Of a stretch of 63,145 nt of DNA, positions 1-63,145 are shown piece by piece. A model generated the notes under the pieces. That model saw only the letters and a list, made by a program, of their open reading frames with translations, searched no databases and was not told where the DNA came from. Where the stretch lies: positions 1-63,145 of the IMG/VR virus record IMGVR_UViG_3300050821_013320. One strand, 5' to 3'. The stretch is from a virus. Position numbers and translations under genes: made by a program. Within the stretch, counting starts at the first letter, position 1; the number at the start of each line of letters is the position of its first letter.

Positions 1-303
1 CGCGGCGTCAAGATCAAACCGCCGATTGAAGTTCTGTTGCAGGCCCAGCAGAAAGTATCGGCTCTTGAAGAGGCCATCGGCAAGATTGAAGAACTCGAAG
101 ACGGCAATCCGATCAAGGAATACGGCTCCGCTCTCCTGCTTCCGCAATACCGGATGCAACTCGATCAGGAACGCGACTACCTATCCAGAATTCAGGCAGC
201 GCTGGAAGAGCCGGACGAAACACCGAACGAAGCCTCCACATCGCCCATGTCGAGCGGTACGGAATCCGGCGAAGGCACAGTACCCGATGAGGCCAAACCC
301 TAA
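1..303 (+). CDS. Hypothetical protein, 3' part of gene cut by window edge
   Basis: The reading frame is open from base 1 and stops at 301-303. It matches the C-terminal half of the 210-residue protein at 62479-63111 almost residue for residue (IEVLLQAQQKVS, then IKEYGSALLLPQYRMQLDQE). The fragment is helical and charged; no family is recognised. Its 3' end is a type-3-like repeat unit (about 247-299) that is translated as the tail and gives the stop. Most differences from the second copy are synonymous, so both sequences look selected as proteins. Confidence 0.8.
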   Translation, partial: RGVKIKPPIEVLLQAQQKVSALEEAIGKIEELEDGNPIKEYGSALLLPQYRMQLDQERDYLSRIQAALEEPDETPNEASTSPMSSGTESGEGTVPDEAKP

Positions 304-385
304 TCATCGTCCTAAGGCGTTTTGCCTTCTATTCCAGTACCTCCGATCCATTTCCACACCCTTATCCACTGTGGAAAATAGATCC
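304..385 (+). promoter_or_regulatory. Intergenic regulatory block with CCTAAG / AGTACC pair
   Basis: CCTAAG lies at 311-316 and AGTACC at 336-341, 25 bp apart. The same pair at the same spacing precedes the operons at 9564 and 11993 and recurs at 63119. TTATCC at about 362 could be a -10-like element. Inference: promoter or operator for the operon starting at 386. Confidence 0.5.
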
Positions 386-562
386 ATGGAACAGACCACA
401 ATTGACCAACTGGAAACAGCGCGGGAAATCGACGATCTCAATTTGACGGTCAAGAATCTGCGCTCGCAACTGGACTTTCAACACCAGCAGAATCGCATCC
501 TCCGCGTTCGCTGCAACCGGTATGAACGAATTCTCGGGATGGATGATGAGGTGGCCGCATGA
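386..562 (+). CDS. Small coiled-coil protein (58 aa)
   Basis: The ATG at 386 is chosen over the longer open frame because it follows the regulatory block and starts a clean heptad-rich helix (ETAREIDDLNLTVKNLRSQL). Heptad leucines and isoleucines run through the middle, followed by a basic stretch. No family is recognised. The stop overlaps the next start (ATGA at 559), so translation is probably coupled. Confidence 0.65.
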   Translation: MEQTTIDQLETAREIDDLNLTVKNLRSQLDFQHQQNRILRVRCNRYERILGMDDEVAA

Positions 563-1026
563 CCGCTGCAAAGCCGAACACAATTCTGAAGCCGGAGCCG
601 AACGTTCCCACGGAAATATCGCTGACGACCTCCAGCGGCGTCCAGGTCCACGGAGACTATGGCCCGCAAATGCTCTTTTCACTCACAGATCACCGCCGCC
701 TCTACGTCCCATTGGAAGTCGGCAGAGAAATCCAGTCCCTCTCCCTCGCACCCGGCCAATCCTTCCTGCTCACAAAGGCCACACGCAACGGCCAGCGCGG
801 TTACGACTGGAAAGTGGAGCGGAAGCCGGTAGAACCCACTCACAGCGCGCCAGCAGCGTCTAATCGCCCGCCAACGCAGTTAGAGCACGCGCTCAAGACC
901 GCGATTGCGGCGGCGAAGGAAGCGGAGCACTTTGGGAGTGTGATTGGGTACACGGTGCGTTTCTCCGAAGGCGATATTCGAGCGATGGCGATCACCTTGC
1001 TCATAGGGCATCAGAGGGCGGCGTGA
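559..1026 (+). CDS. Hypothetical protein (155 aa)
   Basis: The first 90 residues are beta-rich (EISLTTSSGVQVHG, then SFLLTKATRNGQRGYDW), followed by a Pro/Ala-rich linker and a C-terminal helical region of about 50 residues. A compact beta fold plus a flexible tail resembles phage single-strand-binding or recombination proteins in shape only. It is coupled by ATGA to the gene before and by GTGA to the gene after. Confidence 0.6.
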   Translation: MTAAKPNTILKPEPNVPTEISLTTSSGVQVHGDYGPQMLFSLTDHRRLYVPLEVGREIQSLSLAPGQSFLLTKATRNGQRGYDWKVERKPVEPTHSAPAASNRPPTQLEHALKTAIAAAKEAEHFGSVIGYTVRFSEGDIRAMAITLLIGHQRAA

Positions 1027-1196
1027 AAGTCAAAAGCGACTACGACCGCGCGACCGAGATCACGAAGGAAGCCGGACGAGATCCGAACAGCGAATCGGAT
1101 CGGTTCAAGTCCGTGCTGGAACACATTCTGCAATTCGACAAAACTGGCAAGCTGGTACGGCCATTGAGGAAAACCCCCGATGCAGATCAAAAGTGA
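1023..1196 (+). CDS. Small hypothetical protein (57 aa)
   Basis: A GTG start at 1023 overlaps the previous stop (GTGA). The product is charged and helical (VKVKSDYDRATEITKEAG at the N-terminus, with SVLEHILQFDKTGKL later). The 3' end overlaps the start of the next gene by 17 bases. The overlap chain on both sides supports it as a real member of the operon; function unknown. Confidence 0.5.
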   Translation: MKVKSDYDRATEITKEAGRDPNSESDRFKSVLEHILQFDKTGKLVRPLRKTPDADQK

Positions 1197-1953
1197 GGCG
1201 GTTGTAAATCGCATTATTGAAGCCTCGGAACTGGATCAGCGTCACTTGCTCCGGCCGCTTCTCCTATTCATGGGCTCTCAGTCGGAAGGCCGTATCCGTT
1301 CTCTGTGGAATCTGTTGACGACGATGATGGACATGCAAGTTCCGAGCGTCACGGAGGCTATCAAGATTGCGAGGACCGAGGATTATCGGCACATCTGCGG
1401 ATTGCACGCCAATCCGGTTAATTCGAACTTCTGTTCGATCATTTCCCGAGTGTCCGCCCGCAAGGACGTGGCCGCTAACGTTCCGGGATTGTGGGAGTAC
1501 GCGCGGCATCTGGGACACTCAAGCGGTGGCAATATCTATCTCCTGGAGCCGATAGAAACCTACGCGCTTCGCGTGCGATCAAGTCGTGACTGGCGACTGA
1601 TGCCCGGTCATCTGCGCCCGAAAAGGTACCGACGTGAAGAGTTCCCGGAATTGTATCCCTACATTTCTGGCAGTCCAACATCCGAGCACGATATGCTGAT
1701 GGCGGTCGATGCCATCGTCCCAAAGGGATTGCCGAACTCCGTGCGTTGCGATGTGTGCCAAGACATGATTGTGGCCGTTCTTTCCGGCGAGGTCACCGTT
1801 GAGAATCTGCGTGGCGACCTCAAAAAGTACATGGGCCAGTTTTGGAAGATGTTTCCCGACAAGTACGGCCACATCTCTCTTGATGCCGTTGTGCGCGGAA
1901 CGGACGATTTCAAACTGATTGACACAATCTCGAATAAGGGCAGGAGATTGTGA
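1180..1953 (+). CDS. Hypothetical protein (257 aa)
   Basis: The N-terminal half is helical. A central basic region (LRPKRYRREEFPELYPYI) leads into a C-terminal stretch containing VRCDVCQDMIVAVLSGEVT and a pattern of conserved-looking aromatic residues (FWKMFPDKYGHISLD). I have the impression of similar sequence in phage sigma-factor-like or replication-associated proteins, but no domain can be named safely. The stop overlaps the next GTG start (GTGA). Confidence 0.55.
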   Translation: MQIKSEAVVNRIIEASELDQRHLLRPLLLFMGSQSEGRIRSLWNLLTTMMDMQVPSVTEAIKIARTEDYRHICGLHANPVNSNFCSIISRVSARKDVAANVPGLWEYARHLGHSSGGNIYLLEPIETYALRVRSSRDWRLMPGHLRPKRYRREEFPELYPYISGSPTSEHDMLMAVDAIVPKGLPNSVRCDVCQDMIVAVLSGEVTVENLRGDLKKYMGQFWKMFPDKYGHISLDAVVRGTDDFKLIDTISNKGRRL

Positions 1954-2138
1954 TGTCCCATCACGCAAGTCCCGAACAATACGCGTTTCTGGATAAGTTG
2001 TTTCGCGAAGGAAAGAGCGTGCGCGAAGCGGCTAAGTTGGCTGGAGTCAACAAGAACACAGCACTCCGATTACGCAATGGCGGCATGGACGCGTACCGCA
2101 AGCAGGGCGCGATTTTCAAACAGAACAGGTGGAGATGA
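1950..2138 (+). CDS. Small helix-turn-helix protein (62 aa)
   Basis: GTG at 1950 or ATG at 1953 can start it. The core EGKSVREAAKLAGVNKNTAL is a typical helix-turn-helix of the resolvase or transposase-adaptor type, followed by a short basic tail. It is probably a DNA-binding regulator or accessory protein. The stop overlaps the next start (ATGA at 2135). Confidence 0.7.
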   Translation: MMSHHASPEQYAFLDKLFREGKSVREAAKLAGVNKNTALRLRNGGMDAYRKQGAIFKQNRWR

Positions 2139-2893
2139 TGGAGCCGTATGCGATCCAATCCGAATACGACCTTCTAGACGGTCGGGGAAGTTGTGGCGTG
2201 CGTGCGTGTCCGTATCCGGCTTTTGAAATTGTGGTCTGGGATCACTGGACCGGAAGTGTTGAAAAACGGTTCACTTGCCAACAGCATTTTTTGATCGGGC
2301 AATTCGCGATGTCCATGGAATACGAAGATGCCGATACGCTGCTGTGTATTCCTAAGCCTACAGGTGGTTCAACATCCCACACATCCGCCCAATGGGATCA
2401 CGCCAGGATCGTCTATCTCAGACGCCAGGGATTTTCCTACAAGGCTTCGACTGCTGTTATTGCAAATGAGGCCATCGATCAAGGCGCGAATACTCATTAC
2501 GCGGACGCGGTTTTCAACGTGTTCACCGAACTGCGCCGCAGTTTGATCTATTCAATGTGCGGAGAAAAGGTTATGGACAGCCTCACTAAACCGCGAAGTG
2601 AAAATGTCACCTGTCCGACGTGTAGGCGCATGGCAGCGGAAAAACTTGCCGCATTACCTCCGATTCCGGCAAAACAGCCAATTATTACTGCGCCGAAAGA
2701 AAAGCCAAAGAAACTGTCGTTTGAAGAACTGGTCGCAACGGAATCGATGTGGATGGATGATCAGGCGTTTTCTAATCGCCGGAACTGGGGTGAACGGAGC
2801 GGGCGCGTGTGGAGCGATCCCACAAAGGGCGTGCAACGTGAAAAGCGGTTGCGCGGAGAAGTGCGGGGCGGCGTCAATCGTAAGCGTGGATGA
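2135..2893 (+). CDS. Hypothetical protein with zinc-knuckle cysteines (252 aa)
   Basis: The ATG at 2135 overlaps the preceding stop. Cysteines near the N-terminus (GSCGVRACPYPAFE), FTCQQH, and a later CPTCRRM suggest one or two zinc sites. The C-terminal third is lysine/proline-rich, then basic (REKRLRGEVRGGVNRKRG), consistent with nucleic acid binding. It is the last gene of the first + operon; a repeat unit follows 12 bp after the stop. Confidence 0.55.
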   Translation: MMEPYAIQSEYDLLDGRGSCGVRACPYPAFEIVVWDHWTGSVEKRFTCQQHFLIGQFAMSMEYEDADTLLCIPKPTGGSTSHTSAQWDHARIVYLRRQGFSYKASTAVIANEAIDQGANTHYADAVFNVFTELRRSLIYSMCGEKVMDSLTKPRSENVTCPTCRRMAAEKLAALPPIPAKQPIITAPKEKPKKLSFEELVATESMWMDDQAFSNRRNWGERSGRVWSDPTKGVQREKRLRGEVRGGVNRKRG

Positions 2894-2905
2894 AAAACAA
2901 GACCC

Positions 2906-2965
2906 CTCCTGGTCGAAACGCTCAAGCCCTGACGCAAAGCCTCAATCCGACTGAGGCCAAACCAT
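2906..2965 (+). repeat. Repeat unit, L-R, A type (solo)
   Basis: It lies between convergent genes, just past the + operon and abutting the 3' end of the - strand gene at 2965. L carries one extra A (GTCGAAACG). It is the left boundary of the - strand block. Confidence 0.9.
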
Positions 2966-3546
2966 CATCTTCGCATCAAGTAGACTCCCAACATCAAAAG
3001 AGCAAGTCCCCCTCCCACTAACAACCAATCAGAAGAAGTGACTGCATCGAGAGTGCCGGAAGAAAAGGCTGTTCCGAAATCCGAAAACACGCTGGGGATA
3101 TCGAACGATGGCAAAGTCATGCTGTCGGAGCCGGTGGTGCTGGTGGGGATCGGAGTCGCGCCCGGCGATCCGGCAAGCGCATCGGAGAGCGGCGTATCGA
3201 CCGAGAGTCCGAGTGAAGACGCGATTGTGTTCGCGTAAGCTGTCGGGTTATTGGTTCCCTGCCCGGCCGGCGCGTACAGGTTCATCATCTGCTGAATCGT
3301 CAAGCCACGGTTCGCGTAGTTCTGGATTTGGTTGAGTAGGGCCTGGTAGCCCGCATCGTAGGACGGGAAGGACGCGAATCCTCCGCCGCCCGGCGTGGCT
3401 CCGGTTTGTCCGACGTAGATCAGGTTGCCGGGATTGTTATTGGTGTAGGCTAATGTCCCAGGATAGTAGCCTTCTACTTTTTGGATGGTTTGGGCGATCG
3501 TATCGGCGGCTGGGGATGAGGAGATTGCTCCCATGCCTACCATCAT
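2965..3546 (-). CDS. Tail-anchored lytic-type protein (193 aa)
   Basis: Residues 20-115 hold the pattern NNNPGNL, FPSYDAGYQALLNQI and a YAP segment seen in phage proteins with a transglycosylase-like or peptidoglycan-binding module. A flexible Thr/Ser/Pro linker follows, then one C-terminal membrane segment (LLVGGGLALLMLGVYL) ending MRR. Likely role (inference): virion-associated murein hydrolase held in a membrane. The start overlaps the upstream stop (ATGA). It shares its C-terminal architecture with the proteins at 19-26 kb. Confidence 0.65.
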   Translation of the reverse strand: MMVGMGAISSSPAADTIAQTIQKVEGYYPGTLAYTNNNPGNLIYVGQTGATPGGGGFASFPSYDAGYQALLNQIQNYANRGLTIQQMMNLYAPAGQGTNNPTAYANTIASSLGLSVDTPLSDALAGSPGATPIPTSTTGSDSMTLPSFDIPSVFSDFGTAFSSGTLDAVTSSDWLLVGGGLALLMLGVYLMRR

Positions 3547-3914
3547 GATTTGGCCTCATCGGACTTCCGTCTTCGCGCTTCCTCATAAGCGTTCGACCAG
3601 GAGCAGGTCTGGACCTTGAAGAGAAATTTTACAATCCACCTTTTGATCGTGTAGGAGATTGGATTGTTGGGATTGAAACCGGTCCAGATCAGCATCCCGG
3701 TGTCGATAACGTTCCGGAGACATTTTTTGCACATCCACTGATCCGGCGTGGCTTCAATGTCGGGGTAGGTTCGCCGGCCAAATTCAAAATCGATTTCGTC
3801 CGCAAGTTCGACGGTCAAACACCATTGGCATTTCCGCCATCCGGGAGAAAAAACCTCTCCTGGTCGAACGCTCCCAACCTCTGACGAAGCGCTCGATTGC
3901 GATGAGGCCGACAT
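3543..3914 (-). CDS. Cassette gene: zinc-binding hypothetical protein (123 aa)
   Basis: Both ends are translated repeat sequence: the N-terminus (SASSEVGSVRPGE) comes from the unit at 3857-3914 and the C-terminus (RRRKSDEAKS) from that at 3545-3603. The core has two CXXC-like pairs (CQWC and CKKC), suggesting a zinc ribbon. The stop overlaps the next start. No family is recognised. Confidence 0.6.
   Translation of the reverse strand: MSASSQSSASSEVGSVRPGEVFSPGWRKCQWCLTVELADEIDFEFGRRTYPDIEATPDQWMCKKCLRNVIDTGMLIWTGFNPNNPISYTIKRWIVKFLFKVQTCSWSNAYEEARRRKSDEAKS
3545..3914 (-). mobile_element. Repeat-bounded cassette 1
   Basis: R-L unit at 3545-3603 and L-R unit at 3857-3914, both A type, with R outermost. 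The cassette holds exactly one gene, 3543-3914. Confidence 0.75.
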
Positions 3915-3927
3915 AAAAGAAGTGACT

Positions 3928-4422
3928 TTAGACTACCGGAGCAGCCAGCAGATCCGCAACCTGCTTCCGTGCTTGATCTCTTTCCGAGACAACTCGTTTC
4001 AGAGTGTCCACCGGTTTCTCATCCGCTTCCGCAACGGTCGAGAGTTCTTCCAGTAGCGCGGCGCATAGGATCTGATTTTCTAGCAGTGCCGGCGAAACAT
4101 CACCCGGTTCCGAAACAACGGCTGGAGCAATGGGCGGCGGATCGAACTCCTGAGACATCACGATCGACAAATCGAACGGGCTTGAAACTCCACCGTTCAC
4201 CTGGTGACCTTCCTCATCCCATACGCTGGTGGTTTCGACGTTCTTTGCCGCGGCGTCCAGAATGTGACCGTCCCACTGCTTGCGCGTCCAGTGCGTTCCA
4301 CCAGTGACTCCATCGACCATGTGAAAGCCGGTGATTTCGGCAACACGTGAGTTTCTGGTCTGGTAGCGTCCGCGCGCCATTTCCGCTGGTTTGCCGTCTG
4401 AGTAGGTGAGTCCTAGAGCCAT
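3928..4422 (-). CDS. Hypothetical protein (164 aa)
   Basis: The frame is open to 4485, but ATG at 4422 (MALGLTYSDGK) is preferred because the 60 bases before it look regulatory. The N-terminal half is beta-rich with tryptophans; the C-terminal 50 residues form an acidic helix. No family is recognised. The alternative start at 4485 would begin inside the R end of a repeat unit. Confidence 0.5.
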   Translation of the reverse strand: MALGLTYSDGKPAEMARGRYQTRNSRVAEITGFHMVDGVTGGTHWTRKQWDGHILDAAAKNVETTSVWDEEGHQVNGGVSSPFDLSIVMSQEFDPPPIAPAVVSEPGDVSPALLENQILCAALLEELSTVAEADEKPVDTLKRVVSERDQARKQVADLLAAPVV

Positions 4423-4470
4423 GGAAGGAAGTCTATCATAGGATGGTTTTGGTTGGGAAGTACCAATTTC
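4423..4470 (-). promoter_or_regulatory. Possible promoter region with AGTACC motif
   Basis: AGTACC lies at 4459-4464 on the + strand, with TATGATAG between it and the ATG at 4422 when read on the - strand. The motif also occurs in the other non-coding leaders, so this may be a - strand start point. Confidence 0.35.
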
Positions 4471-5104
4471 ATGCTTTGGCCTCATGGTACTTGAGGCTTC
4501 GCTTGGGTTTTGGAGCGCTCAACCAGGAGTGGTTTTGGAGAGACTCGCGCAATCGTTCACGGGCTTTATCGGCCAACTGGGAAACCCGGCTTTCATGGAT
4601 TCCGAGACGGCGCCCAACTTGTTTCATGGGAATTTCTTCGAGGTAGTGGAGGCGGATCAGAAGCGCGGAGCGTTCGTTCAACTCCGAATCCCAACCGTCC
4701 GGCAGTTCCCGATTATCGACAAGATGATCTTCAATCGATTGCCGGTTATCGGACAGAGTGTCCTTGAAGTTGGTTCCCTGGACATCGATGCTGAAGTGGG
4801 CAGGGACGGTTTTTTTACGTCGATTAAAACCCGGTTTGCATGTCCGGAGATAATCTTTCATCGCGCCACGGACGCGCATTAGAGAAGCCTTGCCGAAGTG
4901 CCCATTTCGCGCCGGGTCCCAGTTAAACGTCGCCTCCCACAGAGCGAGACGCGCGACTTGTTCTAGATCCTTGAAGTGATCGTCCATTCCGATTGCGCTT
5001 GAGAGACGACGGGCTAGGCGCGAGTAGTAGGCACGCATCTCCTGTTCGACCATCGCGGCACGATCCATCCAACACAGTTTACAAGAACCGTGGTTCCGTC
5101 TCAT
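4469..5104 (-). CDS. Sigma-28-like RNA polymerase sigma factor (about 211 aa)
   Basis: Region 2 is visible as YYSRLARRLSSAIG through RVRGAMKDYLR, and region 4 as a helix-turn-helix (MKQVGRRLGIHESRVSQLAD) after ERSALLIRLHYLEEIP. This is the FliA/sigma-28 arrangement. The start is uncertain: ATG at 5104, 5068 or 5053 are all possible. The much longer open frame upstream is a shadow of the next two genes. The C-terminus (SLKYHEAKA) is translated repeat. It may direct host polymerase to the element's own promoters, such as the CCTAAG/AGTACC blocks (inference). Confidence 0.8.
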   Translation of the reverse strand: MRRNHGSCKLCWMDRAAMVEQEMRAYYSRLARRLSSAIGMDDHFKDLEQVARLALWEATFNWDPARNGHFGKASLMRVRGAMKDYLRTCKPGFNRRKKTVPAHFSIDVQGTNFKDTLSDNRQSIEDHLVDNRELPDGWDSELNERSALLIRLHYLEEIPMKQVGRRLGIHESRVSQLADKARERLRESLQNHSWLSAPKPKRSLKYHEAKA

Positions 5105-5279
5105 CCCACGAATATCGAGGTAGCCGTTTTCGGGGAAGTCTGGGATTTCTTCCGATACCCCAACGTTTGCGATACGCCCGGCTGATTTCGCGCTGTTTGC
5201 AGACTCGGCACGTTCCACAAAGGCACGTTGGTTTGCGTCCGCCTTTGTTCGAGTGGTTATTGTGGACGCCCTTCGGCAT
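5079..5279 (-). CDS. Zinc-ribbon protein (66 aa)
   Basis: The motif GRKPTCLCGTCRVCKQRE has four cysteines in the order C-x-C-x2-C-x2-C inside a basic protein. Similar short basic zinc proteins are common in phages and plasmids. It probably binds nucleic acid or polymerase. It overlaps the DUF3310-type gene upstream and the likely start region of the sigma factor downstream. Confidence 0.65.
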   Translation of the reverse strand: MPKGVHNNHSNKGGRKPTCLCGTCRVCKQREISRAYRKRWGIGRNPRLPRKRLPRYSWDETEPRFL

Positions 5280-5466
5280 TGGCGATTTTTCGCTCCAGAT
5301 ACCAGCGCGCTTTCTTCAAATCCTGAAGTTCGGAATCTCCCGGCTTGTTTCCGGCGCGCAGGAGATACTTGACGATGGTTCCGCTCAGGAAATCGAGTTT
5401 GAAATCTTCGATGATCCGCATGACGTAATCGCCGTGGTAGTGCTCGGGCTTGACTGGATCGCTCAT
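5257..5466 (-). CDS. DUF3310-type phage protein (69 aa)
   Basis: The motif order PEHYHGDY, SGTIVKYLLRAGNK and DLKKARWYLERKI matches the DUF3310 (SaV-like) family, a nucleotide-kinase-related domain frequent in phages. Length fits a single domain. It sits in a tight overlapping run with its neighbours. Confidence 0.8.
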   Translation of the reverse strand: MSDPVKPEHYHGDYVMRIIEDFKLDFLSGTIVKYLLRAGNKPGDSELQDLKKARWYLERKIANAEGRPQ

Positions 5467-5663
5467 TGGACAGTCGGATGTCGGCCCTGAACGAAGATTG
5501 GACTTGACGTGATTTGGAGTGCGACCTTGCCGCCTTCAATCTTTCGGAGTGTGACCGAAATCAACGGTTGTCCGTACTGAGACAGAACAATGTCGCGGGT
5601 CTCATCGAGTTCTAGCCACGTGAAGTGGTCGGGATTCGGAGGAGGGACGTGCGGAGCGGGCAT
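5463..5663 (-). CDS. Small hypothetical protein (66 aa)
   Basis: Starts MPAPHVPPPNPDHFTWLEL at 5663, where the previous gene's stop overlaps (TAATG). Compact alpha/beta composition with no recognised family. The longer open frame to 5834 is a shadow of the upstream gene. Confidence 0.55.
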   Translation of the reverse strand: MPAPHVPPPNPDHFTWLELDETRDIVLSQYGQPLISVTLRKIEGGKVALQITSSPIFVQGRHPTVQ

Positions 5664-5857
5664 TATTCGAGACCGGCCATCTTCCGAAGCTGCTGTAGTT
5701 CTTCGTCGGGAACAGCAACTGTTCGACCGGGATTCAGACCGGATCGCCGATGCCGTCTCGTCACCAATCGCGGACGTCGCCGTAACTGTTTCCACAATTT
5801 TCTGGAGACGATCAGAATCGCGGCTCCAATGCACATCCCCAAAACAAAGTGCTCCAC
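5663..5857 (-). CDS. Small membrane protein (64 aa)
   Basis: An N-terminal membrane segment (FVLGMCIGAAILIVSRKLW) is followed by a very basic stretch (QLRRRPRLVTRRHRRSG) and a short helix. Probably an inner-membrane protein with a cytoplasmic basic tail. Function unknown. Confidence 0.55.
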   Translation of the reverse strand: MEHFVLGMCIGAAILIVSRKLWKQLRRRPRLVTRRHRRSGLNPGRTVAVPDEELQQLRKMAGLE

Positions 5858-5860
5858 GGT

Positions 5861-6049
5861 CTAAACCCTCTCTTGGTCGAACGATCCAACCTTAGCGCGC
5901 AAGCCTCGATCCCGATGAGGCCAAAACATAAGCCTCCTAAACAGATACTCAGTCATCCACAACGCCGCAGCAAGCGCAACAATCGGAATACATAGCAGAG
6001 CAGTAACTACGCCGCAGAGATTTCTAAATGTTTCGACAAGTGACTTCAC
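5861..6049 (-). CDS. Small membrane protein with repeat-encoded tail (62 aa)
   Basis: One membrane segment (GVVTALLCIPIVALAAALW) occupies residues 13-32. The last third (MFWPHRDRG...GSFDQERV) is translated repeat unit 5870-5929, so the original gene probably ended earlier. ATGA overlap with the upstream gene. Confidence 0.5.
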   Translation of the reverse strand: MKSLVETFRNLCGVVTALLCIPIVALAAALWMTEYLFRRLMFWPHRDRGLRAKVGSFDQERV

Positions 6050-6585
6050 ACGACCAACCCGGAGCGCGATTTCTCGGCTTCAGCCAATATATGTTTGTGA
6101 ATGAAGATCTCCGATTCGAGTTCGGCGATCTGGACTTCGATAATCTGCTTTTCCGCCGTCTCCTGCAACTTGTGTGACTCGTTCCACAAGGAAACCGGAC
6201 CCGGCGTCACGTCCGCCGGCGAATGCGTGATGTAGCGCGACAAGTAGGTGACCAGGCGGCGCGTCATGTCCGAGTGTTTGATCAACGCCTTTAATTTCGC
6301 TTTCTGCATGTCCAGCTTGGCTTCAAGCAGCTTGATCTGGTTCTTTACCTGTTCTGGGTTTACGGGGATGAGTCGCTGGTTTTGGGAGGGGTTCATTTTG
6401 TTTTGGCCTCGTTCTACTTTTTCAGCTTGTTCGGATTGAAACTTCTCGACAGCGGCCATTTGTCCGGGTTGGAACATCCCACAGATACAGCGGCCTTGTT
6501 CTTCAACCAAGAAGTGTTCGTATTGCGAACAGTAGTTCACAAACCCCTCCTGGTCGAACGGAGCAGCATCCGCGCGAAGCCGCAA
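6046..6585 (-). CDS. Fusion of cassette-encoded protein with helical protein (179 aa)
   Basis: The first 63 residues come from the cassette at 6398-6605: a repeat-encoded head (ADAAPFDQEGF), a CICG pair, and a type-3 repeat tail (QSEQAEKVERGQNK). With no stop, the frame runs into MNPSQNQRLIPVNPEQ, which looks like the original start of a helical coiled-coil protein at 6394. The second part may also start on its own ATG at 6394. It is a direct example of a cassette making an in-frame fusion. Confidence 0.6.
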   Translation of the reverse strand: MRLRADAAPFDQEGFVNYCSQYEHFLVEEQGRCICGMFQPGQMAAVEKFQSEQAEKVERGQNKMNPSQNQRLIPVNPEQVKNQIKLLEAKLDMQKAKLKALIKHSDMTRRLVTYLSRYITHSPADVTPGPVSLWNESHKLQETAEKQIIEVQIAELESEIFIHKHILAEAEKSRSGLVV

Positions 6586-6605
6586 CTACGATGAGGCCAA
6601 AACAT
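6398..6605 (-). mobile_element. Repeat-bounded cassette 3
   Basis: R-L type-3 unit at 6398-6457 and L-R A-type unit at 6547-6605. Cargo is the short N-terminal part of the fusion gene 6046-6585. Confidence 0.75.
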
Positions 6606-7159
6606 CATCCCTGCTTCGACCTGATCATAATATCCATTGCAATCTGATGCAACGGGATGTTCTGCGCTGTTCCCAACTGCAACTCGGTTTCGAAGTGCTC
6701 GAACAGAAATTGCCGCAACTTCTGATCGCGTTTCTGAGCTTCAATGTGGGCTTGCCCGATATCGGCCATGGATAGCCGCGCCCGTTTGTCGTTCAATTCT
6801 TTGGCAAGGGCGAGCGCGAGTTCTTTGATCTCCTGCCGGAAGATGCGGATTGGGTCCGCGGCGAGAGATACGATCTGTGCGCGCGTCAGCTTGACCCGGC
6901 CGGTGAACACTGCACGCCAGTCGCGGCGGGGTACGGGTACGTCCGCCGATCCCTCTTCGGACCACTGACGGTAGAGCCCTTCGTAGGCTTCCATCTTGTC
7001 CGCAATCTCTCCCTTGGGAAGTCCCTCGATTGCCTGTGAGGCTTTGAAGTCTTCGTAGGCGTGATCGTGTTCAATAGAGCCCGGCGCATCGGGGAAGAGT
7101 TTTCCTGATGGGGTTCCGCCTAATTCTGGGGTGGTGATGGTGGAGAATTCTTCGTTCAT
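6605..7159 (-). CDS. Hypothetical helical protein (184 aa)
   Basis: Starts at ATG 7159 beside the R end of the next repeat. Mainly alpha-helical and charged, with a basic segment (WRAVFTGRVKLTRAQIVSLA) and a long C-terminal helix pair. No signal, membrane segment or known motif. It lies between cassettes 3 and 4 and could belong to the element's backbone. Confidence 0.55.
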   Translation of the reverse strand: MNEEFSTITTPELGGTPSGKLFPDAPGSIEHDHAYEDFKASQAIEGLPKGEIADKMEAYEGLYRQWSEEGSADVPVPRRDWRAVFTGRVKLTRAQIVSLAADPIRIFRQEIKELALALAKELNDKRARLSMADIGQAHIEAQKRDQKLRQFLFEHFETELQLGTAQNIPLHQIAMDIMIRSKQG

Positions 7160-7469
7160 ATTTTGGCCTCAATCGGAAGTGTGCTGCGCGTGAACAAGTG
7201 GACGTTCGACCAGGACGGGTTTTGGAATGCCGCAACGTTCCAAACCACCATCCGCTTCGAAAGCATTCCATTGTTCTTCTGTGGCTAAAGACAGTGATCC
7301 CGCCCATGTCATGAGAGCATCGACTATATCCACGCCGTAAACTGTAATTGGCCTAGGGATTTCACGAATATCTCCAGTCAAAATAAATTTCTTCAATTTC
7401 ACCAAAACTCCTCCTGGTCGAACGCTCCAAATTCCAATCGCAGCCTCAATCCGACTGAGGCCAAACCAT
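7158..7469 (-). mobile_element. Repeat-bounded cassette 4
   Basis: R-L unit at 7158-7216 and L-R unit at 7411-7469, both A type. Cargo is the single gene 7169-7405. Confidence 0.75.
7169..7405 (-). CDS. Cassette gene: small hypothetical protein (78 aa)
   Basis: The core (TGDIREIPRPITVYGVDIVDA) is alpha/beta. The C-terminus PKPVLVERPLVHAQHTSD is translated repeat. The start lies just inside the upstream L box, whose inward-facing AGGAG could serve as ribosome binding site. Confidence 0.5.
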   Translation of the reverse strand: MVKLKKFILTGDIREIPRPITVYGVDIVDALMTWAGSLSLATEEQWNAFEADGGLERCGIPKPVLVERPLVHAQHTSD

Positions 7470-7849
7470 CAAATGACTTTTTCTCCCCACCATCCCGCAC
7501 TAGTTTGATCCAGCATATTTCCTTCTTTGTCTCTTTGGACGTTAGCCCGGAAATGCAACTTCATCTTGTCCCCGGCTTGCAACGCCGATAGCATCCCTCC
7601 GCAAAACGGACATGCTCCCTTTGACCGCAACCGCTCCACTTCCCACACGTTCGTCTGGCAATTTCTACACCAGTAAATGTACGTCTCTCCGATCAGCGGC
7701 TGCCGGCCGACTAGCTTTGAATCCGTCTGGACCACAATCACGTTGCGCGTAACTGAGATCACCACTCCCTTGATGAATTTCACTCTGCCCATGATGTCTC
7801 GATGGGTTGCTTTTCCTGGTAAGTGGCGGGTGATCGAGGGGCCGCTCAT
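7469..7849 (-). CDS. Zinc-ribbon protein (126 aa)
   Basis: Residues 73-95 hold CRNC and CPFCGG, a four-cysteine zinc ribbon. The N-terminal half looks like a small beta-barrel (GRVKFIKGVVISVTRNVIVV). This may be an RNA- or DNA-binding protein. An internal ATG at the MGRVKF position could also be the start. Its end overlaps a repeat unit. Confidence 0.55.
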   Translation of the reverse strand: MSGPSITRHLPGKATHRDIMGRVKFIKGVVISVTRNVIVVQTDSKLVGRQPLIGETYIYWCRNCQTNVWEVERLRSKGACPFCGGMLSALQAGDKMKLHFRANVQRDKEGNMLDQTSAGWWGEKVI

Positions 7850-8250
7850 TATAGATTGGCCTCAGTCAACATTCGCGCTTTGTCACTGGTGTAGTGCGTT
7901 CGACCAGGAGATGGGTTGGAGCGTTCGCCGCCCAACACGGTTCTGGTATGGCGGTCGGAACCGACGATCACCCAGATCTGTTTTCGATGCTTGAGAATTT
8001 GGGAGGCGGAATAGTAATCCATCCCGAAACCCTCCGCGCGCAACACCCGTAGCACTTCTGTTTTAGAGGGATGCTCGCGGAGATTGCCGTCGTCCAGAAG
8101 CCGGAATTGCAGGAAGGATTGATCGTCGCCGGTTCCCCGTGCGAAACATGCGTGAAGGGTGTCGCGAAACAGAAACCGGACGCCGATCTTTTTGCCGTCT
8201 TGACGAACAAGGTTAACCTGTTCGTTCGGCCTCAGATCCCAATGCTTCAC
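7849..8250 (-). CDS. Hypothetical protein with repeat-encoded tail (133 aa)
   Basis: The N-terminal part is beta-rich (NLVRQDGKKIGVRFLFRDTL). The last 35 residues (SNPSPGRTHYTSDKARMLTEANL) read through a repeat unit. No family is recognised. Coupled to both neighbours by overlapping start and stop codons. Confidence 0.5.
   Translation of the reverse strand: MKHWDLRPNEQVNLVRQDGKKIGVRFLFRDTLHACFARGTGDDQSFLQFRLLDDGNLREHPSKTEVLRVLRAEGFGMDYYSASQILKHRKQIWVIVGSDRHTRTVLGGERSNPSPGRTHYTSDKARMLTEANL
7851..7910 (-). repeat. Repeat unit, R-L on + strand, A type (solo)
   Basis: Lies inside the 3' end of the gene at 7849-8250. No A-type partner is present at that gene's 5' end, so it appears as a single downstream unit. 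Confidence 0.85.
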
Positions 8251-8399
8251 TATTTCCGCGCCTCCAGAATCACTCGCCGGATCTCCGCTTTGTACTTTTC
8301 AATGTCCTCGGCGTCGATCCAGTCCGCTTTCCATCCGAGGGATTGTTTGAATCGGAGTACGGAGTTTTCGACGATGGTCTCCGGGTCTAGTTGGGGCAT
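8250..8399 (-). CDS. Small hypothetical protein (49 aa)
   Basis: ATG at 8399 overlaps the stop of the upstream cassette gene. Sequence begins MPQLDPETIVENSVLRFKQ and ends in a basic helix (EDIEKYKAEIRRVILEARK). Helical, soluble, no recognised family. Confidence 0.5.
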   Translation of the reverse strand: MPQLDPETIVENSVLRFKQSLGWKADWIDAEDIEKYKAEIRRVILEARK

Positions 8400-8647
8400 T
8401 ATGGTTTGGCCTCGTTCTGCTTTTGGGAGGCGTCGGGTTGAGACTTCTCGACAGCGCACGATTTATGCCACAGTATTTTTACTTGCTCATCTGTGATTTC
8501 GAAATGACGATTTACGAGAAACATGAAGATCGTAGAAGAGACGCTGCTAATGGTCAAGAGCCACAACCAAACAACTAGCAGTCTCACAACCCCCTCCTGG
8601 TCGAACGGAGCCGCGCCCGCGCGAAGACTCGATCCCGATGAGGCCAA
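8399..8647 (-). CDS. Cassette gene: small membrane protein (82 aa)
   Basis: The repeat-encoded head (MASSGSSLRAGAAPFDQEGV) is followed by a membrane segment (LLVVWLWLLTISSVSSTIFM), a short helix and a type-3 repeat tail (AVEKSQPDASQKQNEAKP). The original small membrane protein is therefore wrapped by repeat-derived peptides at both ends. Confidence 0.55.
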   Translation of the reverse strand: MASSGSSLRAGAAPFDQEGVVRLLVVWLWLLTISSVSSTIFMFLVNRHFEITDEQVKILWHKSCAVEKSQPDASQKQNEAKP

Positions 8648-8652
8648 AACAT
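8400..8652 (-). mobile_element. Repeat-bounded cassette 5
   Basis: R-L type-3 unit at 8400-8457 and L-R A-type unit at 8594-8652. Cargo is the membrane protein gene 8399-8647. Confidence 0.75.
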
Positions 8653-8659
8653 CATCGTT

Positions 8660-8917
8660 TTAGTTCTCTGGCTCATCGTCAAATTCTATTTCAGAATCTT
8701 CTGCAAGGATGGTTGTTACTTTCACTAGTTCATAAACGGTGTTTGGTTCCACTCCTTCGATGTCAGATCCTTCAAGGGCGACATACAGGCTGTTTCCTGA
8801 TTCGCCGGGGAAAATAATGCACTCGTCGCCTTTCGCAACGTCGTCGCCGAAGACTTCTTCTCCTACAGTTACTTCTACTGCTGAATGGTCGGGGTTGTAT
8901 CGGAGTTTTGCGGACAC
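8660..8917 (-). CDS. Small acidic hypothetical protein (85 aa)
   Basis: Beta-rich and acidic, ending DSEIEFDDEPEN. The pattern KGDECIIFPGES...LYVALEGSD suggests a small beta-barrel. No family is recognised. Its 5' end overlaps the 3' end of the membrane protein gene upstream by 43 bases. Confidence 0.55.
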   Translation of the reverse strand: MSAKLRYNPDHSAVEVTVGEEVFGDDVAKGDECIIFPGESGNSLYVALEGSDIEGVEPNTVYELVKVTTILAEDSEIEFDDEPEN

Positions 8918-9192
8918 GGGTTTTTTAGGTTTCCTTTTTTTGGCCTCAGTCGAATCGGGTTTTCACGTCGGATCGTGACCGTTCGACCAGGAGATGGTTT
9001 GGATAATTTATCGGCGGCTGCCTTGAGAATGAGGACCGCTCCGAGGATCAGGGCAGCTTCGAGGGTTGCGTTGAACGCCCGTTCGCGCCGATCAATCTCG
9101 CGCATCAGTTCGCAGTGTTCACGCCAACTGAGGAACATTTCTCGTGCGATGAACCCGAACAGGATTCCGCCGAAGAAATACACAACGATCAT
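8875..9192 (-). CDS. Membrane protein, cassette-associated (105 aa)
   Basis: The N-terminal membrane segment (VVYFFGGILFGFIAREMFLSW) is followed by a charged helix and a second weakly hydrophobic segment (ATLEAALILGAVLILKAAADK). The C-terminus (PSPGRTVTIRRENPIRLRPKK) is translated repeat unit 8935-8993. Function unknown. Confidence 0.5.
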   Translation of the reverse strand: MIVVYFFGGILFGFIAREMFLSWREHCELMREIDRRERAFNATLEAALILGAVLILKAAADKLSKPSPGRTVTIRRENPIRLRPKKGNLKNPCPQNSDTTPTIQQ

Positions 9193-9392
9193 GCGCCCGC
9201 CTCAATCAGCCGCTTCTCGCATTCCCAGTCTTCAATCCCCAACGTCACCAGCCACGCCGGAGCGAGGCCCGCCACAACATCGGAGCGATTCTGAATCTCG
9301 GCCTGTTCCCGCTGGCAACGCTCCAGCCCGTCTCCTGGTCGAACGGTAGAGCGTTCGCGCGAAAGACCGGAATCCGATGAGGCCGAAGACAT
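8935..9392 (-). mobile_element. Repeat-bounded cassette 6
   Basis: R-L unit at 8935-8993 and L-R unit at 9332-9392, both A type. It encloses two overlapping genes (8875-9192 and 9189-9404). Confidence 0.7.
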
Positions 9393-9404
9393 GGAAAGCA
9401 TCAT
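9189..9404 (-). CDS. Cassette gene: small hypothetical protein (up to 71 aa)
   Basis: Starts at 9404 or a few codons later. The head MSSASSDSGLSRERSTVRPG is repeat-encoded. The core is helical (ERCQREQAEIQNRSDVVAGL). First gene of the leftward operon, with the regulatory region 9405-9563 in front. Confidence 0.5.
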   Translation of the reverse strand: MMLSMSSASSDSGLSRERSTVRPGDGLERCQREQAEIQNRSDVVAGLAPAWLVTLGIEDWECEKRLIEAGA

Positions 9405-9563
9405 ATCTGTTCAATCCCTCTACGTCAATACAGTACCTCAATCTTGTGAGTACCAGACACCTTAGAATCGACCTAAGACGTTTTCGCTTCAAATCCAGTA
9501 CTTGCGATCCATTGGAACTGAAAAGCGAACGGGCGTAGACTTATCTCCGTGGAGGTTTTCACA
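9405..9563. promoter_or_regulatory. Divergent promoter region
   Basis: It separates the leftward block (2.9-9.4 kb) from the rightward operon (9.56-11.8 kb). It holds AGTACC at 9432 and 9449, with TCA and TGA arms making an inverted pair (GTACCTCA ... TGAGTAC), and a rightward CCTAAG (9472) / AGTACT (9497) pair spaced 25 bp, as at 311/336. A GGAGG lies at 9552 before the ATG at 9564. Confidence 0.5.
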
Positions 9564-9686
9564 ATGATTTTCGGTGTTGCAGTTCTGATCGCCGCCGTGG
9601 GTTATGCGTCCTACCAGGCGTGGAATTATTTTGCTCGTCTGGCAAGGGGCAGGGAGATGATGAAGAGATTGAGGGAGGCGCAGTGA
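9564..9686 (+). CDS. Tiny membrane protein (40 aa)
   Basis: Preceded by GTGGAGG as a strong ribosome binding site. Begins MIFGVAVLIAAVGYASYQAW, one membrane segment, then a basic tail (RLARGREMMKRLREAQ). Stop overlaps the next GTG start (GTGA). First gene of the rightward operon. Confidence 0.6.
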   Translation: MIFGVAVLIAAVGYASYQAWNYFARLARGREMMKRLREAQ

Positions 9687-10240
9687 TTCGCAATATTTTG
9701 GCCTCATTCGGCATGTGGCTTGCGCGTCGGTTCGGTCCCGTTCGACCAGGAGAGGTACCGAAGACAACCGATCAACCAGTAGAACTATCGAAGACGACCG
9801 AACCAAAGCAAGTTGTTTTACATCAGGTATTCTCACCGCCACCCTCTTGTGGAATTTCGGGCTGTCTGAGTCCCACTCATCAAGAAGAAAAACTAGAACT
9901 TCATCCTGACTCCGAAGGGAACATCACGCCGGAAGAAGGCGCTGCACTGTTTCGTCAGTTGGCCGCTTTGCGGTCGATGGGAGTCGTTGAAAAGGTCGCA
10001 TACGAGCAGGTTGTTAAAGCAGCGATCTTACACCCAGTTCATGTCCACGACTGGAAACGCCCTGAACTGAATTTGACCAACCGCGCATCGATTTCTTTTT
10101 CGATTCTCGGTCAACTGTGCGATTGCGGAGCCACACGAGTCTACGAAGGCCCTGCTTTCGGCTGGAAGGTGACAGAACCTCTCCTGGTCGGGCGCTCCGA
10201 ATCTAACGTTCCTCCCGATTCGACGGAGGCTAAATCATGA
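9683..10240 (+). CDS. Cassette gene: zinc-binding hypothetical protein (185 aa)
   Basis: GTG at 9683 is chosen because it overlaps the previous stop; the longer frame to 9620 is a shadow. The head (ILASFGMWLARR...VRPGEV) and tail (PLLVGRSESN...STEAKS) are both translated repeat. The core has SCGISGCLSP, a helical region, and a C-terminal LCDCGATRVYEG, suggesting zinc sites. No family is recognised. Confidence 0.6.
   Translation: MIRNILASFGMWLARRFGPVRPGEVPKTTDQPVELSKTTEPKQVVLHQVFSPPPSCGISGCLSPTHQEEKLELHPDSEGNITPEEGAALFRQLAALRSMGVVEKVAYEQVVKAAILHPVHVHDWKRPELNLTNRASISFSILGQLCDCGATRVYEGPAFGWKVTEPLLVGRSESNVPPDSTEAKS
9693..10238 (+). mobile_element. Repeat-bounded cassette 7
   Basis: R-L A-type unit at 9693-9752 and L-R G-type unit at 10181-10238. 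Cargo is the gene 9683-10240, both of whose termini are repeat-encoded. Confidence 0.8.
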
Positions 10241-10470
10241 CCTTCTCCCAACGCGCGCACACCATCCCCTCCCGCCGAGTAGTCCACGAGTTCTACCAGC
10301 GCGGAGCCCGCACGTGGTCCGATTCGATCCGTACCCATCGACCCTTCAACCTCGCCGCCCGCATCAGCGCAGTCTACGATTTGTTTTTGGGCCGAGTCTC
10401 TCCAAAACCCCTCCTGGTCGGGCGTTCGGAATTCGAACGAGCCGGTAATCGGACGGAGGCCAAACCATGA
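10237..10470 (+). CDS. Small basic protein with repeat-encoded tail (77 aa)
   Basis: ATG at 10237 lies at the R end of the upstream unit (GGAGG then ATG at about 8 bp spacing) and overlaps the previous stop. Core TIPSRRVVHEFYQRGARTW is basic. The tail PKPLLVGRSEFERAGNRTEAK is repeat unit 10412-10468. Confidence 0.55.
   Translation: MTFSQRAHTIPSRRVVHEFYQRGARTWSDSIRTHRPFNLAARISAVYDLFLGRVSPKPLLVGRSEFERAGNRTEAKP
10412..10468 (+). repeat. Repeat unit, L-R, G type (solo)
   Basis: Sits at the 3' end of the gene 10237-10470 and supplies GGAGG before the ATG of the next gene at 10467. No R-L partner lies between this and the previous unit. Confidence 0.9.
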
Positions 10471-10628
10471 ATGATTTTCTGCACTTATGCTCCAAAGACG
10501 TAATCTCCATTGGAAAAGAAACATCCTGGTGCGCACCAGCTCTTTTAGAATTCTGGGACGATCTCAAAAAGATCGGCGAAGAACGAATTCTTCGCGCCAC
10601 ATTCCGCGGACTGCGAGAAATGCGGTGA
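10467..10628 (+). CDS. Small hypothetical protein (53 aa)
   Basis: ATG at 10467 overlaps the previous stop and follows the R box. Helical sequence with two cysteines (HLCSKDVISIG, TSWCAPALLEF, WDDLKKIGEERI). Stop overlaps a GTG start (GTGA). Unknown function. Confidence 0.5.
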   Translation: MNDFLHLCSKDVISIGKETSWCAPALLEFWDDLKKIGEERILRATFRGLREMR

Positions 10629-10828
10629 AAGGCTCCATCTCCATCGGCTGCGACTCCTGTAGAGAGTTTCTGGGATTCGACGGGCAGCCGCAACCCATCG
10701 GATCGGTGAACGTGCGAAGTTTCCCGAGCATACCCGAAGCCGAAGCAGCCGCAATCGAAGCCGGTTGGAAAATTCAGGAAGATCCAGATTTTGATCCATA
10801 CGTGAAGTGTCCAAGGTGCCAGAAATGA
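10625..10828 (+). CDS. Zinc-ribbon protein (67 aa)
   Basis: GTG at 10625 chosen for the overlap. Two cysteine pairs, CDSC near the N-terminus and CPRC at the C-terminus, frame a short alpha/beta region, a classic small zinc ribbon. Stop overlaps the next ATG. Confidence 0.6.
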   Translation: MKGSISIGCDSCREFLGFDGQPQPIGSVNVRSFPSIPEAEAAAIEAGWKIQEDPDFDPYVKCPRCQK

Positions 10829-11049
10829 TCAACGTAAAAGTCTCCATCGAAGAAATCAACCCGTTCTGCTTCTTCGTCTCCGTGGTCGATGAGGACGGAA
10901 CATCCGGCAGCACCAGAATCACAGGTGACACGGCAGTCGCATTCGATGGAGCACGCCGCGAAGCCGTCCGAATGCTCGACAACATCCTCAAGGCGCATGA
11001 GCCGAATCCGACGCCCGGCCAAGTCGTCCGCGGAGGAAAACAGAAATGA
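10825..11049 (+). CDS. Small hypothetical protein (74 aa)
   Basis: Begins MINVKVSIEEINPFCFFVSV, beta-rich, then a helix (FDGARREAVRMLDNILKAHE) and a basic tail. The layout of strands then helix resembles small phage accessory proteins. Coupled by overlap to both neighbours. Confidence 0.55.
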   Translation: MINVKVSIEEINPFCFFVSVVDEDGTSGSTRITGDTAVAFDGARREAVRMLDNILKAHEPNPTPGQVVRGGKQK

Positions 11050-11258
11050 TTCGCAAAGGATCTCTCGTTAGCAGAGTTTCCCGGAGAGTTCACAAAACGT
11101 CGTCAATGGAACTCCAGCAGCTCCGTGTCGAGGTCAAAGAACTGCGTGCGCAGATCGATGCCCTGCGAGGCCAATTTGAAAGTCACACCCATCCGGTCTA
11201 CGAAAACAGCATGTTCGGCGGTGAATGCGTGACACTAGAAACTGGAGAACCGAAATGA
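11046..11258 (+). CDS. Small coiled-coil protein (70 aa)
   Basis: After a basic N-terminus, residues 21-46 form a heptad helix (MELQQLRVEVKELRAQIDAL), then a short histidine-containing tail. Likely an oligomerising helper. Overlaps neighbours on both sides. Confidence 0.5.
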   Translation: MIRKGSLVSRVSRRVHKTSSMELQQLRVEVKELRAQIDALRGQFESHTHPVYENSMFGGECVTLETGEPK

Positions 11259-11644
11259 TCCCCCGGCGCACTCCCCTCCGTCGTAGCTGGCTGAAGCGCA
11301 AGCCCCGCAAAGAAGTGATCCCCATCGAAGTTCTCCAGTACTGGGCATGGATCAGGAAGCAGCCGTGCGCGGTCTGTGGGACGCGAAGGTGGATTGAGGC
11401 TGCGCACGTCGGCATGCGAGGGCTTCGGCAGAAATCGGACCACTGGGAAGTAATTCCGTTGTGTTCTACCGGGCATCACCGGGAAGGGCCGGAGAGTCAC
11501 CACAAACTGCAAAAAATCTTTTGGGGATTCCACGGAATTGATCGGTATGCGGCCATTCGGAAGTACCAGGGCCGATATTTTAGCCTCATCGGGATTGAGG
11601 CTTCGCGCGCGCTCGGCTCCGTTCGACCAGGAGAGGCCGCGTGA
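11255..11644 (+). CDS. HNH-like / DUF968-type nuclease (129 aa)
   Basis: CAVCG, EAAHVGMRG, VIPLCSTGHH and a second ESHHK motif in order match the DUF968/RecA-dependent-nuclease type of HNH proteins. Basic N-terminus (RRTPLRRSWLKRKPRK). The C-terminus (SLIGIEASRALGSVRPGE) runs into the repeat at 11575. Possible role: recombination or DNA end processing (family inference). Confidence 0.7.
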   Translation: MIPRRTPLRRSWLKRKPRKEVIPIEVLQYWAWIRKQPCAVCGTRRWIEAAHVGMRGLRQKSDHWEVIPLCSTGHHREGPESHHKLQKIFWGFHGIDRYAAIRKYQGRYFSLIGIEASRALGSVRPGEAA

Positions 11645-11890
11645 AATCGGTCCTCATTTTGTTGAGCATTGTGGCATTTGTACTATCCCTGGTGGGCTTG
11701 AAAGAATCGGTATCGTGGACGGCAGTCGAAAGTGATCGACCTTTGCATTTTTCACTCGGTCTCATCTTTTTCTTGTTCGGCCTGTTGTTCTGGAAATTGG
11801 CAGATTTGGTTTGATTCTAGCCGCAAAACCGCTCTTGGTCGAACGCTCCGGCTCCGACGCGAAGCCACATTCCGACTGAGGCCAAAAACC
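11575..11890 (+). mobile_element. Repeat-bounded cassette 8
   Basis: R-L unit at 11575-11633 and L-R unit at 11832-11890, both A type. Cargo is the 57-residue membrane protein gene 11641-11814. Confidence 0.7.
11641..11814 (+). CDS. Cassette gene: two-helix membrane protein (57 aa)
   Basis: GTG at 11641 overlaps the previous stop and lies 8 bp after AGGAG of the L box. Two membrane segments (SVLILLSIVAFVLSLVGL and FSLGLIFFLFGLLFW) with a short polar loop. Holin-like in size and shape only. Confidence 0.5.
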   Translation: MKSVLILLSIVAFVLSLVGLKESVSWTAVESDRPLHFSLGLIFFLFGLLFWKLADLV

Positions 11891-11992
11891 ACAAAACCAA
11901 AAACCTCTTAGAACCCCTAAGGCCTTTCCCCCTCACAAAACAGTACCTACGGACTATTTGAGCAGCGGAGCTTTGCACGCATAATCGAAAGC
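11891..11992 (+). promoter_or_regulatory. Promoter-like block with CCTAAG / AGTACC pair
   Basis: CCTAAG at 11916 and AGTACC at 11942, 26 bp apart, as in the leaders at 311 and 9472. CATAAT at about 11980 could be a -10 element. Precedes the three-gene run 11993-12701. Confidence 0.5.
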
Positions 11993-12208
11993 ATGAGATA
12001 CGAAATCAGGCTGATCAAAAACGCAGAACTGACGTTGCTAGGAACTCTTCTCGGCGCAACGGATGACGCGGCGGAAGCGAAACAGATCGCCGATGACAAT
12101 TCCACTTTTCAATGGGGCTCTGCCATCGTTGACAGGCAAAACGAAACAGTCGATTGGGGCGGCGGAATCGAATCTTTGGACGGAATCGAAATCGAGGCAT
12201 CCCTGTGA
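11993..12208 (+). CDS. Small hypothetical protein (71 aa)
   Basis: Begins MRYEIRLIKNAELTLLGTLL, an alpha/beta fold with acidic C-terminus (WGGGIESLDGIEIEASL). No family is recognised. First gene after the promoter-like block; its stop overlaps the next GTG. Confidence 0.55.
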   Translation: MRYEIRLIKNAELTLLGTLLGATDDAAEAKQIADDNSTFQWGSAIVDRQNETVDWGGGIESLDGIEIEASL

Positions 12209-12558
12209 TCAAATACGCACTCTGCCTTCTCGCCGGCTCCCTCTTCTCCTGCGGCGCCGTGGTCCTCGCCGGTGGACGATCAGCAAACATGCTCATCCTG
12301 GGCGCTCTGCTCGCTCTGGCGTCCGTGGGAGCAGTGGTCTACCTCGCAGGCCTTCGCCGTGTCGCGCGATTTCTGAACGCGTTTATGGACGGAATAGAAG
12401 GCGTCCAGAAGCAGCCGCGCGTCGTCTCCGGCAAGGACGCGAACCCCTGGGGATACGTGAAACCGTCGGCCAAGAAGCGGGACCGGGATTTTGCGAATGA
12501 TCTGGAGTGGATGAAAGAAGAGATGGCAGAGACGAAGACAGCGGGGAGGGTGCAATGA
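12205..12558 (+). CDS. Membrane protein (117 aa)
   Basis: GTG at 12205 overlaps the previous stop. Two membrane segments (YALCLLAGSLFSCGAVVLAG and MLILGALLALASVGAVVYLA) are followed by a charged cytoplasmic tail of about 65 residues. Function unknown. Overlaps the next start by ATGA. Confidence 0.6.
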   Translation: MIKYALCLLAGSLFSCGAVVLAGGRSANMLILGALLALASVGAVVYLAGLRRVARFLNAFMDGIEGVQKQPRVVSGKDANPWGYVKPSAKKRDRDFANDLEWMKEEMAETKTAGRVQ

Positions 12559-12701
12559 AGAAGTACGCTGTTGGGTTATTACTGCTTGCGATTTTTCCCG
12601 TCGCCATCATCGCGTGGCTTGTAGGACTGTGGACCGCTCTGATCTGCGGAGCGTATTTACACGGCTACCGCATTGCGAACGATTGGGCGAACGACGAGTG
12701 A
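12555..12701 (+). CDS. Small membrane protein (48 aa)
   Basis: ATG at 12555 overlaps the stop before it. One long hydrophobic stretch (YAVGLLLLAIFPVAIIAWL then WTALICGAYLHGY) ends with an acidic tail. Last gene of the + operon before the terminator. Confidence 0.55.
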   Translation: MKKYAVGLLLLAIFPVAIIAWLVGLWTALICGAYLHGYRIANDWANDE

Positions 12702-12712
12702 TTCCAAAACCC

Positions 12713-12774
12713 CTCCTGGTCGGGCGCTCCAGTAACTGAAGCGCAAGACCAGGACTTGACGGAGGCCAAAACAT
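12713..12774 (+). repeat. Repeat unit, L-R, G type (solo)
   Basis: Follows the stop at 12701 and ends the rightward operon. The R box is not followed by a + gene here, so the unit marks a 3' end. Confidence 0.9.
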
Positions 12775-12817
12775 CGTCTACACTATCTCCGCTTAATCCT
12801 ATCCTCCGATATGACAA

Positions 12818-12851
12818 ACCCGCATCGAAACGATCCGGTGCGGGTATTTTT
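12818..12851 (+). terminator. Rho-independent terminator between convergent operons
   Basis: ACCCGCA at 12818-12824 pairs with TGCGGGT at 12839-12845, followed by ATTTTT. It stands between the rightward operon and the leftward lysozyme gene. Read on the other strand it has an A-rich rather than a T-rich run only on one side, so it mainly serves the + strand. Confidence 0.75.
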
Positions 12852-13461
12852 ACGCTCCGAAGTAGTCTGCCAACTCTTCCGCCGTTCCGTTGAACGTGTC
12901 CCGATCCACCTGCCCCACAATCCCCGGACACGATCCGATGCCGTGCTGCCAGATGCGATAGCCCTTCCACTGCGGAGGAATCAGCGGCGTCCTCGTGAAC
13001 CCCGTCAACCACAGATCGCAATTCAACAGCGAAAGATCCCAGCGCGTCGAATCGGTCGTCTGCAAAAACGCCGCTGAAGTGTAGAGCATCGGCCAGCGGC
13101 CGGTTTTCTCCTGAATCCGTTTCACGAACGCGGTCGCCTGGTCGACAGTCATCGTGTCGGCGTTGTTCCATTCCCAATCGAGGGCAAGGAGTTTTGCACC
13201 GTGAGCAGCTCCGATGAAGTAGTCTGCCTGTTGGATCGGGTCGTGACTTTGAACGCCGAAGCAGTACGCGCCCCAGAGTAGTTTTGCGTTCGTCGATTGA
13301 AACTGCCGGCTGAGATAGCGCGGGTCCATCGTCAGACCTTGAGAGGCTTTGTGGATCACTGCTTGAACGCCGGAGTTCGCAATTTCTCCGAAGTCATGGA
13401 CGGTGTTCCAGTGGGATAAATCGATAATTGAGTCGGTACCGGATATTGGTGGGTTTGGCAT
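12850..13461 (-). CDS. GH25 lysozyme, probable endolysin (203 aa)
   Basis: The N-terminal IIDLSHWNTV, a central LLALDWEWN and a C-terminal YRIWQHGIGSCPG are hallmarks of glycoside hydrolase family 25 muramidases, with the catalytic acidic residues in the DLS and DWEW strands. Length equals a lone catalytic domain; no signal peptide or cell-wall-binding repeat is seen. It would cut peptidoglycan for release. Transcribed toward the terminator. Confidence 0.88.
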   Translation of the reverse strand: MPNPPISGTDSIIDLSHWNTVHDFGEIANSGVQAVIHKASQGLTMDPRYLSRQFQSTNAKLLWGAYCFGVQSHDPIQQADYFIGAAHGAKLLALDWEWNNADTMTVDQATAFVKRIQEKTGRWPMLYTSAAFLQTTDSTRWDLSLLNCDLWLTGFTRTPLIPPQWKGYRIWQHGIGSCPGIVGQVDRDTFNGTAEELADYFGA

Positions 13462-13573
13462 GTGGGCTCATATTTTAGCCTCATCGTGGCTGAGTTTGCA
13501 AATCGCAGTTGGGATCGTTCGACCAGGAGCGGTACTTGACACAACCGACATCGACGGAGTATTGTCTTTGTGC

Positions 13574-13676
13574 TACAATTTCAGGGCCGGAAATAAGCTC
13601 CCCGGCTTGTCCGTTCGCTCGCGGGGCCGGTGCCCGAACACCGGCTCCAACCTTTTCGGGAAGGGGTTGCGTTGAC
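13574..13676 (+). ncRNA. Candidate structured leader RNA
   Basis: A TACAAT (-10-like) lies at 13574-13579. Three strong hairpins follow: GCCGG 13586-13590 with CCGGC 13602-13606; GGGGCCGGTG 13623-13632 with CACCGGCTCC 13639-13648; CAACCTTTT 13648-13656 with AAGGGGTTG 13661-13669. No protein frame fits. It ends about 30 bp before the initiator gene. It could be a regulatory leader, a copy-control RNA or a free small RNA; no known class is recognised. Confidence 0.5.
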
Positions 13677-13703
13677 ATTTAAATCCTCAACGGCGGTATC
13701 AGC

Positions 13704-14699
13704 GTGAAGCGCGAAGCCGTCCACCACTCCAAAATGAAGCGGCTCTGCCGCAAACTGAATTTAGAACTTTGGCAAGCAGTCGGACTGCTCGAATCGATCT
13801 GGCACGTGGCCGCGCGGCAGACTCCATGTGGCGACATCGGGAAGTTGTCGGACGAAGACATCGCCATCGCCATCGACTATCACGCAGACGAGCGAATCAT
13901 GATCGATGCCCTTGTCAATTCCGGCTGGATTGACCGCAACAAAGAACACCGTCTCGTGGTTCATGATTGGCCGGATCATGCCGAAGATGGAGTGCATATG
14001 AAAGTTGCCCGCGCGAGGCAATTTTTTATCCGTCAAGGACCCGGCGACGATGCAATTTTAGAGGCTCCAAAACTGTCGCGTTTTTTCGCCAGGGAACGGG
14101 AGCCTTTGAGGGAATTTTACGAGAATGTAAAGATTGGTAAAAAAACCTCCAAACGTGCGCACGGCGTGCGCACGGATCTTGAAACCGTGCGCACGGATCG
14201 CCAAACCGTGCGCACAAAAAGCCAATCCGTGGCGAAGACCCCGCCTAGACCCCGCCTAGACCCCGCCTTAACCCCGCCTCTAACACCGAACACTGCTGAC
14301 AGTTCGAAGTCTAGTTTTCAACCGGGAGTACCGTCGTCGTCATTTCGCGAGATTGGAATAGCGCTCGGTCTCGACGACGACGCGGCACGAAAACTGATTG
14401 CCAAAATCGCTCAGACGGACGAGACTGTCACGACGCGGGAAATCATCGAACTCGGTCGGATGAAGAAATCGCAAGTCCGGAACGGAGTCTCAAACTGGCC
14501 CGGCTTACTCCTCACTAGCATTCCGAAAATGGCAGCGGGCTCACCGTTGGAGCTCGTGAGAAAAAATCTCAACGGGCATTCAAAACACATCGCCGAGGAC
14601 GCAGCGCAGAGCCGCCGTCTCGCACAGAACACGCTTGACGATCCGACCGCCACAACCGAAGAAAGGAAAATCGCAAATGAACTCCTCCAACGAACCTAG
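13704..14699 (+). CDS. Replication initiator-like protein (331 aa)
   Basis: GTG start. The N-terminal 110 residues (HSKMKRLCRKLNLELWQAVG, CGDIGKLSDEDIA, HRLVVHDWPDHAED) have the winged-helix pattern found at the N-terminus of phage and plasmid replication proteins. A low-complexity linker (about residues 150-205), encoded by iteron-like repeats, joins a helical C-terminal domain (LGLDDDAARKLIAKIAQT). This is the arrangement of lambda O: initiator with its origin inside the gene. Likely binds the repeats and loads a host helicase (inference). Confidence 0.7.
   Translation: MKREAVHHSKMKRLCRKLNLELWQAVGLLESIWHVAARQTPCGDIGKLSDEDIAIAIDYHADERIMIDALVNSGWIDRNKEHRLVVHDWPDHAEDGVHMKVARARQFFIRQGPGDDAILEAPKLSRFFAREREPLREFYENVKIGKKTSKRAHGVRTDLETVRTDRQTVRTKSQSVAKTPPRPRLDPALTPPLTPNTADSSKSSFQPGVPSSSFREIGIALGLDDDAARKLIAKIAQTDETVTTREIIELGRMKKSQVRNGVSNWPGLLLTSIPKMAAGSPLELVRKNLNGHSKHIAEDAAQSRRLAQNTLDDPTATTEERKIANELLQRT
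14155..14281 (+). other. Candidate origin of replication inside the initiator gene
   Basis: Four copies of the palindrome GTGCGCAC start at 14155, 14166, 14187 and 14208, so spacings are 11, 21 and 21 bp, close to whole helical turns. They are followed from 14237 by three to four tandem copies of ACCCCGCCTA with an 11-bp period. An AT-rich stretch with AAAAAAA lies just upstream (14120-14150). Helically phased iterons in an initiator gene resemble lambda ori. Confidence 0.6.
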
Positions 14700-14865
14700 C
14701 CGGACGGAACGAGACTTGAAATTCCAGCGGACACAAGACCGACTCCGTAGTCTGCTTCGAATCCCAGAACGGGAGCCGGTGCCGATTTCGAAGCCCCTCA
14801 CCAAACTTTCGCAGGTGATTCGGGATTTGAAGGTCAAAATCCCTCCCGAAGGCCCAAATCGGTAA
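14677..14865 (+). CDS. Small basic hypothetical protein (62 aa)
   Basis: ATG at 14677 overlaps the end of the initiator gene by 23 bases. Polar, basic and helical (RTERDLKFQRTQDRLRSLLR), ending proline-rich. Position right after the initiator suggests a replication accessory protein such as a helicase loader partner, but nothing in the sequence proves this. Confidence 0.45.
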   Translation: MNSSNEPSRTERDLKFQRTQDRLRSLLRIPEREPVPISKPLTKLSQVIRDLKVKIPPEGPNR

Positions 14866-14900
14866 AAATTTCCATTTTATAAGTGGGCTTCATGGTTTAA

Positions 14901-14941
14901 ATACTCGTCCACGAGCCCATATCGTAATCGTGGACGAGTAT
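14901..14941. promoter_or_regulatory. 14-bp perfect inverted repeat, operator-like
   Basis: ATACTCGTCCACGA at 14901-14914 is the exact reverse complement of 14928-14941, with a 13-bp spacer. No T-run follows, so it is not a simple terminator. TTGACG at about 14949 and the ATG at 14962 follow. Likely a repressor or partition-type binding site in the leader of the next gene. Confidence 0.55.
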
Positions 14942-14961
14942 GATACACTTGACGGGTCAGT

Positions 14962-15303
14962 ATGGCTATTTCCAAAAAACGATCACGTACAGCGCGTCCT
15001 ACGCCAAAATGGAAATCAAAACGACGGCGATGTCTCTCGGACAATAAACTCTTTTATCCGAAACTCCAAAAACAACGGTTCTGTTCCGACGCCTGCCGAA
15101 AAGAATTTCATCGTTACGGAGAATCGTATGGGCCGATCAAGATGGGACTCGAAAGAGCGCTGGAAAAGAAATCCGCCGATCTCGAAAAACAACTAAAGCA
15201 AGATGTCCGTGCAATCAAAGATCAGATGTGTGTTCTTCGGGAACAGATAGAACTTATCCTGGTCGAACGGAACCGATCGGACGCGAAGCCCGAAGCCGGA
15301 TGA
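14962..15303 (+). CDS. Zinc-finger protein with repeat-encoded tail (113 aa)
   Basis: Basic N-terminus (KKRSRTARPTPKWKSKRRR), then RFCSDACRKEFHRYG, a short CxxxC finger that also occurs in phage DNA-binding proteins, then a coiled-coil helix (ERALEKKSADLEKQLKQDVR). The tail LILVERNRSDAKPEAG comes from the repeat unit 15255-15314. Confidence 0.6.
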   Translation: MAISKKRSRTARPTPKWKSKRRRCLSDNKLFYPKLQKQRFCSDACRKEFHRYGESYGPIKMGLERALEKKSADLEKQLKQDVRAIKDQMCVLREQIELILVERNRSDAKPEAG

Positions 15304-15312
15304 GGCCAAAAT

Positions 15313-15675
15313 ATGAAGTGCCACTTCTGTCTCAAGGAAGCAACCTCGCAATGCACCTTCAAAGTGCCGGACGCGCGAATCGTGTTTCCTTCCGAGATTG
15401 AAAAACTGGATTTGATTTTGGATACCGTGTCGCTGATCTACCGCCCGGTTAAAACAACGCCGCTGGTGAACGGACACGACTACACGACGTTGAAGTTTGC
15501 GGGCAAGAAGAGATCGACGATTGAGCGATTGGTAAACATCCGGCTGCCGTGTTTGCGGATGGAGATTCACGAGTGCGGATTGTGGACGTGTGACACGCAC
15601 ATCAGAGAGTTCGATGAAGGGTTGACGCAGTGTGCGGAGCATTGGCCGGTGGAACGGGTTTACGGAGTGGATTGA
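15313..15675 (+). CDS. Zinc-binding hypothetical protein (120 aa)
   Basis: Starts MKCHFCLKEATSQCTFKVPD at the R box of the previous unit. Further cysteines (LPCLRM, ECGLWTCDTH, QCAEH) suggest two zinc sites. No family is recognised. The following cassette starts 10 bp after its stop. Confidence 0.55.
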   Translation: MKCHFCLKEATSQCTFKVPDARIVFPSEIEKLDLILDTVSLIYRPVKTTPLVNGHDYTTLKFAGKKRSTIERLVNIRLPCLRMEIHECGLWTCDTHIREFDEGLTQCAEHWPVERVYGVD

Positions 15676-15684
15676 TCCGCTTTT

Positions 15685-16815
15685 TATTTTGGCCTCATCG
15701 GGCATGAAGATTCGACCGGGTTTCGGTGCGTTCGACCAAGAGAGGATTTTGAGAATGGGATTGACATCGATAGAGTGGACGGATCGGACGTGGAATCCAA
15801 CGCGCGGCTGTTCGAGAGTATCGGAAGGATGCCGGAACTGTTACGCGGAAAGAATCGCCGCGCGGTTCAGCGATGAAGATTTAGAAGATCCGATAAATTG
15901 CGATCCTCCGTTGTGTGAACTCGATCCTCCACTTTCAGACAAGAGGACGGGTGTATTTTACGGGTTCGCGATTCGCACACCATCAGGTCCGCGCTGGACC
16001 GGCAAAGTGGAATTGATCGAATCGAAGTTGAGCGAGCCATTGCACTGGAAGAAACCGCAACGCGTGTTTGTTAATTCGATGAGCGATCTGTTTCACGAAG
16101 CGTTGCCGGATGACGCGATAGACCGTGTGTTCGCGATCATGGCGCTGTGTCCGCACATCACGTTTCAGGTTTTGACGAAGAGGCCGGAACGGATGTTGAA
16201 GTGGTTTACACCTGATTGGGATGCGCCGCGTGAAACATGGGAACGGGTCCGAGTTAGAACGGCACTTGTAAAAACGAAGATGTCGGAGGAATGGGACTGG
16301 CCTCTTTCCAACGTATGGCTCGGAGTCTCCGTCGAAGATCAGGCAACCGCCGACGTTCGCATCCCGCTTCTGTTGCAGACACCCGCCGCGATCCGGTTCG
16401 TGAGTTATGAACCGGCGCTCGGGACGGTGGACTTCGCAGAGTTTTTCAAACGATCTCCGCGATGTCCAACGGAGGCGTGCATCGCTCTTGATGAATGTGC
16501 GTGTCTCACTCGAACAGGACTCGACTGGATTATTGCGGGCGGGGAATCAGGACCCGGCGCGCGGCCTCCGCATCTCGATTGGTTTAGACAAGTCCGTGAT
16601 CAATGTATCGCCGCCGATGTTGCGTTTTTCTTCAAGCAATGGGGTGAATATTTTCCACGACCCGGTGAAGCATGGATGGGCGATCTTCATATGGAACGCA
16701 TCGGGAAGAAAAAAGCTGGCGCTCTTCTTGACGGTCGCGAGTGGAAACAATTCCCTCTCTTGGTCGAACACACCACCAGCCGCGCGAAGACTCAATCCCG
16801 ATGAGGCCAAATCAT
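15685..16815 (+). mobile_element. Repeat-bounded cassette 9
   Basis: R-L unit at 15685-15742 (L box has CCAAGAG) and L-R unit at 16757-16815, both A type. Cargo is the Gp37/Gp68-type gene. Confidence 0.75.
15755..16804 (+). CDS. Gp37/Gp68 (DUF5131) family protein (349 aa)
   Basis: ATG at 15755 follows AGAGAGG of the L box. Motifs TSIEWTDRTWNPTRGC, EGCRNCYAE, VFVNSMSDLFHE, FQVLTKRPERM, NVWLGVSVEDQ and WIIAGGESGPGARP are the signature order of phage Gp37/Gp68 proteins. The three N-terminal cysteines recall radical-SAM proteins; the reaction is not established. The tail FPLLVEHTTSRAKTQSR is repeat-encoded. Confidence 0.88.
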   Translation: MGLTSIEWTDRTWNPTRGCSRVSEGCRNCYAERIAARFSDEDLEDPINCDPPLCELDPPLSDKRTGVFYGFAIRTPSGPRWTGKVELIESKLSEPLHWKKPQRVFVNSMSDLFHEALPDDAIDRVFAIMALCPHITFQVLTKRPERMLKWFTPDWDAPRETWERVRVRTALVKTKMSEEWDWPLSNVWLGVSVEDQATADVRIPLLLQTPAAIRFVSYEPALGTVDFAEFFKRSPRCPTEACIALDECACLTRTGLDWIIAGGESGPGARPPHLDWFRQVRDQCIAADVAFFFKQWGEYFPRPGEAWMGDLHMERIGKKKAGALLDGREWKQFPLLVEHTTSRAKTQSR

Positions 16816-18407
16816 CAATTCGCTCTTCCTGCTTCCGCTCCGGCATCGTCATAGGAAAGAAACTCCGCTAGAAATTTAGCATAAGCCGGTTGATCCGATT
16901 GTGCCCGCATCCAGATCGGCGGATAATTTCTAATCATCTTATCAAGTAAGATCGATCCATCCGGTTGTTTCCCGAGATGCGTTTTGATTTCATTGTATCG
17001 CACGCGTCCGTCCGTAGTCTCCTGCGATCCTCCGCGCCGTTCCGTTAAAATCTGGAGGGCGAGAGTGAAACCGTTGTACTCCGGCGACAACAGATGGGCG
17101 AGAAACAGCGGTTCGAATTCCTGCAAAAACTTCAGCGTCCGCGCTTCCGGTGAATTGGGATCGGGTTGAGGCGGCGCTTGAGGTTGTGTCATGACGGCAG
17201 GCGGCTGCGCTTGCATCATCGGATTCGGCATCACCTGTGGAGCAGGCGCCTGGTTGCCACGGAAGATCGGCGCAACCATTTGCGCGAGTGCCGTGATTGC
17301 AGTATTGATCAGAGGCATGTTCTGGACAATCAACTTCATCAGATCTTCCTTCGATTCTGCCGGCGCGCTGTCCCCTCCTCTTTTGTAGCCGAGAGCCTCA
17401 GCTTTGCGCGAGAAACTCTCAAGTTCTTCGTCGAACGTTTTGGCGTGTCCGTTCGTGGCTGGCGCAAGTTGGGCAGTTCGCATTGCCGCGATTTCTTGTT
17501 TTAGCTCAGTGTTTTGGTTGAGGACCATTTGCATCATCGCTTTGTTCGAGTCCTGAACGACGGAGAGAATCGTATTGAACATCGGCGTCGGATCGGGAGG
17601 CTTCGGGAGCAGGTTCATGATGTTGCTGAAGAGGGCCACGGGATCGGGAGCGTTCGAATTCTTCATGACCTCGCGCGTGACGTCACCCATCAGCTTGATA
17701 CCCTCGGCCGCGGCGTGCGTGACGGTATCGGTTGCGGCTGACGCTGAAGGTTTTGTTTCGCGGGCCTCTTTCGCTTCTTGCCGGGCCTCGCGCGCATCTT
17801 GTTTCGCATCCGTAATGAGTGTGCTCGCGAGATTCGTAAAACCGTCGACGACGGCAGCGACCGGCGATCCATTTTTTCCGGGTTCCATAAATAAGTCGTC
17901 CTCTCCCTGATTCTTTTCCGGCTCAATTCCGGCAACCGGCTCGCCGCGGCGAAACCGCCAATCTAAATAATCCTTGGCTCCGGTCTTCTCGACGCACAAC
18001 GTACGGTCGTCGATCTTCGGCGGGTAGCCTTCCCGATCCGTGAGCGTGAACCAGATATCGCAGATGCGCCCGCTGAGTCCGTCTTCTTCGACGATGATCT
18101 TGTAGGCTCCAGCTCCGTACTTGTGATAGAAGAACGTTTCGTATTCGTCGGACTTGAAAGTGAGCGGACCTTCCCAAACATCGATGGTCGTCGTCGTCTC
18201 GCCAATTTTACGCATGTCGATGGGCGGATCAAGCCGGTAAACCCGGCAGCGCATGATCGCCGCATTCTCCGCGGGCAGGGACTCGCAGTACTCAAAACCT
18301 AAAATCGCGTCTTGTGCGCGTTTTCCGTCCCGGAACGATGTTTTCGACGGAACGGGGAACGAACATTTCGACTTTAACTGGGGATGATCGAGGTACTGTT
18401 TGGCCAT
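16815..18407 (-). CDS. Large hypothetical protein with coiled coil (530 aa)
   Basis: Residues 1-170 are beta-rich with a fold not recognised. Residues 205-225 (KQDAREARQEAKEARETK) and the central part are helical; a Pro/Gln/Met-rich linker (about 400-440) precedes a helical C-terminal domain. No hallmark motif. The size and mixed architecture would suit a structural or scaffold-like protein. Divergent from the transglutaminase-like gene. Confidence 0.6.
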   Translation of the reverse strand: MAKQYLDHPQLKSKCSFPVPSKTSFRDGKRAQDAILGFEYCESLPAENAAIMRCRVYRLDPPIDMRKIGETTTTIDVWEGPLTFKSDEYETFFYHKYGAGAYKIIVEEDGLSGRICDIWFTLTDREGYPPKIDDRTLCVEKTGAKDYLDWRFRRGEPVAGIEPEKNQGEDDLFMEPGKNGSPVAAVVDGFTNLASTLITDAKQDAREARQEAKEARETKPSASAATDTVTHAAAEGIKLMGDVTREVMKNSNAPDPVALFSNIMNLLPKPPDPTPMFNTILSVVQDSNKAMMQMVLNQNTELKQEIAAMRTAQLAPATNGHAKTFDEELESFSRKAEALGYKRGGDSAPAESKEDLMKLIVQNMPLINTAITALAQMVAPIFRGNQAPAPQVMPNPMMQAQPPAVMTQPQAPPQPDPNSPEARTLKFLQEFEPLFLAHLLSPEYNGFTLALQILTERRGGSQETTDGRVRYNEIKTHLGKQPDGSILLDKMIRNYPPIWMRAQSDQPAYAKFLAEFLSYDDAGAEAGRAN

Positions 18408-18517
18408 CAGAGGCGGCTTCCAGAGGCCGGGCTATGTGTATTTATATATATAGTCGCGGTTGACACAGGATCAAATTCTATTGCAAGATGGTACCCAACT
18501 TCAAGTACCAGTACTAA
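18408..18517. promoter_or_regulatory. Divergent promoter region at start of the + module
   Basis: TTGACA at 18460 with TATTGC near 18478 (about 13 bp apart) gives a weak sigma-70-like promoter. GGTACC at 18490, AGTACC at 18504 and AGTACT at 18510 repeat the motif of the other leaders. A TTG in TTGACA could also be read as a start codon. Confidence 0.4.
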
Positions 18518-19218
18518 TGGAAACGGCGTACCATCCCGATTTCGGCGCGAAGGTGGCGTTCACTTTTGAACGTATGCCCGGCGATCCGGAGGCGCAAGTT
18601 CGTCAATCGATAGCCAAAGCAATCTGCCTGATTCGACAGGACGCACAGGGCGAAATGATCCGGTCGGACGCGGCGCGCGCGCTCGAATGCGGCGATGCAA
18701 TCCGCGGTACCTGGAACTTGGTCAAGCCGCACATCAAATTTAAACAGGACGCCGATATCGCGAAAGACCTGGAACTCGACGACGCGACCAAAAAAGAGTG
18801 GAACGTCGGGGACGACACGGTCGAGGTTTTCATCCGGCCGCGGGATCAGTCCTTATTGATCGCGCTTCGTGGGATGGGCGTTGAGGACTGTGACGGGTTC
18901 ACGATGTACGGGGCGTGCATTTTAACCGCATTGGGTATTCCGTGCGCATTGGTGACTGTTGCGGCGGATGGTTCGAGGCCGACGGAGTTTTCTCACGTCT
19001 ACGTTGTGGCGTATCCGAATGGGCCGGGAACCAAACCGCGAATTCCTTTGGATTTTTCACACGGATCTGAAATCGGCTGGGAATGTCCGCATCACCGAAT
19101 CCGCGAATGGCCGGTATGGGAAACAGGACTTGAAAAAGTCACCAATGTCGTTACTCCAGTTGTTGTAGCTGGGGCTCTTTATGGATTAGTGAGATGGTTC
19201 AATCGGAGGGCGGCTTGA
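18518..19218 (+). CDS. Transglutaminase-like protein with membrane anchor (233 aa)
   Basis: A cysteine, histidine and aspartate occur in the right order and context: VEDCDGFTMYGACILTALG, EFSHVYVVAY and IPLDFSHG, as in transglutaminase-like peptidases. A C-terminal segment (VVTPVVVAGALYGLVRWF) ends in RRAA. The fold is found in phage structural or protease proteins and in bacterial peptidases. The start may instead be TTG at 18460 (252 aa). It opens the presumed virion module. Confidence 0.65.
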
Positions 19219-19227
19219 CGACGATTT

Positions 19228-19927
19228 TGTTTTTGGCCTCATCGAAGATTCCAGTTCCCGCGTCCGCTATCCCGTTCGACCAGGAGAAAGTTTTCGTCTG
19301 TGATTCGGAGAATCCATGGGCTTAATCGGATTGGGCGATTCTCTCGTTGCGACGGCGCTTCCGGCCATGCCAGTGGATGTCACGACGGCGAACAACATCG
19401 TGAGCACGCAGCCATATTGGAATCTGATCATTCAAATCGCGCAGCAGCCAGCGAGCAACGCGAGTTCAGATAACACTGTGACAGCCGCGCAAATCGCAGC
19501 GGGGATACCGCAAGCGGCAGCGCAGTATAAATCGCTGAGCGGACCTCAACAACAGGCGTTGCTCGCTCCGTATTTGGCGCTATGGTCATTTCTTCCGACG
19601 TATCTCGCCAGTGCTCCAGTCGTTGACGCGTACAACAAACAGATGGGATCGTCCTACACTCCAGAGACCAATCCTTACGCGTTCATTTATTACACCGAGT
19701 ACGGGCAGGCGGCCCAATCCTTTCTGACGCAATTCTTTCAAGCTATCGGAGTGACGCCGCCAACGCTGAATAATTCCGGCACTGGATCTGGGAATGTTCC
19801 GCCGACGCTCATCTTTGGAATCGCGGCATTGGTCCTCTTGTGGCTGGTGATGAAATGAGAAAAAACCTCTCCTGGTCGGGCGCTCTTAAATTGATCGAAG
19901 CCGCGAAATCGACGGAGGCCAAAACAT
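19228..19927 (+). mobile_element. Repeat-bounded cassette 10
   Basis: R-L A-type unit at 19228-19286 and L-R G-type unit at 19869-19927. Cargo is the gene 19316-19858. Confidence 0.75.
19316..19858 (+). CDS. Cassette gene: tail-anchored protein (180 aa)
   Basis: Preceded by CGGAG before the ATG. Begins MGLIGLGDSLV. The Ala/Gln-rich middle (ITAAQIAAG-like, AQYKSLSGPQQQALLAPYLA) is helical, and the last 18 residues form a membrane segment (IFGIAALVLLWLVMK). One of the tail-anchored set in this module; likely in a viral or host membrane. Confidence 0.6.
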   Translation: MGLIGLGDSLVATALPAMPVDVTTANNIVSTQPYWNLIIQIAQQPASNASSDNTVTAAQIAAGIPQAAAQYKSLSGPQQQALLAPYLALWSFLPTYLASAPVVDAYNKQMGSSYTPETNPYAFIYYTEYGQAAQSFLTQFFQAIGVTPPTLNNSGTGSGNVPPTLIFGIAALVLLWLVMK

Positions 19928-20564
19928 GCCGATCCTAACCGTAGCGCCACACTACCCACCAGGCTACGGAGGCGATCCCTACACGCCGGACAACATTTCA
20001 GTGTTCTATGATTTGAACTGGCCGGATCACGCGGGAATTCTTTCGACGGGTTTGGGATTGAGCGGTCTGGGATGCGGATGTTCGGAATCGGATGAGGCCG
20101 GAACATGCTTGGACCCGGAACCCTGTACGAGTCCCGGATCGTCACCTTTGCCGCCGACTCCTCCACTGCCCACGCCGCCGACCGGGGGAATCACCGATTC
20201 TGCCGCTGCGTGCGGAGCCGGATGGAGCATCGTACTCAATTCAGCGGGGCAACCGATCTGCCAGCAGAACACTCCGTTGAATACGCCACTCACACCGTCA
20301 CAGGCCGGACTCACGCCCGCGCAACAGGCCGCGCTGATTGCACAGACCGGGAACGCCGCGGTTTCTCTGATCCGCACCGCGGCCGGCGGACCCTACACTG
20401 TGGCGGGAACAAATCTGGTTTACAATCCAGCGACCGGGCAACTCACGACTACTGGCGGCGCGAATGCAACCGCGCTGGCATCGTCAATTACGCCGTACAT
20501 TCCGATGATCGGACTAGCGCTTGCCGCACTGATTATCGTTCCAAAATTGCTAGGAGGCAAATAG
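19926..20564 (+). CDS. Tail-anchored protein (212 aa)
   Basis: ATG at 19926 follows the GGAGG of the R box. Cys-rich N-terminal part (GLGCGCSESDEAGTCLDP), Pro-rich linker, Ala/Thr-rich middle, and C-terminal membrane segment (MIGLALAALIIVPKLLGGK). Function unknown; same architecture as neighbours. Confidence 0.6.
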   Translation: MPILTVAPHYPPGYGGDPYTPDNISVFYDLNWPDHAGILSTGLGLSGLGCGCSESDEAGTCLDPEPCTSPGSSPLPPTPPLPTPPTGGITDSAAACGAGWSIVLNSAGQPICQQNTPLNTPLTPSQAGLTPAQQAALIAQTGNAAVSLIRTAAGGPYTVAGTNLVYNPATGQLTTTGGANATALASSITPYIPMIGLALAALIIVPKLLGGK

Positions 20565-20732
20565 ATGGCAGGTCCGAAATTCGGTTCTCCCGCGTGGCGC
20601 AAAAAGTACGCGAAGAAGTTGAACAAGAGAAAGGCGAACCGGAAGACGAAGAACCCGCGTCGGCGGCGCACAACGAATTCAAACGCGTCGATTCTCAAAA
20701 AGATCAAGGCACTCGCGAAAAAAATCAAGTAA
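20565..20732 (+). CDS. Very basic small protein (55 aa)
   Basis: AGGAGG lies 12 bp before the ATG. About 40 percent Lys/Arg (WRKKYAKKLNKRKANRKTK, NPRRRRTTN, ending KALAKKIK). Likely binds or condenses nucleic acid, like the basic minor proteins of some virus particles (inference). Stop overlaps the next ATG. Confidence 0.6.
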   Translation: MAGPKFGSPAWRKKYAKKLNKRKANRKTKNPRRRRTTNSNASILKKIKALAKKIK

Positions 20733-21553
20733 TGCTGCGCTACGGATACAGACCGCCTTCGCCGATGGTCCATTGGGGACTTTCAGGACTCGGTGATGCC
20801 ATGCAAACGGGTGAAACCGCTGCATCCATCGCGGCACAGGGGGTTGCGACCACCGCCACGATTTTGAGTAGCTTGTCGATTGCGTCGACGGTTGCAGCCG
20901 GTGGAGTCGCGGCGGAAGCCACGGTTCTCGGAATAAGTGCGGCGGTCGTGCCTGTGATCGGCGCGGCGATTGCGGGAATTGTGGCGGTCGGTATCGCAGT
21001 CGCGAATATGTTCAAGGGGTGCGGGCAAACCTGTATCGCGGCGACGAACATTGCGAACCAAGTAGGGGACGAACTCGCAAAAAATGTCGATCACTACACT
21101 TCCTCTCCGATTCGGTTCGCGTCGATGCAAGCCGCAGCCTTAAACGTATTCGACACGGCATGGGCAGCTCTGGTGCAGGCGTGTAACAATCCACAACTCC
21201 AAGCGGCAGGACAGCGCTGCATCACAGATCGACAGCGCGGCGCGTGCGTCTGGAAAGCATCACCTGGTGGATGGAATCCGGATGGAACTTACACGATGTG
21301 GGGACCGGCCGGCTCTGGCACATCGTGCTGGAATTGGTTCACGGGCATGAGAGATCCGATCGCGAATGATCCGTTTGTTCAGCCAGATCCGACTCCGGCG
21401 CCGGCGGGCGCGACCGGTTCGATAGTTCTTCCAGGTTCAACCGGTTCGACTCAGACCGATGGAGGTTTGGCGACAACTCTATCGACGATTCCAACTCCGC
21501 TGTTGATCGGTGGAGCAATTCTTCTGGCCTTGCTTGCGAGTGGGGAATTATGA
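20732..21553 (+). CDS. Membrane-rich structural-type protein (273 aa)
   Basis: ATG at 20732 overlaps the preceding stop; the longer open frame is a shadow. A long Ala/Val/Ile-rich region (about residues 30-95, ATVLGISAAVVPVIGAAIAG) forms two or three hydrophobic helices, followed by a Cys-containing domain (CGQTCIAATN, RCITDRQRGACVW, GTSCWNW) and a C-terminal membrane segment. Could be a membrane-penetration or minor virion protein. Confidence 0.55.
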   Translation: MLRYGYRPPSPMVHWGLSGLGDAMQTGETAASIAAQGVATTATILSSLSIASTVAAGGVAAEATVLGISAAVVPVIGAAIAGIVAVGIAVANMFKGCGQTCIAATNIANQVGDELAKNVDHYTSSPIRFASMQAAALNVFDTAWAALVQACNNPQLQAAGQRCITDRQRGACVWKASPGGWNPDGTYTMWGPAGSGTSCWNWFTGMRDPIANDPFVQPDPTPAPAGATGSIVLPGSTGSTQTDGGLATTLSTIPTPLLIGGAILLALLASGEL

Positions 21554-21903
21554 GCCAGACCAACGTGTTGGGCAGTCTCGCTATCGGTGTTGGACTTGGA
21601 ATTGCGACGATCTTCGTTGCTAACAAACTTCTTCCGAGTGGCGGATGGTGCCAACCTCAAACTGTGCCAGTTGCTCCGGGCTCAGTGCCGGTTGGTTTAA
21701 TGCCTCAGATCCCAAATGGCTATGTATTTTCGTCGTCAAATCCATTGTGTACGCAAACCGCAATGGGTTCGCCAGTGGCGCAATGGATTCCATGGATTGC
21801 CGCTCCGTTGATAGGATTTGCGGTCACTGGAAATATTTGGGGTTTGATCGGCGGCGGGCTAGTTGACGCTGGTGTAGCCGTAATGCTTTCGGGGCTGTCA
21901 TGA
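21550..21903 (+). CDS. Membrane protein (117 aa)
   Basis: Starts MSQTNVLGSLAIGVGLGIA with a membrane helix, a polar middle with two cysteines (GWCQPQ, NPLCTQT), then two more hydrophobic stretches (WIPWIAAPLIGFAVTG and IWGLIGGGLVDAGVAVML). Overlaps the previous stop. A partial R box (GAGGCCAAAACATG) follows it. Confidence 0.55.
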   Translation: MSQTNVLGSLAIGVGLGIATIFVANKLLPSGGWCQPQTVPVAPGSVPVGLMPQIPNGYVFSSSNPLCTQTAMGSPVAQWIPWIAAPLIGFAVTGNIWGLIGGGLVDAGVAVMLSGLS

Positions 21904-21916
21904 GAGAGGCCAAAAC

Positions 21917-22654
21917 ATGCTAATGCCCCGCGGCTTGGGCCTCACCTGTCCATCAGGACAGCAGCCAACCAACATGTACGACGGCTCCGTCTCCTGTTGC
22001 GGAGTTCCGGGAACACCGTGTTTGGCCGATCCCTGCTGCATTCTGAATAACCCCGGATTCATTGCGGAGCAAAATGCGCAAGTCGCACAGGATATAGCAA
22101 GCATCCCAGCATCTTCGTTTGAAGGACAGACCTTGCAAGCCCTGATGAGCGTGCCGACCAACATCGGTGAGGACGCCGTGAAATGCCAATCAAATCCGGG
22201 TCTGACGTTCGTTGATAACGCTGGCGTCACGATCACGTGTCCGTCTCCCTCTCATTCGGATCTGACTACGGGCGGGCAGCCGATGTCCACGTTCACGACC
22301 GGGCAACTCGCACAGATGTTGAATTCGCAATTTGGCGGGCAGGCACCGCAGACTGCGGGCGAGACTCCGTTTTTCTCTCCGAGCACGACTGTTCCGGCTG
22401 CCACGATCAAGGCGGTGGTTCCGAAAACCACGGTGGCCGGATCGGGAACGCAACCCGCGGGCGGCGGTTCACCAGCTCCCGATGGATCGACTAACACGGG
22501 CGGATCAACTTCATCGAGTTCGAGCAGCAGCGGAGTGGATCTCTCGTTCCTCACAAATTCTTCGTTGATCAATGGCGTGCCGAATTGGATGGTCGGATTT
22601 GGCGCATTGGCGGCTTTGATCGTTCTTCCGAGTTTGATGGGAGGCCGACGATGA
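21917..22654 (+). CDS. Tail-anchored protein (245 aa)
   Basis: ATG at 21917 sits in a lone R box. Cys pairs near the N-terminus (LTCPSGQQ, SCCGVPGTPCLADPCC), a central helical part (GQLAQMLNSQFGGQ), a Ser/Gly-rich linker, and a C-terminal membrane segment (FGALAALIVLPSLMGGRR). Same layout as other proteins here. Confidence 0.6.
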   Translation: MLMPRGLGLTCPSGQQPTNMYDGSVSCCGVPGTPCLADPCCILNNPGFIAEQNAQVAQDIASIPASSFEGQTLQALMSVPTNIGEDAVKCQSNPGLTFVDNAGVTITCPSPSHSDLTTGGQPMSTFTTGQLAQMLNSQFGGQAPQTAGETPFFSPSTTVPAATIKAVVPKTTVAGSGTQPAGGGSPAPDGSTNTGGSTSSSSSSSGVDLSFLTNSSLINGVPNWMVGFGALAALIVLPSLMGGRR

Positions 22655-22801
22655 TGCTTTGGCCTCATTCGATAGCGATGTCCCCGTCCGATATAACGTT
22701 CGACCAGGAGATGGTTTTGTCCTTCGAAGGTAGAAAAAACCTCTCCTGGTCGGGCGATCTCAATCTGATCGAAGCCGAGAAATCGACGGAGGCCAAATCA
22801 T
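22654..22801 (+). mobile_element. Compact repeat element E1 (inverted pair, empty)
   Basis: R-L A-type unit at 22654-22710 and L-R G-type unit at 22743-22801 flank a 32-bp linker (GGTTTTGTCCTTCG then GGTAGAAAAAAC). The whole element is an open frame from ATG 22654 to the TGA at 22801, overlapping the stop before and the start after. Confidence 0.85.
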
Positions 22802-23339
22802 GAGCATCCTCGGATTAGGAGACGGAGCCTTCGACTTCGGAAACAACGACTCCGGCGCCTTCGCCAACTTCGGACCCGTGATTCTGCACGACGGAACACA
22901 CATCATCGATCCCGCGGGAACCCCGGCAACGGCTTCGCAGTGCGCTCCCTATCAGTGCGGAGTGGATCGCAATAACGCAGCGGCAATCTTCTGGTGCGGA
23001 TATTGGGGACAAGAAGGATTCGGCGGCGCGCAGCCGTGCATGTCTTCGCAGTGCGCTCCGTATCGAACTCTGATTCCCGGATGCAACATCGTGCAGCCGA
23101 GTCCGCTCAGACCCGACGCGCCGGTTCCGGTTCCAACGTTTCCGCCTCCGGTTTTAACGCCGGCGAACATTGTGCAACCGCTGCCTGATATCACCCAGGC
23201 GAATCAACATGTGCCGATTGCGACGGACGGCGGATGCCTTTGCGTGATCAGTTCGTTGATCAACAAAAATCCCCTGGTCGCGGTTCTGGCGCTCGTGGGA
23301 GCAACGGCGCTTTTGAGCAGCAGAAAGGGGCGGCGATGA
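22800..23339 (+). CDS. Tail-anchored Cys-rich protein (179 aa)
   Basis: Follows GGAGG of E1. Cysteine motifs recur (SQCAPYQCGVD and SSQCAPYRTLIPGC), then a Pro-rich stretch and a C-terminal hydrophobic segment (LVAVLALVGATALLSSRKG). The repeated SQCAPY suggests an internal duplication. Function unknown. Confidence 0.6.
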   Translation: MSILGLGDGAFDFGNNDSGAFANFGPVILHDGTHIIDPAGTPATASQCAPYQCGVDRNNAAAIFWCGYWGQEGFGGAQPCMSSQCAPYRTLIPGCNIVQPSPLRPDAPVPVPTFPPPVLTPANIVQPLPDITQANQHVPIATDGGCLCVISSLINKNPLVAVLALVGATALLSSRKGRR

Positions 23340-23665
23340 AAGACATGACGCCTATTCTGTGGATTACCGGGATTGGAGTTCTGGCGTACTACGGCTATCA
23401 GCAGGGATGGTTCGGAAATCTGACGGTGAGCGTTCCGACCGCGATTCCTCCCGCGAGTCCGCCATCGATCCCAATTGCCAGCGGTGGGGGCGCGAACATC
23501 GTGCCCGTTGGCGTGTTGACGCCGATTGAGCCGACGCCTGTGATTCCCGCTCCGGTCGTTAATCCGGTTCCTCCGGTCGCAAGCGCAACTCCGATTTTCG
23601 GTGGCGGTGGAAATCCGGTCTTCGTTGGAGTATTGTCTACGGGCGGTTGCGTGGGGTGCATGTAA
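23336..23665 (+). CDS. Membrane-anchored protein, paralogue 1 (109 aa)
   Basis: An N-terminal membrane segment ends in the motif YYGYQQGWFGNL, followed by a Pro/Val-rich extended region and a terminal GGCVGCM. The gene after it carries the same motif, so the two are tandem paralogues. Overlaps the stop before it. Confidence 0.6.
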   Translation: MKDMTPILWITGIGVLAYYGYQQGWFGNLTVSVPTAIPPASPPSIPIASGGGANIVPVGVLTPIEPTPVIPAPVVNPVPPVASATPIFGGGGNPVFVGVLSTGGCVGCM

Positions 23666-24309
23666 TGGCAAAAGATTACAGCTCTTTGATCGTTCTCGCG
23701 GGTGTTGGCGCACTTGGTTACTACGGGTATCAGCAGGGTTGGTTTGCAAACCTGTTTCCCGCTGCCGCCGCGCCGGGTTCTTCCGCTCCTCCGGTTCCGC
23801 CGACATGCAACGCTCCAAGCGTTCTCACAAATGGCGTGTGTGTCACTCCGGCGATCACTTCGGGAACCAATCCGCCGTTGCAGCAGCAGTCCTCGCCGCC
23901 TCCCGCGCCTCCGGTAACCACTCCTCCGGCTCCGAGCACCAGCGGACTGACAACGCAGGGGTCGCTCGCAGCATTGGCATTGGCCGCGCAAGCCGCGAGC
24001 GAGGGATTGCCGAACGCTGGTACCGCAACCTTGAACGCCGATCAGTGGAATTATTACTACGGGCATGTTCCGTCGTTCGTTCCCTCAGTCAACGGGGCCG
24101 CGGTGAACACATCATCGCTGTTCGATTTGGATCATGTATTTTTCCCGAATGGCCGTCCCGCGAATAACGCGAGTTACACGCAATACACCGCAGGTCAATT
24201 TATCGCCGCGCTTCAGAATGCCGGAGCAAGTTGGCCGGGACTTCAAGGGATTTCTGGATTTGGAAACTACTACGGAATCCCGGCTGGTCTGATTCATGGA
24301 GGGTACTAA
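23665..24309 (+). CDS. Membrane-anchored protein, paralogue 2 (214 aa)
   Basis: An N-terminal segment (LIVLAGVGALGYYGYQQGWF) matches paralogue 1. It continues with a Pro-rich linker and a C-terminal domain of about 110 residues (TATLNADQWNYYYGHVPSF, GLQGISGFGNYYGIPAG) with many Tyr. The extra domain could be the functional head. Confidence 0.6.
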   Translation: MAKDYSSLIVLAGVGALGYYGYQQGWFANLFPAAAAPGSSAPPVPPTCNAPSVLTNGVCVTPAITSGTNPPLQQQSSPPPAPPVTTPPAPSTSGLTTQGSLAALALAAQAASEGLPNAGTATLNADQWNYYYGHVPSFVPSVNGAAVNTSSLFDLDHVFFPNGRPANNASYTQYTAGQFIAALQNAGASWPGLQGISGFGNYYGIPAGLIHGGY

Positions 24310-24458
24310 TTTGTTGGCCTCATCGCGATTTCGAGGTTCTCGCGCCCGCTCCAGCGTTCGACCAGGAGATGGTTTTGTCTTCGGGAGTAGAAAAAATCTC
24401 TCCTGGTCGGGCGCTCATAAATTCCACGAAGCCGGAAAACCGACGGAGGCCAAAACAT
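24310..24458 (+). mobile_element. Compact repeat element E2 (inverted pair, empty)
   Basis: R-L A-type unit at 24310-24368 and L-R G-type unit at 24400-24458, linker GGTTTTGTCTTCGGGAGTAG, clearly related to that of E1. Ends 1 bp before the next ATG. Confidence 0.85.
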
Positions 24459-24626
24459 ATGCGTGAAGGACTCGCGGGCTGCTACTCCTGGGAACCGACC
24501 TTTACCGCTCCTCCGAATTGCGGAGGAACAAGCGGAAGCGGCGGTCAATCTTCGTGTCCCGATGCAACGTGGTTCTGGGTTCTTGCAGCCGTTGCCGCTG
24601 GGTATTTGATTTTTAAGAAAAACTGA
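24459..24626 (+). CDS. Small tail-anchored protein (55 aa)
   Basis: ATG at 24459 follows the R box of E2. Short Cys-containing ectodomain (LAGCYSWEPTFTAPPNCGG, SSCPDATWFW) and membrane segment (VLAAVAAGYLIFKKN). Stop overlaps the next ATG. Confidence 0.55.
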   Translation: MREGLAGCYSWEPTFTAPPNCGGTSGSGGQSSCPDATWFWVLAAVAAGYLIFKKN

Positions 24627-25087
24627 TGCGATTAGGCACTCCATATTTGCGCGCCGACGAATGGGGCCATCCGATCATCGGATTGGGAGACGACGCCGGT
24701 TTCTCAGTCGATAGCGGAATCGGAATCAACACTTCCGGCGTAATAGTCAACACGCCGACGACCGCGCAAACGGATTATGCTCTGAACGCTCTTGCACAGC
24801 AGGCCTGTGGCGATCAGGGCGGAATCTGGAACCCTTCCAATAATTCGTGCGCCGGAGGAGGCGGGTCGTCGGATTGTCCGGCTGGCTATATTCTGAGTGG
24901 ATTTAGCTGCGTAAAGGCACCCGTTACGGGCAGCAGTGGAGCTGCTGCATCTGGGGTTACTGCGCCAATTTGCCCCTCGGGTCAAACATGTTCAATCATC
25001 CCCGGCATCCCGAACACCAGCATTTATGTCGCACTCGCGGCAGTTGCGGCTCTGTTCCTTTTCGCAATGGGAGGAGGACGCCGATGA
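24626..25087 (+). CDS. Tail-anchored protein (153 aa)
   Basis: Helical N-terminal part (QTDYALNALAQQACGDQGG), a Gly/Cys-rich middle (SSDCPAGYILSGFSCVKAP, CPSGQTCSII) and a C-terminal membrane segment (YVALAAVAALFLFAMGGGRR). Overlaps both neighbours. Confidence 0.6.
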   Translation: MRLGTPYLRADEWGHPIIGLGDDAGFSVDSGIGINTSGVIVNTPTTAQTDYALNALAQQACGDQGGIWNPSNNSCAGGGGSSDCPAGYILSGFSCVKAPVTGSSGAAASGVTAPICPSGQTCSIIPGIPNTSIYVALAAVAALFLFAMGGGRR

Positions 25088-25479
25088 ACGCCTACCAGGT
25101 CCTCCAGATTTCTGAAACAGCCTCGGCGGAAGTGATACGCGCGGCGTGGACGGCGCTCGTTCGCGAGTGTCACCCGGATGGCCCGAAACCCAACGTTCGC
25201 CGAACGCAACTGTTGAACGAAGCCTACGCCACGTTGAAAGATCCGGTGAAACGGAAGGCGCTCGATCAGCAATTGAAGGCGGCAAAAGTCTCGAAGCCCG
25301 TTCGCGAAAAGCGACACCCGGCGCAAGAAAGCGCGTATCCTGCCGCCTATCCAGATCCATATGCAGGGATTTCGCAAGAAGACATAGACCAAGCGGTGGA
25401 GCACATGACTTCGAAAATGGATCCGATCGCGAAACTCGCGGTGAAGTTCGTTTACGGAAAAGCACGGAGGCGCGCATGA
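25084..25479 (+). CDS. J-domain (DnaJ-like) protein (131 aa)
   Basis: Residues 1-65 are a J domain: NAYQVLQISETASAEVIRAA, the HPD tripeptide in RECHPDGPK, and QLLNEAYATLKDPVKRKALD. The remaining 65 residues are basic and helical. It should recruit host DnaK, perhaps for assembly of the surrounding virion proteins. Starts on ATGA with the previous stop. Confidence 0.85.
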   Translation: MNAYQVLQISETASAEVIRAAWTALVRECHPDGPKPNVRRTQLLNEAYATLKDPVKRKALDQQLKAAKVSKPVREKRHPAQESAYPAAYPDPYAGISQEDIDQAVEHMTSKMDPIAKLAVKFVYGKARRRA

Positions 25480-25769
25480 GTCTCGTGGGAGTGGGGATGT
25501 ATCCGACTGATCCGTGCTTCGATCCCAACCGAGCATCATGGTTGCCGTACTGGATCGACAACACGACCGAATCCGCGTGCTACTACGGAACGGATTCTCT
25601 ACTCGGTCAAATGGGAGGAGTTGTCGGCGGGGCGGCCGGAACGGTTGCGAGCGGGGCGGCTAGCGCGGTTGCATCCGGCGTTGCGACTGGCGTCAGTAAC
25701 ACTTCAGCCAGCGGCCTTTTGCTGGTCGCGGCGGTTGGCGTGGCGGCGCTGTTTTTATTGAAGCGATGA
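25476..25769 (+). CDS. Tail-anchored protein (97 aa)
   Basis: ATG at 25476 overlaps the J-protein stop; the longer open frame is a shadow. N-terminal YPTDPCFDPNRASWLPYWID, a Gly/Ala/Val-rich helix (VVGGAAGTVASGAASAVASG) and a C-terminal membrane segment ending FLLKR. Confidence 0.6.
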   Translation: MSLVGVGMYPTDPCFDPNRASWLPYWIDNTTESACYYGTDSLLGQMGGVVGGAAGTVASGAASAVASGVATGVSNTSASGLLLVAAVGVAALFLLKR

Positions 25770-25779
25770 GGAGCACTTT

Positions 25780-26247
25780 ATGAGCTTAATCGGTTTGCGA
25801 GATTTCGTCGGCGGGCAGTTCGCGGTACCGGAAAATCCCGTCATGCGCGGGCAGGGCGTCGGCAGCCTCCGGGATTTCGTCGGCGGTTCGTTTGTCGTTC
25901 CAGAAAATCCGGTAATGCGCGGCGTCGGAAACTTCGTCCCCTCCGGTCCAATGTGGCCGATTCCGGCGAACTCCGTCATTACGGCATGGAAAGGCGCGGG
26001 CATGGCGGGCCTCGGCTGTGGGAGTTCCAAATCCGATTGTGGATGTGGATGCGGCGGACATTCCTCCGGCATGGGAACGTTTGATCCGATTGGCGCGTTC
26101 ACGACAGCCATTGCGGATGCGGGAACGGCACTTTCAACGATGTCGCTTGCTCCAATCACGGGAACCGATTGGATGGTTTTGGGAGGTAGCGCGGCTGTGA
26201 TTTATCTTATTGCGGATTCTCTGAGTAAGGGAGGACGTCGGCGGTAG
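25780..26247 (+). CDS. Tail-anchored protein with duplicated DFVGG motif (155 aa)
   Basis: Two tandem copies of LRDFVGG(Q/S)F(A/V)VPENPVMRG occupy residues 4-45. A Cys/Gly-rich spacer (SSKSDCGCGCGGHSSG) and a hydrophobic C-terminus (WMVLGGSAAVIYLIADSLSK) follow. The same motif (MGDFVSGKFAVPQNPVLDG) appears in the basic protein at 30986, suggesting a shared docking sequence. Confidence 0.6.
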   Translation: MSLIGLRDFVGGQFAVPENPVMRGQGVGSLRDFVGGSFVVPENPVMRGVGNFVPSGPMWPIPANSVITAWKGAGMAGLGCGSSKSDCGCGCGGHSSGMGTFDPIGAFTTAIADAGTALSTMSLAPITGTDWMVLGGSAAVIYLIADSLSKGGRRR

Positions 26248-26263
26248 TTTTCAAGTTCTTTTT

Positions 26264-26412
26264 ATGTTGGCCTCAGTCTATTTTCGTTCTTCGCGTCGGT
26301 TCGATAGCGTTCGACCAGGAGTGGTGTTTTCTCATCTCAGTAAGAAAACTTTCCTCATGGTCGAACGCTCTCAATTCCGCGCGCAGCGAGGTGCCCGATG
26401 AGGCCAAAACAA
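26264..26412 (+). mobile_element. Compact repeat element E3 (inverted pair, empty)
   Basis: R-L unit at 26264-26321 and L-R unit at 26354-26412 (L box has a CTCATGG variant), both A type. The linker (GTAAGAAAACTTTC) is related to E1. An open frame runs ATG 26264 to TGA 26401, overlapping the next ATG at 26398. Confidence 0.8.
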
Positions 26413-27201
26413 AATCCCCGTTCTTTCGATCGCTGCGTCAAAGCCGTCTCCAAATCCGGTTCCGCAATTTCTCCCTACGCTGTCTGCAAAGCACAGGCAC
26501 AACGGAGAGGAACGAAAAACCCCGGACTCAACGCAATGCTGGCCGCGCTTCCCCATTCCACTCTTGGGAAGAAAGCCGGCGCTGCTCTCAAACGGTATTT
26601 CTCCGCAAAAAACCCGGCCGACAAATCCGAAGAAATGTACGAGATGTTCCACGGAATGCCGCCCGATGAAATCCTCACGATCGTCGAGCGCGTGCACGTT
26701 CACAAAAACCTGTGGACCGTGGGAACCCTCACGCAAATGGTGATTCAGACCTTCAACGGCAAGCAGTTCGACCTGGACGCTCCGGACCCGGACGAAGCGC
26801 GAGATACCGAAGTGGTATACGTCACGGCGAACGAGCCCTACACAGATAAAGACACCGGCAAAAAGATCGAAGGCGGAACGCAGATGTTCTTCCGCGGCGG
26901 CGATCAGGAGATTCCCGAATCGATCCTCAAAAGCCGGTGCGGATTCAACGACGACGATTTCAAGGAGCAGATGATTATCGGCTGGGTCGTCGACCTCACG
27001 TATCGAACAAAGAAGATTTTCGAAAAGAACGGAGAGGAGCTCGTCGACTTCGTTCACCCGCTCGGCAAAGAACACTCGCGCGGTGTGTTTCCGCTGCTGG
27101 TATACAAGCCACGGGATCCGAGCATGGCGTTGTTCGGCGGGCGTTACAAAGTACTGCCGGTGCGTGGAGATATTGGAGCGAGTCCGGGGATTGCGGGATG
27201 A
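26398..27201 (+). CDS. Hypothetical protein (267 aa)
   Basis: Starts on the ATG inside an R box (MRPKQNPRSFDRCVKAVSKS), the N-terminus being basic like a processed virion protein. Central part helical, C-terminal 150 residues alpha/beta (VVYVTANEPYTDKDTGKKIE, MIIGWVVDLTYRTKKIFEK). No recognised domain. It lies among structural genes. Stop overlaps the next start. Confidence 0.55.
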   Translation: MRPKQNPRSFDRCVKAVSKSGSAISPYAVCKAQAQRRGTKNPGLNAMLAALPHSTLGKKAGAALKRYFSAKNPADKSEEMYEMFHGMPPDEILTIVERVHVHKNLWTVGTLTQMVIQTFNGKQFDLDAPDPDEARDTEVVYVTANEPYTDKDTGKKIEGGTQMFFRGGDQEIPESILKSRCGFNDDDFKEQMIIGWVVDLTYRTKKIFEKNGEELVDFVHPLGKEHSRGVFPLLVYKPRDPSMALFGGRYKVLPVRGDIGASPGIAG

Positions 27202-27710
27202 ATAATAATTTGGCCTCATCGGACCTGTCGGCTTCGACCGCGCCTGAGAGCGTTCGACCAGGACAGGAACCTGTCATTAGCAGATGGATGGCGGAAGAGT
27301 ATCACATGCTTCCATCGGACGCGGTTGCGCTCCTAACGTTTAGCAGAAAAGACAACTCTCTTCTGGTGATGAACTGTTTTGAACGAACCGATGGAACATT
27401 TCGGCGGATTGATAACTTCGCCGCATGGGTACCATCCGAAGAGTTCTATTTAGCACGTAGAATACGGATTTCAGAGGAAGCAAAACCGCCGTATGAACAG
27501 GTGCTAGATGTGCTGGCCGGGCGGTTGCTGAGTGCGTTCTTAACCTATCGCTACGACGTCGATGTGAAACCGGAAGAGTTATATTCGTCAAACGACAAAG
27601 AGGCACTTCTACAACAGATCCGGTGGAATATCCGAAAGTTTGTTAAACCTCTCCTGGTCGGGCGCTCTCAACCTGACGGCTCTCCCAATTCGACGGAGGC
27701 CAAAACATGA
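27198..27710 (+). CDS. Cassette gene: hypothetical protein (170 aa)
   Basis: ATG at 27198 overlaps the previous stop. Head (NNNLASSDLSAST...SVRPGQE) and tail (PLLVGRSQPDGSPNSTEAKT) are repeat-encoded. The core of about 125 residues is alpha/beta (VALLTFSRKDNSLLVMNCFE) with a basic helix near the end. Function unknown. Confidence 0.6.
   Translation: MNNNLASSDLSASTAPESVRPGQEPVISRWMAEEYHMLPSDAVALLTFSRKDNSLLVMNCFERTDGTFRRIDNFAAWVPSEEFYLARRIRISEEAKPPYEQVLDVLAGRLLSAFLTYRYDVDVKPEELYSSNDKEALLQQIRWNIRKFVKPLLVGRSQPDGSPNSTEAKT
27206..27709 (+). mobile_element. Repeat-bounded cassette 11
   Basis: R-L A-type unit at 27206-27264 (CAGGACAGG variant) and L-R G-type unit at 27651-27709. Cargo is the gene 27198-27710. 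Confidence 0.8.
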
Positions 27711-27952
27711 ACGACTTGATGACATTTGCGAAAACAGTGCCGTACTTTCCACCGAACTCCTGTGCATGGGGACATGCCGCTCTTGGGTTTGGTGTGGGCT
27801 TTGTCGAACCGTGGGCGCAAGCGGTGGGGATTGCTCTGTTCGTCGCGTATGAAGCGATGCGCGATAAACCGATGAACGAGAAAATCGGCGCCGTTGCGGA
27901 GTTCACGACCGGGTTTTTAGTGCAGAAAGTCGCTTTCGGAGGGAAGCAGTAG
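27707..27952 (+). CDS. Small membrane protein (81 aa)
   Basis: ATG lies at the R end of cassette 11 after GGAGG. Hydrophobic middle (HAALGFGVGFVEPWAQAVGI, ALFVAYEAM) suggests one or two membrane helices with a soluble helix at the C-terminus. Function unknown. Confidence 0.5.
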   Translation: MNDLMTFAKTVPYFPPNSCAWGHAALGFGVGFVEPWAQAVGIALFVAYEAMRDKPMNEKIGAVAEFTTGFLVQKVAFGGKQ

Positions 27953-29085
27953 TGAATTTCATTTTCTTGAGCGTTCCGACATTCGAGCCGTGGGATTGGA
28001 CCAATCCCGATGTCAAAGGCATCGGCGGATCGGAGACCTCGCATATCGAAATGTCGAACCGGCTTTCGGATCGCGGACACTCGGTCTATTCGTACGGGCC
28101 GACGCCGTTCGAAGAACCGCGGCTGAATCCGCACGGGGTCACGTGGGAGCGCTGTGATCACGATTCGAACATCTGGCGGCGTCATGGTGTCTGGGTTGTC
28201 TATCGCGATCCGCAATCGATTGACGATATCGATCCCTCGAATCCTTCATGGCTGATCTGCCAGGATGTCGACTATCCGCAGTTGACGCAGGAGCGGGCCG
28301 CGAAGTTTACGCGCATCGTCGCGCTTTGCGAAACACACGGCCGGTATCTTCGCCAGAAGTACCCAACGGCGAACATTTGCGTTTCTTCGAACGGCATCAA
28401 GTCGGAATTGATCGCCGAGGCGCTGAAGAATCCGCCGGCGCGGAATTCCAAACGCCTGATGTACGCCTCAAGTCCCGACCGCGGCCTGCTGTACCTGTGC
28501 GAAATCTTCAAACGCGCGAAAGAACTGATGCCGGATCTCGAATTGCACGTGTACTACGGCTTCAACAACATCTCGAAGGTTGAAGAGTGCAATCCCGGAG
28601 TTAGAACTCGTACGAATGAAATCCGGCGCGCACTCGATCAGGAAGGTATCACCGACAACGGCCGCATGGGGCAGCCGGAGCTGATTCAGGAGTGGCTCAA
28701 GGCAGGTATCTGGTGTCACCCGTCAAGTTTCACGGAAACCTCCTGCATCACGTGCATGGACGCGCAAGCCCTCGGCGCCGTGCCGATCACAACCCCAGTG
28801 TGGGCAATCGCGGACAACGTAGAGCACGGCATCTTCATCGAAGGCGATCCCTACACCGATAACCTGACGCGTGCGCGATACACCCTGGAACTGATCCGGC
28901 TTGCACAAGATCTGGAACGTCAAGAAACAATCCGCGCCGAGATGATGCCCTACGCACAAGCGCGTTTCGGTTGGGAGAATTTCGTTGATCAGTGGGAAGT
29001 GTGGGCGCGCGAAGACTATTACCGCTCCTGGTCGGGCGCTCAAAATAACGCCGAAGTCGCGGCGCTCGTGGAGGCCAACGTATGA
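27952..29085 (+). CDS. Family 4-type glycosyltransferase (377 aa)
   Basis: GTG start at 27952. N-terminal NPDVKGIGGSETSHIEMSN is the donor-side glycine loop; SKRLMYASSPDRGLLYLCEI starts the second Rossmann domain; CHPSSFTETSCITCMDAQAL is the EX7E-like region. A GT-B retaining enzyme that moves a sugar from a nucleotide donor. Its last 17 residues (SWSGAQNNAEVAALVEANV) are encoded by a G-type repeat unit. Confidence 0.85.
   Translation: MNFIFLSVPTFEPWDWTNPDVKGIGGSETSHIEMSNRLSDRGHSVYSYGPTPFEEPRLNPHGVTWERCDHDSNIWRRHGVWVVYRDPQSIDDIDPSNPSWLICQDVDYPQLTQERAAKFTRIVALCETHGRYLRQKYPTANICVSSNGIKSELIAEALKNPPARNSKRLMYASSPDRGLLYLCEIFKRAKELMPDLELHVYYGFNNISKVEECNPGVRTRTNEIRRALDQEGITDNGRMGQPELIQEWLKAGIWCHPSSFTETSCITCMDAQALGAVPITTPVWAIADNVEHGIFIEGDPYTDNLTRARYTLELIRLAQDLERQETIRAEMMPYAQARFGWENFVDQWEVWAREDYYRSWSGAQNNAEVAALVEANV
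29035..29083 (+). repeat. Repeat unit, L-R, G type (solo, in coding sequence)
   Basis: Shorter than usual (about 49 bp; the R box reads GTGGAGGCCAACGTATG). It encodes the C-terminus of the glycosyltransferase and carries the ATG of the methyltransferase. Confidence 0.8.
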
Positions 29086-29633
29086 ACGACTCGATCAAAG
29101 ATCCACTCGTCTACGACGGGCAGTTTCCGTTTCAGGCGAAGTACGCCATCGGAAAAGCGCTCAACGTCGGCTGCAACACGGACGGCGCCGGAATCGGATT
29201 GCGCGGCGGAATCAATATCGATCTCTTCCGCCACGACGAACACACAGGGTTTAAAATCCCCTGCCACGCGCAAGCGGATGCGCGCCATCTTCCGTTTGGG
29301 CCGAACACTTTTGACTCCGTCGTGCTCGGAGAAATCCTCGAACACATGCAAACCAGCGATGCCGTGAGATCACTTCGGGAAGCAAAGACCGTGCTCCGGC
29401 CAGGCGGCGTCGTAGTCGCGACAATTCCCCATGACGACCGCGGCGGGCCTCCGGACGCCAAAGAATACTATCCGGGAATTGCGGCCTATCATTACCGCGA
29501 AATCACGCGTAGTGAGTTCTTCGAATGGGTTCGCGAAGCTGGCTACAAACTGCTGCTGTGGGCAAAGATCCAACACGTCTGGGGAAAGCAGGGAACTGGG
29601 ATTGTGGCTGTTGCAAAGGAAGCCGCATGTTGA
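29082..29633 (+). CDS. SAM-dependent methyltransferase (183 aa)
   Basis: IGKALNVGCNTDGAG is motif I of class I methyltransferases, DARHLPFGPNTFDSVVLGEI the motif II region, and LREAKTVLRPGGVVVATIP the post-II signature of the Methyltransf_11 family. Between two glycosyltransferases it may methylate a sugar or carrier lipid-linked glycan. Coupled by ATGA on both sides. Confidence 0.85.
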   Translation: MNDSIKDPLVYDGQFPFQAKYAIGKALNVGCNTDGAGIGLRGGINIDLFRHDEHTGFKIPCHAQADARHLPFGPNTFDSVVLGEILEHMQTSDAVRSLREAKTVLRPGGVVVATIPHDDRGGPPDAKEYYPGIAAYHYREITRSEFFEWVREAGYKLLLWAKIQHVWGKQGTGIVAVAKEAAC

Positions 29634-30325
29634 GCCGCGTTAAAACAATCGGAACCGTGGGCTACATGGGCGGAATCATGAGCCTCCCGGAGCCCTTCGT
29701 CTGGTCTCTGACGCAGATGATCCAGTTCAACCGCGAAGCGCTGTGCCAGGAGGACGAAAAGATCGACTACGTCCGCGCTCAAGTGAGTCTACATTCCGCC
29801 GCGCGCAACGAGCTGATGGGAAAGATGAAAGGCGAATGGCTTCTCCAACTCGATACGGACATGGTGTTCGATCCCGACTTCTGCGCGCGCCTCGTCACGA
29901 CGATGCAAAAGTACAACCTGGACATTCTGACGGGCCTGTACGTCTACAAAAACCATCCGCAGATTCCAACGGTCTACATGTTCAATGAGAAAAACGGCCG
30001 CCACGAACCGATCGGATCGTGGGACGAATCGATGGATGTTTTCGAAATCAGTTCCTCGGGAGGCGGTTGTCTTCTGATTCGCCGCTCGGTGTTCGAACGG
30101 ATCATCGCCGAAATCCAGCAGAATCCGTTTGAAATCATCCCGCCCTACGGCGAGGATCACAGCTTTTTTATGCGCGCCCGCAAATTGGGCATCAAGGCCC
30201 ATTGCGCCTGGAAGATTCAGGCCGCGCATCTCGGATATAAGCAGGTTGTCCATCTGCCCGATCCGGGTTTACCGTTCTTAAACCAGTACGCGGTGACCGG
30301 CTACGGCACCAGAAAAGGAGAATAA
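29627..30325 (+). CDS. GT-A type glycosyltransferase (232 aa)
   Basis: ATG at 29627 overlaps the methyltransferase stop. ARNELMGKMKGEWLLQLDTDM contains the DXD metal site (DTD), followed by SSSGGGCLLIRRSVFERI and YGEDHSFFMRARKLG. Probable metal-dependent glycosyltransferase, acting with the two genes before it to decorate a virion or cell-surface glycan. Confidence 0.8.
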   Translation: MLSRVKTIGTVGYMGGIMSLPEPFVWSLTQMIQFNREALCQEDEKIDYVRAQVSLHSAARNELMGKMKGEWLLQLDTDMVFDPDFCARLVTTMQKYNLDILTGLYVYKNHPQIPTVYMFNEKNGRHEPIGSWDESMDVFEISSSGGGCLLIRRSVFERIIAEIQQNPFEIIPPYGEDHSFFMRARKLGIKAHCAWKIQAAHLGYKQVVHLPDPGLPFLNQYAVTGYGTRKGE

Positions 30326-30327
30326 CC

Positions 30328-30681
30328 ATGGCAATGGTCGTTAACTATTTGAACGTGGGCGGGCCGGGAAATGTACCTCCAACCTTGGCTCAGGCCCTCA
30401 ACGTCAACACCGTGAACGTTTCCTTGAGCCCCGCGGCTTCAGGCGATAACTCACAGGTGATTACTCACAACTTCGGTTTACCCAATTCCGATATTTCGGC
30501 GGGTTGGCCGGAGACCGTCATCAACGGATTGGACACGCTGGCCACGCTTTCCCTGTGGTACATCTTGAGCCAAAATCCCAACTTCTCAATTGTTGCGAGA
30601 GGAGCAAACACGGCCGGCATCGATACTGCGAATGCACAGGTTCTGGTGTCGATTTCGAGACCGCATTCAATCGTCCGCTGA
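30328..30681 (+). CDS. Beta-rich hypothetical protein (117 aa)
   Basis: AAAAGGAG precedes the ATG. Sequence is beta-rich (VNTVNVSLSPAASGDNSQVI, ATLSLWYILSQNPNFSIVA) and of a size for a single small jelly-roll or capsid decoration protein. No homologue recognised. It begins the strongly expressed-looking set 30.3-39 kb with good ribosome binding sites. Confidence 0.55.
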   Translation: MAMVVNYLNVGGPGNVPPTLAQALNVNTVNVSLSPAASGDNSQVITHNFGLPNSDISAGWPETVINGLDTLATLSLWYILSQNPNFSIVARGANTAGIDTANAQVLVSISRPHSIVR

Positions 30682-30685
30682 TTTT

Positions 30686-30834
30686 ATGTTGGCCTCAGTC
30701 AAAACCGGTCTTCTTGCGGATTCTCTACCGTTCGACCAGGAGAAGTCCTTCGCCTTCGCGGGTAGAAAAAACTACTCCTGGTCGGGCGCTATCGATCCGC
30801 ACGAAGCCAGAAATGCGGAAGGAGGCTAAAACAT
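30686..30834 (+). mobile_element. Compact repeat element E4 (inverted pair, empty)
   Basis: R-L A-type unit at 30686-30742 and L-R G-type unit at 30775-30834; linker CTTCGCGGGTAGAAAAAACT. The same linker occurs in reverse in E6 at 49.9 kb. Confidence 0.85.
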
Positions 30835-30985
30835 GTTTATCAACCGAGTAACCAAAGTCGTTAATCCGCGGTTCGCACCCTCTCATCCGGGAGAAGTCCG
30901 ATCCGTGGCCAACAGGCGAAGCAATTCGTCGAACCCACCGCACATGCTGACGCTGGGTTTTATCAATCCCAAAGGAGAAGTCATA

Positions 30986-31561
30986 ATGGCAAGAACCAAA
31001 CGTCGTCGTGCCAGCAGACCGCGCCGCGCGTCGGCTGTCAATCGGCGTCGTAATCCGCATCGTCGTTCGTCTCACCGTCGCCGGAGCCACAATCCCGCCC
31101 ATCGCCGGGTCGTGGCCATTCATCATCGGCGGCGTCGGAGTCACAACCCCTCGATCATGGGACAGAAACCCATGAAACTGGTCGAGGATCTCGCAGCCGG
31201 AATTATCGGCTTGACCGCGAACAATGCGATCATGGCCGCGCTTCCGTCGTCATTGACCGGCAATACCGGGATGGCGATCGCCACCTCGGCCGCCGTCGCC
31301 ATCGGATCGGGATATCTCGCTTCGATGGTCAACAAGGAATTCGGCAAGTACGTCGGCTTCGGCGGACTGCTCGCAACGACTCAGCTCGCCATCAACGCGG
31401 CGTTCCCCAACGGGATCATGTCCGCGATTGGAATGGGCGACTTCGTCTCCGGCAAATTCGCCGTGCCTCAGAATCCGGTTCTCGACGGAAATCTGACGGT
31501 CGGCGGACCCACCGGCGGGGGAGTCATGACCTACGCGTACCCGGCCGCATACGCAGCTTGA
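30986..31561 (+). CDS. Arg-rich protein with hydrophobic domain (191 aa)
   Basis: AAAGGAG at 30971 sets the ATG at 30986; the frame is open back to 30833 in element E4. Residues 1-55 are extremely Arg/His-rich (RRRASRPRRASAVNRRRN, HRRSSHRRRSHNPAHRR) and should bind nucleic acid. The rest has several hydrophobic helices and the motif MGDFVSGKFAVPQNPVLDG. A genome-binding membrane protein of a virion is plausible. Confidence 0.65.
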   Translation: MARTKRRRASRPRRASAVNRRRNPHRRSSHRRRSHNPAHRRVVAIHHRRRRSHNPSIMGQKPMKLVEDLAAGIIGLTANNAIMAALPSSLTGNTGMAIATSAAVAIGSGYLASMVNKEFGKYVGFGGLLATTQLAINAAFPNGIMSAIGMGDFVSGKFAVPQNPVLDGNLTVGGPTGGGVMTYAYPAAYAA

Positions 31562-31641
31562 CCAACAGGCCCATTCTTTCGCAATACGTCGGGCTGACTC
31601 GGCGGCATGGCGCGGGAATGATTTGAAAAGGAGAAAATAAA

Positions 31642-32346
31642 TTGCCACTACCCGGCACCGCTCAAATGACCACTGCGGGCTACCCGCAGAATAACCAGAC
31701 CGCGGCTATGGTCGCAGCTCAGGCGGCGCAAAACGCCGTCGCCGCGATCACCGCGCAACAGCAGTTCATCATCAATTCGTTCCGCGGGCAGATTTACATC
31801 TCGAATCAGCTCGACGTCGAAGACACGCCGGTGTACGACACTGTAACGTACACCGCAGGTCAGACCGTGACGCTCACCAATGCGTCGTGGTTCACCAACG
31901 TCGAAGGCAATTCGGGAAAAACGTTTGCCCAAACCAACATGGACACCAACGGCCGTCTTGACGCGCCCGAGGCTTTCTCCGTGTTCGGAGTCCGCTTCAA
32001 CTGGTCGGAAGGTATTCTGCGCTCCGATCTGCAAACCTTGCTCGATTCGTGGGCGTTTGAATTCTGGCTGGGAAAGAAAAACTACCAGCGCGCCAATATC
32101 CGCCACTTCTCCTCGGGGATGGGGATTTCGGGCTACACCACCAAAACCGCGGAGTCGTTCTACACCAACGGCGTTCCCGGCCGTCAGTCGATGAACATGC
32201 TTTCGGTTAAACTGGTGATCGCGAACCAAATGTCGTTTGAGGCGTTTCTGTCCGGCAACAATTCCGGCCAGGTTCTATCATCTTCGGGTGCGGGGGCAAT
32301 CCTGTACGTGGAGTTGGTGGGACTGTACGCACGCGGCGTTCAGTAA
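31642..32346 (+). CDS. Candidate major virion protein (234 aa)
   Basis: A strong AAAAGGAG precedes a TTG start. A Gln/Ala-rich helix (MVAAQAAQNAVAAITAQQQF) is followed by a beta-rich body (DTVTYTAGQTVTLTNASWF, ESFYTNGVPGRQSMNMLSV). The order of helix then beta-body, the gene position and the good ribosome binding site fit a capsid or major surface protein. No homologue was recognised; this is inference. Confidence 0.45.
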   Translation: MPLPGTAQMTTAGYPQNNQTAAMVAAQAAQNAVAAITAQQQFIINSFRGQIYISNQLDVEDTPVYDTVTYTAGQTVTLTNASWFTNVEGNSGKTFAQTNMDTNGRLDAPEAFSVFGVRFNWSEGILRSDLQTLLDSWAFEFWLGKKNYQRANIRHFSSGMGISGYTTKTAESFYTNGVPGRQSMNMLSVKLVIANQMSFEAFLSGNNSGQVLSSSGAGAILYVELVGLYARGVQ

Positions 32347-32485
32347 TCGAAGGTGGGAGCGGTAGTTCTGGGAGGAACGTTCTCCACTTTTAGATTTCCT
32401 TTGTGATTCAGCCCACAGAGGGAGTGCGGGGGTCCGGGTTTGATTGCCCCTCCGACGGTTAGGCCTCGGACCACCGCAGCAACGT
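32347..32485 (+). promoter_or_regulatory. Intergenic region with hairpins
   Basis: Contains a near-palindrome GGAGGAACGTTCTCC and a hairpin GGTCCG ... CGGACC about 40 bp apart, without a T-run. It lies between two presumed structural genes and could be a terminator or processing site. No open frame is convincing here. Confidence 0.3.
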
Positions 32486-32627
32486 TATTTTGGCCTCATC
32501 GGGCGCTTGTCTATTACCGAATGTTGGAGCGTTCGACCAGGAGGAGTGTTTCATGAAAACCGAAGTCGCCGTGTCGAGAAATAAAACGTAGTTCGAAGCC
32601 GGGATGTAGAACGAGGCCAAAACAAAA
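32486..32627 (+). mobile_element. Repeat element, inverted pair, nearly empty
   Basis: R-L A-type unit at 32486-32543 and L-R type-3 unit at 32566-32627 (GTGTCGAGAAATAAAACG and GAACGAGGCC). Spacer of about 22 bp holds an ATG after GGAGGAG. Unlike E1-E6 its right half is type 3. Confidence 0.7.
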
Positions 32628-32637
32628 GGAATTTAAA

Positions 32638-33099
32638 ATGTCCAGCTATCCAATGAACCAATTCGCACCAGACTACTTCCAAGGTCTCGCCGTCGATCCG
32701 AACGCTTCCGCGGAACCGAAGCCCTACGACTACATTTACAATCCTCCGAACAACCAACTGACCGCGCTGCAATCGTTGAGCGGACAAACCGTTCCGATTC
32801 AGACGGACGCAGATTTCTACATGTTCGGCTGGTATATTTCGCTTTTCACGGGCGCGTTTCAGGTGCGCTTGACCGATGCGACGGGCTACCAGTTGCAGAG
32901 CGGCTTCATCAACTCCGGAGCGCTCTCGCAAGCCTCGAATGATCCGACGATTTTCTCTCCGTCGCATTTGTTTCCGGCTGGATCAAAGATCTTGATCGAC
33001 ATCACGGACCTGTCGAACGCCACGAATTCTCTGCAAATTGTGTTCAAGGGAATCAAGTTGTATAAGATTACGGGACGGGGGCCACTCAAGGCGCAATGA
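32638..33099 (+). CDS. Beta-rich candidate virion protein (153 aa)
   Basis: AAAGGAATTT precedes the ATG. Strand-rich throughout, ending SKILIDITDLSNATNSLQIV then FKGIKLYKI. The end motif (hydrophobic, then G-x-K-L-Y) also ends the proteins at 35941 and in 37257, so the three share a fold, possibly a jelly-roll. Confidence 0.55.
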   Translation: MSSYPMNQFAPDYFQGLAVDPNASAEPKPYDYIYNPPNNQLTALQSLSGQTVPIQTDADFYMFGWYISLFTGAFQVRLTDATGYQLQSGFINSGALSQASNDPTIFSPSHLFPAGSKILIDITDLSNATNSLQIVFKGIKLYKITGRGPLKAQ

Positions 33100-33500
33100 T
33101 GTTTTGGCCTCATCGTAGTTCGGTCTTCGCGCGGGCGCGGTCGCGTTCGACCAGGAGGGGTTTGTGAGTAGCCACACGCACACCTACGTCACACTGGAAA
33201 TCAGCGCCGTTGGATACGATGAGATAGCCCGTAAACTTCGCGCCGCCGACTACGGACATTGCTTCAATTCTGCGGGTGAAATCGACCTGACCGGGATTGC
33301 AGTGGTTCGCGCTCCAGATCGACCACGACGAATCGTGACTCCTGATGGAGAAGATAATATCTGGTGTCCGAATTGCGGTGGAACCCACTACGGATCACTC
33401 CATTGCCCCTACTCAGCAGAGCAGGGCGCGGCATTTAAAGCGGCCGCTGTCGAGAACTCTCAATCCGAACAAGCCGCAACTCCGAACGAGGCCAAAACAT
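33099..33500 (+). mobile_element. Repeat-bounded cassette 12
   Basis: R-L A-type unit at 33099-33157 and L-R type-3 unit at 33442-33500. Cargo is the gene 33164-33502. Confidence 0.8.
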
Positions 33501-33502
33501 GA
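33164..33502 (+). CDS. Cassette gene: zinc-binding hypothetical protein (112 aa)
   Basis: GTG start 6 bp after AGGAGGGG of the L box, the clearest case of the repeat acting as ribosome binding site. Beta-rich N-terminal part, then CPNCGGTHYGSLHCPYS, a zinc site. The tail AAVENSQSEQAATPNEAKT is a translated type-3 unit. Confidence 0.65.
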   Translation: MSSHTHTYVTLEISAVGYDEIARKLRAADYGHCFNSAGEIDLTGIAVVRAPDRPRRIVTPDGEDNIWCPNCGGTHYGSLHCPYSAEQGAAFKAAAVENSQSEQAATPNEAKT

Positions 33503-34002
33503 GCACACCCGCCTACCCAATCATCGACGGCTTCGTACTCAAAACGCTTTTACGCTGCAATCTCACCTTCGGAGCATTAGCAATCGAGCAGTACGAAGAT
33601 CTCCGTCGATCTCGCGCGCTTCGCTCCAAAGGCTGGTGCGTTCCGAACGATCCCAGTTCCCAATCGGTTCCCAAGTTCGACTCCTACGAATATCAGGTGT
33701 GGATGAAACCGGGCTCCGCAATCTGGGGCTACACATTCACCGGCGATTCAACGGCGGGCGGCAACGGCGGTATCGATTCCTTCCAAGTCCGTGAGACGTG
33801 CTCCGACGTTCCGCTGTTTTCTGAATCCGTTACAAAAAAACCGGAGTCTGCGAACTTCTGGGGCAAGACCTGGGCGCGCCAGCAGTACCTTTCAGAATTG
33901 CTGATTGTTCCGGCTCCGGGCCTGCTGCATGTTGAGATTGCGACTACTGCTCCCGTGAACAGAGCAATTCAGCTTATCCTGTGGGGAGGGGAGCCAGCCT
34001 AA
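33499..34002 (+). CDS. Beta-rich candidate virion protein (167 aa)
   Basis: ATG overlaps the previous stop. Sequence is beta-rich with aromatic residues (YQVWMKPGSAIWGYTFTGD, LLHVEIATTAPVNRAIQLIL) and ends LWGGEPA. Similar in length and style to the gene at 32638. Possibly a minor capsid or spike protein. Confidence 0.5.
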   Translation: MSTPAYPIIDGFVLKTLLRCNLTFGALAIEQYEDLRRSRALRSKGWCVPNDPSSQSVPKFDSYEYQVWMKPGSAIWGYTFTGDSTAGGNGGIDSFQVRETCSDVPLFSESVTKKPESANFWGKTWARQQYLSELLIVPAPGLLHVEIATTAPVNRAIQLILWGGEPA

Positions 34003-34004
34003 AT

Positions 34005-34277
34005 ATGCCTTTTTCTTTGGCCTCATCGAACACCGCAGTTCCCGCGCCCGATCCAGCGTTCGACCAGGAGTCGGTTTTGTCCTTGGCTCGTACATGGGGA
34101 CCGAGTCTTCGAATTCCGAAGGGGTTGTGTCTCCGAATGACAATACACCCAGCAACCCACTGGTCTCCAAAACGGTGTGAAATGGAATTATTTTCTCCCG
34201 ATAGCCCAGAAGAACTTCTCCTGGTCGGGCGCTCAAAAATCGAACAAGCCGGAAAGCCGACGGAGGCCAAAACATAA
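34005..34277 (+). CDS. Cassette gene: small hypothetical protein (90 aa)
   Basis: The head MPFSLASSNTAVPAPDPAFD and the tail ELLLVGRSKIEQAGKPTEAK are repeat-encoded. The unique core is about 45 residues (LARTWGPSLRIPKGLCLRMT) and may not be a functional protein. Stop is followed directly by the next ATG. Confidence 0.4.
   Translation: MPFSLASSNTAVPAPDPAFDQESVLSLARTWGPSLRIPKGLCLRMTIHPATHWSPKRCEMELFSPDSPEELLLVGRSKIEQAGKPTEAKT
34012..34275 (+). mobile_element. Repeat-bounded cassette 13
   Basis: R-L A-type unit at 34012-34070 and L-R G-type unit at 34218-34275. The first bases after L (GGTTTTGTCCTTGGC) resemble the linker of E1 and E2, so this looks like an E-type element carrying an insert. 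Confidence 0.75.
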
Positions 34278-35254
34278 TGCCCAGAGGCCTAGCAGACATC
34301 ACTCCCTTAAACGTACCCTCGGGAGCATTTGATCCCTATACTCCACAAGGCCAATCCGGCTGGATCATGGGAAACGACGGAAACTGGCACTGGTCCTCAG
34401 CCACAAACACGGCTCCGAACCTGAATTTTCCCGTCACGAAAGGGCCGGGAGTACCATCAAACGCCGGTTGGGTTACCGGGCCAACGACACAAGCTGGCTT
34501 CGGACCCGATCAAAACTGGTACTGGACCGGCCCTGGAACGCGTCCCACGGTGCTGCCAGGCGCTTTCATTCCACCCGGCACGATGCCTACGACACCTTTT
34601 CCGGCGACAGGAATGCCCCACAACTGGACGCCGCAGCCGATCCTGCCTGATTCGATGCTCCCGGCGCCGCTCGCGCGTTCAAACCCGCTTTTACAGCCAG
34701 CGCAATTCATTCCGAACCGCTACGACTTCGACATCTTCAAGCGCGCGAAAAAATGGGATTGGATTGCAAAACATGGCGGGTTGAAATCCTGTTGCCGCAT
34801 TCCGGAATTGGGCGCACCCCTCTACGACGATCCGCCGTGGGAAGTCATGCCGCCGAACGCGGTGCCGATCCCCGGCGAGATGGCGGGCCTATCGACCGCT
34901 ACAATCCCCTTCACGGGCGCAAACACGCTGATTCTCTCGATTCAGGTGCCTTCAGGGTATGACGGAGTCATTAATAAGTTCATCGCAGCTCTGACGGACG
35001 TTACGGGCCATGTGGATTTCTCTGGAGACGTCGTCTGGCGGCTGCAATACGGCGTCCGGTACGCGAAAACGCTCGGAAACGTGACAAACACGTACGGATC
35101 GTTCACGAACTCGCTGCTCGTTCCGGGTGTTTATTCGATCAAAGTTCTTTCCGGTCAGACAATTCAGGTTTTTGCCAGTATTCCGGCAATGTCGCCTATC
35201 GCAGGTGGTTCGGTAAGTGCTGGTGTCTTTGGATGGTTTTATCCGAGACGTTAG
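34277..35254 (+). CDS. Candidate spike or capsid protein (325 aa)
   Basis: The N-terminal 140 residues hold Trp/Gly/Pro-rich repeats (WIMGNDGNWHWSSATNTAP and WVTGPTTQAGFGPDQNWYWT). The C-terminal 170 residues are beta-rich (TLILSIQVPSGYDGVINKFI, VWRLQYGVRYAKTLG) and end FGWFYPRR, like a jelly-roll head. A stalk plus head would suit a receptor-binding protein (inference). Confidence 0.5.
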   Translation: MPRGLADITPLNVPSGAFDPYTPQGQSGWIMGNDGNWHWSSATNTAPNLNFPVTKGPGVPSNAGWVTGPTTQAGFGPDQNWYWTGPGTRPTVLPGAFIPPGTMPTTPFPATGMPHNWTPQPILPDSMLPAPLARSNPLLQPAQFIPNRYDFDIFKRAKKWDWIAKHGGLKSCCRIPELGAPLYDDPPWEVMPPNAVPIPGEMAGLSTATIPFTGANTLILSIQVPSGYDGVINKFIAALTDVTGHVDFSGDVVWRLQYGVRYAKTLGNVTNTYGSFTNSLLVPGVYSIKVLSGQTIQVFASIPAMSPIAGGSVSAGVFGWFYPRR

Positions 35255-35310
35255 ACGATGTTCGTTTGGTTCCATGTTCGTGCACTGGAACCCGGCAGGT
35301 AACCTCATAC

Positions 35311-35556
35311 ATGTCAATCAACGATGAAAACTGCTTCCGAAAAGAAGATCGCGATGAGTTGCTAAAGCAAGGCTGGCAATTGAGCGCGATCGTCAAGACG
35401 CTCGAAGAGATGAAAGGAACATTCAAGGAAAACGCGATTGACTGGGAGCAACGAATCCGCGCACTCGAAAACTTCAAGTGGATCGTTTGGGGTATGGGTT
35501 CGATTGGCGGGATTCTGGTAGGGTATATTTTACAGTTGATGATCGGCAGAAAATGA
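35311..35556 (+). CDS. Coiled-coil membrane protein, XhlA-like (81 aa)
   Basis: ATG at 35311 starts MSINDENCFRKEDRDELLKQ. A coiled coil (SAIVKTLEEMKGTFKENAI) leads to a C-terminal membrane segment (WIVWGMGSIGGILVGYILQL). The pattern fits small phage lysis-associated membrane proteins of the XhlA type. Overlaps the next start (ATGA). Confidence 0.55.
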   Translation: MSINDENCFRKEDRDELLKQGWQLSAIVKTLEEMKGTFKENAIDWEQRIRALENFKWIVWGMGSIGGILVGYILQLMIGRK

Positions 35557-35807
35557 CGGATGCGGTGGAAATTGCGCTGATCGGCGCCCTCGCCGGAGTC
35601 CCAACGATGGTGGGGGCAATCGCGGCGGCGTGGTTTTCCTACAAGGCATCCACACATTCTCGCGAAGCGATTAGCGTTGCGAAGGAGACGCAGCGCAACA
35701 CCAACGGCCTTAAGGATCAACTGGTAGCGCTGACGAAAAAGTCCTCTTATGCGGAGGGTAAACTGGCGGGCGAACAAAGTCACACGCCGGAGGATGTGGA
35801 AGAATGA
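35553..35807 (+). CDS. Holin-like membrane protein (84 aa)
   Basis: One N-terminal membrane segment (IALIGALAGVPTMVGAIAAAWF) and a polar helical tail. Between an XhlA-like gene and a lipoprotein-like gene, it could belong to a lysis set with the GH25 enzyme, though that gene lies far away. Confidence 0.5.
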   Translation: MTDAVEIALIGALAGVPTMVGAIAAAWFSYKASTHSREAISVAKETQRNTNGLKDQLVALTKKSSYAEGKLAGEQSHTPEDVEE

Positions 35808-35944
35808 AAAACCGAATATTGTTCGGCTGCCTCCTGTTGGCTCTAGCCTGGTGGGGACGTGATGGCGTGCGCAAGAAAGAGGCCGCTGTCGAGAAGTCTC
35901 AAGCCCATCAAGCCGAGATTTCGAATGAGGCCAACACAAAATGA
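35804..35944 (+). CDS. Small lipoprotein-like or membrane protein with type-3 tail (46 aa)
   Basis: MKNRILFGCLLLALAWW is a short hydrophobic N-terminus with a cysteine that could serve as a weak lipobox. The tail AAVEKSQAHQAEISNEANTK is the type-3 repeat. Stop overlaps the next ATG. A spanin-like role is possible but unproven. Confidence 0.4.
   Translation: MKNRILFGCLLLALAWWGRDGVRKKEAAVEKSQAHQAEISNEANTK
35881..35941 (+). repeat. Repeat unit, L-R, type 3 (solo)
   Basis: GGCCGCTGTCGAGAAGTCTC then GAATGAGGCC. Encodes the tail of the gene 35804-35944; the next gene starts at its end. Confidence 0.85.
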
Positions 35945-37107
35945 AAACCCAACCCTACGCGCCGCCTCCCGGTACCTACGATTTACCCTTCACATGGGCC
36001 TTTGACGCATCCGGTTTCGCAGACGGTTCAAACCCGACAAACTCCTCGATTTACCTGCAAGGCGGCTACGGAGATTTCAAACTTCGCCGCGTGGTGGGAT
36101 TGAACCGCATCCTCGCGGCAGACAAAACCGGCCAATTCCAGATTCAGCGCGCGTCCAAGGGATCTTACATCCAATCGGATCCGGTGATGGCTGAAAACTC
36201 TCCGGAGCTCGCGATCTCGCCCGAGGAGCCGTACATCGAAACCGGCAAGATCTGGTTTGATCTGTTCGGAATACTCAAACCGGCCGGGCAGCCGCTAACA
36301 GCGCAACTGGCATTCCAGGGAAGCCGGCGGATGAAGGGCAATCCCCCGCCTCGGCCGGACTATCCGAATCAGCCGAAGTCCTACACCTACATCGTTCCGG
36401 CGATCCTCACCCAAGTCGCCTCCGCGAATGCGCCCGTTATCACAAAAACGCTGATCACCGATTACGATTTTGAGTTGCACAACATCATCCTGTTGCAGAA
36501 AGCAAGCGGAGGCCCGGCCCTTCTGTTTAATGAAACCGGCAACGTCATGCAAATTACGTCGGTCGCCGGACATTCAGGAACGTTGACGATAGTTAATCCT
36601 CCCGCGAATCCAGGTCCAGGTGGACCTTTTCTCTCCAATCAGCCGTTCCTTTTTTCCGTCGTTGGATCAGTTGCCACGGTCACACCGGCAACGAACGCCG
36701 GCGGTTTCATTAGCACGGTCCTCGCCGATATAATCACTGCGTTCAACACGAACGTGACGATGTCGACGCTGGGATTTGCTTCGCCTTTGGGAACCGCGAC
36801 GTTACCCGATCCGCAATCAGTCTCCTGGGGCGCCGGCGGCGGTTTCATCGGAATCACTTCGCCGATTTGTTCCTTATTCGTGTACGATCAGAACAAATAC
36901 AAGACATCAAATCTTCCGATCCTCGACATCTTTTACAACGGAGGGTCAGGTAGTCCGTACCAGAATGGCGCGCTCGTTCCGCCGCTGTTCTATCCGCGAA
37001 ACACCATCTTGCAGATCGACTTCTACTCTCAAATCACGAATGCTTCACTGCTTCCGACGCAGGTAGTTGCCTATTTGGTCGGGAAGAAATTGTATCCATG
37101 TGGATGA
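35941..37107 (+). CDS. Candidate virion protein A (388 aa)
   Basis: N-terminal block (PPPGTYDLPFTWAFDASGFA, LRRVVGLNRILAADKTGQFQ, SKGSYIQSDPVMAENSPEL) is repeated almost unchanged in the second half of the next large gene. The C-terminus ends VAYLVGKKLYPCG. Beta-rich with no signal peptide. Likely structural, possibly a spike or capsid vertex protein. Confidence 0.55.
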   Translation: MKTQPYAPPPGTYDLPFTWAFDASGFADGSNPTNSSIYLQGGYGDFKLRRVVGLNRILAADKTGQFQIQRASKGSYIQSDPVMAENSPELAISPEEPYIETGKIWFDLFGILKPAGQPLTAQLAFQGSRRMKGNPPPRPDYPNQPKSYTYIVPAILTQVASANAPVITKTLITDYDFELHNIILLQKASGGPALLFNETGNVMQITSVAGHSGTLTIVNPPANPGPGGPFLSNQPFLFSVVGSVATVTPATNAGGFISTVLADIITAFNTNVTMSTLGFASPLGTATLPDPQSVSWGAGGGFIGITSPICSLFVYDQNKYKTSNLPILDIFYNGGSGSPYQNGALVPPLFYPRNTILQIDFYSQITNASLLPTQVVAYLVGKKLYPCG

Positions 37108-37257
37108 TGGTTTGGCCTCATCGTAGTCAAGTCTTCACGCGACTTCCCTACCGTTCGACCAGGAGAAAGTGTGCGTCTGCGAGTGTGGTAAAAAACCTCT
37201 CCTGGTCGGGCGCTCTCGATCTGATCGAAGATGGGAATCGGACGGAGGCCAAATAAT
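37107..37257 (+). mobile_element. Compact repeat element E5 (inverted pair, empty)
   Basis: R-L A-type unit at 37107-37165 and L-R G-type unit at 37199-37257. An open frame of about 50 codons runs through it, from the ATG overlapping the previous stop to TAA at 37254, directly followed by the TTG start of the next gene. Confidence 0.85.
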
Positions 37258-39107
37258 TGGCGGTTCCTGCGCTTTACAATTTTGGAACTTCACAATCGAT
37301 CACAGCCAATAACCAAGGCGCTGGAACTGGTGGACCCTATCTGTTCTGGGGTGATAACTTTGCGGGCTCTGTCCATGTACGAATCTATAAGGACAACGGA
37401 ACCGGCACCTATGTTCTGCTCCAAACCCTTACCTGTCCAGACGCGCCGAACGATTTTCTAATCAATCAACGCTGCTACGACCACGGTTCCGGTTTTTTGG
37501 TTCTCGGAGGGATCAATAAAGTCTACCTTTATAAAGTGGTTGCTGGTCTGTTTGTCCTTCAGGACACCTATAACCCGGTAGGCCCGTTGGCTTTAATACA
37601 AGGCACGGCAATCGCGATTTCGGGAACCAATGTAGTCCTTCTAGGACAACTGTTTTCCACGAATCATTTGATCTGCCGATATATGACGGTCAATACCGGG
37701 GCCTTCGTTTTTCAACAGGATTTCAACGATGCGGCGTTGGACAATCGTGGAAGCTACCTCAACGGGACGGCCTCGTTTTCAGGTACTCATTTTGTTCTCG
37801 GCAACAGCGTCACGCATGCGCTGAAATGTTTCGAGTTATCCGGAGGCTTGTTCACCTTAGTTCAGACGATCCCCAACGTGTTATTTGCGAATGTGTTAGA
37901 TCTCGGTTATTTGTTCATCGTGCCGAGTCCGATTGCGGCCATCGGATATACGACGATTTTCTCCTTTGCCGGAACATGGACACTGTTGCAATCGATCAAT
38001 TTGCCGGTGTTTCCAGGATCTTTGATCGGGTCCGCTCCCTATGCGTTCACTTCCCCCACGCTAGGCGCATCCGTGGTGCTTATTAGCGGCTTTTGGAATG
38101 GGGCTGGACAAGATTCTCCGGTTCAAGTGGCCTATCTGACCGGCGGCGCATGGGTGGTTTATCAAAACGCCAATCTCAGTCCGTTGATATCGGACAATGA
38201 AGGTGTATCGGGCTCGCAAAGTGCATTTTTTATGCTTGATGCGACCGATACCGTCATCAGTATTTTCAGTGCATCTCCCCCTCCACAGGTACTCGTGTAT
38301 TTGATCGGCAAAAAACTCTATCCGTGCGCCGACAGCGAGTCCCACCAATCGGAAAATCAGAGCACTTACAGATCTCCTCCTGGTACATTTGATCTGCCCT
38401 TCACGTGGGTTTTCGATGCGTCGATCTTCGCGAACGGATCCGCCCAGCCGAACTCCTCCGTTTATCTGCTCGGAGGGTACGGAGATTTTCTTTTACGCCG
38501 TGTCGTGGGGATGAATCGCATTCTTGCCGGCGACAAAACCGGCCAGTTTCAAATCCAGCGCGCGACGAAGGGCTCCTACATCCAATCCGATCCGGTGATG
38601 GGCGAGAATTCCCCGGAGCTGGCGATCGCGCCCGAAGAGTGGTACCCGGAAACCGGCAAAATCTGGTTTGACCTCTTCGGCATCAATCAGCCGACGCCCC
38701 TCGCGAGTTCTCAAATAGCGTTTCAAGGCGTCCGGCGCCAAAAAGGAACGCTCAATCGTCCGAAGGGATCGTTCAATCCTAAATCCTACACCTACCAGGT
38801 CGCCGCAACGATCGATGCGATCCCCGGATCTCCGATTGTTGCGCGGACGCTGATTCAGGATTACGATTTTGAGCTCCACCAGATCATGGTGATGGTGAAA
38901 GGGCCCTCGGGCTACGTCCCGGTCACGACGCCGGTTTGCACGATTTCTGTTTTCGATCAGAATAAGGTCTCGATTTCGAATAAGCCGGTCCTGGACATCT
39001 TTTACAACGGAGCTCCGGGGACGCCCTATCAGAATGGGGCGATCGTTCCGCCGTTGGTCTACAAAAAAGAGACCTTGCTCCAGATCAATTTCTACCGTCT
39101 GACCTAG
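37257..39107 (+). CDS. Candidate virion protein B, two-part fusion (616 aa)
   Basis: TTG start after E5. Residues 1-355 form a beta-propeller-like or WD-like series of repeated strands (FLVLGGINKVYLYKVVAGL, TAIAISGTNVVLLGQLFS) ending VLVYLIGKKLYPCA. Residues 365-616 are a close paralogue of protein A. The KLYPC end in the middle looks like the former end of a separate gene, so the ORF is a fusion of two. Confidence 0.6.
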   Translation: MAVPALYNFGTSQSITANNQGAGTGGPYLFWGDNFAGSVHVRIYKDNGTGTYVLLQTLTCPDAPNDFLINQRCYDHGSGFLVLGGINKVYLYKVVAGLFVLQDTYNPVGPLALIQGTAIAISGTNVVLLGQLFSTNHLICRYMTVNTGAFVFQQDFNDAALDNRGSYLNGTASFSGTHFVLGNSVTHALKCFELSGGLFTLVQTIPNVLFANVLDLGYLFIVPSPIAAIGYTTIFSFAGTWTLLQSINLPVFPGSLIGSAPYAFTSPTLGASVVLISGFWNGAGQDSPVQVAYLTGGAWVVYQNANLSPLISDNEGVSGSQSAFFMLDATDTVISIFSASPPPQVLVYLIGKKLYPCADSESHQSENQSTYRSPPGTFDLPFTWVFDASIFANGSAQPNSSVYLLGGYGDFLLRRVVGMNRILAGDKTGQFQIQRATKGSYIQSDPVMGENSPELAIAPEEWYPETGKIWFDLFGINQPTPLASSQIAFQGVRRQKGTLNRPKGSFNPKSYTYQVAATIDAIPGSPIVARTLIQDYDFELHQIMVMVKGPSGYVPVTTPVCTISVFDQNKVSISNKPVLDIFYNGAPGTPYQNGAIVPPLVYKKETLLQINFYRLT

Positions 39108-39117
39108 AAAGCACTTC

Positions 39118-39176
39118 TCCTGGTCGGGCGATGTCTGCTGATCGGAGCCGGGATGTTGACGGAGGCGAAACAAAAA
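39118..39176 (+). repeat. Repeat unit, L-R, G type (solo)
   Basis: Follows the stop of protein B by about 10 bp. The R box is altered (GGAGGCGAAACA). Sits 38 bp before the next start. Confidence 0.85.
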
Positions 39177-39213
39177 GGAAAGTTCGAGTCTCTAATACAG
39201 AAGGGATTTCCAA

Positions 39214-39435
39214 ATGCTCACAGGTCTAGTTGGCTTGCTCGTAACACTTCTGATCATCGGTTTGATCTTCGCAGTGGTCTGGTGGATTATCGGCTTGATT
39301 CCGTGGCCGGGTCCTCCGAGTCCGATTCGGGCGATTGTTCAGGTGATCGTGGCGGTTATTTTTCTGATTGTGCTGCTGTCGTATCTAGTGGGGTTTCTGC
39401 CGGCTCCTCAGCATGGTTCATTGTGGGGAAGGTGA
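39214..39435 (+). CDS. Membrane protein (73 aa)
   Basis: Two long membrane segments (VGLLVTLLIIGLIFAVVWWI and AIVQVIVAVIFLIVLLSYL) joined by a Pro-rich loop. Last gene of the long + module; convergent with the methyltransferase gene. Confidence 0.6.
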   Translation: MLTGLVGLLVTLLIIGLIFAVVWWIIGLIPWPGPPSPIRAIVQVIVAVIFLIVLLSYLVGFLPAPQHGSLWGR

Positions 39436-39445
39436 TGGTTTAGCC

Positions 39446-41002
39446 TCATTCGGCTGTGCGCTGCGCGTCCACTTCGGAGCGTTCGACCAGGAGACGGGCT
39501 TCAATCACCCGCCCAAGTAGAACCGTAAACGCGACCGCAGACTGAAGCGGTACCACTCCATTGCCCAAGGCCCGCAAGGCTCCGGTACGCTCTCTAACCA
39601 CCAGTGCGGCCATCCCATCAGCCACGTCTCGAAGATCGGATTCAGCTTCCGCTTGTGAGTAGGAAGGACGCAACCAGGGATACCGCACCAGCAGGTCTTT
39701 CCAGCCGGGGAAGCCGGGTCCTGGAGCGAAGATATCTGCCGAACCAAGTAGGATGTCTCGCTGTTGTTCGAATCGTGCGCTCGTGGCGCGTGCGGCGTGT
39801 TCCACATCCGGGTCTGACCCGTCAGCGAGTCCGATGCCCCATTCGGATGATTTCCACAACTCTCCCCGTCCTCCGCTCTCGGAGTCGCCCAGTTGTTCAC
39901 CTGTTTCGAGAACTCCCCGCCGCCCGATCCGCCCTGCTTCCCCGTTGAGTCCATGTTCTCTTGACCGTGTGGGGTGTTCCACATTTCCGCTTGGTTCGCA
40001 ATCTGGATTCCGTGATCCACCGTTCTGGGATCGTGCGATCGATCGGAGGCCATCGGGGTTCCCCACATCACCGCTTGATCTTCTATCCGGGCCTTCGCGT
40101 CTGTCCGCTCGTTCCCATTCCCGCCGTTGTTCGTCACTCGCGGGGTTCCCCATTGCGCCGCCTGTTCGTTCAGAGGCCGCGCATTCCCGTAGTCCGCTAT
40201 CGTCTCCCCTGACCTCGTATCCCGGCTCATCGGTGTTGCCCACAAAATCACTTGGCCGTCCAAATCCAGTCTGCCCGTATGCGTATGCGTACTCTTCGTG
40301 TTGGGTCCGCCTGTCGGAGTGTTGGGCGTTGACCACTGATCCACCGCATTCGCCAAATCGTGCGGCTTGTAATGGTGATCCGCCATCGTATTGCCACGCA
40401 TACCGCCCGAGTCGTGCGCCGTTCCGGTAGGCCAGAATGAACACTCGCTTCCGGCCGTGCGAGGCACCCACGTCGGACGCGCGCAAACAGAGCCATTCCG
40501 CATCGAACCCGAGCCGGGCCAGGTCTGAGAGTACGGTTCCGAATCCCCCAATAGCGTCTGTTGAGGATTCCTCCAGATCCCATCGGTCAAAATCGCTATC
40601 GGTTGCGAGGAGGAGGCCGGGGACGTTTTCAAGGAAGACGATTTCGAGCTGGTCGCCAAGTACTTCGATGACGCGCGCGATGTCCGGCCAGATCCAGCGT
40701 TCATCCTCTTTCCCTTTGCGCTTTCCGGCGACACTGAACGGTTGGCAAGGGAAGCCAGCAGAGAGGACCGAAATGATTCCACGCCATGGTCTGCCATCGA
40801 AGGTGACGACATCATCCCACCAAGCGAGTTGAGGGATCGATCCTTCGCGAATGCGTTGCGCAATGCGGCCGGCGACCGCAATTTCCCGTTCCACCACACA
40901 GACTGAGCGATAGCCGGGGATGGCGACTTCGAGTCCGAGTTCAAGTCCAAGCGCCCCTCCACAGATTCCAATTCCGTAGATGGGCTCGGAACGATCAGCC
41001 AC
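39446..41002 (-). CDS. DNA (cytosine-5) methyltransferase (518 aa)
   Basis: Motif order: IYGIGICGGALGLELGLEV (SAM binding), AGFPCQPFSVAGKRKGKEDE (PCQ nucleophile), IVFLENVPGLL (ENV), ASHGRKRVFILAYR (QxRxR-like), and a C-terminal ALGNGVVPLQSAVAF. The long region 210-410 is a low-complexity target-recognition stretch with repeats of G-N-P/S-x. It methylates cytosine in element DNA, likely against host restriction. The tail RLLVERSEVDAQRTAE is repeat-encoded. A second long frame overlaps it. Confidence 0.88.
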   Translation of the reverse strand: MADRSEPIYGIGICGGALGLELGLEVAIPGYRSVCVVEREIAVAGRIAQRIREGSIPQLAWWDDVVTFDGRPWRGIISVLSAGFPCQPFSVAGKRKGKEDERWIWPDIARVIEVLGDQLEIVFLENVPGLLLATDSDFDRWDLEESSTDAIGGFGTVLSDLARLGFDAEWLCLRASDVGASHGRKRVFILAYRNGARLGRYAWQYDGGSPLQAARFGECGGSVVNAQHSDRRTQHEEYAYAYGQTGFGRPSDFVGNTDEPGYEVRGDDSGLRECAASERTGGAMGNPASDEQRREWERADRREGPDRRSSGDVGNPDGLRSIARSQNGGSRNPDCEPSGNVEHPTRSREHGLNGEAGRIGRRGVLETGEQLGDSESGGRGELWKSSEWGIGLADGSDPDVEHAARATSARFEQQRDILLGSADIFAPGPGFPGWKDLLVRYPWLRPSYSQAEAESDLRDVADGMAALVVRERTGALRALGNGVVPLQSAVAFTVLLGRVIEARLLVERSEVDAQRTAE

Positions 41003-41046
41003 ACAAACCCCTCCTGGTCGGGCGCTCCAAAACCCGGCGAAGCCAC
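39505..41046 (-). CDS. Long overlapping frame within the methyltransferase gene (513 aa)
   Basis: Shifted frame, open for 1.5 kb, with repeated W-x-TP-x-A/M-x-D blocks (WATPMSRDTRSG, WGTPRVTNNGG, WGTPMASDRSHD, WATPRAEDGESC) and the end LNPIFETWLMGWPHWWLES. From memory, phage cytosine methyltransferase genes often carry a partner frame with the pattern W-P-T-P ... LNP-x-FVEWLMG, so both frames may be translated. Its head (MASPGFGAPDQEGFV) is repeat-encoded. Confidence 0.5.
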   Translation of the reverse strand: MASPGFGAPDQEGFVWLIVPSPSTELESVEGRLDLNSDSKSPSPAIAQSVWWNGKLRSPAALRNAFAKDRSLNSLGGMMSSPSMADHGVESFRSSLLASLANRSVSPESAKGKRMNAGSGRTSRASSKYLATSSKSSSLKTSPASSSQPIAILTDGIWRNPQQTLLGDSEPYSQTWPGSGSMRNGSVCARPTWVPRTAGSECSFWPTGTAHDSGGMRGNTMADHHYKPHDLANAVDQWSTPNTPTGGPNTKSTHTHTGRLDLDGQVILWATPMSRDTRSGETIADYGNARPLNEQAAQWGTPRVTNNGGNGNERTDAKARIEDQAVMWGTPMASDRSHDPRTVDHGIQIANQAEMWNTPHGQENMDSTGKQGGSGGGEFSKQVNNWATPRAEDGESCGNHPNGASDSLTGQTRMWNTPHAPRAHDSNNSETSYLVRQISSLQDPASPAGKTCWCGIPGCVLPTHKRKLNPIFETWLMGWPHWWLESVPEPCGPWAMEWYRFSLRSRLRFYLGG

Positions 41047-41068
41047 GCTGCTCTAGGAGGCCAAATCA

Positions 41069-42610
41069 TCATCGCCTCACAACATTTCGTTTCATACCTG
41101 AAACCACCTGATACCCATCAGATAGCTTATAAAAAAATCCCAGTGTTGTAAGCGCATCACATTCCCGGTAGACGCTCGGCTTGGCGACGGAGACACCCCG
41201 CTTCTGCAATTCGTTGAATGCCGCGTTGCCGGCAGTTGGGTTGTCGAAGAATCCTTCCGTGATCAGCCGGGCGATGTTTCCTCGCAGCGAATCCCCGTCT
41301 ACTTCAATGGTCCGTTTGGTGACTTCGAATTGGATTTCCGGCTCCGTGGCCATGATTTTCAAACACACTGGATCTTTGGTGATGCGGGCTTTGATTGCGG
41401 ACCACAGTTCTTCGGAGAGATGGCCGTTCGAACTCCTGATGGGTTGGCGCTCTTCACGGGTTGCCGGTTTTGCCGACTGCCCCTCCGTTCGCGCTAAGAA
41501 GAGTCGTTCGATTCGCGCTTCGAGTTCTTCGACCCGGCGTTGAGATTCAGCGTAGAGCGATTCCCAATCGACGTAGTTGCCTTCCTTATCCATCGGCATA
41601 TCGGACTCCTGTTCCTCGACTTCGAACGGCTGCAAAATCTCCGGCTCCGGTTCAGCTTTCTTCCGGTTCTTCGACTTCGGTTCTCCAATCGCGTTCAACC
41701 GTTCCTGAATCGCCTCCAGATCAATACTGGCAAGAACAACCTTGCGCGTCGTCTCATCCGGCGCCTTCGAGCTGTCGTAGGTCGAGATCCGGGGAAACTG
41801 CGTCAATTCGAGCAAGCCGATCTCCGGCGCCCACAGCCAGCCTTGCCCGGTATCGAGCGACGGAAGGGTTTTCACCACGTCGCCGCCCTGTGCGCGCGTG
41901 GCCCACTCTCCAATCCAATCCTCAACCGCAGCGACGTCGTGAGGCGCAATCATCCGCATTGCGATCAACGTAGCGGCCTGCGTCAGCGAATCTTTGTGCA
42001 ACTTACTTGGCCGCTGGGAGATAAGCGTGATTCGGAGGCCATTTCCGCGGCCGAGGCTCACCAAGTTGTTTCCGGCGTGCAGCATGCGCCCCGATTGCGG
42101 GCTGTAGACTTTGCCCTGGGGCATGAACAGGTGCGCTTCGTCGATGATCAGATTGAGAGGCCCAGTGTTGATTCGCAGCAACGTTTCCCCGAAGTCCGCC
42201 AAAAACGTCGTCCGCTCGGCAATTGTCATGTTGCGGGTGTTGATCACCGCTGACGTCTCGGTGGTTCCGATGATCTCCGCGATCGCGTGGCCTTGCGTGT
42301 GGCTCAAAGGTAGGTCGGAGTGCTTTCCGCCGAACACGTAGATTGGGAAGCCTGGTTTGCGGCCGGTGACATCGGATCGCAGTCCCCACCAGACGCCCGT
42401 GGGATCAAGAATGCAGACTCTCCGGCGCTGTTTGAGCAGCATTTCGGCGATTCCCTTGGCAGTGTAGGTTTTGCCGGAGCCGGTAATCCCCAGAATCGCA
42501 ATGTGCTGCTCCAGGACCTTCGCGGGGATCTGTTGCGATGAGGTTCTCCCAGTGGATAAGACGTTTAATAGCTCTTTGCCTTGCTTCTGGAGTTGTAGGA
42601 GGGGGTCCAC
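41069..42610 (-). CDS. HerA/FtsK-type ATPase (513 aa)
   Basis: Walker A is ILGITGSGKTYTAKGIAEML, Walker B LNLIIDEAHLFMP, and LITLISQRPSKLHKD the sensor region. This is the HerA/DUF87 hexameric DNA-pumping family. The C-terminal 170 residues add a Lys/Glu-rich linker, a coiled coil (DWESLYAESQRRVEELEARI) and a winged-helix-like end (NELQKRGVSVAKPSVYRECD). In an element without a recognisable terminase it is the best candidate packaging or transfer ATPase (inference). Confidence 0.82.
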   Translation of the reverse strand: MDPLLQLQKQGKELLNVLSTGRTSSQQIPAKVLEQHIAILGITGSGKTYTAKGIAEMLLKQRRRVCILDPTGVWWGLRSDVTGRKPGFPIYVFGGKHSDLPLSHTQGHAIAEIIGTTETSAVINTRNMTIAERTTFLADFGETLLRINTGPLNLIIDEAHLFMPQGKVYSPQSGRMLHAGNNLVSLGRGNGLRITLISQRPSKLHKDSLTQAATLIAMRMIAPHDVAAVEDWIGEWATRAQGGDVVKTLPSLDTGQGWLWAPEIGLLELTQFPRISTYDSSKAPDETTRKVVLASIDLEAIQERLNAIGEPKSKNRKKAEPEPEILQPFEVEEQESDMPMDKEGNYVDWESLYAESQRRVEELEARIERLFLARTEGQSAKPATREERQPIRSSNGHLSEELWSAIKARITKDPVCLKIMATEPEIQFEVTKRTIEVDGDSLRGNIARLITEGFFDNPTAGNAAFNELQKRGVSVAKPSVYRECDALTTLGFFYKLSDGYQVVSGMKRNVVRR

Positions 42611-42623
42611 GGCTTCCTGTTTT

Positions 42624-43382
42624 TGTTTTGGCCTCAGTCGGTTTGCGGCTTCGCGTTAATTAGAGAACGTTCGACCAGGAGCAGTTTTGGCACTTGGAGT
42701 CAGATTTCTTTCTTTCGCCAATCGTTCCAACGAGTCGATCTCCCGGCGGTACGAATCGTTTTCTTGTTCCGCAGTTTGGATCTTTGCTTCGTTCGCTTCT
42801 ATGTATTCGAGGAGGTCGCCGATCTCAGCGGAGATCTTCTCGTTTTTGATCAGGTACCAATCGTTTCGATCATTGCAAAAAGGACCAAAGACATCCTCAT
42901 CCGATACTCCCATCGCCGGTAGCTTTTGGCCGCGTTGTCCGGTTGGCATCATCATTGCGGCCAACTGTGAATCAACGAAGGCGATCAGCGAACGGCTCGG
43001 CCCATCGACCCATTTCGCTTCGGGAAAACATCGAAAGTACGCTTCGTCAATCCACTCCTCACCGATTTGCCGGCAGAATTGTACTCCGAATTTAAACGGA
43101 TGAGATCCTACCTTCGCAGGCCTCCCAAGTTTTGTCGAAAAGTCCAACCAGAGTTTTGCGAGTGCGGGATACGGTTCACCAGTGCATTCTGGAATTGTCA
43201 GCGGTCCCCTGAGCATGGCGAAGGCTCCGTTTGTGACAAGATGCTCCCCGTTAAGCACCGCCCATCGAAATCTCCCTGTCCCTCGGAGCATCGCCTCTAT
43301 GTGCTGCCAATTCACAAAAACCCCTCCTGGTCGAACGCTCAAAGGCCCCATCGCAGCCTCAACTACGATGAGGCCAAACCAT
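42624..43382 (-). mobile_element. Repeat-bounded cassette 15
   Basis: R-L unit at 42624-42681 and L-R unit at 43324-43382, both A type. Cargo is the gene 42656-43351. Confidence 0.8.
42656..43351 (-). CDS. Cassette gene: hypothetical protein (231 aa)
   Basis: Head MGPLSVRPGGVFVNWQHIEA and tail PSAKTAPGRTFSN include repeat-encoded residues. The middle (GTGRFRWAVLNGEHLVTNGA, PYPALAKLWLDFSTKLG) is alpha/beta; the C-terminal 55 residues are a coiled coil (EYIEANEAKIQTAEQENDSY). No family is recognised. Confidence 0.55.
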   Translation of the reverse strand: MGPLSVRPGGVFVNWQHIEAMLRGTGRFRWAVLNGEHLVTNGAFAMLRGPLTIPECTGEPYPALAKLWLDFSTKLGRPAKVGSHPFKFGVQFCRQIGEEWIDEAYFRCFPEAKWVDGPSRSLIAFVDSQLAAMMMPTGQRGQKLPAMGVSDEDVFGPFCNDRNDWYLIKNEKISAEIGDLLEYIEANEAKIQTAEQENDSYRREIDSLERLAKERNLTPSAKTAPGRTFSN

Positions 43383-43844
43383 CTACAACAAATTAATATC
43401 GCAGGTCACCAGCAGATACTTACCTGGAATCGGTGGACCCTGCAAATCAGCCGGATTGACGATTTCCGGTGGTTGAACCGTGTTTCCGGTCCCGATGGGA
43501 ACCCGCTGATAGCCGTACAACTGTGAGCGCTGATAACTCACTGCGTACGGATCCCACTGCCAATAATCGATCTCCTCGTCGAAGTCGACGTGCTTCTTGC
43601 CGTACACGCCCGGTCCACCTGGAGCAACCCAGTCGTACAGCTTATCGGCCAGCGCGGTCAGTTCATCTTGTGTGAGCGCCTTTCGGTTGGGGAAAAACGC
43701 CGCTGCCAATCCGTAGGAAAACGGCTGGAGTGCGGGTTTTCGTTTCGCGTAGTAGCGCTGGTTGAATCGCCACTGGTATCCGGTGCGTGGGCCTCCTCCT
43801 GGTATTGGTGGAGGAAGGGGGTTTGGTACGGTGATCAAAGACAT
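43383..43844 (-). CDS. Hypothetical protein (153 aa)
   Basis: Pro/Gly-rich N-terminus (PNPLPPPIPGGGPRTGYQW), then alpha-helical and aromatic-rich (FNQRYYAKRKPALQPFSYGL, VDFDEEIDYWQWDPYAVSYQ). No motif is recognised. It lies between cassettes 15 and 16, with a ribosome binding site AAAGGATTT before the ATG. Confidence 0.55.
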   Translation of the reverse strand: MSLITVPNPLPPPIPGGGPRTGYQWRFNQRYYAKRKPALQPFSYGLAAAFFPNRKALTQDELTALADKLYDWVAPGGPGVYGKKHVDFDEEIDYWQWDPYAVSYQRSQLYGYQRVPIGTGNTVQPPEIVNPADLQGPPIPGKYLLVTCDINLL

Positions 43845-43854
43845 AAAATCCTTT

Positions 43855-44157
43855 CTTTTTTGGCCTCAGTCGGCTTGAGTCGTTGCTTCTGGTCCGTCCG
43901 TTCGACCAGGAGGGGTTTTGGAGCGTGACTCCCTCATCTTTTTGAGGAGATCAGGGATTACTTCGGTTGCGATGAAAAGTTTCTCTTCTATCGACGCTCC
44001 GAACAATGCGCCGGTGATGGCAACATCTGCCAAGAGATCATCCTGTTGTGATTGGCTGAGTCTATGAAGCGGATTCTTTCGTAATTTCACAGTCCATCTC
44101 CTGGTCGAACGCTCCCGCCCTCAGTCGCAGGCGGCACGCCCGATGAGGCTAAATCAT
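43855..44157 (-). mobile_element. Repeat-bounded cassette 16
   Basis: R-L unit at 43855-43912 and L-R unit at 44098-44157, both A type. Cargo is the gene 43866-44090; the L-R unit also encodes the tail of the recombinase. Confidence 0.75.
43866..44090 (-). CDS. Cassette gene: small helical protein (74 aa)
   Basis: Begins MKLRKNPLHRLSQSQQDDLL; helical with a hydrophobic patch (LFGASIEEKLFIATEVIPDL). Ends with repeat-encoded PPGRTDGPEATTQAD. Overlaps the recombinase stop by ATGA-type contact. Possibly a small partner protein; function unknown. Confidence 0.5.
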   Translation of the reverse strand: MKLRKNPLHRLSQSQQDDLLADVAITGALFGASIEEKLFIATEVIPDLLKKMRESRSKTPPGRTDGPEATTQAD

Positions 44158-44755
44158 GAGCCAAAAGCCTTCGTATGACAAGCCCCACTCCAGAAACAGA
44201 CCGATACATTCTCACAGAAATCTCCTGGTGTGAAAGTCCTTCTCGGTGAAGCGCTAAAATCTGCTCTTCCTGAAACCGCGAACTCTTTCGCCGGCGCCCC
44301 AGTTGAACGCCTTTTGACTTCGCATTGGCAAGCCCGGCTTTGACCCGCTCCACAATCATCTCCCGCTCGAACTCCGCGAACGAGCCGACGATCTGAAAGA
44401 ACAATCGCCCCATGGCCGTCGTCGTGTCGATGTTCTGGGTTGCCGAAATAAAGTCGATTTTCAAAGCCTCGAACAACTGGAGGGATTCAATCAGCGTTTG
44501 CAGCGATCGCGCGAAGCGGTCGAACTTCCAGACCATCAGAACATCGAAGCGTTTTCGGCGCGCGTCGTTCATCAGGTTTTTGAACTGCTCTCCCTGCCCT
44601 GCCCGGCGCTTCGAAACCACTCCGGTTACTTGGTCGACGTACTCCCGGTATACGGTGAAGCCTCTTCGGTGGGCATCGCTGCGGAGTTCCATCAGTTGGG
44701 ATTCTGCGGATTGGTCTGATGTGGAGACGCGGGCGTAGATGGCGGCTGTTTTCAT
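44087..44755 (-). CDS. Serine recombinase, resolvase/invertase family (222 aa)
   Basis: The catalytic Ser lies in AAIYARVSTSDQSAESQ; LMVWKFDRFARSLQTLIESL and MGRLFFQIVGSFAEFEREMI are the conserved catalytic-domain motifs; ILALHREGLSHQEISVRMYR is the C-terminal helix-turn-helix. Length fits the small-resolvase class. The final 20 residues (SSGVPPATEGGSVRPGDGL) are repeat-encoded. It could resolve multimers, invert segments, or act on the repeats (inference). Confidence 0.9.
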   Translation of the reverse strand: MKTAAIYARVSTSDQSAESQLMELRSDAHRRGFTVYREYVDQVTGVVSKRRAGQGEQFKNLMNDARRKRFDVLMVWKFDRFARSLQTLIESLQLFEALKIDFISATQNIDTTTAMGRLFFQIVGSFAEFEREMIVERVKAGLANAKSKGVQLGRRRKSSRFQEEQILALHREGLSHQEISVRMYRSVSGVGLVIRRLLAHDLASSGVPPATEGGSVRPGDGL

Positions 44756-45177
44756 TTGGCCTCGCCCGGTTTTTCGGTTTGTTCGGGTTGAGACTTCTCG
44801 ACAGCGGCCGGTTTTCTGATGTCGGTCATGCTGCCATTGGGTTTTTCCCGAAGACAGTAGGTATTACCCTGAAACTCTTCAATCGCCCACTGTGCCGCGA
44901 GATTCAGTTCTTCGCGCGTTGGATCAAAACCGCCCCGCCCATGCGCCAAGATAAATGCATTGTGAATCCCCGCTGATAGGTGTCCGGCCAATTTCACAAG
45001 GTTCTGATGAGGCAATCCCTCACCTGGATGATTTTCCTCGATGTTCCGACGCGCGTCGTGCATGTGTGAACAAAAACGGCAGGAAAGATCGAAATGATGA
45101 GGTTCTCCGCAATACTCACATTTTCTAGTCGTCTCTCGTGGGCGGGGAAACGGCTTTGAAGGGAATCTCGGTATCAA
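44752..45177 (-). CDS. Cassette gene: zinc-binding protein (141 aa)
   Basis: TTG start overlapping the previous stop (TTGA). CEYCGEPHHFDLSCRFCSHM holds four cysteines and histidines of a zinc site. Helical middle (LVKLAGHLSAGIHNAFILAH), and type-3 tail AAVEKSQPEQTEKPGEAK. Function unknown. Confidence 0.55.
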   Translation of the reverse strand: MIPRFPSKPFPRPRETTRKCEYCGEPHHFDLSCRFCSHMHDARRNIEENHPGEGLPHQNLVKLAGHLSAGIHNAFILAHGRGGFDPTREELNLAAQWAIEEFQGNTYCLREKPNGSMTDIRKPAAVEKSQPEQTEKPGEAK

Positions 45178-45246
45178 GAAAGTCCATCTCCTGGTCGAAC
45201 GCTCTTGCCCTCAGTCGAAGCCTCAACCCGCGATGAGGCCAAAGTC
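44753..45246 (-). mobile_element. Repeat-bounded cassette 17
   Basis: R-L type-3 unit at 44753-44809 and L-R A-type unit at 45188-45246. Cargo is the gene 44752-45177. Confidence 0.75.
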
Positions 45247-45335
45247 GGATCATCTGCCTTCCATCGACGGAACTCTCTATTGGAAAGCGGGCGGATTCCG
45301 CGAAGTGCCCAGAGGAGGAAGCGGAGATATCTCAT
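45174..45335 (-). CDS. Small basic protein with repeat-encoded tail (53 aa)
   Basis: ATG at 45335 overlaps the stop of the upstream cassette gene. MRYLRFLLWALRGIRPLSNR is an amphipathic basic start; the last 25 residues (LASSRVEASTEGKSVRPGDG) are repeat. Unique part only about 28 residues, so function is doubtful, but start and stop overlaps on both sides support translation. Confidence 0.4.
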   Translation of the reverse strand: MRYLRFLLWALRGIRPLSNREFRRWKADDPTLASSRVEASTEGKSVRPGDGLS

Positions 45336-45700
45336 GTTTTGGCCTCGTTCTGAATCGCGGATTGTTCAGATTGAGACTTCTCGACAGCGTGTTCTGTCAG
45401 CCAATCGAGAACTTTTTGCGGATTCTTACCACGCTCCCAGATTTCATCACCACACGCGAATTGATCCAACGTTGTTTCGAACTTTGGACTGCCGGTCGTG
45501 TGGATCACCCTCTTGATGTTGGTCGGTTTCCCATACGCGAAAATATCGAAGGACATCGTTGAGAACTTCTCGCCCATCATGTGGAAGGTTTCGCGTTGGG
45601 TGAAAGTCACAAACCCCTCCTGGTCGAACGGAGGCGCGTGCGCGTGGGAACCAGATCCCGATGAGGCCAAACCATAAGATAGGAACCTACCAGAAAACAT
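45332..45700 (-). CDS. Cassette gene: hypothetical protein (122 aa)
   Basis: Head YGLASSGSGSHAHAPPFDQE and tail HAVEKSQSEQSAIQNEAKT are repeat-encoded. The core is alpha/beta (QRETFHMMGEKFSTMSFDIF, FETTLDQFACGDEIWERG). No family. First gene of the leftward run, with the promoter-like region 45676-45781 in front. Confidence 0.5.
   Translation of the reverse strand: MFSGRFLSYGLASSGSGSHAHAPPFDQEGFVTFTQRETFHMMGEKFSTMSFDIFAYGKPTNIKRVIHTTGSPKFETTLDQFACGDEIWERGKNPQKVLDWLTEHAVEKSQSEQSAIQNEAKT
45334..45675 (-). mobile_element. Repeat-bounded cassette 18
   Basis: R-L type-3 unit at 45334-45389 and L-R A-type unit at 45617-45675. Cargo is the gene 45332-45700. Confidence 0.75.
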
Positions 45701-45781
45701 CTGTATTGTAAAGGCCCAAAAGTACCATCTTAAGTACCATTGTTTCTAACGCCCAAACCCGCTAAGATGCAGGGAGGTTTT
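45676..45781. promoter_or_regulatory. Divergent promoter region with double AGTACC
   Basis: Direct repeats AAGTACCAT start at 45720 and 45732 (12-bp spacing). GGGAGG before the ATG at 45782 is the ribosome binding site. Same AGTACC word as the other leaders. Confidence 0.4.
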
Positions 45782-48310
45782 ATGAGCACCCCAGAAACGC
45801 GCTATAACGAGCCGGAGAGCGGGCCTATCCAAGATGTCCAGACGCCTCCCTCCGTCGCGTCCTACAAGCGGTTTCTTCGCAGCAAGGCCCCAATTGACCC
45901 GCCAACTGGCTTCAAAGTCTCTCCCAACGATCTCTCGCCGTTTCTGTTCGACTTCCAACGCGCAATTACGGCGTGGGATCTGGAACGAGGCCGCGCCGCC
46001 AACTGGCTGGATTGCGGCATGGGGAAAACCATTATCCAACTCGACTGGGCGCGCATGGTTTCGGTCCACACCAAAAAGCCGGTGATCATCGCCGCTCCGC
46101 TGGCCGTTTCTCAGCAGACGCAACGCGAGGGGGTCAAATTCAATATCCCCGTGACGATCTGTGCTCAACAGTCTGAAGTCGTGCCGGGCGTCAACATCAC
46201 GAACTACGAGAAACTCGATCGCTTCCCAGATCCCTCGCAGTTTGGTGGAATTGTGCTGGACGAATCGAGCATTCTTAAGGCCTTTGACGGCAAAACTCGC
46301 AAACGGCTCACGGAATATGCGCAGACGATTCCATTCCGTCTGGCTTGCACCGCAACCCCAGCCCCGAACGATTACATGGAACTGGGGAATCACGCCGAGT
46401 ATTTGGGTGTCATGAAGGCTGTCGAGATGCTGGCGACGTTCTTCGTCCATGATGGCGGCGACACATCGAAATGGCGTCTCAAAAAGCACGCGACGGAGGC
46501 ATTCTTCAAATTTCTGGCATCGTTCGCGGTCGCACTCCGCAAACCCTCCGATATCGGATTCCCCGATGGACCGTTCGTTCTGCCCAAACTGCGTATGCAC
46601 TCGGTCCAGATTGACGACGACACGATCCCTGAGGACTGCCTATTTCAGGTTGAGGCGAAAACCTTGGCCGAACGGCGGGACGCGCGAAAGCGAACGATCA
46701 ACCATCGCGTGGAGGCCGCCGCCGATCTTGCCAATAAAGACAGTGATCCGTGGATCCTTTGGTGCAACCTCAATTCAGAAAGTGAAGCGCTCGCGAAAGC
46801 CTGCCCCGATGCGGTTGAGGTTACGGGTTCGATGAAGGACACGGACAAAGAAGCCGGCATCCTCGGTTTCGTCGATGGAACGCATTTGGTGCTGGTTTCA
46901 AAACCAACCATCGCGGGCTATGGCATGAACCTCCAGCACTGCTCCAAGATGGCGTTTGTGGGACTGTCGGATTCGTTCGAGCAACTGTACCAGGCAATTC
47001 GGCGATGCTGGCGATTCGGTCAGAAGAAACCAGTCGATGTTTACGTCGTCACGTCGACCAGCGAAGGCGCCGTCGTGCGGAACATCGAACGGAAGGAACG
47101 GCAAGCTGCAGAAATGATGGATGGCATGGTCAGACACATGAAAAAAGAGATGCAGAAAAACCTGAAGGGTATGGACCGTGAACGGGACAGCTTCAAACCG
47201 AGAAACGAGTCCGCCGACCGCTGGGAGATGCGTTTAGGGGACTGCGTCGAGGAAATCCGTAAGGTGGAAACCGGATCGATCGACTTCACGATTTTTTCCC
47301 CTCCGTTTGCTTCTCTCTACACGTACTCGAATTCAGATCGGGATATGGGAAACGCGCGGAACATGGAAGAGTTCGCGAAGCACTTCGGTTTCTTGGTTCC
47401 CGAACTGTACCGCGTGACGAAACCGGGCCGGTTGCTTTCGTTCCATTGCATGAACCTGCCCACGTCGAAACAAAACGACGGCGTGATCGGAATTCGGGAC
47501 TTCCGCGGAGAACTCATCCGCATGTTTCTCGGCGATCACGCAGTATTGATGGATTCCCTTCGGGCTCTTCGCAATCGATCTTTCGAAGCCCATGTTAAGG
47601 GCGAGAAACGCCGCGAGGAAATGCTTAAACAGGCGATCGATGAAATCGAGTACGAGTTGCGCGAAAACCCCAGCAGTACAGGGTTCATTTTCCATTCAGA
47701 AGTCTGCATCTGGAAAGATCCCGTTACAGCGATGCAACGCACCAAGGCAATCGGTTTGTTGTACAAACAACTCCGAAAAGATTCGTGCATGTCGCGCCAG
47801 GGGATTCCCGACTATCTCGTGACGGTTCGCAAGCCGGGAGAGAATAAAGAGCGGGTCACTAAGGTAGCGCCGCCGGCAGGTGGAACGTTCAAACACGCGC
47901 GGAATGTCCCGGCGAATGAATTCCCGGTAGAACGCTGGCAGAATTACGCATCGCCGGTATGGATGGACATTCAGCCAAACGATACGCTCACAAAGGAATC
48001 CGCGCGCGCCGAAGATGACGAACGCCACATCTGCCCGCTGCAGCTCGAAGTGATTTCGCGTGCGATCGAGCTTTGGACCAATCCCGACGATCTCGTTTTG
48101 TCGCCATTCGCCGGTATCGGGAGCGAAGGCTACGTGTCATTGAAGGAAGGCCGGCGTTTCCTCGGTTTTGAATTGAAGGAATCCTACTGGCAACAGGCCG
48201 TCCAAAACCTCAGATCTGCGGAAAAGATCCAGCACGGTTTGTTCGCGTCCGAACCAGACCCTCTCCTGGTCGAACGATCAACTCTCGAAGCGCCGCCTCA
48301 ATCCGACTGA
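45782..48310 (+). CDS. SNF2-type helicase fused to DNA methyltransferase (842 aa)
   Basis: ATG at 45782 follows GGGAGG. N-terminal SF2 helicase: WLDCGMGKTIIQLDWARM (motif I), GGIVLDESSILK (II), LACTATPAPND (III), and C-terminal helicase motifs (PTIAGYGMNLQHCSKM, YQAIRRCWRFGQKKPVDVYV). From residue 480, a SAM methyltransferase with FTIFSPPFASLYTYSN (SPPF) and LVLSPFAGIGSEGYVSLKEG. Such fusions are known in phages and probably modify element DNA. The tail LLVERSTLEAPPQSD is repeat. Confidence 0.88.
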   Translation: MSTPETRYNEPESGPIQDVQTPPSVASYKRFLRSKAPIDPPTGFKVSPNDLSPFLFDFQRAITAWDLERGRAANWLDCGMGKTIIQLDWARMVSVHTKKPVIIAAPLAVSQQTQREGVKFNIPVTICAQQSEVVPGVNITNYEKLDRFPDPSQFGGIVLDESSILKAFDGKTRKRLTEYAQTIPFRLACTATPAPNDYMELGNHAEYLGVMKAVEMLATFFVHDGGDTSKWRLKKHATEAFFKFLASFAVALRKPSDIGFPDGPFVLPKLRMHSVQIDDDTIPEDCLFQVEAKTLAERRDARKRTINHRVEAAADLANKDSDPWILWCNLNSESEALAKACPDAVEVTGSMKDTDKEAGILGFVDGTHLVLVSKPTIAGYGMNLQHCSKMAFVGLSDSFEQLYQAIRRCWRFGQKKPVDVYVVTSTSEGAVVRNIERKERQAAEMMDGMVRHMKKEMQKNLKGMDRERDSFKPRNESADRWEMRLGDCVEEIRKVETGSIDFTIFSPPFASLYTYSNSDRDMGNARNMEEFAKHFGFLVPELYRVTKPGRLLSFHCMNLPTSKQNDGVIGIRDFRGELIRMFLGDHAVLMDSLRALRNRSFEAHVKGEKRREEMLKQAIDEIEYELRENPSSTGFIFHSEVCIWKDPVTAMQRTKAIGLLYKQLRKDSCMSRQGIPDYLVTVRKPGENKERVTKVAPPAGGTFKHARNVPANEFPVERWQNYASPVWMDIQPNDTLTKESARAEDDERHICPLQLEVISRAIELWTNPDDLVLSPFAGIGSEGYVSLKEGRRFLGFELKESYWQQAVQNLRSAEKIQHGLFASEPDPLLVERSTLEAPPQSD

Positions 48311-48321
48311 GGCCAAACCAT
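48263..48321 (+). repeat. Repeat unit, L-R, A type (solo)
   Basis: Encodes the C-terminus of the helicase-methyltransferase and its stop, and lies in the gap before the convergent gene at 48334. Confidence 0.9.
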
Positions 48322-48333
48322 CAAAAAGCATTT

Positions 48334-49893
48334 CTAACGGCTCGTAGCCTGTCCCCTCATCCCAGCCTGTCCCCTCATCCCACCAGAGGGAGTCAGCCCG
48401 AACACCTGAAGTTTAGAATCCTGCGTTGCAACAAACACCTTGCCATTCACCGGCAGAGGCGCGACGAACTTCGAGAGATTTCCCAGCGTTCCCCACATCG
48501 AACTATTCCCATATTCCGCGAGAGTGACCGGATTCAGCGCCCGCAAAGTCCCCTGCGCAACGGCGAGATGAGTGTTTCCCACGGACGTCACCACCCAGAG
48601 AATCCCCGTCGACGCCCCGTTTGCCGATCCTGAAAGCTGGGAGTTTGTGCCTCCGTATCCGTTCGCCAGCAGAGTCGGAGTCGTATTGAAAGAACCCCCA
48701 GAAAAAGCGAATGCGTAAAAAGATCCGTTCGTCACCGGAAGGAAAAGAGTTCCGTTCATGAACGCCATACCGTAGGAGCCCGAAGCATCGGACGGCGTCC
48801 CGCTCGAAAGCGTTTTGAACGTCTGAAGGGAACACCCACTTGATCCCTGCAAGTGGCCCATGCACGTCGTATCAAGCAGATATACGCTGTAATCCTTCCC
48901 CGCAACGACTGCTTTTGTTGTTCCCGGAATCAGAATGAGGCGGTTGCTCGCCATATCTGAATCCACCGCGTTAATCGAGACGTTGTTTGAAGGAGCGAAC
49001 CAATCGAGCATCACGAGCGAAGGCGACATCTTGATTGCGCTGTTGGTGAAATTGGTCACGCCGTCGTAATCCGTCCCGTTTCCCGTCGTGAAGTAGAGAT
49101 TCCCGCTTCCATCGACCGCCGCCGCCCCTCCCGCTCCCCACGGCGCCGCGCCCCATCCGTTCGGAGATCCGCACCAGATTGCCGTTTGTGCGAGTGTGGA
49201 CGTGCTGTATGCGATCATCCAGCCGTGGTAGGGTCTGGAGTCGTCCGGCGAACTGAATCCCACGTAAACGTTGCCGTTTGCCAGGGTGAGAGCCGTTCTG
49301 TTGAATTCCTGAAGCGGAAAGAAGAGAAGGTTTGGCCCGCTCGTTCTGTCCCCGCCTCCCGGATCGCCCGTTCCGACGACTTGTCCCGCAATCGTAGTGC
49401 TGAGGAGCGTTGCTCCGGTGGTGAGATCGAGTTGCCGGATGATCCAATTAGGAACGCCTCCGGAAACCGTATCGCAGACTACGTAGAGCTTCAAGTTCGC
49501 GACGTCTGCAACGGGAGTTGAGAGGCAGCCCATTGCTTGACCGTATAGAACCGGATCGGAATGCGGGTATCCAGTGAACGGGGTTGCAAAGGCAAGATTC
49601 GACCAGACAGCCGCAGAGCCGGGATTGTTCGCGTCGAAGGCATAGACGTTATTGTTCATCGTGTTGACGATCACTAGGTCATGCGCGACTCCGGATGTCG
49701 TGATGCCCTGAACGAAGATCGGCTGAGAGAACATATAACCGTCGACCGTGTAGGAGCCGAGCAGTTTGAAGTTGCCGCTGGTGACTGAGGTTGGGGTTAA
49801 TTGGGTTTCCGAGAGATTCGCGTTTGTGCGGTTCAGATCGAAGTTCGATGTGGGTAGCGAGATTGCAAAGAAGAGTGCGAGCAAGAGAAGCAT
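48334..49893 (-). CDS. Secreted PQQ/quinoprotein-like beta-propeller (519 aa)
   Basis: Signal peptide MLLLLALFFAISLPTS. Repeats of the type LVIVNTMNNNVYAFDANNPG, GNVYVGFSSPDDSRPYHGWM and KVFVATQDSKLQVFGL, about 40 residues apart, fit an eight-bladed propeller. No catalytic site seen; it may bind surfaces. The C-terminus has a duplicated RGQAGMRGQA encoded by an 18-bp tandem repeat at 48346-48381. Unusual as element cargo. Confidence 0.7.
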   Translation of the reverse strand: MLLLLALFFAISLPTSNFDLNRTNANLSETQLTPTSVTSGNFKLLGSYTVDGYMFSQPIFVQGITTSGVAHDLVIVNTMNNNVYAFDANNPGSAAVWSNLAFATPFTGYPHSDPVLYGQAMGCLSTPVADVANLKLYVVCDTVSGGVPNWIIRQLDLTTGATLLSTTIAGQVVGTGDPGGGDRTSGPNLLFFPLQEFNRTALTLANGNVYVGFSSPDDSRPYHGWMIAYSTSTLAQTAIWCGSPNGWGAAPWGAGGAAAVDGSGNLYFTTGNGTDYDGVTNFTNSAIKMSPSLVMLDWFAPSNNVSINAVDSDMASNRLILIPGTTKAVVAGKDYSVYLLDTTCMGHLQGSSGCSLQTFKTLSSGTPSDASGSYGMAFMNGTLFLPVTNGSFYAFAFSGGSFNTTPTLLANGYGGTNSQLSGSANGASTGILWVVTSVGNTHLAVAQGTLRALNPVTLAEYGNSSMWGTLGNLSKFVAPLPVNGKVFVATQDSKLQVFGLTPSGGMRGQAGMRGQATSR

Positions 49894-49897
49894 TCCA

Positions 49898-50049
49898 ATA
49901 TTTTAGCCTCCTTCGGCACTCCGGCTTCGTGGGGATCGATAGCGCCCGACCAGGAGAAAGGATTTCTACCCGCGAAGAACCATTCCGTCTCCTGGTCGAA
50001 CGATGGACCGGAGGCGCGAAGAAATCTAACCCCGATGAGGCTAAATTAT
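49898..50049 (-). mobile_element. Compact repeat element E6 (inverted pair, empty)
   Basis: R-L G-type unit at 49898-49956 and L-R A-type unit at 49989-50049. Read on the - strand its linker (TTCGCGGGTAGAAATC) matches E4, and the polarity (A upstream, G downstream) is the same as in the + strand copies. Confidence 0.85.
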
Positions 50050-52400
50050 TGTTGCAGCCAGCTCATCAGAAGCATTTGACTATTCGGGAACCCGACATTG
50101 CTCTGCTGTGAATTGACAAAGAAACCTATGTTCGTCGGCGTTCCAGTGAAGACCGTCGTGCTCTCCGTGAAATAAGTAAAGAAGCTCATACCGCAGTCGT
50201 TCGAAATTGAAAACGTCGCCGTTCCCGCAGCGAAGCCGATTTTGAGCGTCATCGGCTTGCCGTACCAGGTTGAGGGAGCTAAAACGTTCTCTTGAGCCCA
50301 AGCGCTAAACGAAGTCACGCTGTTTAAGTGGCCAACACCAAAACCCGCTACGCTCCCATCGACGAGAGGACCGAACACCACCAGGCGCGTCCCATCCGTG
50401 TAATAAAGGCCCATTTGCTGGAAGTTCGTCGTCATCGGAAACGTTTGAATGAAGGTGATAGTGATCGAAAAAGGAGAACTGGGGATCGTAATTTCACGCC
50501 CGTGAACTTCGGGATTTCCGGTGATGCCCGTCGGGGTAATGAGGTTGATGTAGCCGCCAACGTTGGTAACGGTCGCCGATACTTGATTTCTCCAGGAGAA
50601 CGTCGGCCCGGTGATCGCCGAATTAGTGACCGGAGGAGTCACAGAGCATGTGTCGGTCACAAATTTCCATCCAGCGTTATAGACGCCATGAAGACCAAAA
50701 GAATCCGTAACCTCGAAATATTCGTTCGATGCTGGCGTGGCAGGGACAGCGGACCAGGCCCCAGAACTGACAAGGTTTCCACTTGATGCCGCCGCAGTCG
50801 CGGCAAAAGGCATTACGCCGCCTGATCGCTGGGTGAAAATGTTGGCCGTGGCCGCATTGGTAGAAAACGCAATAGTGAAATCCACGAATAGAGCCGCGGT
50901 CAAGTCGATGTTGGCCGAAGCCGCCGTATTAGTGTCCACAAAGACCGAATCTGCCGTCGTGGTCAATGCTCCCAGATCCACAGCGAGAGGACCGTGGATT
51001 TCAAGATTTCCGGTTGCCCCGATTGTATGTGGGTAGCCGAGGACCGCCAGATTCCAATTATTGTTTGTGACCGCCGCAATCGTCGCCGTGCTCACAATCG
51101 ACACGAGAGTAACAACGGTTCCTGATCCGCAACCGCTCACTGTGCAGAGCTTGATTTTCAGCGTGATCGTGGGAGTCTGCGCGGTTTGTGTACTGTAGAC
51201 TCCGGCGCCATCGAATAAAAAAGGTTGGTTCAGGCTGTTGAGATATCCGGCACTGAGCGACAATTCCATCAACTGCTGATCCGAAGTCGTGTTGGTGTTG
51301 ACCGTCACCGGCGTTGTGCTGGTGACGGAGTTACCTGATCCACCGCCTCCACTCGGACACCCAACTGTTGTCGCTCCTAACTGCGCATCAGTACAGAGGT
51401 TATTGCCAACACCTGAAACCGTTCCAGAACTGAGAATTTTAGCGTCCGTTCCCTGGATCGCCTTAGCTCCAATACTGCTAGGGGTCACCCCACCGTCACT
51501 CGTGAGCACACCCGCGCCGGGGTCCGCCGATGGATATTTGAATTGATACGACGTCGGAATCGAAGTAGGCACATACTGAGAAAACGTGTTCGCCGGAAAA
51601 GATCCCGGTAGTGTCCCTTGCGTCAAATCAAGCGTACCAGCTACTCCACTGCCCGTTCCGCTGGTTAACGAGCCGGGACATCCCAGATTGTTAGAACCGT
51701 CGATCGTGCATCCAGACGCCAGCGGAATCGTCGATCCCTGCCCCTTTAAGATGGCATTCGACGTCTGGTTTGGTCCACTAGGGACCGCGGTAATCGTGCA
51801 ACCCGATCCCAGTGTGCAGGTAACGGTGTTGACCGTCATTGAGGGGTTGGCGAGTCCGGAGTTGGCAAGCGAAGAATCCGTGACATGGGTCAGATGCAAC
51901 ACCGTCGGATTGGGATACGTTCCGCCCAGATCGCCGCCCGCTGGTCCAGTTGGAGCGCCTCCCCCGCCGCCTCCCTTACTGATGACTGTCTGTGAGCCCT
52001 GAAGGACGCCGTATACCGTTCCCGCCCCCGTACCGGTGAACACGACCCGCAGCCATGGCGTTGCGACCGTCCCGTTTGTAAAGGTCGAAATCCCGGTTGT
52101 CGTCATCGGATTCGAACCGGTGGCGGTCGCTCCAGTGTAAGTTCCGAAACTGCCCGGCGTCGATGGTGTTGCGGCGAGCGCGCTCTGCAACGTGACGGTG
52201 AAAGAGCCAAATCCGGCGTTGTAGACCGTCATCGTCCATTTGTCGCAGCCGGTTTGCTGGTTTGCCAGGTTTGAGCTGGTGAGCTGCGCTGCGGTGAATG
52301 TAAAATTCAGCGTACACGGTGGAACGATTTTGGTTTGGGTGGTTTGAGCGAAGCCGATGGGAGCGAAGAGCAGAAGTAGCAGGTACTTTAGATTCTTCAT
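50046..52400 (-). CDS. Large secreted beta-rich protein (784 aa)
   Basis: Signal peptide MKNLKYLLLLLFAPIGFAQT. Residues 20-135 are nearly identical in layout to the protein at 52487. A Gly/Pro-rich stretch (GGGGGAPTGPAGGDLGGTYP) and a Ser/Thr-rich middle lead to beta-rich C-terminal domains (EITIPSSPFSITITFIQTFP). The middle (TNPTVLHLTHVTDSSLANSG-like) resembles phage tail-fibre shafts. Signal peptides are unusual for virion proteins. Confidence 0.65.
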   Translation of the reverse strand: MKNLKYLLLLLFAPIGFAQTTQTKIVPPCTLNFTFTAAQLTSSNLANQQTGCDKWTMTVYNAGFGSFTVTLQSALAATPSTPGSFGTYTGATATGSNPMTTTGISTFTNGTVATPWLRVVFTGTGAGTVYGVLQGSQTVISKGGGGGGAPTGPAGGDLGGTYPNPTVLHLTHVTDSSLANSGLANPSMTVNTVTCTLGSGCTITAVPSGPNQTSNAILKGQGSTIPLASGCTIDGSNNLGCPGSLTSGTGSGVAGTLDLTQGTLPGSFPANTFSQYVPTSIPTSYQFKYPSADPGAGVLTSDGGVTPSSIGAKAIQGTDAKILSSGTVSGVGNNLCTDAQLGATTVGCPSGGGGSGNSVTSTTPVTVNTNTTSDQQLMELSLSAGYLNSLNQPFLFDGAGVYSTQTAQTPTITLKIKLCTVSGCGSGTVVTLVSIVSTATIAAVTNNNWNLAVLGYPHTIGATGNLEIHGPLAVDLGALTTTADSVFVDTNTAASANIDLTAALFVDFTIAFSTNAATANIFTQRSGGVMPFAATAAASSGNLVSSGAWSAVPATPASNEYFEVTDSFGLHGVYNAGWKFVTDTCSVTPPVTNSAITGPTFSWRNQVSATVTNVGGYINLITPTGITGNPEVHGREITIPSSPFSITITFIQTFPMTTNFQQMGLYYTDGTRLVVFGPLVDGSVAGFGVGHLNSVTSFSAWAQENVLAPSTWYGKPMTLKIGFAAGTATFSISNDCGMSFFTYFTESTTVFTGTPTNIGFFVNSQQSNVGFPNSQMLLMSWLQQ

Positions 52401-52417
52401 GACGCAATATTATACGC

Positions 52418-52476
52418 TTTTTTTGGCCTCATTGGGCATGAGTTTTCAACAGGAATGGAGAGCGTTCGACCAGGAG
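52418..52476 (-). repeat. Repeat unit, R-L on + strand, A type (solo)
   Basis: Between the two secreted paralogues. The sequence after R (ATTGGGCATGAGTTT) is shared with the unit at 53475, so the unit was probably copied together with the paralogue. Confidence 0.85.
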
Positions 52477-52486
52477 GAGTTCTGTC

Positions 52487-53458
52487 TCAACTGCCGCGCA
52501 TTGTAATCTGAAGCGAAACGACACGCGGCGTGACTCCGGTAGATCCTCCGCTGTCGGCCTGTCGTTGTACCCAGATTTGGAGGAACGATCCGGCTACACA
52601 TCCTGTCGGCGTAAGATTGTTTGCCAAGAACGATTCATATTGAAATTGGTTTGGTGGAGTGCTTGAATCTATCGCTCCGACGACATAAGAAAACGTTCCT
52701 CCCCCTGAATTATTTACAGGCGCGCATCCTACTACAAAAGAAATCTGCCACGTCCCCAATGCTGGAGTCCCATCGTTTTGCCACAGAATCGCGATTACAT
52801 CGACGCTGTGAAGTCCAGCTCTCCAGATCGGTGTGGTTTGCGTCTGGACCATCACCGAATCGCCGGTTGAAGTCAGAGGAATCTGGCAGACGTTATAGGC
52901 AGTGCTGTTTGGTCCGGTTATCGTGGAGGCGATGCAGGATGCGGCATTGGAGGACCATGCGGCGAGTCCAACTGGTGATCCACCGCCCGCTTGTGACGCC
53001 ATTTGAAAATGTGCGATCGCTGTGTTTGATGCCGTCGTTCCGGTGACCGATTGCGAACCTTGGAGGACACCGTAGACTGAACCTGTGCCCGTGCCGGTGA
53101 ACACGACGCGCATCCAGGGAGTTGCGACCGTGCCGTTTGTGAACGTCGAAATCCCCGTCGTTGTCATGGGATTCGATCCGGCCGTGGTCGTGCCGTTGTA
53201 AGTGCCGAAACTGCCGGGTGTCGATGGGGTTGCCGCTAACGCACTTTGCAGGGTAACGCTGAAGGATCCGAAACCGGCATTGTAGACCGTCAAGGTCCAT
53301 TTGTCACAGCCGGTTTGCTGGTTTGGCAGGTTTGAACTAGTGAGGTGCGTTGCGTCAAAGGTGAAATTCAGGGTACAGGGCGGAGCGATTTTGGTTTGGG
53401 TTGTTTGAGCAAAGCAGGGAGCGACAAGTAGCAACAGCAGATATTTCAGATGCTTCAT
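52487..53458 (-). CDS. Secreted beta-rich paralogue (323 aa)
   Basis: Signal peptide MKHLKYLLLLLVAPCFAQT. Residues 18-140 parallel the larger paralogue (TPPSSFGTY-like, TTTGISTFTNGTVATPW, VYGVLQGSQ). The C-terminal half is different and beta-rich (GTWQISFVVGCAPVNNSGGG, LQIWVQRQADSGGSTG), so the N-terminal domain is a common attachment module with swapped ends. Confidence 0.65.
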   Translation of the reverse strand: MKHLKYLLLLLVAPCFAQTTQTKIAPPCTLNFTFDATHLTSSNLPNQQTGCDKWTLTVYNAGFGSFSVTLQSALAATPSTPGSFGTYNGTTTAGSNPMTTTGISTFTNGTVATPWMRVVFTGTGTGSVYGVLQGSQSVTGTTASNTAIAHFQMASQAGGGSPVGLAAWSSNAASCIASTITGPNSTAYNVCQIPLTSTGDSVMVQTQTTPIWRAGLHSVDVIAILWQNDGTPALGTWQISFVVGCAPVNNSGGGTFSYVVGAIDSSTPPNQFQYESFLANNLTPTGCVAGSFLQIWVQRQADSGGSTGVTPRVVSLQITMRGS

Positions 53459-53474
53459 GGCAGAGTATTATACG

Positions 53475-53532
53475 CTTTTTGGCCTCATTGGGCATGAGTT
53501 TGCAAGGCGAGTGTGAAGCGTTCTACCAGGAG
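53475..53532 (-). repeat. Repeat unit, R-L on + strand, A type (solo)
   Basis: Lies upstream of the gene 52487-53458, with L box altered to TTCTACCAGGAGG. Followed on the + strand by the tRNA-like region. Confidence 0.85.
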
Positions 53533-53654
53533 GGATTTTGCGATTTGTAATGGGCAGGTTCACCGCCTTAGACCGTTGTTGTCAACGTGACGATGGTTTG
53601 GCACTCTATTTCAAACCTACCCATGATAGGCTCGGGATTTCTCCCTGCTTACAC

Positions 53655-53725
53655 AGCCAAACTGGGATTCGAACCGACGACCTCCAGGTTATGAGCCTGA
53701 CGACCTACCGCTGGTCCATCCCGCT
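53655..53725 (-). tRNA. tRNA-Met-like gene (anticodon CAT)
   Basis: Read on the - strand: D stem GACC/GGTC perfect, anticodon stem TCAGG/CCTGG, loop CTCATAA with CAT, TTCGAAT T-loop. The acceptor stem has one mismatch plus wobbles and the T stem (GTCGG/CCCAG) has two mismatches, and CCA is not encoded. So it is a degenerate or specialised tRNA-Met, 71 bases long. The 270 bp around it hold no other gene. Confidence 0.7.
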
Positions 53726-53804
53726 AGAAGTTGAAGCGCCCGCCCGACCCTTTCCCCGGAACGGAACGAGCGCTGATTTCACAAGAAGATTTGATGTTAC
53801 TCCT

Positions 53805-54052
53805 ATGCGTTGGCCTCCGTCAATAGCGATCTTCGCATCGATTTCAGAGCGCCCGACCAGGAGAGGTTTTCGATCTTCACCGGAGTCTCTTGGGGGTTAA
53901 GGAGATCGGACAGATGAAAGATCCGACGTGCAAAGTACCCGTACTCCGGCGCGTTTGGGGGACAAGCCCGCGTCGGGAACCGATCCAAAACCTCTCCTGG
54001 TCGGGCGCTCCATCGTTCATCGAAGCCGCGACATCGACGGAGGCCAAAATAT
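53805..54052 (-). mobile_element. Repeat-bounded cassette 19 (both ends G type)
   Basis: R-L unit at 53805-53863 and L-R unit at 53994-54052. About 130 bp of insert lie between them. Two short open frames on the - strand (53803-53988 and 53877-54086) are possible; neither is convincing. The insert includes GATCCGACGTGCAAAGTACC near 53918. Confidence 0.65.
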
Positions 54053-54057
54053 CATCT

Positions 54058-54873
54058 TCACGGCCAACTGAGCGTCCCACTTCCACTCATAGAGAATCCA
54101 GAACAAGAATACGCTGCTGAATTGGCGGGAACCAAAACACCATTCAACATTGTAACCGGGTTCTGTGTCGCGTTGATCTGAATCGAGCACATCAGATTTT
54201 CATCCGGCAGTGTCGATGTTGGGATGGCAATCGAGTTGATCCCGATGTTGAAATACGCCGTGCCGTTTCCGCCGTTGAATAGATCCGCAGTGTAGGAGCC
54301 GGAATTCGCGCCGTAGGAATTGAAGCAGACCCACGTGATGCGGAGCGGGGTTTGAGCCACTTTCGACGCACGGCATGTCGCCTGCCCCACAGATGCGCTG
54401 AACCATGGGGTTGTGCCGGTGGAGGCGTTCACCTGAATTGCAACGGGATTTCCGGCTGTGGTCGGTACCGAGACGCCAGATAGCGAAGTGGCAGCGATAT
54501 TCGTGAGGCTGATCTGCTGCGCGCCGAGGGGTGCGTTTTGGGTGAGGATGATCGGGATGTTGGCGATCACTCCCGGCCCGAATGTCGTAGTCGTGCCGCC
54601 GATGGCGATGCAGATGAAGGTCGCCGGGTTGCAGGTGACTGTTTTTTGCGCCGCGGTCGATGCCGGACCCGCAACGACGTTTCCCAGCGTGAAACCCGCT
54701 GGCATGGAGAGAGACCAATTGAAACCGGCGATCGCCGGCGAAGACGTGTTGTTATTTGAGTAGACCACGCTCAGAACCAACTGGGAGCCGGGATAGGAGA
54801 AGGGTTCGGAGAGTGTGGGGGAAAGGGATTGTGCTGTACAGGAGAGTGTCAAAAAGAAGAAGAGTTTTTTCAT
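54058..54873 (-). CDS. Secreted cohesin-like beta protein (271 aa)
   Basis: Signal peptide MKKLFFFLTLSCTAQS. Residues 25-165 (PFSYPGSQLVLSVVYSNNNT, VIANIPIILTQNAPLGAQQI) have the strand order of cohesin or invasin-type Ig domains. The C-terminal half has CRASKVAQTPLRITWVCFNS with further cysteines. Possibly surface-binding. Confidence 0.6.
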   Translation of the reverse strand: MKKLFFFLTLSCTAQSLSPTLSEPFSYPGSQLVLSVVYSNNNTSSPAIAGFNWSLSMPAGFTLGNVVAGPASTAAQKTVTCNPATFICIAIGGTTTTFGPGVIANIPIILTQNAPLGAQQISLTNIAATSLSGVSVPTTAGNPVAIQVNASTGTTPWFSASVGQATCRASKVAQTPLRITWVCFNSYGANSGSYTADLFNGGNGTAYFNIGINSIAIPTSTLPDENLMCSIQINATQNPVTMLNGVLVPANSAAYSCSGFSMSGSGTLSWP

Positions 54874-55485
54874 GTTTTGGCCTCAGTCGGAACGTGGCTT
54901 CGCGTCGGAATCGGAGCGTTCGACCAGGAGGGGTTTGGGTTTACAATCGTGATCTCTTTTACCGACTAACAGCATTGCACCGATTTTGAATAGATCCGCC
55001 AAATCGTGATTACCGCTCTGCCGTCCACATCTTCGGCACGTCAGTTCGAAGGTCATGAACAATTCAACGCAACCGATCAGAGTGAGAAAGGAAACAAAGC
55101 CGATGATGTCATAGAACGTTGTCATTGGACCATCAGGTAGTAACCTTGCCCCTTCATAGGCGGTTTAAGTCCCATTTCGCGCCACCCGCGCTTCCATCCC
55201 GTTCCCCGAATCCGTTCCGAAAGCGGAGGATATCCCTCTTCGTTGAGTTCACCAAGTTGATGGCAGTCGATCATATCGCGGACAGTTTCATAGGGAATGT
55301 CATAACCCTGCGTTTCATTCGGAAGTATTTCGGGCCGGGGAATCAGACGCGCAGTATTGAATCCGACCAGGAGAATATATCCGTCACCGAGTTTGGTGCA
55401 AATCTCTCGGATGCTCACAAAAACCCCTCCTGGTCGAACGCTCAATCGGACCCGCGAAGCCGCGAGCCGGATGAGGCCAAAACAC
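54872..55485 (-). mobile_element. Repeat-bounded cassette 20
   Basis: R-L unit at 54872-54930 and L-R unit at 55427-55485, both A type. Cargo is two overlapping genes, 54883-55125 and 55122-55487. Confidence 0.75.
54883..55125 (-). CDS. Cassette gene: small membrane/zinc protein (80 aa)
   Basis: N-terminal membrane segment (DIIGFVSFLTLIGCVELFM), then CRRCGRQSG, a half zinc site, and the repeat tail KPLLVERSDSDAKPRSD. Overlaps the gene before it. Confidence 0.5.
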   Translation of the reverse strand: MTTFYDIIGFVSFLTLIGCVELFMTFELTCRRCGRQSGNHDLADLFKIGAMLLVGKRDHDCKPKPLLVERSDSDAKPRSD

Positions 55486-55487
55486 AA
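55122..55487 (-). CDS. Cassette gene: hypothetical protein (121 aa)
   Basis: TTG start directly after the ancestral stop of the peptidase gene (TGATTG). Head CFGLIRLAASRVRLSVRPGG is repeat-encoded. Core alpha/beta (YILLVGFNTARLIPRPEILP, YDIPYETVRDMIDCHQLGEL). No family is recognised. Confidence 0.5.
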   Translation of the reverse strand: MCFGLIRLAASRVRLSVRPGGVFVSIREICTKLGDGYILLVGFNTARLIPRPEILPNETQGYDIPYETVRDMIDCHQLGELNEEGYPPLSERIRGTGWKRGWREMGLKPPMKGQGYYLMVQ

Positions 55488-55553
55488 TCAACCTGTGACT
55501 ATGGCCAAATCCGCTTCCAACTGCTTCATATTGAACTGCCCTGGAGATAATCC
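55488..55553 (-). pseudogene. 3' remnant of the IS-split peptidase gene
   Basis: Joining this piece to the codons at the other end of the IS restores the end of the peptidase: ...DWIEQNGLS then PGQFNMKQLEADLAIVTG and TGA at 55490-55488. The fit in frame across the insertion, after removing one copy of the target duplication, is exact. Confidence 0.85.
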
Positions 55554-55595
55554 CGTGATTATATACTTGACGTAATGGTCAAAGTAGTTTAACAT

Positions 55596-55736
55596 CTACT
55601 TAGTGGCCTTTTTTCTTACCTTTGAAGCATCGGCTTTAGCTACTTCAGCCTTCATGTGCGCGACGATCTTAGGATGGAATAAGTGCTTGATCGCTTCGTC
55701 GTTAGTCATCTCTTTCGGATGCTTTTTCTTAGGCAT
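55596..55736 (-). CDS. Small basic IS passenger protein (46 aa)
   Basis: Sequence MPKKKHPKEMTNDEAIKHLF then a Lys/Ala-rich end. Divergent from the transposase with 10 bp between starts. Small basic reading frames at this place may be regulators of the transposase; not proven. Confidence 0.5.
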   Translation of the reverse strand: MPKKKHPKEMTNDEAIKHLFHPKIVAHMKAEVAKADASKVRKKATK

Positions 55737-55746
55737 ATAGAACCCC

Positions 55747-56658
55747 GTGGAAACGAACCTGATCGCTCTCTTTGAACAGTTTGGCGCGGATGACTCGAAA
55801 TGCCGCAAGTACCTTGAGGCTCTCAAATGGCCAACTGGCGCGAAGTGCCCGCGTTGCACCGATAAGACCGAGGTCTACGCACTTGCGGAGCGCGACCAAT
55901 ACCATTGCATGGCCTGCCATTATCACTTTTCGGTAACTGCTGGCTCGATCTTTCACGACTCCCATCTTCCCCTGTGGAAGTGGTTCTTGGCAACTTACAT
56001 GATGGTTGAGTCGAAGAAAGGTATCTCGGCTAACCAAATGAAACGCACTTTGAGCATCAGCTATAAGACCGCATGGTATCTCTGCCATCGTATCCGCAAG
56101 GCCATGCTGGAAGTTAATCCGAAGCCTATCGGAGCGGATGGTATCGTCGAACTGGACGAAACCTACGTGGGCGGCAAGAAGCGTTATGTGGGCCGTGGAA
56201 GCCTCGAAGGTAAGACCATGGTGCTCGGGGCTGTCGAACGTGGCGGGGAGATCAGGCTTCGCGTGGATCGCCGCAAGAAGGCCAGTAAAGAGGCGCTCCA
56301 TGGCTTTGCGATAGAAACGCTCTCGCCTGATACCGCTCGCATCATGACGGACGAAGCCCCCGGATACGTAGGGATCGCGGACGAAGATACGACGCATGAA
56401 ACCGTTAACCACCGCGCCGAAGAATGGGTTCGTGGCGATGTTCACACGAACTCGGTCGAGGGCGTATGGAGCCTGTTCAAGCGGTCTATCGTTGGTTCGT
56501 ATCATCAAGTCAGCACCAAACATCTTGACTCGTACCTCGATGAGTTTGAGTGGCGCTTCAACCAACGCGACAATCCGTACCTGTTTCGCGATACGCTGGT
56601 GCGCCTGCTTAACTCGCCGAAGATGGAGTTTAAGGAACTCATCGAGAAATCGGCTTAA
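55747..56658 (+). CDS. IS1595-family (ISXO2-like) transposase (303 aa)
   Basis: GTG start. N-terminal zinc ribbon (CPRCTDK, HCMACHYHFS), then the DDE domain: VELDETYVGGKKRYVGR (first D), MTDEAPGYVGIADED (second D) and NSVEGVWSLFKRSIVGSYHQ (E). Full length for the family, with no internal stop, so likely active. Confidence 0.93.
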   Translation: METNLIALFEQFGADDSKCRKYLEALKWPTGAKCPRCTDKTEVYALAERDQYHCMACHYHFSVTAGSIFHDSHLPLWKWFLATYMMVESKKGISANQMKRTLSISYKTAWYLCHRIRKAMLEVNPKPIGADGIVELDETYVGGKKRYVGRGSLEGKTMVLGAVERGGEIRLRVDRRKKASKEALHGFAIETLSPDTARIMTDEAPGYVGIADEDTTHETVNHRAEEWVRGDVHTNSVEGVWSLFKRSIVGSYHQVSTKHLDSYLDEFEWRFNQRDNPYLFRDTLVRLLNSPKMEFKELIEKSA

Positions 56659-57034
56659 CACTTCCCCGCTTGATGCGAATGAACTTCAACACGGAGACAG
56701 TCAAGCCAATAGCGAACGTTACAAAAAAGAACACAGACAGTATCTCCGAAGCCATGCATTCAGTGGTTAGTCTGCTTAGCATGGCCTGTTGATCCTTTAA
56801 TCCCTCAAGCGGAATAATTGTGGCATGCAATGTAATCCACGAACCAAACGATATACCAAAAAACGCAAGACAGACTGCCGTGACCAAGTTCATCGCCGCA
56901 ATATTATCCACCTGATCTTCGTTTAACGTAAAGATCCTCATGGTAGCTGGCACCATTTCAAATGCGACCGAGGAGCCAGTCGGAACGATGATTGGATTTG
57001 TGTTTCCCTCAAGTCTTTCCATATCAGGCTCCAT
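56639..57034 (-). CDS. IS passenger: two-helix membrane protein (about 131 aa)
   Basis: Starts MEPDMERLEG (57034) or at 57022. Two membrane segments (MNLVTAVCLAFFGISFGSWI and ILSVFFFVTFAIGLTVSVL) separated by a soluble loop. Its 3' end overlaps the transposase gene on the other strand by 20 bases. Function unknown. Confidence 0.55.
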   Translation of the reverse strand: MEPDMERLEGNTNPIIVPTGSSVAFEMVPATMRIFTLNEDQVDNIAAMNLVTAVCLAFFGISFGSWITLHATIIPLEGLKDQQAMLSRLTTECMASEILSVFFFVTFAIGLTVSVLKFIRIKRGSVKPISR

Positions 57035-57290
57035 ACCCCAGCAGGTTGCCCAAGCCGAGCACAAATGCGTTGTACAGAACCGTGTTGCCGCAGTTTTGGC
57101 AACTCACGGCGATCATCGGAAGGAACGGTTCCGATCCTGAGCCATACAGTGGAGGTCCAATCGGAAGATGAACTGGACCTGGAGCGAGCATCCACCCTGT
57201 CGTCTGACGACAAATCGGGCAGGGAACCCCTAAGTTTTTCTCGCGTAATTTTTCTACAATTCTTGATTGCTGATCGGGGCTGAATTGCAT
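57024..57290 (-). CDS. IS passenger: zinc-ribbon protein (88 aa)
   Basis: CPICRQTTGW and SCQNCGNTVLYN form a four-cysteine zinc ribbon. The sequence ends in a hydrophobic stretch (LYNAFVLGLGNLLGYGA). First of the two passenger genes; lies just inside the right end of the IS. Confidence 0.6.
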   Translation of the reverse strand: MQFSPDQQSRIVEKLREKNLGVPCPICRQTTGWMLAPGPVHLPIGPPLYGSGSEPFLPMIAVSCQNCGNTVLYNAFVLGLGNLLGYGA

Positions 57291-57331
57291 GCCGCAAGAC
57301 TAACATATATTGCCTCAAGTAAACAATCACG

Positions 57332-58056
57332 GATAATCCGTTCTGTTCAATCCAATCGAGCGAAAGCACCGCGTAGAGCTCGTCACAGTAGTCTGAGAAA
57401 AAGTTGTGCGACATCTTCAACACCGAACCCCACGTGATGCACGTAAGCGATTCAGGCGACACCGCAACGACCGGAACGCAATGTCCACCCCAGCTCCCCG
57501 GTTGGCCATTCTGTGAAGCGGTTCCGCCATCGGGAACAGTCCATGAATCGAATCCCTGCACCGACGTCGGCAATTGAACGCCCATGTAGACGTTGCCGAA
57601 TAGCATGACGGCTTCGCGGACTTCCAAAGCGTTCTTGGGATTCACCGACACGTAGGCGAAGATCTTGTGCCCGCCGATTCCGGTTTGACGCCAGTAATTC
57701 AGCATGTCCAACAGCGTGGCGCCGTTGTCCGTGGCGTTCGTTTGCGGGTTCGATGCGTTGTCTGGAACGTAGCCGCCTACGGTTGGATCTTCATAGGCTT
57801 TGAGGATGTCTGCGGGCGCGGGGATGAATGGATTCCCGGCGTAGGTGGTCCACTGTTCGATACAGTGTCCTGCGGCCGCCGGCACGCAGTCGCCTATTGA
57901 ATCGTTGAAGTACATCGGCCAACGGTTTGCCGGATCGATTTTTGTGAGCCACGATACTTCGGGTGGAACCACGATTTGCCCGGTGCGGTAGCGGGACATT
58001 CGAAGAGTTCGGTGATCGAAACGGGGTACTGTTTTTCCTAGTTTATAAACTTCCAT
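57332..58056 (-). pseudogene. Papain-like cysteine peptidase-type gene, split by IS
   Basis: ATG at 58056 after the R box (GGAGGCTAAAAAC). N-terminal YFNDSIGDCVPAAAGHCIEQ places a cysteine as in C1-type or C39-like folds; GSWGGHCVPVVAVSPESLTC places the histidine; ITWGSVLKMSHNFFSDYCDE the Trp/Asn region. Typical length is about 245 residues. The IS cuts it 16 residues before its end, so the present frame runs into IS sequence. Known in phages and soil bacteria; substrate unknown. Confidence 0.75.
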
Positions 58057-58404
58057 GTTTTTAGCCTCCTTCGGCTGTGTGGCTTCGTGGAGAGTCGGAG
58101 CGCCCGACCAGGAGAGGTACTGCGGACTTCCGGCCACGATGCGGACGCTGATCCCACCAGTGATCCATCGTGTCCACGTACAGAGGTAGGCCGAGCACCA
58201 GATCTATTCGTCGAATGAGCGCGATCAGTCGCTCACGTTCCCTGATCAGGCGCGGTAGTTCGGCCAGTTGCGCATCTAATTGCCTGATCCGTTCCTCTTG
58301 CTCCTCACACGCGAGTTTTAGAAGTTCGGTGGTAGAATCCGTGTCTCTTGGTCGAACGCTCTCGACCTCGCGCGAAGGACTCGACTCCGATGAGGCCAAC
58401 TTAT
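58055..58404 (-). mobile_element. Repeat-bounded cassette 21
   Basis: R-L G-type unit at 58055-58114 and L-R A-type unit at 58345-58404 (CTCTTGG). Cargo is the gene 58061-58420. Confidence 0.8.
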
Positions 58405-58420
58405 TATTTTCGTCGCTCAT
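58061..58420 (-). CDS. Cassette gene: coiled-coil protein (119 aa)
   Basis: ATG at 58420; head MSDENNKLASSESSPSREVE and tail VPLLVGRSDSPRSHTAEGG are largely repeat. Core: CEEQEERIRQLDAQLAELPR and RERERLIALIRRIDLVLGL, an antiparallel coiled coil. Overlaps the previous gene by 17 bases. Confidence 0.55.
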   Translation of the reverse strand: MSDENNKLASSESSPSREVESVRPRDTDSTTELLKLACEEQEERIRQLDAQLAELPRLIRERERLIALIRRIDLVLGLPLYVDTMDHWWDQRPHRGRKSAVPLLVGRSDSPRSHTAEGG

Positions 58421-58580
58421 TGAGTTTCCGTTCAACCTCTGCCATTTCCGCGTCATGCGCTTTTTGAGCGTCCGGGTGCGTCCATCCTTGTTCGCGGGTG
58501 AATCCGTGTCCTCTCATGGGGTGATTCAGCCACTCTGCTTCTGTGTGCCAGCGTTGGGAGATGCAGGCTGGGCAGTTCAT
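58404..58580 (-). CDS. Small zinc-knuckle protein (58 aa)
   Basis: Starts MNCPACISQRWHTEAEWLNH, at the R end of the next unit with the ATG overlapping the previous stop, and ends DAEMAEVERKLNERRK. CPAC plus two histidines may hold a zinc ion. Frame was found by reading the gap between two cassettes. Confidence 0.5.
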   Translation of the reverse strand: MNCPACISQRWHTEAEWLNHPMRGHGFTREQGWTHPDAQKAHDAEMAEVERKLNERRK

Positions 58581-58864
58581 GTTTTGGCCTCCGTCGAATT
58601 CTCGGATTCGTCGGACTGAGAGCGCCCGACCAGGAGGGAATCTGTCTCTACATAGATGGCCAATGCAGCGTTTTTATCGGCGATCACCGTGACCACTAAA
58701 TCGCGAAGGCCAAACAAATACAAACAACGCGTCCAGATCGGGAGGCGAGGCCGAAGGTCATGGCGATGGGACCCCGGCCATTCGATTTTGGCAGGAGACA
58801 GTCTCCCTCCTGGTCGAACGCTCTCAACCATCGGCGAAGTCGGGATGTTCGATGAGGCCGACAT
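58577..58864 (-). CDS. Cassette gene: hypothetical protein (95 aa)
   Basis: Head MSASSNIPTSPMVESVRPGG and tail SLLVGRSQSDESENSTEAKT are repeat-encoded. The unique core (RPRLPIWTRCLYLFGLRDLV, VTVIADKNAALAIYVE) is alpha/beta and about 45 residues long. Confidence 0.5.
   Translation of the reverse strand: MSASSNIPTSPMVESVRPGGRLSPAKIEWPGSHRHDLRPRLPIWTRCLYLFGLRDLVVTVIADKNAALAIYVETDSLLVGRSQSDESENSTEAKT
58579..58864 (-). mobile_element. Repeat-bounded cassette 22
   Basis: R-L G-type unit at 58579-58636 and L-R A-type unit at 58807-58864. Cargo is the gene 58577-58864. Confidence 0.8.
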
Positions 58865-58872
58865 AAAATGCT

Positions 58873-59400
58873 TTAGTGCTTGATGAGTCCCTTAGCCTTC
58901 ACCGCCGTCTGATCAAACTTATTTCGCAATGCTCCAAGAGCATGCCGATCCCCTGAAGACAACTTCACCCGCTCCCCTCCATGCTCTGAAACTAGCTTCT
59001 TTGCATGGGGCGTGTTGAACTGCGAGAGAAACAGGTTAACCGCCGATTCAATTGCTTTCACAATGGCTTCGACTTCCGGCCCAACCGTGGGACCAAGCGC
59101 CGGCGTTGCGACGGCCGCGAAATAGCCGATGATCTTTTCAGACTTTTGTGCTGTGGTATCGTTTGTCAGAAGTTCCGCCGATGATTTGGAGGCCGCTTCG
59201 CTCACCGATGCAGTGTAAGCCAGAATGATGTTGCCGATGCCGGGTTGGATCACGCCTCCGGCTTCCAAAATGGGGATGGCCACGGTTGCCGCTGTGCAGG
59301 CGTCGGAGATGAGCATGAGCGGAGCCGGTGCGGAGCATCCGGTGAAGAGAAGAGTGGTTAAGATTGTGAAGATCAGGGTTGATTGGTAGAGTGTTTTCAT
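58873..59400 (-). CDS. Lipoprotein (175 aa)
   Basis: Signal peptide with lipobox LLFTGCSAPAP. The mature part is helical (AATVAIPILEAGGVIQPGIG, AVATPALGPTVGPEVEAIVK). Membrane-anchored lipoprotein of unknown role; phage-encoded lipoproteins may act in superinfection exclusion, but no match is claimed. Confidence 0.65.
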   Translation of the reverse strand: MKTLYQSTLIFTILTTLLFTGCSAPAPLMLISDACTAATVAIPILEAGGVIQPGIGNIILAYTASVSEAASKSSAELLTNDTTAQKSEKIIGYFAAVATPALGPTVGPEVEAIVKAIESAVNLFLSQFNTPHAKKLVSEHGGERVKLSSGDRHALGALRNKFDQTAVKAKGLIKH

Positions 59401-59804
59401 TTTTTTGGCCTCAGTCCGGTTTTGTCTTTGCGTGTGGTTTTAGCCGTTCGACCAGGAGCGGTTTTGGATCGCTTGCTGAACGAGGCTTCAAGATCGGCTT
59501 GAGTGCGTTCGGCCAGCTTTATCGCGGGATCGAGATCGTTGTCGATGATCGACTGGAGGATTTCTAGGTCCTTCGAAGAATCGCAATACTTGAACGCTTC
59601 ATGTAGACCAGCAGTGATCACTCCCAGACGGACACCGGCGCGGTCCGCGTAGCGTTCGAGCGCCTTCTGTTCGTCCGTCAGTTTCGCGAGTCGTCGTCTC
59701 CGGTATCGCACTAATCCGTCTCCTGGTCGAACGCTCAACCGGACCCCGCGAAGCCGCAAGCCCGATGAGGCTAAAGTATCATTTCCCTCGTCTCTGCCGC
59801 ACAA
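59397..59804 (-). CDS. Cassette gene: helical protein (135 aa)
   Basis: Head TLASSGLRLRGVRLSVRPGD is repeat-encoded, tail KTAPGRTAKTTRKDKTGLRP likewise. Core is helical (KLTDEQKALERYADRAGVRL, KYCDSSKDLEILQSIIDND). Start may be downstream near 59718. Overlaps the lipoprotein start. Confidence 0.5.
   Translation of the reverse strand: MCGRDEGNDTLASSGLRLRGVRLSVRPGDGLVRYRRRRLAKLTDEQKALERYADRAGVRLGVITAGLHEAFKYCDSSKDLEILQSIIDNDLDPAIKLAERTQADLEASFSKRSKTAPGRTAKTTRKDKTGLRPKK
59399..59779 (-). mobile_element. Repeat-bounded cassette 23
   Basis: R-L unit at 59399-59458 and L-R unit at 59720-59779, both A type. Cargo is the gene 59397-59804. Confidence 0.75.
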
Positions 59805-60060
59805 CGATCTGCTTCCGTGCTTTAACTACAAGCGGGATCTCATGCTCTTTCAGAGTTTCATTCAATTGGAACGCCGCGCCTTCCGCCTGGACTTTGTTGA
59901 GTCCTACTTGAACTGATCCGATGGCGTTTGAGTCGGGATCGGAGCCCTCCACAATCAAGAGGATGTATTCCGCGTCGGCTGCGTCAACTTTCTGCCGGAC
60001 CACAATTCCGATGATCACCCCAAGCAGGCCGGCCGCGCAATGGATGAGCAGCCGTTTCAT
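59779..60060 (-). CDS. Small secreted or membrane protein (93 aa)
   Basis: N-terminal hydrophobic segment (LLIHCAAGLLGVIIGIVV) then alpha/beta (AEYILLIVEGSDPDSNAIGS) and a basic end (VVKARKQIVVRQRRGK). Overlaps the previous stop by ATGA. Confidence 0.55.
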   Translation of the reverse strand: MKRLLIHCAAGLLGVIIGIVVRQKVDAADAEYILLIVEGSDPDSNAIGSVQVGLNKVQAEGAAFQLNETLKEHEIPLVVKARKQIVVRQRRGK

Positions 60061-60335
60061 TTCCGTGCCGATTCCGCCCCGGCCGTCGAACCCGTCACAA
60101 TAGCAGAAATCTGATCAAACGGAGCCGAGCTGGGAGGCGGCAAATACCGGTAGAGAGTGGCTCCCATGGATTCCCAGAGCAGTTCCGCGGCTTCAGGCGG
60201 GTAGTACATGCCTTGTTTTCGGATCACCTGCAACGCTGCAACGGCAACGGTGAGATTCTGGTTTGATCCATCCGGTGGGGTTACCGGGATGAGTAGGGCT
60301 AAGACTTGGTCTGTGATGGATACGATATTTCTCAT
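60057..60335 (-). CDS. Hypothetical protein (92 aa)
   Basis: ATG at 60335 follows GGAGGCC of a G-type R box; the longer open frame upstream is a shadow. Helical (LALLIPVTPPDGSNQNLTVA, VAALQVIRKQGMYYPPEAAE). No recognised family. Confidence 0.5.
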   Translation of the reverse strand: MRNIVSITDQVLALLIPVTPPDGSNQNLTVAVAALQVIRKQGMYYPPEAAELLWESMGATLYRYLPPPSSAPFDQISAIVTGSTAGAESARK

Positions 60336-61004
60336 GTTTTGGCCTCCTTCGGCTGTGAGAGATTTCTGATCGAGATCGCCCGACCAGGAGGAATTATTTA
60401 TTTTTCTTCGTGTCGCGGAAACCGGGTTCATCCCATCGCTCGATGACGAAACCGACGTCCGGATCGGAACGCAATCGGACATACAGGAACGGATCGGGAT
60501 CGGTGTCAACTGCACCTATGTAGAACTGCGCATCGACTCCGCAACGATCAACTATTCGCTCGATCGTGATCATTACTGGCAATGGGATCGGATCGGTGTA
60601 TACGCCGTCGGACAATGCTCCATAGAGCGTAGGATGATTAACCGTGGTCAGTCTCACAATCGGATGTCGGGATTGATCGTCTGCGCGGAGAGGAAACCAT
60701 TTCCAATAGCCTTTCTTGGCATCCATATAGCGTTCCACCGCAGATCGGTCAATAGCCCCGATCATCAGTTCGTTGAGAATTCCGGCGAGAAGGGTATCTT
60801 TGGTGGCAGGCTTCAACCTCACGCCCACCTTCTCGGCGATTCTGATATATTCTTGTGTCGAATACTCGATGCCCGGTTCATCACCAATCGCAACCTTCGC
60901 AAATGGGTCCGTCTTTGTTCTTCGTAGAAGTGAAAACATAAACCTCTCCTGGTCGAACGTTCGAAACTACTATCGAAGCCTCAAACGCGATGAGGCCAAA
61001 ACAT
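60334..61004 (-). mobile_element. Repeat-bounded cassette 24
   Basis: R-L G-type unit at 60334-60390 and L-R A-type unit at 60946-61004. Cargo is the gene 60394-60939. Confidence 0.8.
60394..60939 (-). CDS. Cassette gene: hypothetical protein (181 aa)
   Basis: Starts MFSLLRRTKTDPFAKVAIGD, 8 bp inside the L box whose AGGAG-like GAGAGG precedes it. Helical N-terminal half, beta-rich C-terminal half (PVMITIERIVDRCGVDAQFY, FLYVRLRSDPDVGFVIERWD). Not altered by repeat peptides. No family is recognised. Confidence 0.55.
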   Translation of the reverse strand: MFSLLRRTKTDPFAKVAIGDEPGIEYSTQEYIRIAEKVGVRLKPATKDTLLAGILNELMIGAIDRSAVERYMDAKKGYWKWFPLRADDQSRHPIVRLTTVNHPTLYGALSDGVYTDPIPLPVMITIERIVDRCGVDAQFYIGAVDTDPDPFLYVRLRSDPDVGFVIERWDEPGFRDTKKNK

Positions 61005-62113
61005 CAAACCAGACTCCGTTCCGACCCATATAAATTCGGGTCATCTTCCGAACGCGAAATAAAGTATCTTCGAATGTCATCCCTCAACGCCGGCTTGTCT
61101 GGAGTCAACTGATAAATTCCCTGGTAATCCGGCCGCAGATCCGTCGTCGGCGCAAACTTGTTTCTCACCAAAATGTGATCCCGGCTCGAGTATGCCCGTT
61201 TCGTCTTCGATCCGTGGAAATGGTGGATTGCATGGCAGTCCACGTACCCGATATTCTTTTTTAGCTTCGCGGCGTTGTTCTGCCAGGCGACAATCGCTTT
61301 TCGGTAATCATCGGTGTAGCCGTCCACGTGCATATCGGGAGCGTCTTCACCGACGAGGCCGAACGTCATGAACCAGTCGCCGTGTCCAAGAATACACTTA
61401 TCGAGCAATCCGCCAACGGTATCGAAAGCGCTCCGTCTGAAAGCCCACATGCCACCAGTCGCTCCGACCCCACGCGGACCTCCAATTGCCCCGTAATAGT
61501 GATCGTCACCGACCGGCGTTCTCCATCCACCGTTTGAAAACCCGCTAGGTAGGCGATATCCGTTTTGAATATACGTGAACGCGAAGCCGGCGCTGTGCCG
61601 GAGAGGGAGGTGTCCGGTTCCATAGGTTTCTCCTGAGAGATCGGTGTAGGTGCTGAAGGGCTGCACGAAGTCGTAGTGCTGCAACTGGTGGATGGTTTCG
61701 AGCGCCCAGTCATGGCGCGTCAGATGAAAATCGGCATCCACGTAGGCGCCGTACTTCCAGTCTGCCGGAAATTGTTGGATCACTCGGTTGAGGATGTTTT
61801 CCTTGTGGAAGAGTTCGCAGGTGGTCCGCAGTTGGATGTTCGAAATGCCCGGTCGGGTGGGATTGATCCACGATTTCCCAAGATCTTCCGTAACTTCGAA
61901 CGGTCGCGCGCCGTAGGCCAGCTCCCCGACGTAGAGTTTCACGTTGGCCGATCCTGCTAGGTGCCGGATGCAGTCGTTTGCCAGCTCTCGGCGGGTTCTC
62001 CAGCGGAAGGGGTTTGAGTAGCAGACTGCTACGTGTAAGGTTTGGTCTTCGGACCACTCCTGGAAAGGCGAATGGACATCCGGGTGTTGAATGGCGTGGT
62101 TGACCGGGGGCAT
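61004..62113 (-). CDS. Glycosyltransferase-like protein (369 aa)
   Basis: GT-A features: ILNRVIQQFPADWKYGAYVDADFHLTR region with the DXD-like DAD, then ATGGMWAFRRSAFDTVGGLL and ILGHGDWFMTFGLVGEDAPD, as in galactosyltransferase-like C-terminal regions. About 370 residues, no membrane segment. Likely decorates a glycan together with the 27.9-30.3 kb set. Confidence 0.7.
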   Translation of the reverse strand: MPPVNHAIQHPDVHSPFQEWSEDQTLHVAVCYSNPFRWRTRRELANDCIRHLAGSANVKLYVGELAYGARPFEVTEDLGKSWINPTRPGISNIQLRTTCELFHKENILNRVIQQFPADWKYGAYVDADFHLTRHDWALETIHQLQHYDFVQPFSTYTDLSGETYGTGHLPLRHSAGFAFTYIQNGYRLPSGFSNGGWRTPVGDDHYYGAIGGPRGVGATGGMWAFRRSAFDTVGGLLDKCILGHGDWFMTFGLVGEDAPDMHVDGYTDDYRKAIVAWQNNAAKLKKNIGYVDCHAIHHFHGSKTKRAYSSRDHILVRNKFAPTTDLRPDYQGIYQLTPDKPALRDDIRRYFISRSEDDPNLYGSERSLV

Positions 62114-62115
62114 GA

Positions 62116-62433
62116 TTATGATTTGGCCTCATCGGGCCTGAGATCGCGCGTGTTGATTTTGTTCGTTCGACCAGGAGTAGTTTTGTCGATTCGTTCGAAG
62201 TACAATTTTAGACCGTCCTCCACAATTTCCCGCATCGTTCGAATCTCAGTCGCGGCCTGAATTTTCAACCGTTGGTGAAGTTCTGCGTCCATCTCGAATG
62301 TCGCTTTGATCGGTTCGCTCAATCGGTTTTCCTCAAGACCTTCTCCTGGTCGAACGCTCAAACCCTCGCGCGTCAGACCGAACCGCGTTGAGGCTAAATT
62401 ATTGTTGCGTAAAACTGTATTACTGTATACCAT
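62116..62433 (-). CDS. Cassette gene: ribbon-helix-helix DNA-binding protein (105 aa)
   Basis: ATG at 62433 (TTG at 62448 also possible). Core IKATFEMDAELHQRLKIQAA then TIREIVED-like helix has the strand-helix-helix pattern of CopG/Arc repressors. Head LASTRFGLTREGLSVRPGEG and tail LRPDEAKS are repeat-encoded. A candidate regulator of the element's promoters. Confidence 0.65.
   Translation of the reverse strand: MVYSNTVLRNNNLASTRFGLTREGLSVRPGEGLEENRLSEPIKATFEMDAELHQRLKIQAATEIRTMREIVEDGLKLYFERIDKTTPGRTNKINTRDLRPDEAKS
62119..62401 (-). mobile_element. Repeat-bounded cassette 25
   Basis: R-L unit at 62119-62178 and L-R unit at 62343-62401, both A type. Cargo is the ribbon-helix-helix gene. Confidence 0.8.
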
Positions 62434-62478
62434 GGACAACGTGAACAAGACAAGGTTTATTTTTCAAGGGAGAAGTTT

Positions 62479-63111
62479 ATGAGCCAACCCCTACCGGGCG
62501 GAATGTTTATCCAGGTTCCACCGCCGCATCGGAACTTCACTTTCATCGCGGAGCCGCATCAGTTGCGGGAACAGATTGAAAAAGCGGAACATCTCGCGGA
62601 CGCAATCTGGAGGGCGCTGCCGTGTTTTATCCCTGCGACCGCGATTGAACGGATGTCCATCGAATCCGTGGGCGACGTGCTAATGGGCGTTCGGGTGTCA
62701 CTCCGGAATTTCCTCTGCTGCGAGCTGGAACAGAAACTCGCGGACCAGTTGAAGAACCCGCTTCCGACCGAGGAACAGATGCGCGCCGAAATGGAAAAGG
62801 CGATGCGCGGTGTCAAGGTCAAACCGCCGATTGAAGTTCTCTTGCAGGCGCAACAAAAAGTCTCGGCGATTGAAGAGGCAATTCAAAAGATCGAGGAACT
62901 CGACGACGACAATCCCATCAAGGAATACGGCTCCGCGCTCCTGCTTCCGCAATACCGGATGCAACTCGACCAGGAACGCGACTACCTGTCCAGAATTCAG
63001 GCAGCGCTGGAAGAACCGGACGAAACACCGTCGAACGAAGCCAGCGAATCGCCCATGTCGAGCGGTACGGAATCCGGCGAAGGCACAGTACCCGATGAGG
63101 CCAAACCCTAA
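62479..63111 (+). CDS. Hypothetical protein, complete copy (210 aa)
   Basis: GGGAGAAG precedes the ATG. Helical, with a middle region (MSIESVGDVLMGVRVSLRNF, EQKLADQLKNPLPTEEQMRA) and a long C-terminal helix pair (QQKVSAIEEAIQKIEELDDD) shared with the partial gene at 1-303. The C-terminal Glu/Ser-rich end is a type-3-like repeat. Function unknown. Confidence 0.7.
   Translation: MSQPLPGGMFIQVPPPHRNFTFIAEPHQLREQIEKAEHLADAIWRALPCFIPATAIERMSIESVGDVLMGVRVSLRNFLCCELEQKLADQLKNPLPTEEQMRAEMEKAMRGVKVKPPIEVLLQAQQKVSAIEEAIQKIEELDDDNPIKEYGSALLLPQYRMQLDQERDYLSRIQAALEEPDETPSNEASESPMSSGTESGEGTVPDEAKP
63051..63110 (+). repeat. Repeat unit, L-R, type-3-like (solo)
   Basis: CATGTCGAGCGGTACGG as L and CCCGATGAGGCC as R. 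An identical copy lies at 243-302. Encodes the C-terminus of the 210-residue protein. Confidence 0.75.
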
Positions 63112-63145
63112 TCATCGTCCTAAGGCGTTTTGCCTTCTATTCCAG
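63112..63145 (+). promoter_or_regulatory. Start of leader block, cut by window edge
   Basis: Identical to 304-337: CCTAAG at 63119 and the beginning of the AGTACC word at the last base pair (CCAG). Supports joining of the window ends. Confidence 0.5.

Follow-up and report, generated by a model that had tools for sequence, protein, structure and literature searches.

A dispersed, translatable repeat at overlapping gene junctions of an uncultivated virus: a probable adaptor for translational coupling

A repeat of about 55 nt, named R, which is scattered over the genome of an uncultivated virus, is, as judged from the sequences, probably a portable translational-coupling adaptor that has spread through one virus lineage. 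The whole stretch of DNA that was analysed (the window) is the virus record IMGVR_UViG_3300050821_013320, which comprises 63,145 bases. Three detectors found between 71 and 75 copies of R in the window, on both strands and across the whole genome. Open reading frames, a covariation of frame and length, overlaps of stop and start codons, and differences in presence and cargo at corresponding junctions of related viruses can all be read directly from the letters.

R begins with CTCCTGGTCG, followed by AA or GG and by CG; the subsequent core of about 30 nt is variable, and the other edge consists of T or G followed by GAGGCCAAA. Copies of type A have the form GTCGAACG...TGAGGCC, those of type B the form GTCGGGCG...GGAGGCC, and those of type C the form GCTGTCGAGAAG...CGAGGCCAAA; the length of type C is divisible by three in 14 of 17 copies. 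Along the genome, the orientation alternates strongly, which results in head-out pairs consisting of an R1 and a subsequent R2. The two members of a pair are separated either by about 32 nt (an "empty" element) or by a cargo gene. The 16 empty pairs, which stem from five contigs, are 139-144 bp long and have a spacer of 29-33 nt; the remaining pairs hold cargo, and unpaired single copies are common. The reading frames differ among copies: R1 is read in the frame LASS, WPH, or FGL, and R2 in the frame SWSG, LVGRS, or LVERS.

The locus 9683-10470 (plus strand) illustrates how R is integrated into consecutive genes. The ORF 9683-10240 is a single span of R1, cargo, and R2, and encodes 185 aa. Its GTG at 9683 overlaps the preceding TGA (GTGA), and its own TGA overlaps the ATG at 10237. 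The peptide starts with the R1 head VIRNILASFG...VRPGE, continues with the cargo, and ends with the R2 tail ...PLLVGRSESNVPPDSTEAKS before the stop. The head (LASS frame) is encoded by a type A copy on the minus strand (9692-9757, found by nhmmer) and the tail (PLLVGRS...STEAKS) by a type B copy on the plus strand (10174-10240, found by the repeat detectors). The next cargo ORF (10237-10470, plus strand), whose homolog in contig G003 is 58% identical at the amino acid level, also has an R2 tail, which is due to a type B copy (10404-10469, plus strand, nhmmer); it terminates with ...PLLVGRSEFERAGNRTEAKP and a TGA overlapping the ATG at 10467. The initial annotation had described stop/start overlaps in or beside R together with repeat-encoded heads and tails, and reading the sequence proved its description of this locus exact.

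The same annotation had stated this for cassette genes in general, and this observation was confirmed in part, namely for a large subset of copies. At least one of the four features listed next was found in 54 of the 75 window copies, whereas 21 copies have none of them. An outward ATGA ends an ORF of at least 30 codons in 13 of the 75 copies, an inward start overlaps the stop of an ORF in 20, an inner GTGA or ATGA exists in 10, and an internal TGA ends an ORF in 33. Some cassette genes do start in or beside R, but many cargo genes start after R1 and not within it; similarly, the repeat-encoded heads and tails seen at 9683-10470 are not both present on all cassette genes, and their frames vary by copy. 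The TTG starts are uncertain. Because the sequence of R itself accounts in part for some of these classes, permutation tests are stronger evidence than the class counts.

For a survey of start offsets, 264 R copies from eight contigs were considered. In 62 of the 264 copies, an outward ATG is located precisely at +11, while other offsets usually account for 0-7 copies, the exception being 21 copies at +14. The precise offset of an inward ATG is -4 in 115 copies and -7 in 25 copies. Inner starts (ATG or GTG) peak at +6 to +8 nt beyond the inner edge, mostly with a stop overlap (ATGA or GTGA). Among the empty elements, which had been claimed to be open from start to stop, 13 of 16 indeed have a continuous frame that starts near R1 and stops at the edge of R2, whereas three are closed or have no start. 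The mean in chimeras with shuffled parts was 5.7, and none of 2000 part-shuffles reached the value of 13. When the R sequences of the 61 type B and C copies were swapped 2000 times, no swap gave a value as high as the observed one: an upstream ORF of at least 60 codons ends at the edge of R in 37 of 61 cases, compared to 21 after swapping (P < 0.0005), and a stop/start overlap exists in addition in 29 cases, compared to 15.

Length and frame of R2 covary, and the upstream frame thus ends with ...EAKx and a TGA overlapping the next ATG. In type B copies of length 48 (B48), frame 0 (LVGRS) contains a stop in none of 13 copies, and in those of length 49 (B49), frame 1 (SWSG) contains one in only 1 of 20; the other frames contain several. 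The stop-free frame tracks the length of R, as is required if the end ...EAK-x-TGA must be reached. Codon-model coding scores were too weak for frame assignment, and the analysis relied on open frames, homology, and permutation instead. In R, the variability of codon position 3 exceeds that of positions 1 and 2 only slightly; the peptides thus show little sign of selection, and their conservation at the protein level is weak. The openness of the frame, the Shine-Dalgarno motifs, and the stop/start overlaps at the edges are retained, and the peptide hardly is.

Further sites in the window show which forms R can take. A recurrent mini-ORF of 22 aa in R1, M(M)[FVI]WPHR...RSTR[RS]GL followed by a stop, is entered by a TGATG overlap and left by a GTGA overlap. 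It occurs at 6547-6601 (minus strand, MMFWPHRSCGFARMLLRSTRRGL; with TGATG at the entry and GTGA leading into gene 6046-6540), 8594-8648 (minus strand, MMFWPHRDRVFARARLRSTRRGL), 33103-33157 (plus strand, MMFWPHRSSVFARARSRSTRRGL), and 45617-45671 (minus strand, MVWPHRDLVPTRTRLRSTRRGL; exit into gene 45332-45610), each peptide ending at a stop. The mini-ORF with its GTGA exit recurs in G000, G001, and G008, and a close TTGA variant in G002. On the plus strand, empty elements are found at 22658-22797 (a single ORF, MMLWPHS...STEAKS, ending at a stop), 24313-24454 (open frame ...LASSRFRG...SWSGAHKFHEAGKPTEAK), 26266-26408 (an A-A element, whose ORF ends at an internal CGATGAGG overlapping the ATG of gene 26398), 30688-30830, and 37111-37253 (open in the WPH frame); the empty element at 49902-50045 on the minus strand lacks an in-frame start and is a counter-example. 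Cargo is carried by the plus-strand elements 19232-19923 (gene 19316-19858), 27198-27710 (a single ORF, MNNNLASSD...PLLVGRSQPDGSPNSTEAKT, up to the stop), and 34005-34277 (a short cargo stretch). Two plus-strand copies serve as tails with the ends VENSQSEQAATPNEAKT (type C, 33443-33496, ATGA exit) and PLLVERSTLEAPPQSD (type A, 48263-48317, on the helicase-methyltransferase 45782-48310), each followed by a stop. A tRNA-Met gene (53653-53726, minus strand) lies between R copies. The region 19316-26247 encodes a run of small proteins with a common start similar to MSLIGLGD and a hydrophobic stretch at the C-terminus; several of them end with GGRR, and their presence differs among relatives.

A pattern scan of viral contigs detected R also in G001 (59,868 bp), G002 (58,096 bp), G003 (21,970 bp), G004, G005, G007, G008, and G009. 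The whole window is collinear with G001 except for a different start point, and the identity of the proteins is about 32-87%. The first 337 bases of the window recur at 62806-63145 with 91% identity, the last ~100 bases being nearly identical; together with the shifted start of G001, this terminal repeat suggests that the genome, of about 60-63 kb, is circular or circularly permuted. The packaging-type ATPase leads to more distant relatives, G006 and G011, which are without R. At both contig ends of G006 (L059, L061), a tandem array of the 12-mer CTCAGCGGTCNN was found, with about 38 units at the start and at least 9 at the end; this high-copy repeat was rejected as an instance of R. In G005, the ATPase ORF (L057:16039-18828) harbours an intein that includes a homing endonuclease of the LAGLIDADG type (Hom_end_hint, 6.9e-16), from which the copy in the window is free. 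An annotated phage collection contained no close DNA match to the first 25 kb of the window, and known phages gave a single distant match, to the ATPase. At least 119 stretches in 84,980 bacterial genomes fit the R pattern; none of the matches listed passes the R profile, and these matches are due to chance. The protein 31642-32346 (234 aa) is 70-88% identical across eight other aligned contigs; no relative exists in the annotated phage collection and no PHROG matched. It could be the main capsid protein of a virus group about which little is known; its predicted structure (pLDDT 30) was unusable and was set aside.

The comparison of relatives shows that elements and cargo come and go at homologous junctions. 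At 22654/22800, the window contains an empty element that is absent from G001, G002, and G003, where the genes overlap or abut. At 27201/27707, the cargo element of the window is one ORF; the genes of G001 abut, and G002, G003, and G008 have an unrelated gene. At 19218/19926, a 180-codon cargo gene in the window corresponds to an empty element of 139-142 bp in G001, G002, and G003. At 34002/34277, the window has a short cargo and G008 an empty element, and frame and length of R2 change together. The empty element 30688-30830 is also present at this junction in G002 and G008, and at 27952, a plain overlap in the window and in G008 corresponds to an insertion headed by R1 in G002. Since the cores of orthologous elements resemble each other, many elements have been inherited vertically. 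The initial annotation had argued that an element can enter an operon without breaking translational coupling. This agrees with the junctions listed above, where the overlaps are kept. Some R copies are located at convergent gene ends and have nothing downstream to couple. At positions 27480-28100 of G002 (L052:7480-8100), an inserted cargo ORF ends with LYLAGKVVGGMSSK, which is a near-copy of the C-terminus of the upstream gene (GYLAGKVVGGMNTK); it looks as if the upstream 3' end had been duplicated upon insertion.

R can also replace the end of a protein. In the glycosyltransferase-like protein 27952-29085, a type B copy (29018-29085, plus strand) takes the place of the C-terminal codons: homology matches end at residues 383-387, and R starts at residue 386 of the stop-to-stop frame. 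Likewise, homology ends at the start of R in the protein 42656-43405 and in the DUF5131 protein 15632-16804, for which a type A copy (16757-16811, plus strand) forms the C-terminal tail from residue 377 onwards. Repeat-free orthologs of 27952-29085 possess an unrelated tail of similar length with a Shine-Dalgarno motif and a stop/start overlap. As these unrelated tails do the same job, R2 appears to be one of several exchangeable solutions for the transition from the end of a gene to the start of its successor.

These observations are consistent with the following mechanism. The inward R1 supplies a start codon at its outer edge, which often overlaps the stop of the previous gene; some 18-22 open codons follow, and the inner edge carries the Shine-Dalgarno motif AGGAG ahead of the next start. 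The outward R2 supplies an open C-terminal tail for the preceding gene, the Shine-Dalgarno motif (G)GAGG, and a TGA that shares bases with the subsequent ATG. A ribosome would translate R up to its stop and then reinitiate at the start codon overlapping this stop. An element consists of two copies in head-out orientation; its loop of 32 nt is either empty or gene-bearing, and the chain of overlaps continues in both cases. In the consensus fold of the 16 empty elements, both Shine-Dalgarno regions are paired; initiation may consequently need an upstream ribosome that opens these stems. Termination-reinitiation at ATGA overlaps is an established process, which both ATGA and TGATG overlaps were shown to support in those bacteria and archaea that have been tested (PMC6728339), and R has the overlapping stop/start and the Shine-Dalgarno motif in the upstream ORF that characterise this type of coupling. 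Termination-reinitiation is, however, known as a property of individual gene pairs, whereas it is tied here to a dispersed repeat. We infer that the cell translates R, that R is selected for coupling, and that the elements move; coupling may also be tolerated rather than selected.

The latter possibility leads to a selfish palindromic mobile element of the MITE or RPE type, which inserts as R-spacer-R at junctions without benefit to the virus, while selection removes the copies that break translation. We regard this as unlikely, though it deserves serious attention. Empty elements are palindromic units of about 142 bp with inverted arms, the terminal inverted repeats are those expected for a MITE, presence or absence varies at the junctions 22654, 27201, and 27952, and the amino acid constraint on R is weak. 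Rickettsia palindromic elements (RPE) are units of about 150 bp, occur many times per genome, and encode peptides in frame with host ORFs (PMC10969869). R is nearest to them in form, its empty elements being palindromic, 139-144 bp long (within 100-150 bp), and built of inverted arms of ~55 nt; this likeness is one of description. However, the examined R copies are located between genes or at protein ends and never inside conserved domains, R ends in a Shine-Dalgarno motif with a stop/start overlap, it can hold cargo, and it lives in a virus. Among small phage elements, the nearest is MPME, which has terminal inverted repeats and is present or absent between close relatives; MPME1 has a length of 439 bp, was inserted once per genome in the described cases, and disrupts a gene, with 6 bp being added at one end (PMC3029335). 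In contrast, R elements leave gene junctions readable. No transposase with matching ends has so far been identified. The window encodes an IS1595-family transposase at 55747-56658, for which no homolog was found in the related R-bearing contigs. A target-site duplication was not detected in 70 R pairs, as the flanks did not match better than swapped ones (3.67 versus 3.56, P = 0.14), a test whose power is limited by the age of the insertions. Moreover, some elements occupy the same junctions in relatives and are hence old, and the fixed offsets of Shine-Dalgarno motifs and starts look functional, although the need to be harmless could likewise have given rise to them.

Alternatively, R could be a recombination or gene-cassette site at the DNA level, that is, a point of homology or of site-specific exchange of cargo, for which translation is incidental; we consider this improbable. 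Cargo varies inside conserved R1 and R2 flanks, and the cargo of G002 that ends in a near-copy of the upstream 3' end would fit. In addition, a conserved serine recombinase (44087-44755, minus strand; PF00239, 4e-39) has counterparts at the corresponding site of G001, G002, and G005. It is the only recombinase identified as common to the window and its relatives, and nothing was found that links it to R. On the other hand, G000 and G001 are collinear without inversions between R copies, and a covariation of frame and length is not expected for such a site. The sites of integrons, attC, have conserved ends and a variable core. R resembles them in this respect and in bracketing ORFs with recombination-like sites, and integron gene cassettes and attC sites have been reported in phages (PMC9892861). 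However, inverted R pairs flank the cargo on both sides, and none of the 264 copies contains the pair of core boxes RYYYAAC and GTTRRRY; R was thus rejected as an integron attC. Among the 25 of 38 Pfam families listed for 90 window ORFs, there is a serine recombinase and no tyrosine recombinase (integron integrase). The capture system implied by the term "cassette" in the initial annotation was not found.

That R1-R2 pairing forms an RNA element for processing, stability, or regulation, with translation being secondary, is hardly credible: a 22-pair consensus stem exists in the 16 empty elements and G-U pairs between R1 and R2 persist on the sense RNA after the AA to GG change in R2, but the covariation term is negligible (-0.13), two-sided changes occur at only 2 pairs, R1 does not bind its own R2 more strongly than a swapped one (P = 0.36 for the full length, 0.55 for the core), and single copies are common. 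The hairpin was rejected as a conserved feature, as the cores of R1 and R2 do not co-vary, and it gives little independent support because the stem follows from the conserved ends of R.

With respect to position, R is closest to the SAS and ESAS repeats of cluster K mycobacteriophages, which are located at translation starts, have in part inverted repeats with a variable spacer, and were proposed to play a role in initiation; SAS measures 13 bp and occurs 11-19 times in the non-structural half of the genome (PMC3203893). R is likewise fixed beside starts, at the offsets of +11 (outward ATG, 62/264) and -4 (inward ATG, 115/264). The 13-bp motif GGGATAGGAGCCC is, however, absent from the R consensus with its edges GAGGCCAAA and CTCCTGGTCG, and R is about 55 nt long, exists in ~75 copies on both strands and genome-wide, and lies within open frames. 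For each known system, at least one defining feature is missing from R or is unsettled. The best reading is that R is built like the Rickettsia elements and placed like SAS/ESAS, but is a member of neither.

The initial annotation knew of no description of such elements entering operons without a loss of coupling. The general idea of frame-preserving, peptide-encoding elements is not new, as the Rickettsia elements show; in the open-access literature, we found no phage repeats that combine the features of R, and their use at overlapping viral gene junctions with cargo in the loop was not found described.

More tentatively than the adaptor itself, we propose that this virus lineage may keep dozens of translated adaptors of ~55 nt as docking sites for genes, such that coupling is preserved through gain and loss and the genome operates as a modular ribosome relay. 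Phages gain and lose genes constantly, although many of their genes are translationally coupled; if R is an adaptor, it would reconcile both. R explains protein tails that are otherwise taken for real protein evolution or for annotation errors, and it would constitute a ready-made and testable coupling part.

Follow-up and report, generated by a model that had tools for sequence, protein, structure and literature searches.

We find that the replication initiator gene of this virus very probably carries an origin with iterons inside its own coding sequence. The window, meaning the whole stretch of DNA analysed (a virus contig of 63,145 bases), encodes a member of family phrog_9474. The part of this gene that specifies the linker of the protein contains four copies of the palindrome GTGCGCAC, followed by an array of short CC units on the coding strand. 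Taken as a whole, positions 14110–14282 probably constitute a theta-type phage origin in which iterons and array have the roles proposed below. Good support for an origin lying within the initiator gene, though not proof, comes from the family identity of the protein, from phased, frame-independent iterons enriched in the linker, from sister repeats in relatives, and from the way residue 99 of the protein tracks iteron type. The features concerned are these:

13704–14699 (stop codon included), + strand: initiator gene, 331 aa, GTG start, phrog_9474 'replication initiation protein'
13704–14033, + strand: N-terminal winged-helix-like domain, residues 1–110, presumed iteron reader (AlphaFold2 model, winged-helix matches)
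13986–14012, + strand: helix 95–103 with Met99, candidate specificity helix (mutual information, residue 99 counts, model helix)
14110–14149, no strand assigned: AT-rich stretch, AT 0.68, directly 5′ of the iterons (mean excess seen over 21 genes)
14155–14162, no strand assigned: iteron 1, palindrome GTGCGCAC
14166–14173, no strand assigned: iteron 2, GTGCGCAC
14187–14194, no strand assigned: iteron 3, GTGCGCAC
14208–14215, no strand assigned: iteron 4, GTGCGCAC
14239–14282, + strand: CC array of eight units, CCCCG and CCTAGA-like in turn (steps 5, 6, 5, 6, 5, 6, 5), identical with the 11-bp repeat
14334–14696, + strand: helical C-terminal part, residues 211–331, presumed recruiter of replication proteins (AlphaFold2 model)

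The N terminus of the protein, which an earlier note on this DNA had likened to a replication initiator, matches the phrog_9474 profile over residues 3–95 (E 8e-16), and the same profile is matched by 74 of 74 aligned members of the family. Further matches among these are to O-like initiators, DnaD-like loaders or primosomal proteins in some members and to the N-terminal domain of DnaA in one. In Pfam, the window protein matches neither PF04492 nor, up to E 1, RepA_N (PF06970); its sole match is a sub-threshold one to RWP-RK. In Paenibacillus phage Harrison, Roseburia phage Shimadzu and Faecalibacterium phage FP_Lagaffe, the family gene lies directly 3′ of the ERF and SSB genes. A DnaC-like gene comes next in Harrison and Shimadzu, and the next gene in FP_Lagaffe is noted as SPP1 gp38-like. 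These neighbours suggest that phrog_9474 proteins act as initiators. The AlphaFold2 model has block pLDDT values of 89–98 for residues 1–110 and 42–63 for residues 141–210, followed by a helical C-terminal part, which may recruit replication proteins, judging from the C-terminal matches of other members. Fold comparison returns winged helices at Z 5–6 for residues 1–93, many of them transcription regulators; the first match, 4pta ('MDR initiator'; Z 6.0, rmsd 2.9, 79 aligned), is tied with unrelated winged helices. A sequence search of solved structures with alignment A3 gave nothing at E ≤ 1, Foldseek gave nothing at E ≤ 0.001, and narrow protein scans from the relatives L001 and L046 each retrieved the query only.

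Within the gene, the four copies of GTGCGCAC succeed one another at steps of 11, 21 and 21 bp, and CCCCGCCT then recurs at 14239, 14250, 14261 and 14272 (step 11; tandem repeat 14239–14282), just as the earlier note had described. Iterons and 11-bp repeat together fall in the codons for residues 151–193. This agrees with the earlier placing of the iterons in the linker, since the low-confidence linker of the model spans residues 141–210. One further GTGCGCAC lies outside the initiator gene, at 10529, and there are no others in the 63,145 bases. An A-rich stretch had been reported next to the repeats; it does adjoin the iterons, on their upstream side, and an AT-rich region on the array side is not found, the CC array of the window having an AT content of 0.30. 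No 8-mer reached four copies within 130 bp in 2000 protein-preserving shuffles of the window gene (maximum 3), and GTGCGCAC itself reached four copies in 2 of 5000. It is from these shuffles that the significance of the window's iterons is taken, and not from a de novo repeat statistic, by which the window itself is not flagged (p = 0.06) because the 9-mer score chose another word.

Comparison with relatives indicates that the repeats are maintained as DNA. In L001, whose protein is 70% identical, the iteron block is retained nearly base for base: among codons for the same residue, 24/25 are identical between the window and L001 in the iteron block, as against 129/208 in the remaining gene (Fisher p = 0.0003). 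Scanning viral contigs for the pattern GTGCGCAC-N13-GTGCGCAC, we obtained 55 loci, eight of which (L008, L015, L017, L020, L037, L046, L059 and L061) code for relatives with the sites in the linker. Such a scan selects for iterons, so relatives were then gathered by protein: the best 80 of 161 viral relatives, 24 genome loci (Bryobacterales, Edaphobacter and Planctomycetes among them), the window and six others. These 111 loci reduce to 94 at 90% identity over the first 110 residues. One caveat is that the query alignment contained four sequences found by the pattern, a possible source of bias.

In this set, the 94 linkers (26.6 kb) contain 52 copies of GTGCGCAC, and the rest of the loci, some 19 times as long at 498.7 kb, contains eight; shuffles predict a mean of 0.94 and at most 4 in the linkers. 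It is the top palindromic 8-mer there, the runner-up having 11 copies. At least one linker copy is present in 24/94 members and at least two in 16/94. When the window, its nearest relative and the lineages from the pattern scan (W, L068, L069, L070, L100 and L101) are left out, 10/88 genes still have at least two. Counted over the genes, there are 53 copies, where protein-preserving shuffles give a mean of 7.8 and a maximum of 14. The copies occupy all three reading frames (20/18/14), and 40 adjacent TGCGCA spacings cluster at 9–11, 20–22, 32–33 and 42 bp with four outliers (13 twice, 49 and 65). The periodicity of these spacings is strong at 10.5 bp (R = 0.81) and 11 bp (R = 0.83) and weak at 3 bp (R = 0.26). 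At the level of sequence, then, the iterons, their helical phasing and their independence of the codon frame are established. The earlier note had named codon-level low complexity without conservation as an observation that would speak against an origin; the synonymous conservation in L001, the use of three frames and the relatives show otherwise.

Relatives that lack GTGCGCAC often have other repeated, often palindromic words at the same place, such as TGTCGGGAC, GTCTGGACA, GTTCCGGAA and CCGACAACG. Repeats 5′ of the array are detected at p ≤ 0.01 in 39/69 array-bearing genes; of the array-less genes, 6/25 have repeats at this level. In L124, there are 13 repeat copies, the first eight of which step by 11 and 10 bp alternately, so that the helical pitch is held and the codon frame broken. 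The L075 initiator appears to have a T5orf172/MUG113-like domain inserted at residues ~105–195, between the N-terminal domain and the CC array; Pfam matches of this kind occur in 1–2 of 74 members, and their placing in L075 is our own reading.

The 11-bp tandem repeat, which the earlier note had listed along with the iterons, is present, but it is better described as a piece of a strand-specific array of 5–6-nt CC units than as additional iterons. To score arrays, we linked CC dinucleotides spaced 5 or 6 nt apart and took the longest such chain, counting it as an array from five units upwards. The window has a chain of 8 on the coding strand and of 2 on the other, a length reached in 0/100 protein-preserving shuffles. 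Across the family, arrays of at least five units are found in 69/94 linkers on the coding strand, in 5/94 on the other strand and in 0/94 N-terminal parts, and outside the gene at the same loci in 36/1654 strand-tiles; the remaining 25/94 members have no array of this length. The order of the two elements is fixed, GTGCGCAC lying upstream of the array in 21/21 genes having both, with a gap of 2 to 83 bp. The commonest 6-mer unit is CCAGAG (32 genes), and common 5-mers are CCAAG, CCCCG and CCTAG. In two members, from Roseburia and Faecalibacterium phages (L065 and L066), AG chains of 7 and 8 replace the CC chains.

Several features of these arrays bear on their nature. Steps of 6 (328) and of 5 (150) are mixed, the latter in 40/69 arrays, and CC falls in all three frames (311/119/117). 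The observed chain is reached in at most 5/100 protein-preserving shuffles in 32/94 genes. Arrays confined to frame 0 often read PEPEPE, the shuffle is usually uninformative for them, and arrays wholly in frame 0 could have a protein-level cause. For the array in general, we consider a DNA-level element very likely. Its base composition is not that of an unwinding region: over 21 genes there is on average no AT-rich region 3′ of the iterons and the array itself is not AT-rich, while a modest AT excess lies 5′ of the iterons (0.46 vs 0.40, p = 0.009).

A similar layout is seen in a second initiator family. One pattern-scan locus, L055, encodes a PF09681 initiator in which GTGCGCAC occurs twice at 21 bp and is followed by an AGAGNN array. 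From 29 PF09681 loci we obtained 23 non-redundant members (L055 being counted as L177). An AG chain of at least five is present on the coding strand in 21/23 genes, with none on the other strand, none in the N-terminal part, and none in 137 control tiles on either strand. Synonymous choice within the arrays is strongly biased: all 55 Ile codons are ATA, compared with 113/334 elsewhere, and Glu is GAG in 135/157 cases, compared with 223/467 elsewhere. The protein-preserving shuffle is passed at 0.05 by 18/23 genes. In many of them, the array comes after short repeated words, for example GTTACA or GTCACA. PF09681 (Phage_rep_org_N) thus resembles phrog_9474 in having repeats and then a coding-strand array of 5–6-nt units, and differs in belonging to another Pfam family and in its units, AGAGNN rather than CCNNAG. 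A search for PF09681 in the four genomes or records from which L148, L149, L150 and L064 come found it in none (0/4). Neither CC nor AG chains of at least five units are present on either strand of lambda O, YdaU or TP901-1 Rep, so the arrays are not universal. In E. coli K-12 ydaU (Rac prophage, L172:4620–5477), a DUF1376 gene, TGTTCAAACA-like repeats and then GATAAA/GATACA 6-nt repeats can be seen by eye in the linker, possibly a third version of the two-part layout.

Variation within the N-terminal domain offers a view of what may read the iterons. Mutual information with iteron class, computed on 34 classed sequences of the 74 aligned over N-terminal columns up to residue 112, is highest at columns 99, 102, 98, 112 and 100, and four of these five fall in helix 95–103 of the AlphaFold2 model. 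GTGCGCAC is found in 12/15 genes with Met99 and in 1/31 with Lys99; two or more GTC-GAC palindrome-like words occur in 18/31 Lys99 genes versus 5/63 without Lys99. This tracking of iteron type by residue 99 is indirect evidence that the N-terminal domain reads the iterons. The alignment used (A3) comprises 74 of the 85 sequences that passed a length filter, the last of 75 taken from these being left out, and L093 was omitted from the tree. Corrected for ancestry, the association between site and residue is not significant, because the short-domain tree is poorly resolved and leaves four pairs on supported branches; in these, the helix motif goes with the iteron in 2.4 pairs on average and against it in 0.0. 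The link between helix 95–103 and iteron type provides a direct route to testing initiator specificity.

The expectation that cumulative GC skew would switch near 14.2 kb is not borne out. The minimum of the window is at 49,175, with a local minimum within 8–18 kb at 15,097. A search for direct terminal repeats of 20–399 bases found none in the window; as a result, the window is not established as a closed circle, which makes the skew a weak test. In a circular Synechococcus phage (L175) the skew minimum is at 10,840 and the initiator at 6,099–6,989, and in L176 the skew, once detrended, is lowest at 32,231, with the initiator at 37,589–38,413. With the window minimum elsewhere and no clear support from these related phages, we dropped GC skew as support for an origin.

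How might the two elements work together? We infer binding by the initiator, origin activity and a partner for the array, in the following scheme. The N-terminal winged helix would recognise the palindromic GTGCGCAC copies, all four of which lie on the same face of the DNA helix, and the initiator would assemble on them as an oligomeric complex. The coding-strand CC array would be an adjacent second DNA element, a strand-specific, single-stranded landing site for the opened strand. Helicase would be loaded for rightward unwinding while this strand is kept in place by a partner, which could be the initiator, a host replication protein or a helicase loader. The array-bearing strand is the one on which a 5′–3′ helicase would drive a rightward fork. 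We put forward the landing-site role of the array, which is drawn by analogy, only tentatively.

The layout can be compared with known systems. The lambda origin sits midway through gene O and comprises iterons and an AT-rich region, the latter required for unwinding (PMC7466680). The window resembles it in having iterons in the linker part in the middle of the initiator's own gene (L173 annotation; available text of PMC7466680), bound by O in lambda and predicted to be bound here. It differs in several respects: the lambda iterons are 18 bp long and followed by an AT-rich region (same source), whereas the window has 8-bp palindromes and no AT-rich region downstream; the CC array has no counterpart in lambda O; and lambda O matches PF04492, which the window protein does not. 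The core of the earlier suggestion, a lambda-like origin within the initiator gene, is supported by frame independence, helical spacing, synonymous constraint, sister repeats and the helix association; three of its details differ, namely the nature of the 11-bp repeat, the place of the A-rich stretch and the skew. The RepA_N plasmid pSK41 has its origin midway along rep; four boxes are bound by the N-terminal winged helix of Rep, whose linker is dispensable and whose C-terminal part is DnaD-like (PMC5703833). The window can be compared with it in its probable mid-gene origin, its four sites and a modelled winged-helix-like N-terminal domain, for which the first fold match, 4pta, is tied with unrelated proteins; the window protein differs in lacking a RepA_N Pfam match, and the available text of PMC5703833 mentions no CC array.

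For the array itself, the closest analogy is the DnaA-trio of bacterial oriC, which sits beside duplex sites. Initiators can hold one strand of a melted region, and the trio, a short repeated motif, stabilises DnaA on single strands (available text of PMC4980987). The CC array is likewise a short repeated motif, for which a role on single strands is hypothesised; its units are of 5–6 nt, as opposed to 3 nt in the trio, and it does not qualify as one. In searches of the open-access literature we found no description of strand-specific short-period arrays beside iterons, the PF09681 AG arrays included, and the available text of PMC8093625 does not describe them. Two-part layouts recurring in many related viruses may represent a general origin design. 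More speculatively still than the landing site, several unrelated families of tailed-phage initiators might share one two-part grammar, with lineage-specific palindromic iterons at helical spacing followed by a coding-strand 5–6-nt array (CCNNAG in phrog_9474, NNAGAG in PF09681). On this view the array would resemble a DnaA-trio of larger unit size: a single-stranded element, general in occurrence and specific in sequence, which a single conserved partner reads, for instance the replicative helicase of the host or the loader of that helicase.

It is also conceivable that the iterons serve as an operator. Winged-helix matches include many transcription regulators, palindromic sites would suit a repressor as well, and the GC-skew minimum is elsewhere, all of which would fit a protein that regulates transcription from an operator inside its own gene, with the origin at another place. 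We regard this as improbable: the family annotation and the neighbouring genes are replicative, the sites are mid-gene in every site-bearing member (past residue 105 in the counted region), and the fixed downstream array would be left without a role. A proline-rich or charged linker that grew by short-repeat expansion, with slippage or protein-level selection and no DNA function, could instead account for the array and in part for the iterons. The linker is disordered in the AlphaFold2 model, and the commonest array reads PEPEPE, in frame-0 arrays for which the shuffle says little. Such an origin of the array would not by itself give a strand bias of 69 to 5, 5-nt steps in more than half of the arrays, CC units in every frame, SQSQ and PEPE versions from the same DNA, or the exclusive use of ATA in PF09681 arrays, and we consider it unlikely.

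A G-quadruplex formed opposite the array, on its complement, would likewise explain the strand bias, and the complement of 14239–14282 has four GGGG runs with 7-nt loops. A canonical three-tetrad motif is present on the complement in only 6/69 arrays, most of the 69 giving GG pairs only, and in PF09681 the coding strand of the array is rich in AG; we therefore discarded a G-quadruplex as the general cause and think it very improbable that the array works in this way. An iteron-bearing origin with an adjoining DNA-level array remains our preferred reading. Origins within initiator genes are already known. What is new is the recognition of the 11-bp repeat as an instance of a strand-specific CC-unit array, not AT-rich and of a form common to two initiator families. 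Should the array prove to be a landing site for a single strand, sequence alone could suffice to locate many phage origins, and the opening of DNA in phages without an AT-rich unwinding element would become testable.

Other observations concern the scan loci and the remainder of the window. Nine scan loci (L010, L012, L013, L024, L043, L048, L049, L056 and L057) encode proteins of ~195–225 aa with an N-terminal HTH-like region and GTGCGCAC/TGCGCA repeats just past it. These proteins look like small terminase subunits and are possibly another case of putative binding sites inside the own gene. Most other large ORFs of the window have no family match; those with an assignment are the following:

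4469–5539, − strand: sigma-factor-like protein
12850–13461, − strand: GH25 lysozyme
15632–16804, + strand: DUF5131 protein
41069–42610, − strand: terminase-large-subunit-like ATPase
44087–44755, − strand: serine-recombinase-like protein
45740–48310, + strand: helicase-methyltransferase-like protein

Finally, the window contains a dispersed element of ~60–65 bp at ~48 sites on both strands, composed of TTTTGGCCTCATCGG, a variable middle and CGTTCGACCAGGAG, and terminating in a Shine-Dalgarno-like GGAG. Sites include 3592 (+), 13518 (+), 15267 (−) and 62166 (+); among the fifty matches listed, those at 5045 and 49598 lack the left part. L001 also has the element, with at least four full copies in 7.6 kb.

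Follow-up and report, generated by a model that had tools for sequence, protein, structure and literature searches.

The window analysed here is the whole of the IMG/VR virus record IMGVR_UViG_3300050821_013320 (63,145 b; herein G000), and it carries an array of short repeat units spread on both strands across the entire genome (table 1), well outside the interval 22654–37257 to which the preliminary description had assigned them. The unit has a modal length of 53 bp and two ends, L and R, which differ from one another and are each conserved (consensus: aAaaCCnCTCCTGGTCGaaCGctc, about 12 variable positions, cgcGaAgcc, a further variable stretch and cccgaTGAGGCCAAAncAt). A strict fuzzy scan recovers 72 units in 63,145 bp, as against 0–3 in 20 Markov-sampled controls, which rejects a chance origin of the array, and the number rises to 80 when a looser scan includes the C and D variants. 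The strand alternates between neighbouring units at 66 of 78 steps, a number reached by none of 10,000 shuffles (mean 39.2), and the strict scan yields 28 pairs with R ends outward, bearing out the earlier claims of alternating orientation and of more than 20 inverted-pair cassettes. A cellular origin was likewise rejected: 85,000 genomes gave 95 matches to the unit pattern, and the re-scanned loci lacked an array and resembled chance or coding matches. Searches found no close named phage relative of G000, and among known RNA families only a tRNA matched. The units and empty pairs do not encode a conserved peptide, given that the open frame differs among copies and is missing from a few; some cargo proteins and the serine recombinase do bear unit-encoded tails. 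A capsid candidate at 31642–32346 gave a poor predicted fold (pLDDT 51) and meaningless fold matches.

The units hold a defined position relative to genes, as called with a simple codon model built for this analysis. Of 252 R ends, 109 have a start and 91 an opposing stop no more than 16 bp away (random positions, 24% and 6.6%); the distance is usually 3–5 bp and pairs are almost confined to gene junctions. On the start side, an ATG follows GAGGCCAA after 3 bp in most cases (54 starts at that distance), and on the stop side the stop codon of the opposing gene is most often 4 bp away, while the L end, read toward the genes between mirrored units, gives in many cassettes CCAGGAGGGGTTTT and then GTG or ATG. 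Since R ends point to starts about as often as to stops, the units lack a fixed polarity with respect to transcription. R ends of the GGAGG type concentrate at starts (35:6, against 38:68 for the TGAGG type; p = 4e-8), so the lineage of G000 has tuned the module as a ribosome-binding site where it precedes a gene. As a general account of the R end, a Shine-Dalgarno function was rejected: it is partly true of the G000 lineage and not of the distant relative G017, in which the Shine-Dalgarno sequence lies outside the unit.

Six of the R-outward pairs in G000 are empty, with linkers of 33, 34, 34, 34, 34 and 35 bp. The preliminary description had reported, under the interval 22654–37257, six such pairs, all alike around a short linker; the number, the linker length and the likeness hold (the six-copy alignment, with E6 reverse-complemented against E1–E5, has 76% mean column identity), whereas only E1–E5 lie in that interval, E6 and most units falling outside it, and the two arms of a pair are not identical, five of the six combining one GTCGAACG arm (A) with one GTCGGGCG arm (B) and E3 being A/A. 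As it had also stated, E4 and reverse-complemented E6 share the linker sequence TTCGCGGGTAGAAA. Across G000–G003 and G005, 18 empty pairs of 137–142 bp align end to end (mean pairwise identity 0.71), most of them with the linker core CTTCG(C/A)GGGTAGAAA, in agreement with the common family that had been proposed for the empty copies. The excess of units over controls, the alternation and the six aligned empty pairs together mean that the original observation stands.

Table 1. Positions of the unit array, empty pairs, selected filled cassettes and serine recombinase gene in G000.
Feature	Positions	Strand	Composition
Whole array	2907..62397	both	about 72–80 units of 53 bp; core genes between R ends, cargo between L ends
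Filled cassette	3550..3911	-	cargo ORF 3543–3914 (-)
Filled cassette	19233..19922	+	A unit 19233–19285 (-), cargo ORF 19316–19858 (180 aa), B unit 19870–19922 (+)
Empty pair E1	22659..22796	+	A unit 22659–22709 (-), 34-bp linker, B unit 22744–22796 (+)
Empty pair E2	24314..24453	+	A, 33-bp linker, B
Empty pair E3	26267..26407	+	A/A, 34-bp linker
Filled cassette	27210..27703	+	A unit, 388 bp cargo, B unit
Empty pair E4	30689..30829	+	A, 34-bp linker, B; also empty in G002 and G003
Filled cassette	33104..33495	+	left A unit, cargo 33164–33502 (112 aa), right D-type unit 33445–33495
Filled cassette	34017..34270	+	149 bp between L ends
Empty pair E5	37112..37252	+	A, 35-bp linker, B
Filled cassette	42628..43377	-	cargo 42656–43351 (-), right unit 43325–43377
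Small serine recombinase (Resolvase, PF00239), core gene	44087..44755	-	C-terminal tail encoded by unit 44099–44152
Empty pair E6	49903..50044	-	B, 34-bp linker, A; outside 22654–37257

Close relatives (G001, G002, G003, G005, G006, G007 and G009) were found by unit patterns together with core proteins, and G011–G019 form the wider clade; the relatives are metagenomic contigs, some of them incomplete or fragments, at 40–90% protein identity, and orthologous ends were extrapolated from tblastn. The close relatives are colinear with G000 and differ at single junctions, such that orthologous gene junctions are bare, occupied by an empty pair or filled, depending on the virus. This comparison of empty and filled sites had been set beforehand as the test of mobility, and its outcome is positive; cassettes clearly do not occupy the same places in all relatives, the observation that had been named as speaking against mobility. 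E1 sits between core genes 21923–22654 and 22800–23339, which in G001, G002 and G005 are joined directly with no pair (by an ATGA overlap in G001 and G005). The slot of E2 is empty in G001, holds a C-type pair with a 10-bp linker in G009 and has no pair in G002 and G005; that of E3 is filled in G001 (C/C, 253 bp), and G001 has an empty pair 3' of the same gene as E5. Of the junctions filled in G000, 18517/19926, the site of cassette 19233..19922, is occupied in G001, G002 and G005 by an empty pair (linkers 33, 31 and 33 bp), 26398/27707, the site of cassette 27210..27703, is bare in G001 and G009, and 33499/34277, the site of cassette 34017..34270, is empty in G003 and in G001 and G002 has C-type pairs around different cargo. 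At the junction of cassette 27210..27703 (27201/27707), G002, G003 and G005 carry other inserts that lack units, so cargo can arrive by other routes too.

Cargo also recurs at different places: at least four times its homologs occupy slots that are not orthologous. The cargo at 3543–3914 has a homolog at junction 25780/26398 in G001, and that at 33164 has homologs in G001 both in slot 33104..33495 and in the next slot (33499/34277), the latter slot also holding one in G002. Between relatives, cargo at 41069/43383 in G001 matches that at 52487/58873 in G002 (57% over 128 aa; non-orthologous slots), the G007 cargo 2655–3119 matches that at 43383/6046 in G002 (70% over 112 aa), and cargo at 7469/8660 in G001 matches that at 58873/56938 in G007 (55% over 61 aa). 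Genes bounded by L ends are much less often shared: 11/25 have a homolog in G001 or G002 as against 39/46 of those bounded by R ends (p = 0.0008), and 3/25 versus 28/46 have one in both (p = 6e-5).

The units behave differently from the cargo. In 13 comparisons of units at slots whose cargo differs or is absent, similarity is 0.58 in the core gene, 0.87 in the R end, 0.72 in the unit interior and 0.88 in the L end, and past the L edge it drops to 0.47 in the first 40 bp of cargo and then to 0.40, against a background of 0.42. Unit interiors at orthologous slots are 0.66 similar, compared with 0.49 for random units; the interior of unit 43325–43377 is 0.95 similar to its G001 counterpart, and the adjoining cargo is unrelated to that of G001. 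Similarity kept through R end, interior and L end and lost in the cargo indicates that units are inherited with the slot and that cargo is replaced at the inner (L) edge; hence it is mainly the cargo that moves, not the palindrome. Gain of a whole pair probably also happens, as at E1, where parsimony favours one gain over three losses.

In the wider clade the architecture persists under other sequences. The end motifs are L = CGGGGAACGACC and R = GTCGCCAAAC in G014 and G017, and GCGCGAACG and GAAGAGCGCCAAC in G012; unit length in these three viruses is mostly 52–54 bp and the position at junctions is kept, with R ends again facing starts and stops about equally. Nearer to G000, G007 and G009 have only the CTGTCGA type, a minority in G000 itself. 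That the length stays constant as the ends change points either to co-evolution with a reader protein or to homogenisation across the genome, and the data fit both. None of G012, G014 and G017 has 34-bp empty pairs, and because these distant relatives share the slot architecture without them, the 140-bp empty pair seems to have arisen secondarily within one lineage and not to be the form from which all cassettes descend. Four members of the clade (G013, G015, G018 and G019) have no dense unit family, so the system is dispensable.

We consider it probable that the units act as boundary modules, resident in their slots, for a gene-cassette system in an uncultured dsDNA virus clade, and that recombination exchanges accessory genes there; both the causal part of recombination at the modules and the enzyme that would perform it we infer from the sequence patterns. 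The R end of each ~53-bp module adjoins a core gene, at its start or stop, the L end adjoins an accessory cargo gene, and one slot consists of two modules in mirror orientation. Recombination between modules would be possible because all modules of one virus share the same ends, and, acting within a genome or between co-infecting viruses, it would replace, insert or remove cargo at the L edge, the core genes keeping their start or stop context throughout. The empty 140-bp pair would be a slot without cargo, holding its own short linker and specific to the lineage, and new empty slots would occasionally be gained. The absence of transcriptional polarity, the exchange of cargo at the L edge and the lineage-specific ends together favour such a DNA-level role, as recombination boundaries. 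The recombining activity may be of a general kind, homologous or annealing, or may belong to a dedicated factor, and general recombination between the repeated blocks would suffice for the data. The exchange model is limited in that no event is resolved at the nucleotide level between near-identical genomes, and L-edge exchange alone does not explain the gain of a whole pair such as E1.

A dedicated viral cassette exchange, a dispersed counterpart of the integron in which a virus-encoded trans-acting factor would recognise the lineage-specific ends and, at defined slots, swap one accessory gene at a time between mirrored modules while preserving the length of the modules and the signals of adjacent genes, is a tentative proposal that we hold to be rather unlikely. 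Site-specific recombination by the conserved serine recombinase, through integron-like or invertase-like exchange at the modules, is unlikely. A gene of the resolvase/invertase family accompanies the units in seven records (G000, G001, G002, G007, G012, G014 and G017), and lineage-specific end motifs are expected if they track a specific protein, but the gene is also present in the four clade members without dense units, and it is missing from two records that have units, G004, which its 127-b terminal repeat suggests is complete, and the incomplete G011. The L block showed no recognisable dyad of the 26–28 bp usual for such sites, and an unsystematic comparison noticed no flips of core-gene orientation among relatives. 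This inconsistent co-occurrence rejects the serine recombinase as the sole cause, and with recombinase found without units and units without recombinase, the activity of the modules is not assigned to it. Tyrosine integrase (PF00589) was found in 0/9 records.

The MITE- or REPIN-type element suggested in the preliminary description, taken here as a 140-bp palindrome moved in trans by a transposase and later capturing cargo, fares worse, and we regard it as improbable. Placement is limited to gene junctions, with the R end mostly 3–5 bp from a start or stop, units remain in their slots while cargo changes, and the architecture exists in other lineages that have no empty pairs; all three count against it, although the junction that carries E1 in G000 lacks the pair in G001, G002 and G005, and the 18 empty pairs align end to end. 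The ATGA that flanks E1 on both sides resembles a short duplication and is equally explained by stop/start overlaps. A Y1/RAYT transposase (PF01797) was found in 0/9 records with control genomes positive, though a host gene could act in trans, and an IS1595 transposase occurs in G000 alone, whereas all close relatives have units. An RNA-level role, in which hairpins made by inverted modules between cistrons would act as terminators, RNase III sites or translational couplers and cargo turnover would be ordinary phage mosaicism, is very improbable: the empty pairs have strong folds (-61 to -66 kcal/mol; z -4.4 to -7.2), differences between A and B arms are G-U compatible in the operon strand and the GGAGG-type R ends at starts are Shine-Dalgarno-like, but arms are no more complementary within their own pair than to arms of other pairs (p = 0.93–0.95), leaving an RNA role without covariation support, single units fold not notably better than shuffled ones (mean z -0.6 to -0.9), and the even facing of starts and stops and the external Shine-Dalgarno of G017 also argue against it.

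How phages exchange single genes without operon damage is a long-standing question, for which the usual answer is "random recombination plus selection". In the present virus clade many optional genes lie within physical boundaries, and the history of exchange can be read from sequence, an arrangement that suggests built-in gene swapping without disturbance of neighbours, and end motifs that change by lineage at constant length offer a handle for finding the factor that reads them. Integrons hold accessory genes as exchangeable single-gene cassettes behind conserved recombination sites, with the tyrosine recombinase IntI, one attC per cassette and a single array. The modules resemble them in that single accessory genes are exchangeable as cassettes behind recombination-like sites, and differ in having no tyrosine integrase, two mirrored modules per cassette and slots dispersed among core genes.

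Other short repeats of phages and bacteria share some of these features. The MPME mycobacteriophage mobile elements are likewise very small phage elements with inverted ends that one relative carries and the next lacks (PMC4351075), but at about 440 bp, each encoding a 123-residue ORF, they are scattered across clusters and do not form arrays bounding every second gene. REPINs are two inverted short units with a short spacer (PMC3116915), a form matched by the six empty pairs; in contrast, the modules lie at viral gene junctions, form cassette boundaries and come with no RAYT/Y1 that could be found. The SAS/ESAS of cluster K mycobacteriophages are also start-tied repeats, half with an upstream inverted repeat and one RBS-like end, but the 13-bp SAS occurs on the start side only and in nearly all cases in one orientation, and the presence of ESAS tracks the gene family (PMC3203893), whereas the modules place 91/252 R ends at opposing stops, alternate in orientation and stay with the slot when the cargo changes. 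The nearest published kind are the PeSLs of T4-type phages, "mobile regulatory cassettes" (Arbiol et al. 2010; Comeau et al. 2014) credited with gene shuffling between related phages, to which a motif of the haloarchaeal virus HGTV-1 is similar (as cited in PMC4503421, PMC3950731). Common to both are short intergenic sequences reiterated among shuffled accessory ORFs; PeSLs combine an early promoter with a stem-loop and thus have transcriptional polarity, whereas the modules have R ends about equally at starts and stops, two distinct ends and mirror pairs around cargo. The literature searched contained no publication on the same design. The working principle is that of the PeSLs, and what seems new is that the modules, with no evidence of promoter polarity, are two-ended and mirrored.

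The four-ORF block near the start of the window lacks homologs in the close virus relatives G001 and G002 yet is 52–73% identical to the distant, wider-clade relative G013, a distribution that argues for exchange across the clade. A helicase-methyltransferase fusion protein is also encoded in the window; it is found at full length in no close relative, and G013 has it at 59%. The sigma-70-like factor of the virus, with regions 2 and 4, has a G001 counterpart that is 84% identical over 63 aa. Among nine records, the IS1595-family (ISXO2-like) transposase is present in that of the window only, and the match of the adjoining gene to relatives ends at residue 242.

Proteins A and B both match one homolog, in G001, G002 and a further close relative, G007, over its first ~140 residues and diverge beyond this shared stretch; each looks like a modular anchor joined to a variable part. 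The 300-bp DNA repeat (76%) between two large neighbor genes is a paralogous stretch. The serine recombinase has a C-terminal tail (LASS..VRPG) whose coding sequence is one of the ~53-bp units, and similar unit-encoded tails are also found on the serine recombinases of G001 and G002.

Coordinates of the features (window unless a contig handle is given)
Feature	Position
Terminal direct repeat	1-337; about 62806-63145
Four-ORF block	1023-2893
Sigma-70-like factor	4469-5539
300-bp repeat	35965-36264; 38376-38675
Tail-encoding unit	44099-44152
Helicase-methyltransferase fusion	45782-48310
Protein A	50046-52400
Protein B	52487-53458
IS1595-family transposase	55747-56658
Adjoining gene	56938-58056
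HerA/FtsK-like ATPase gene	L032 (G007):16039-18825
12-bp tandem repeat	L034 (G008):26-480

An imperfect direct repeat, about 340 bp long and with a single 3-bp gap, lies at the termini of the window, whose record is probably near-complete. Contig G008 carries, at one end, about 40 copies of a 12-bp tandem repeat (CTCAGCGGTCgg/ga). The HerA/FtsK-like ATPase gene of G007 contains a long, intein-like in-frame insertion whose end reads VTHN|SGKT, at the Walker A motif.
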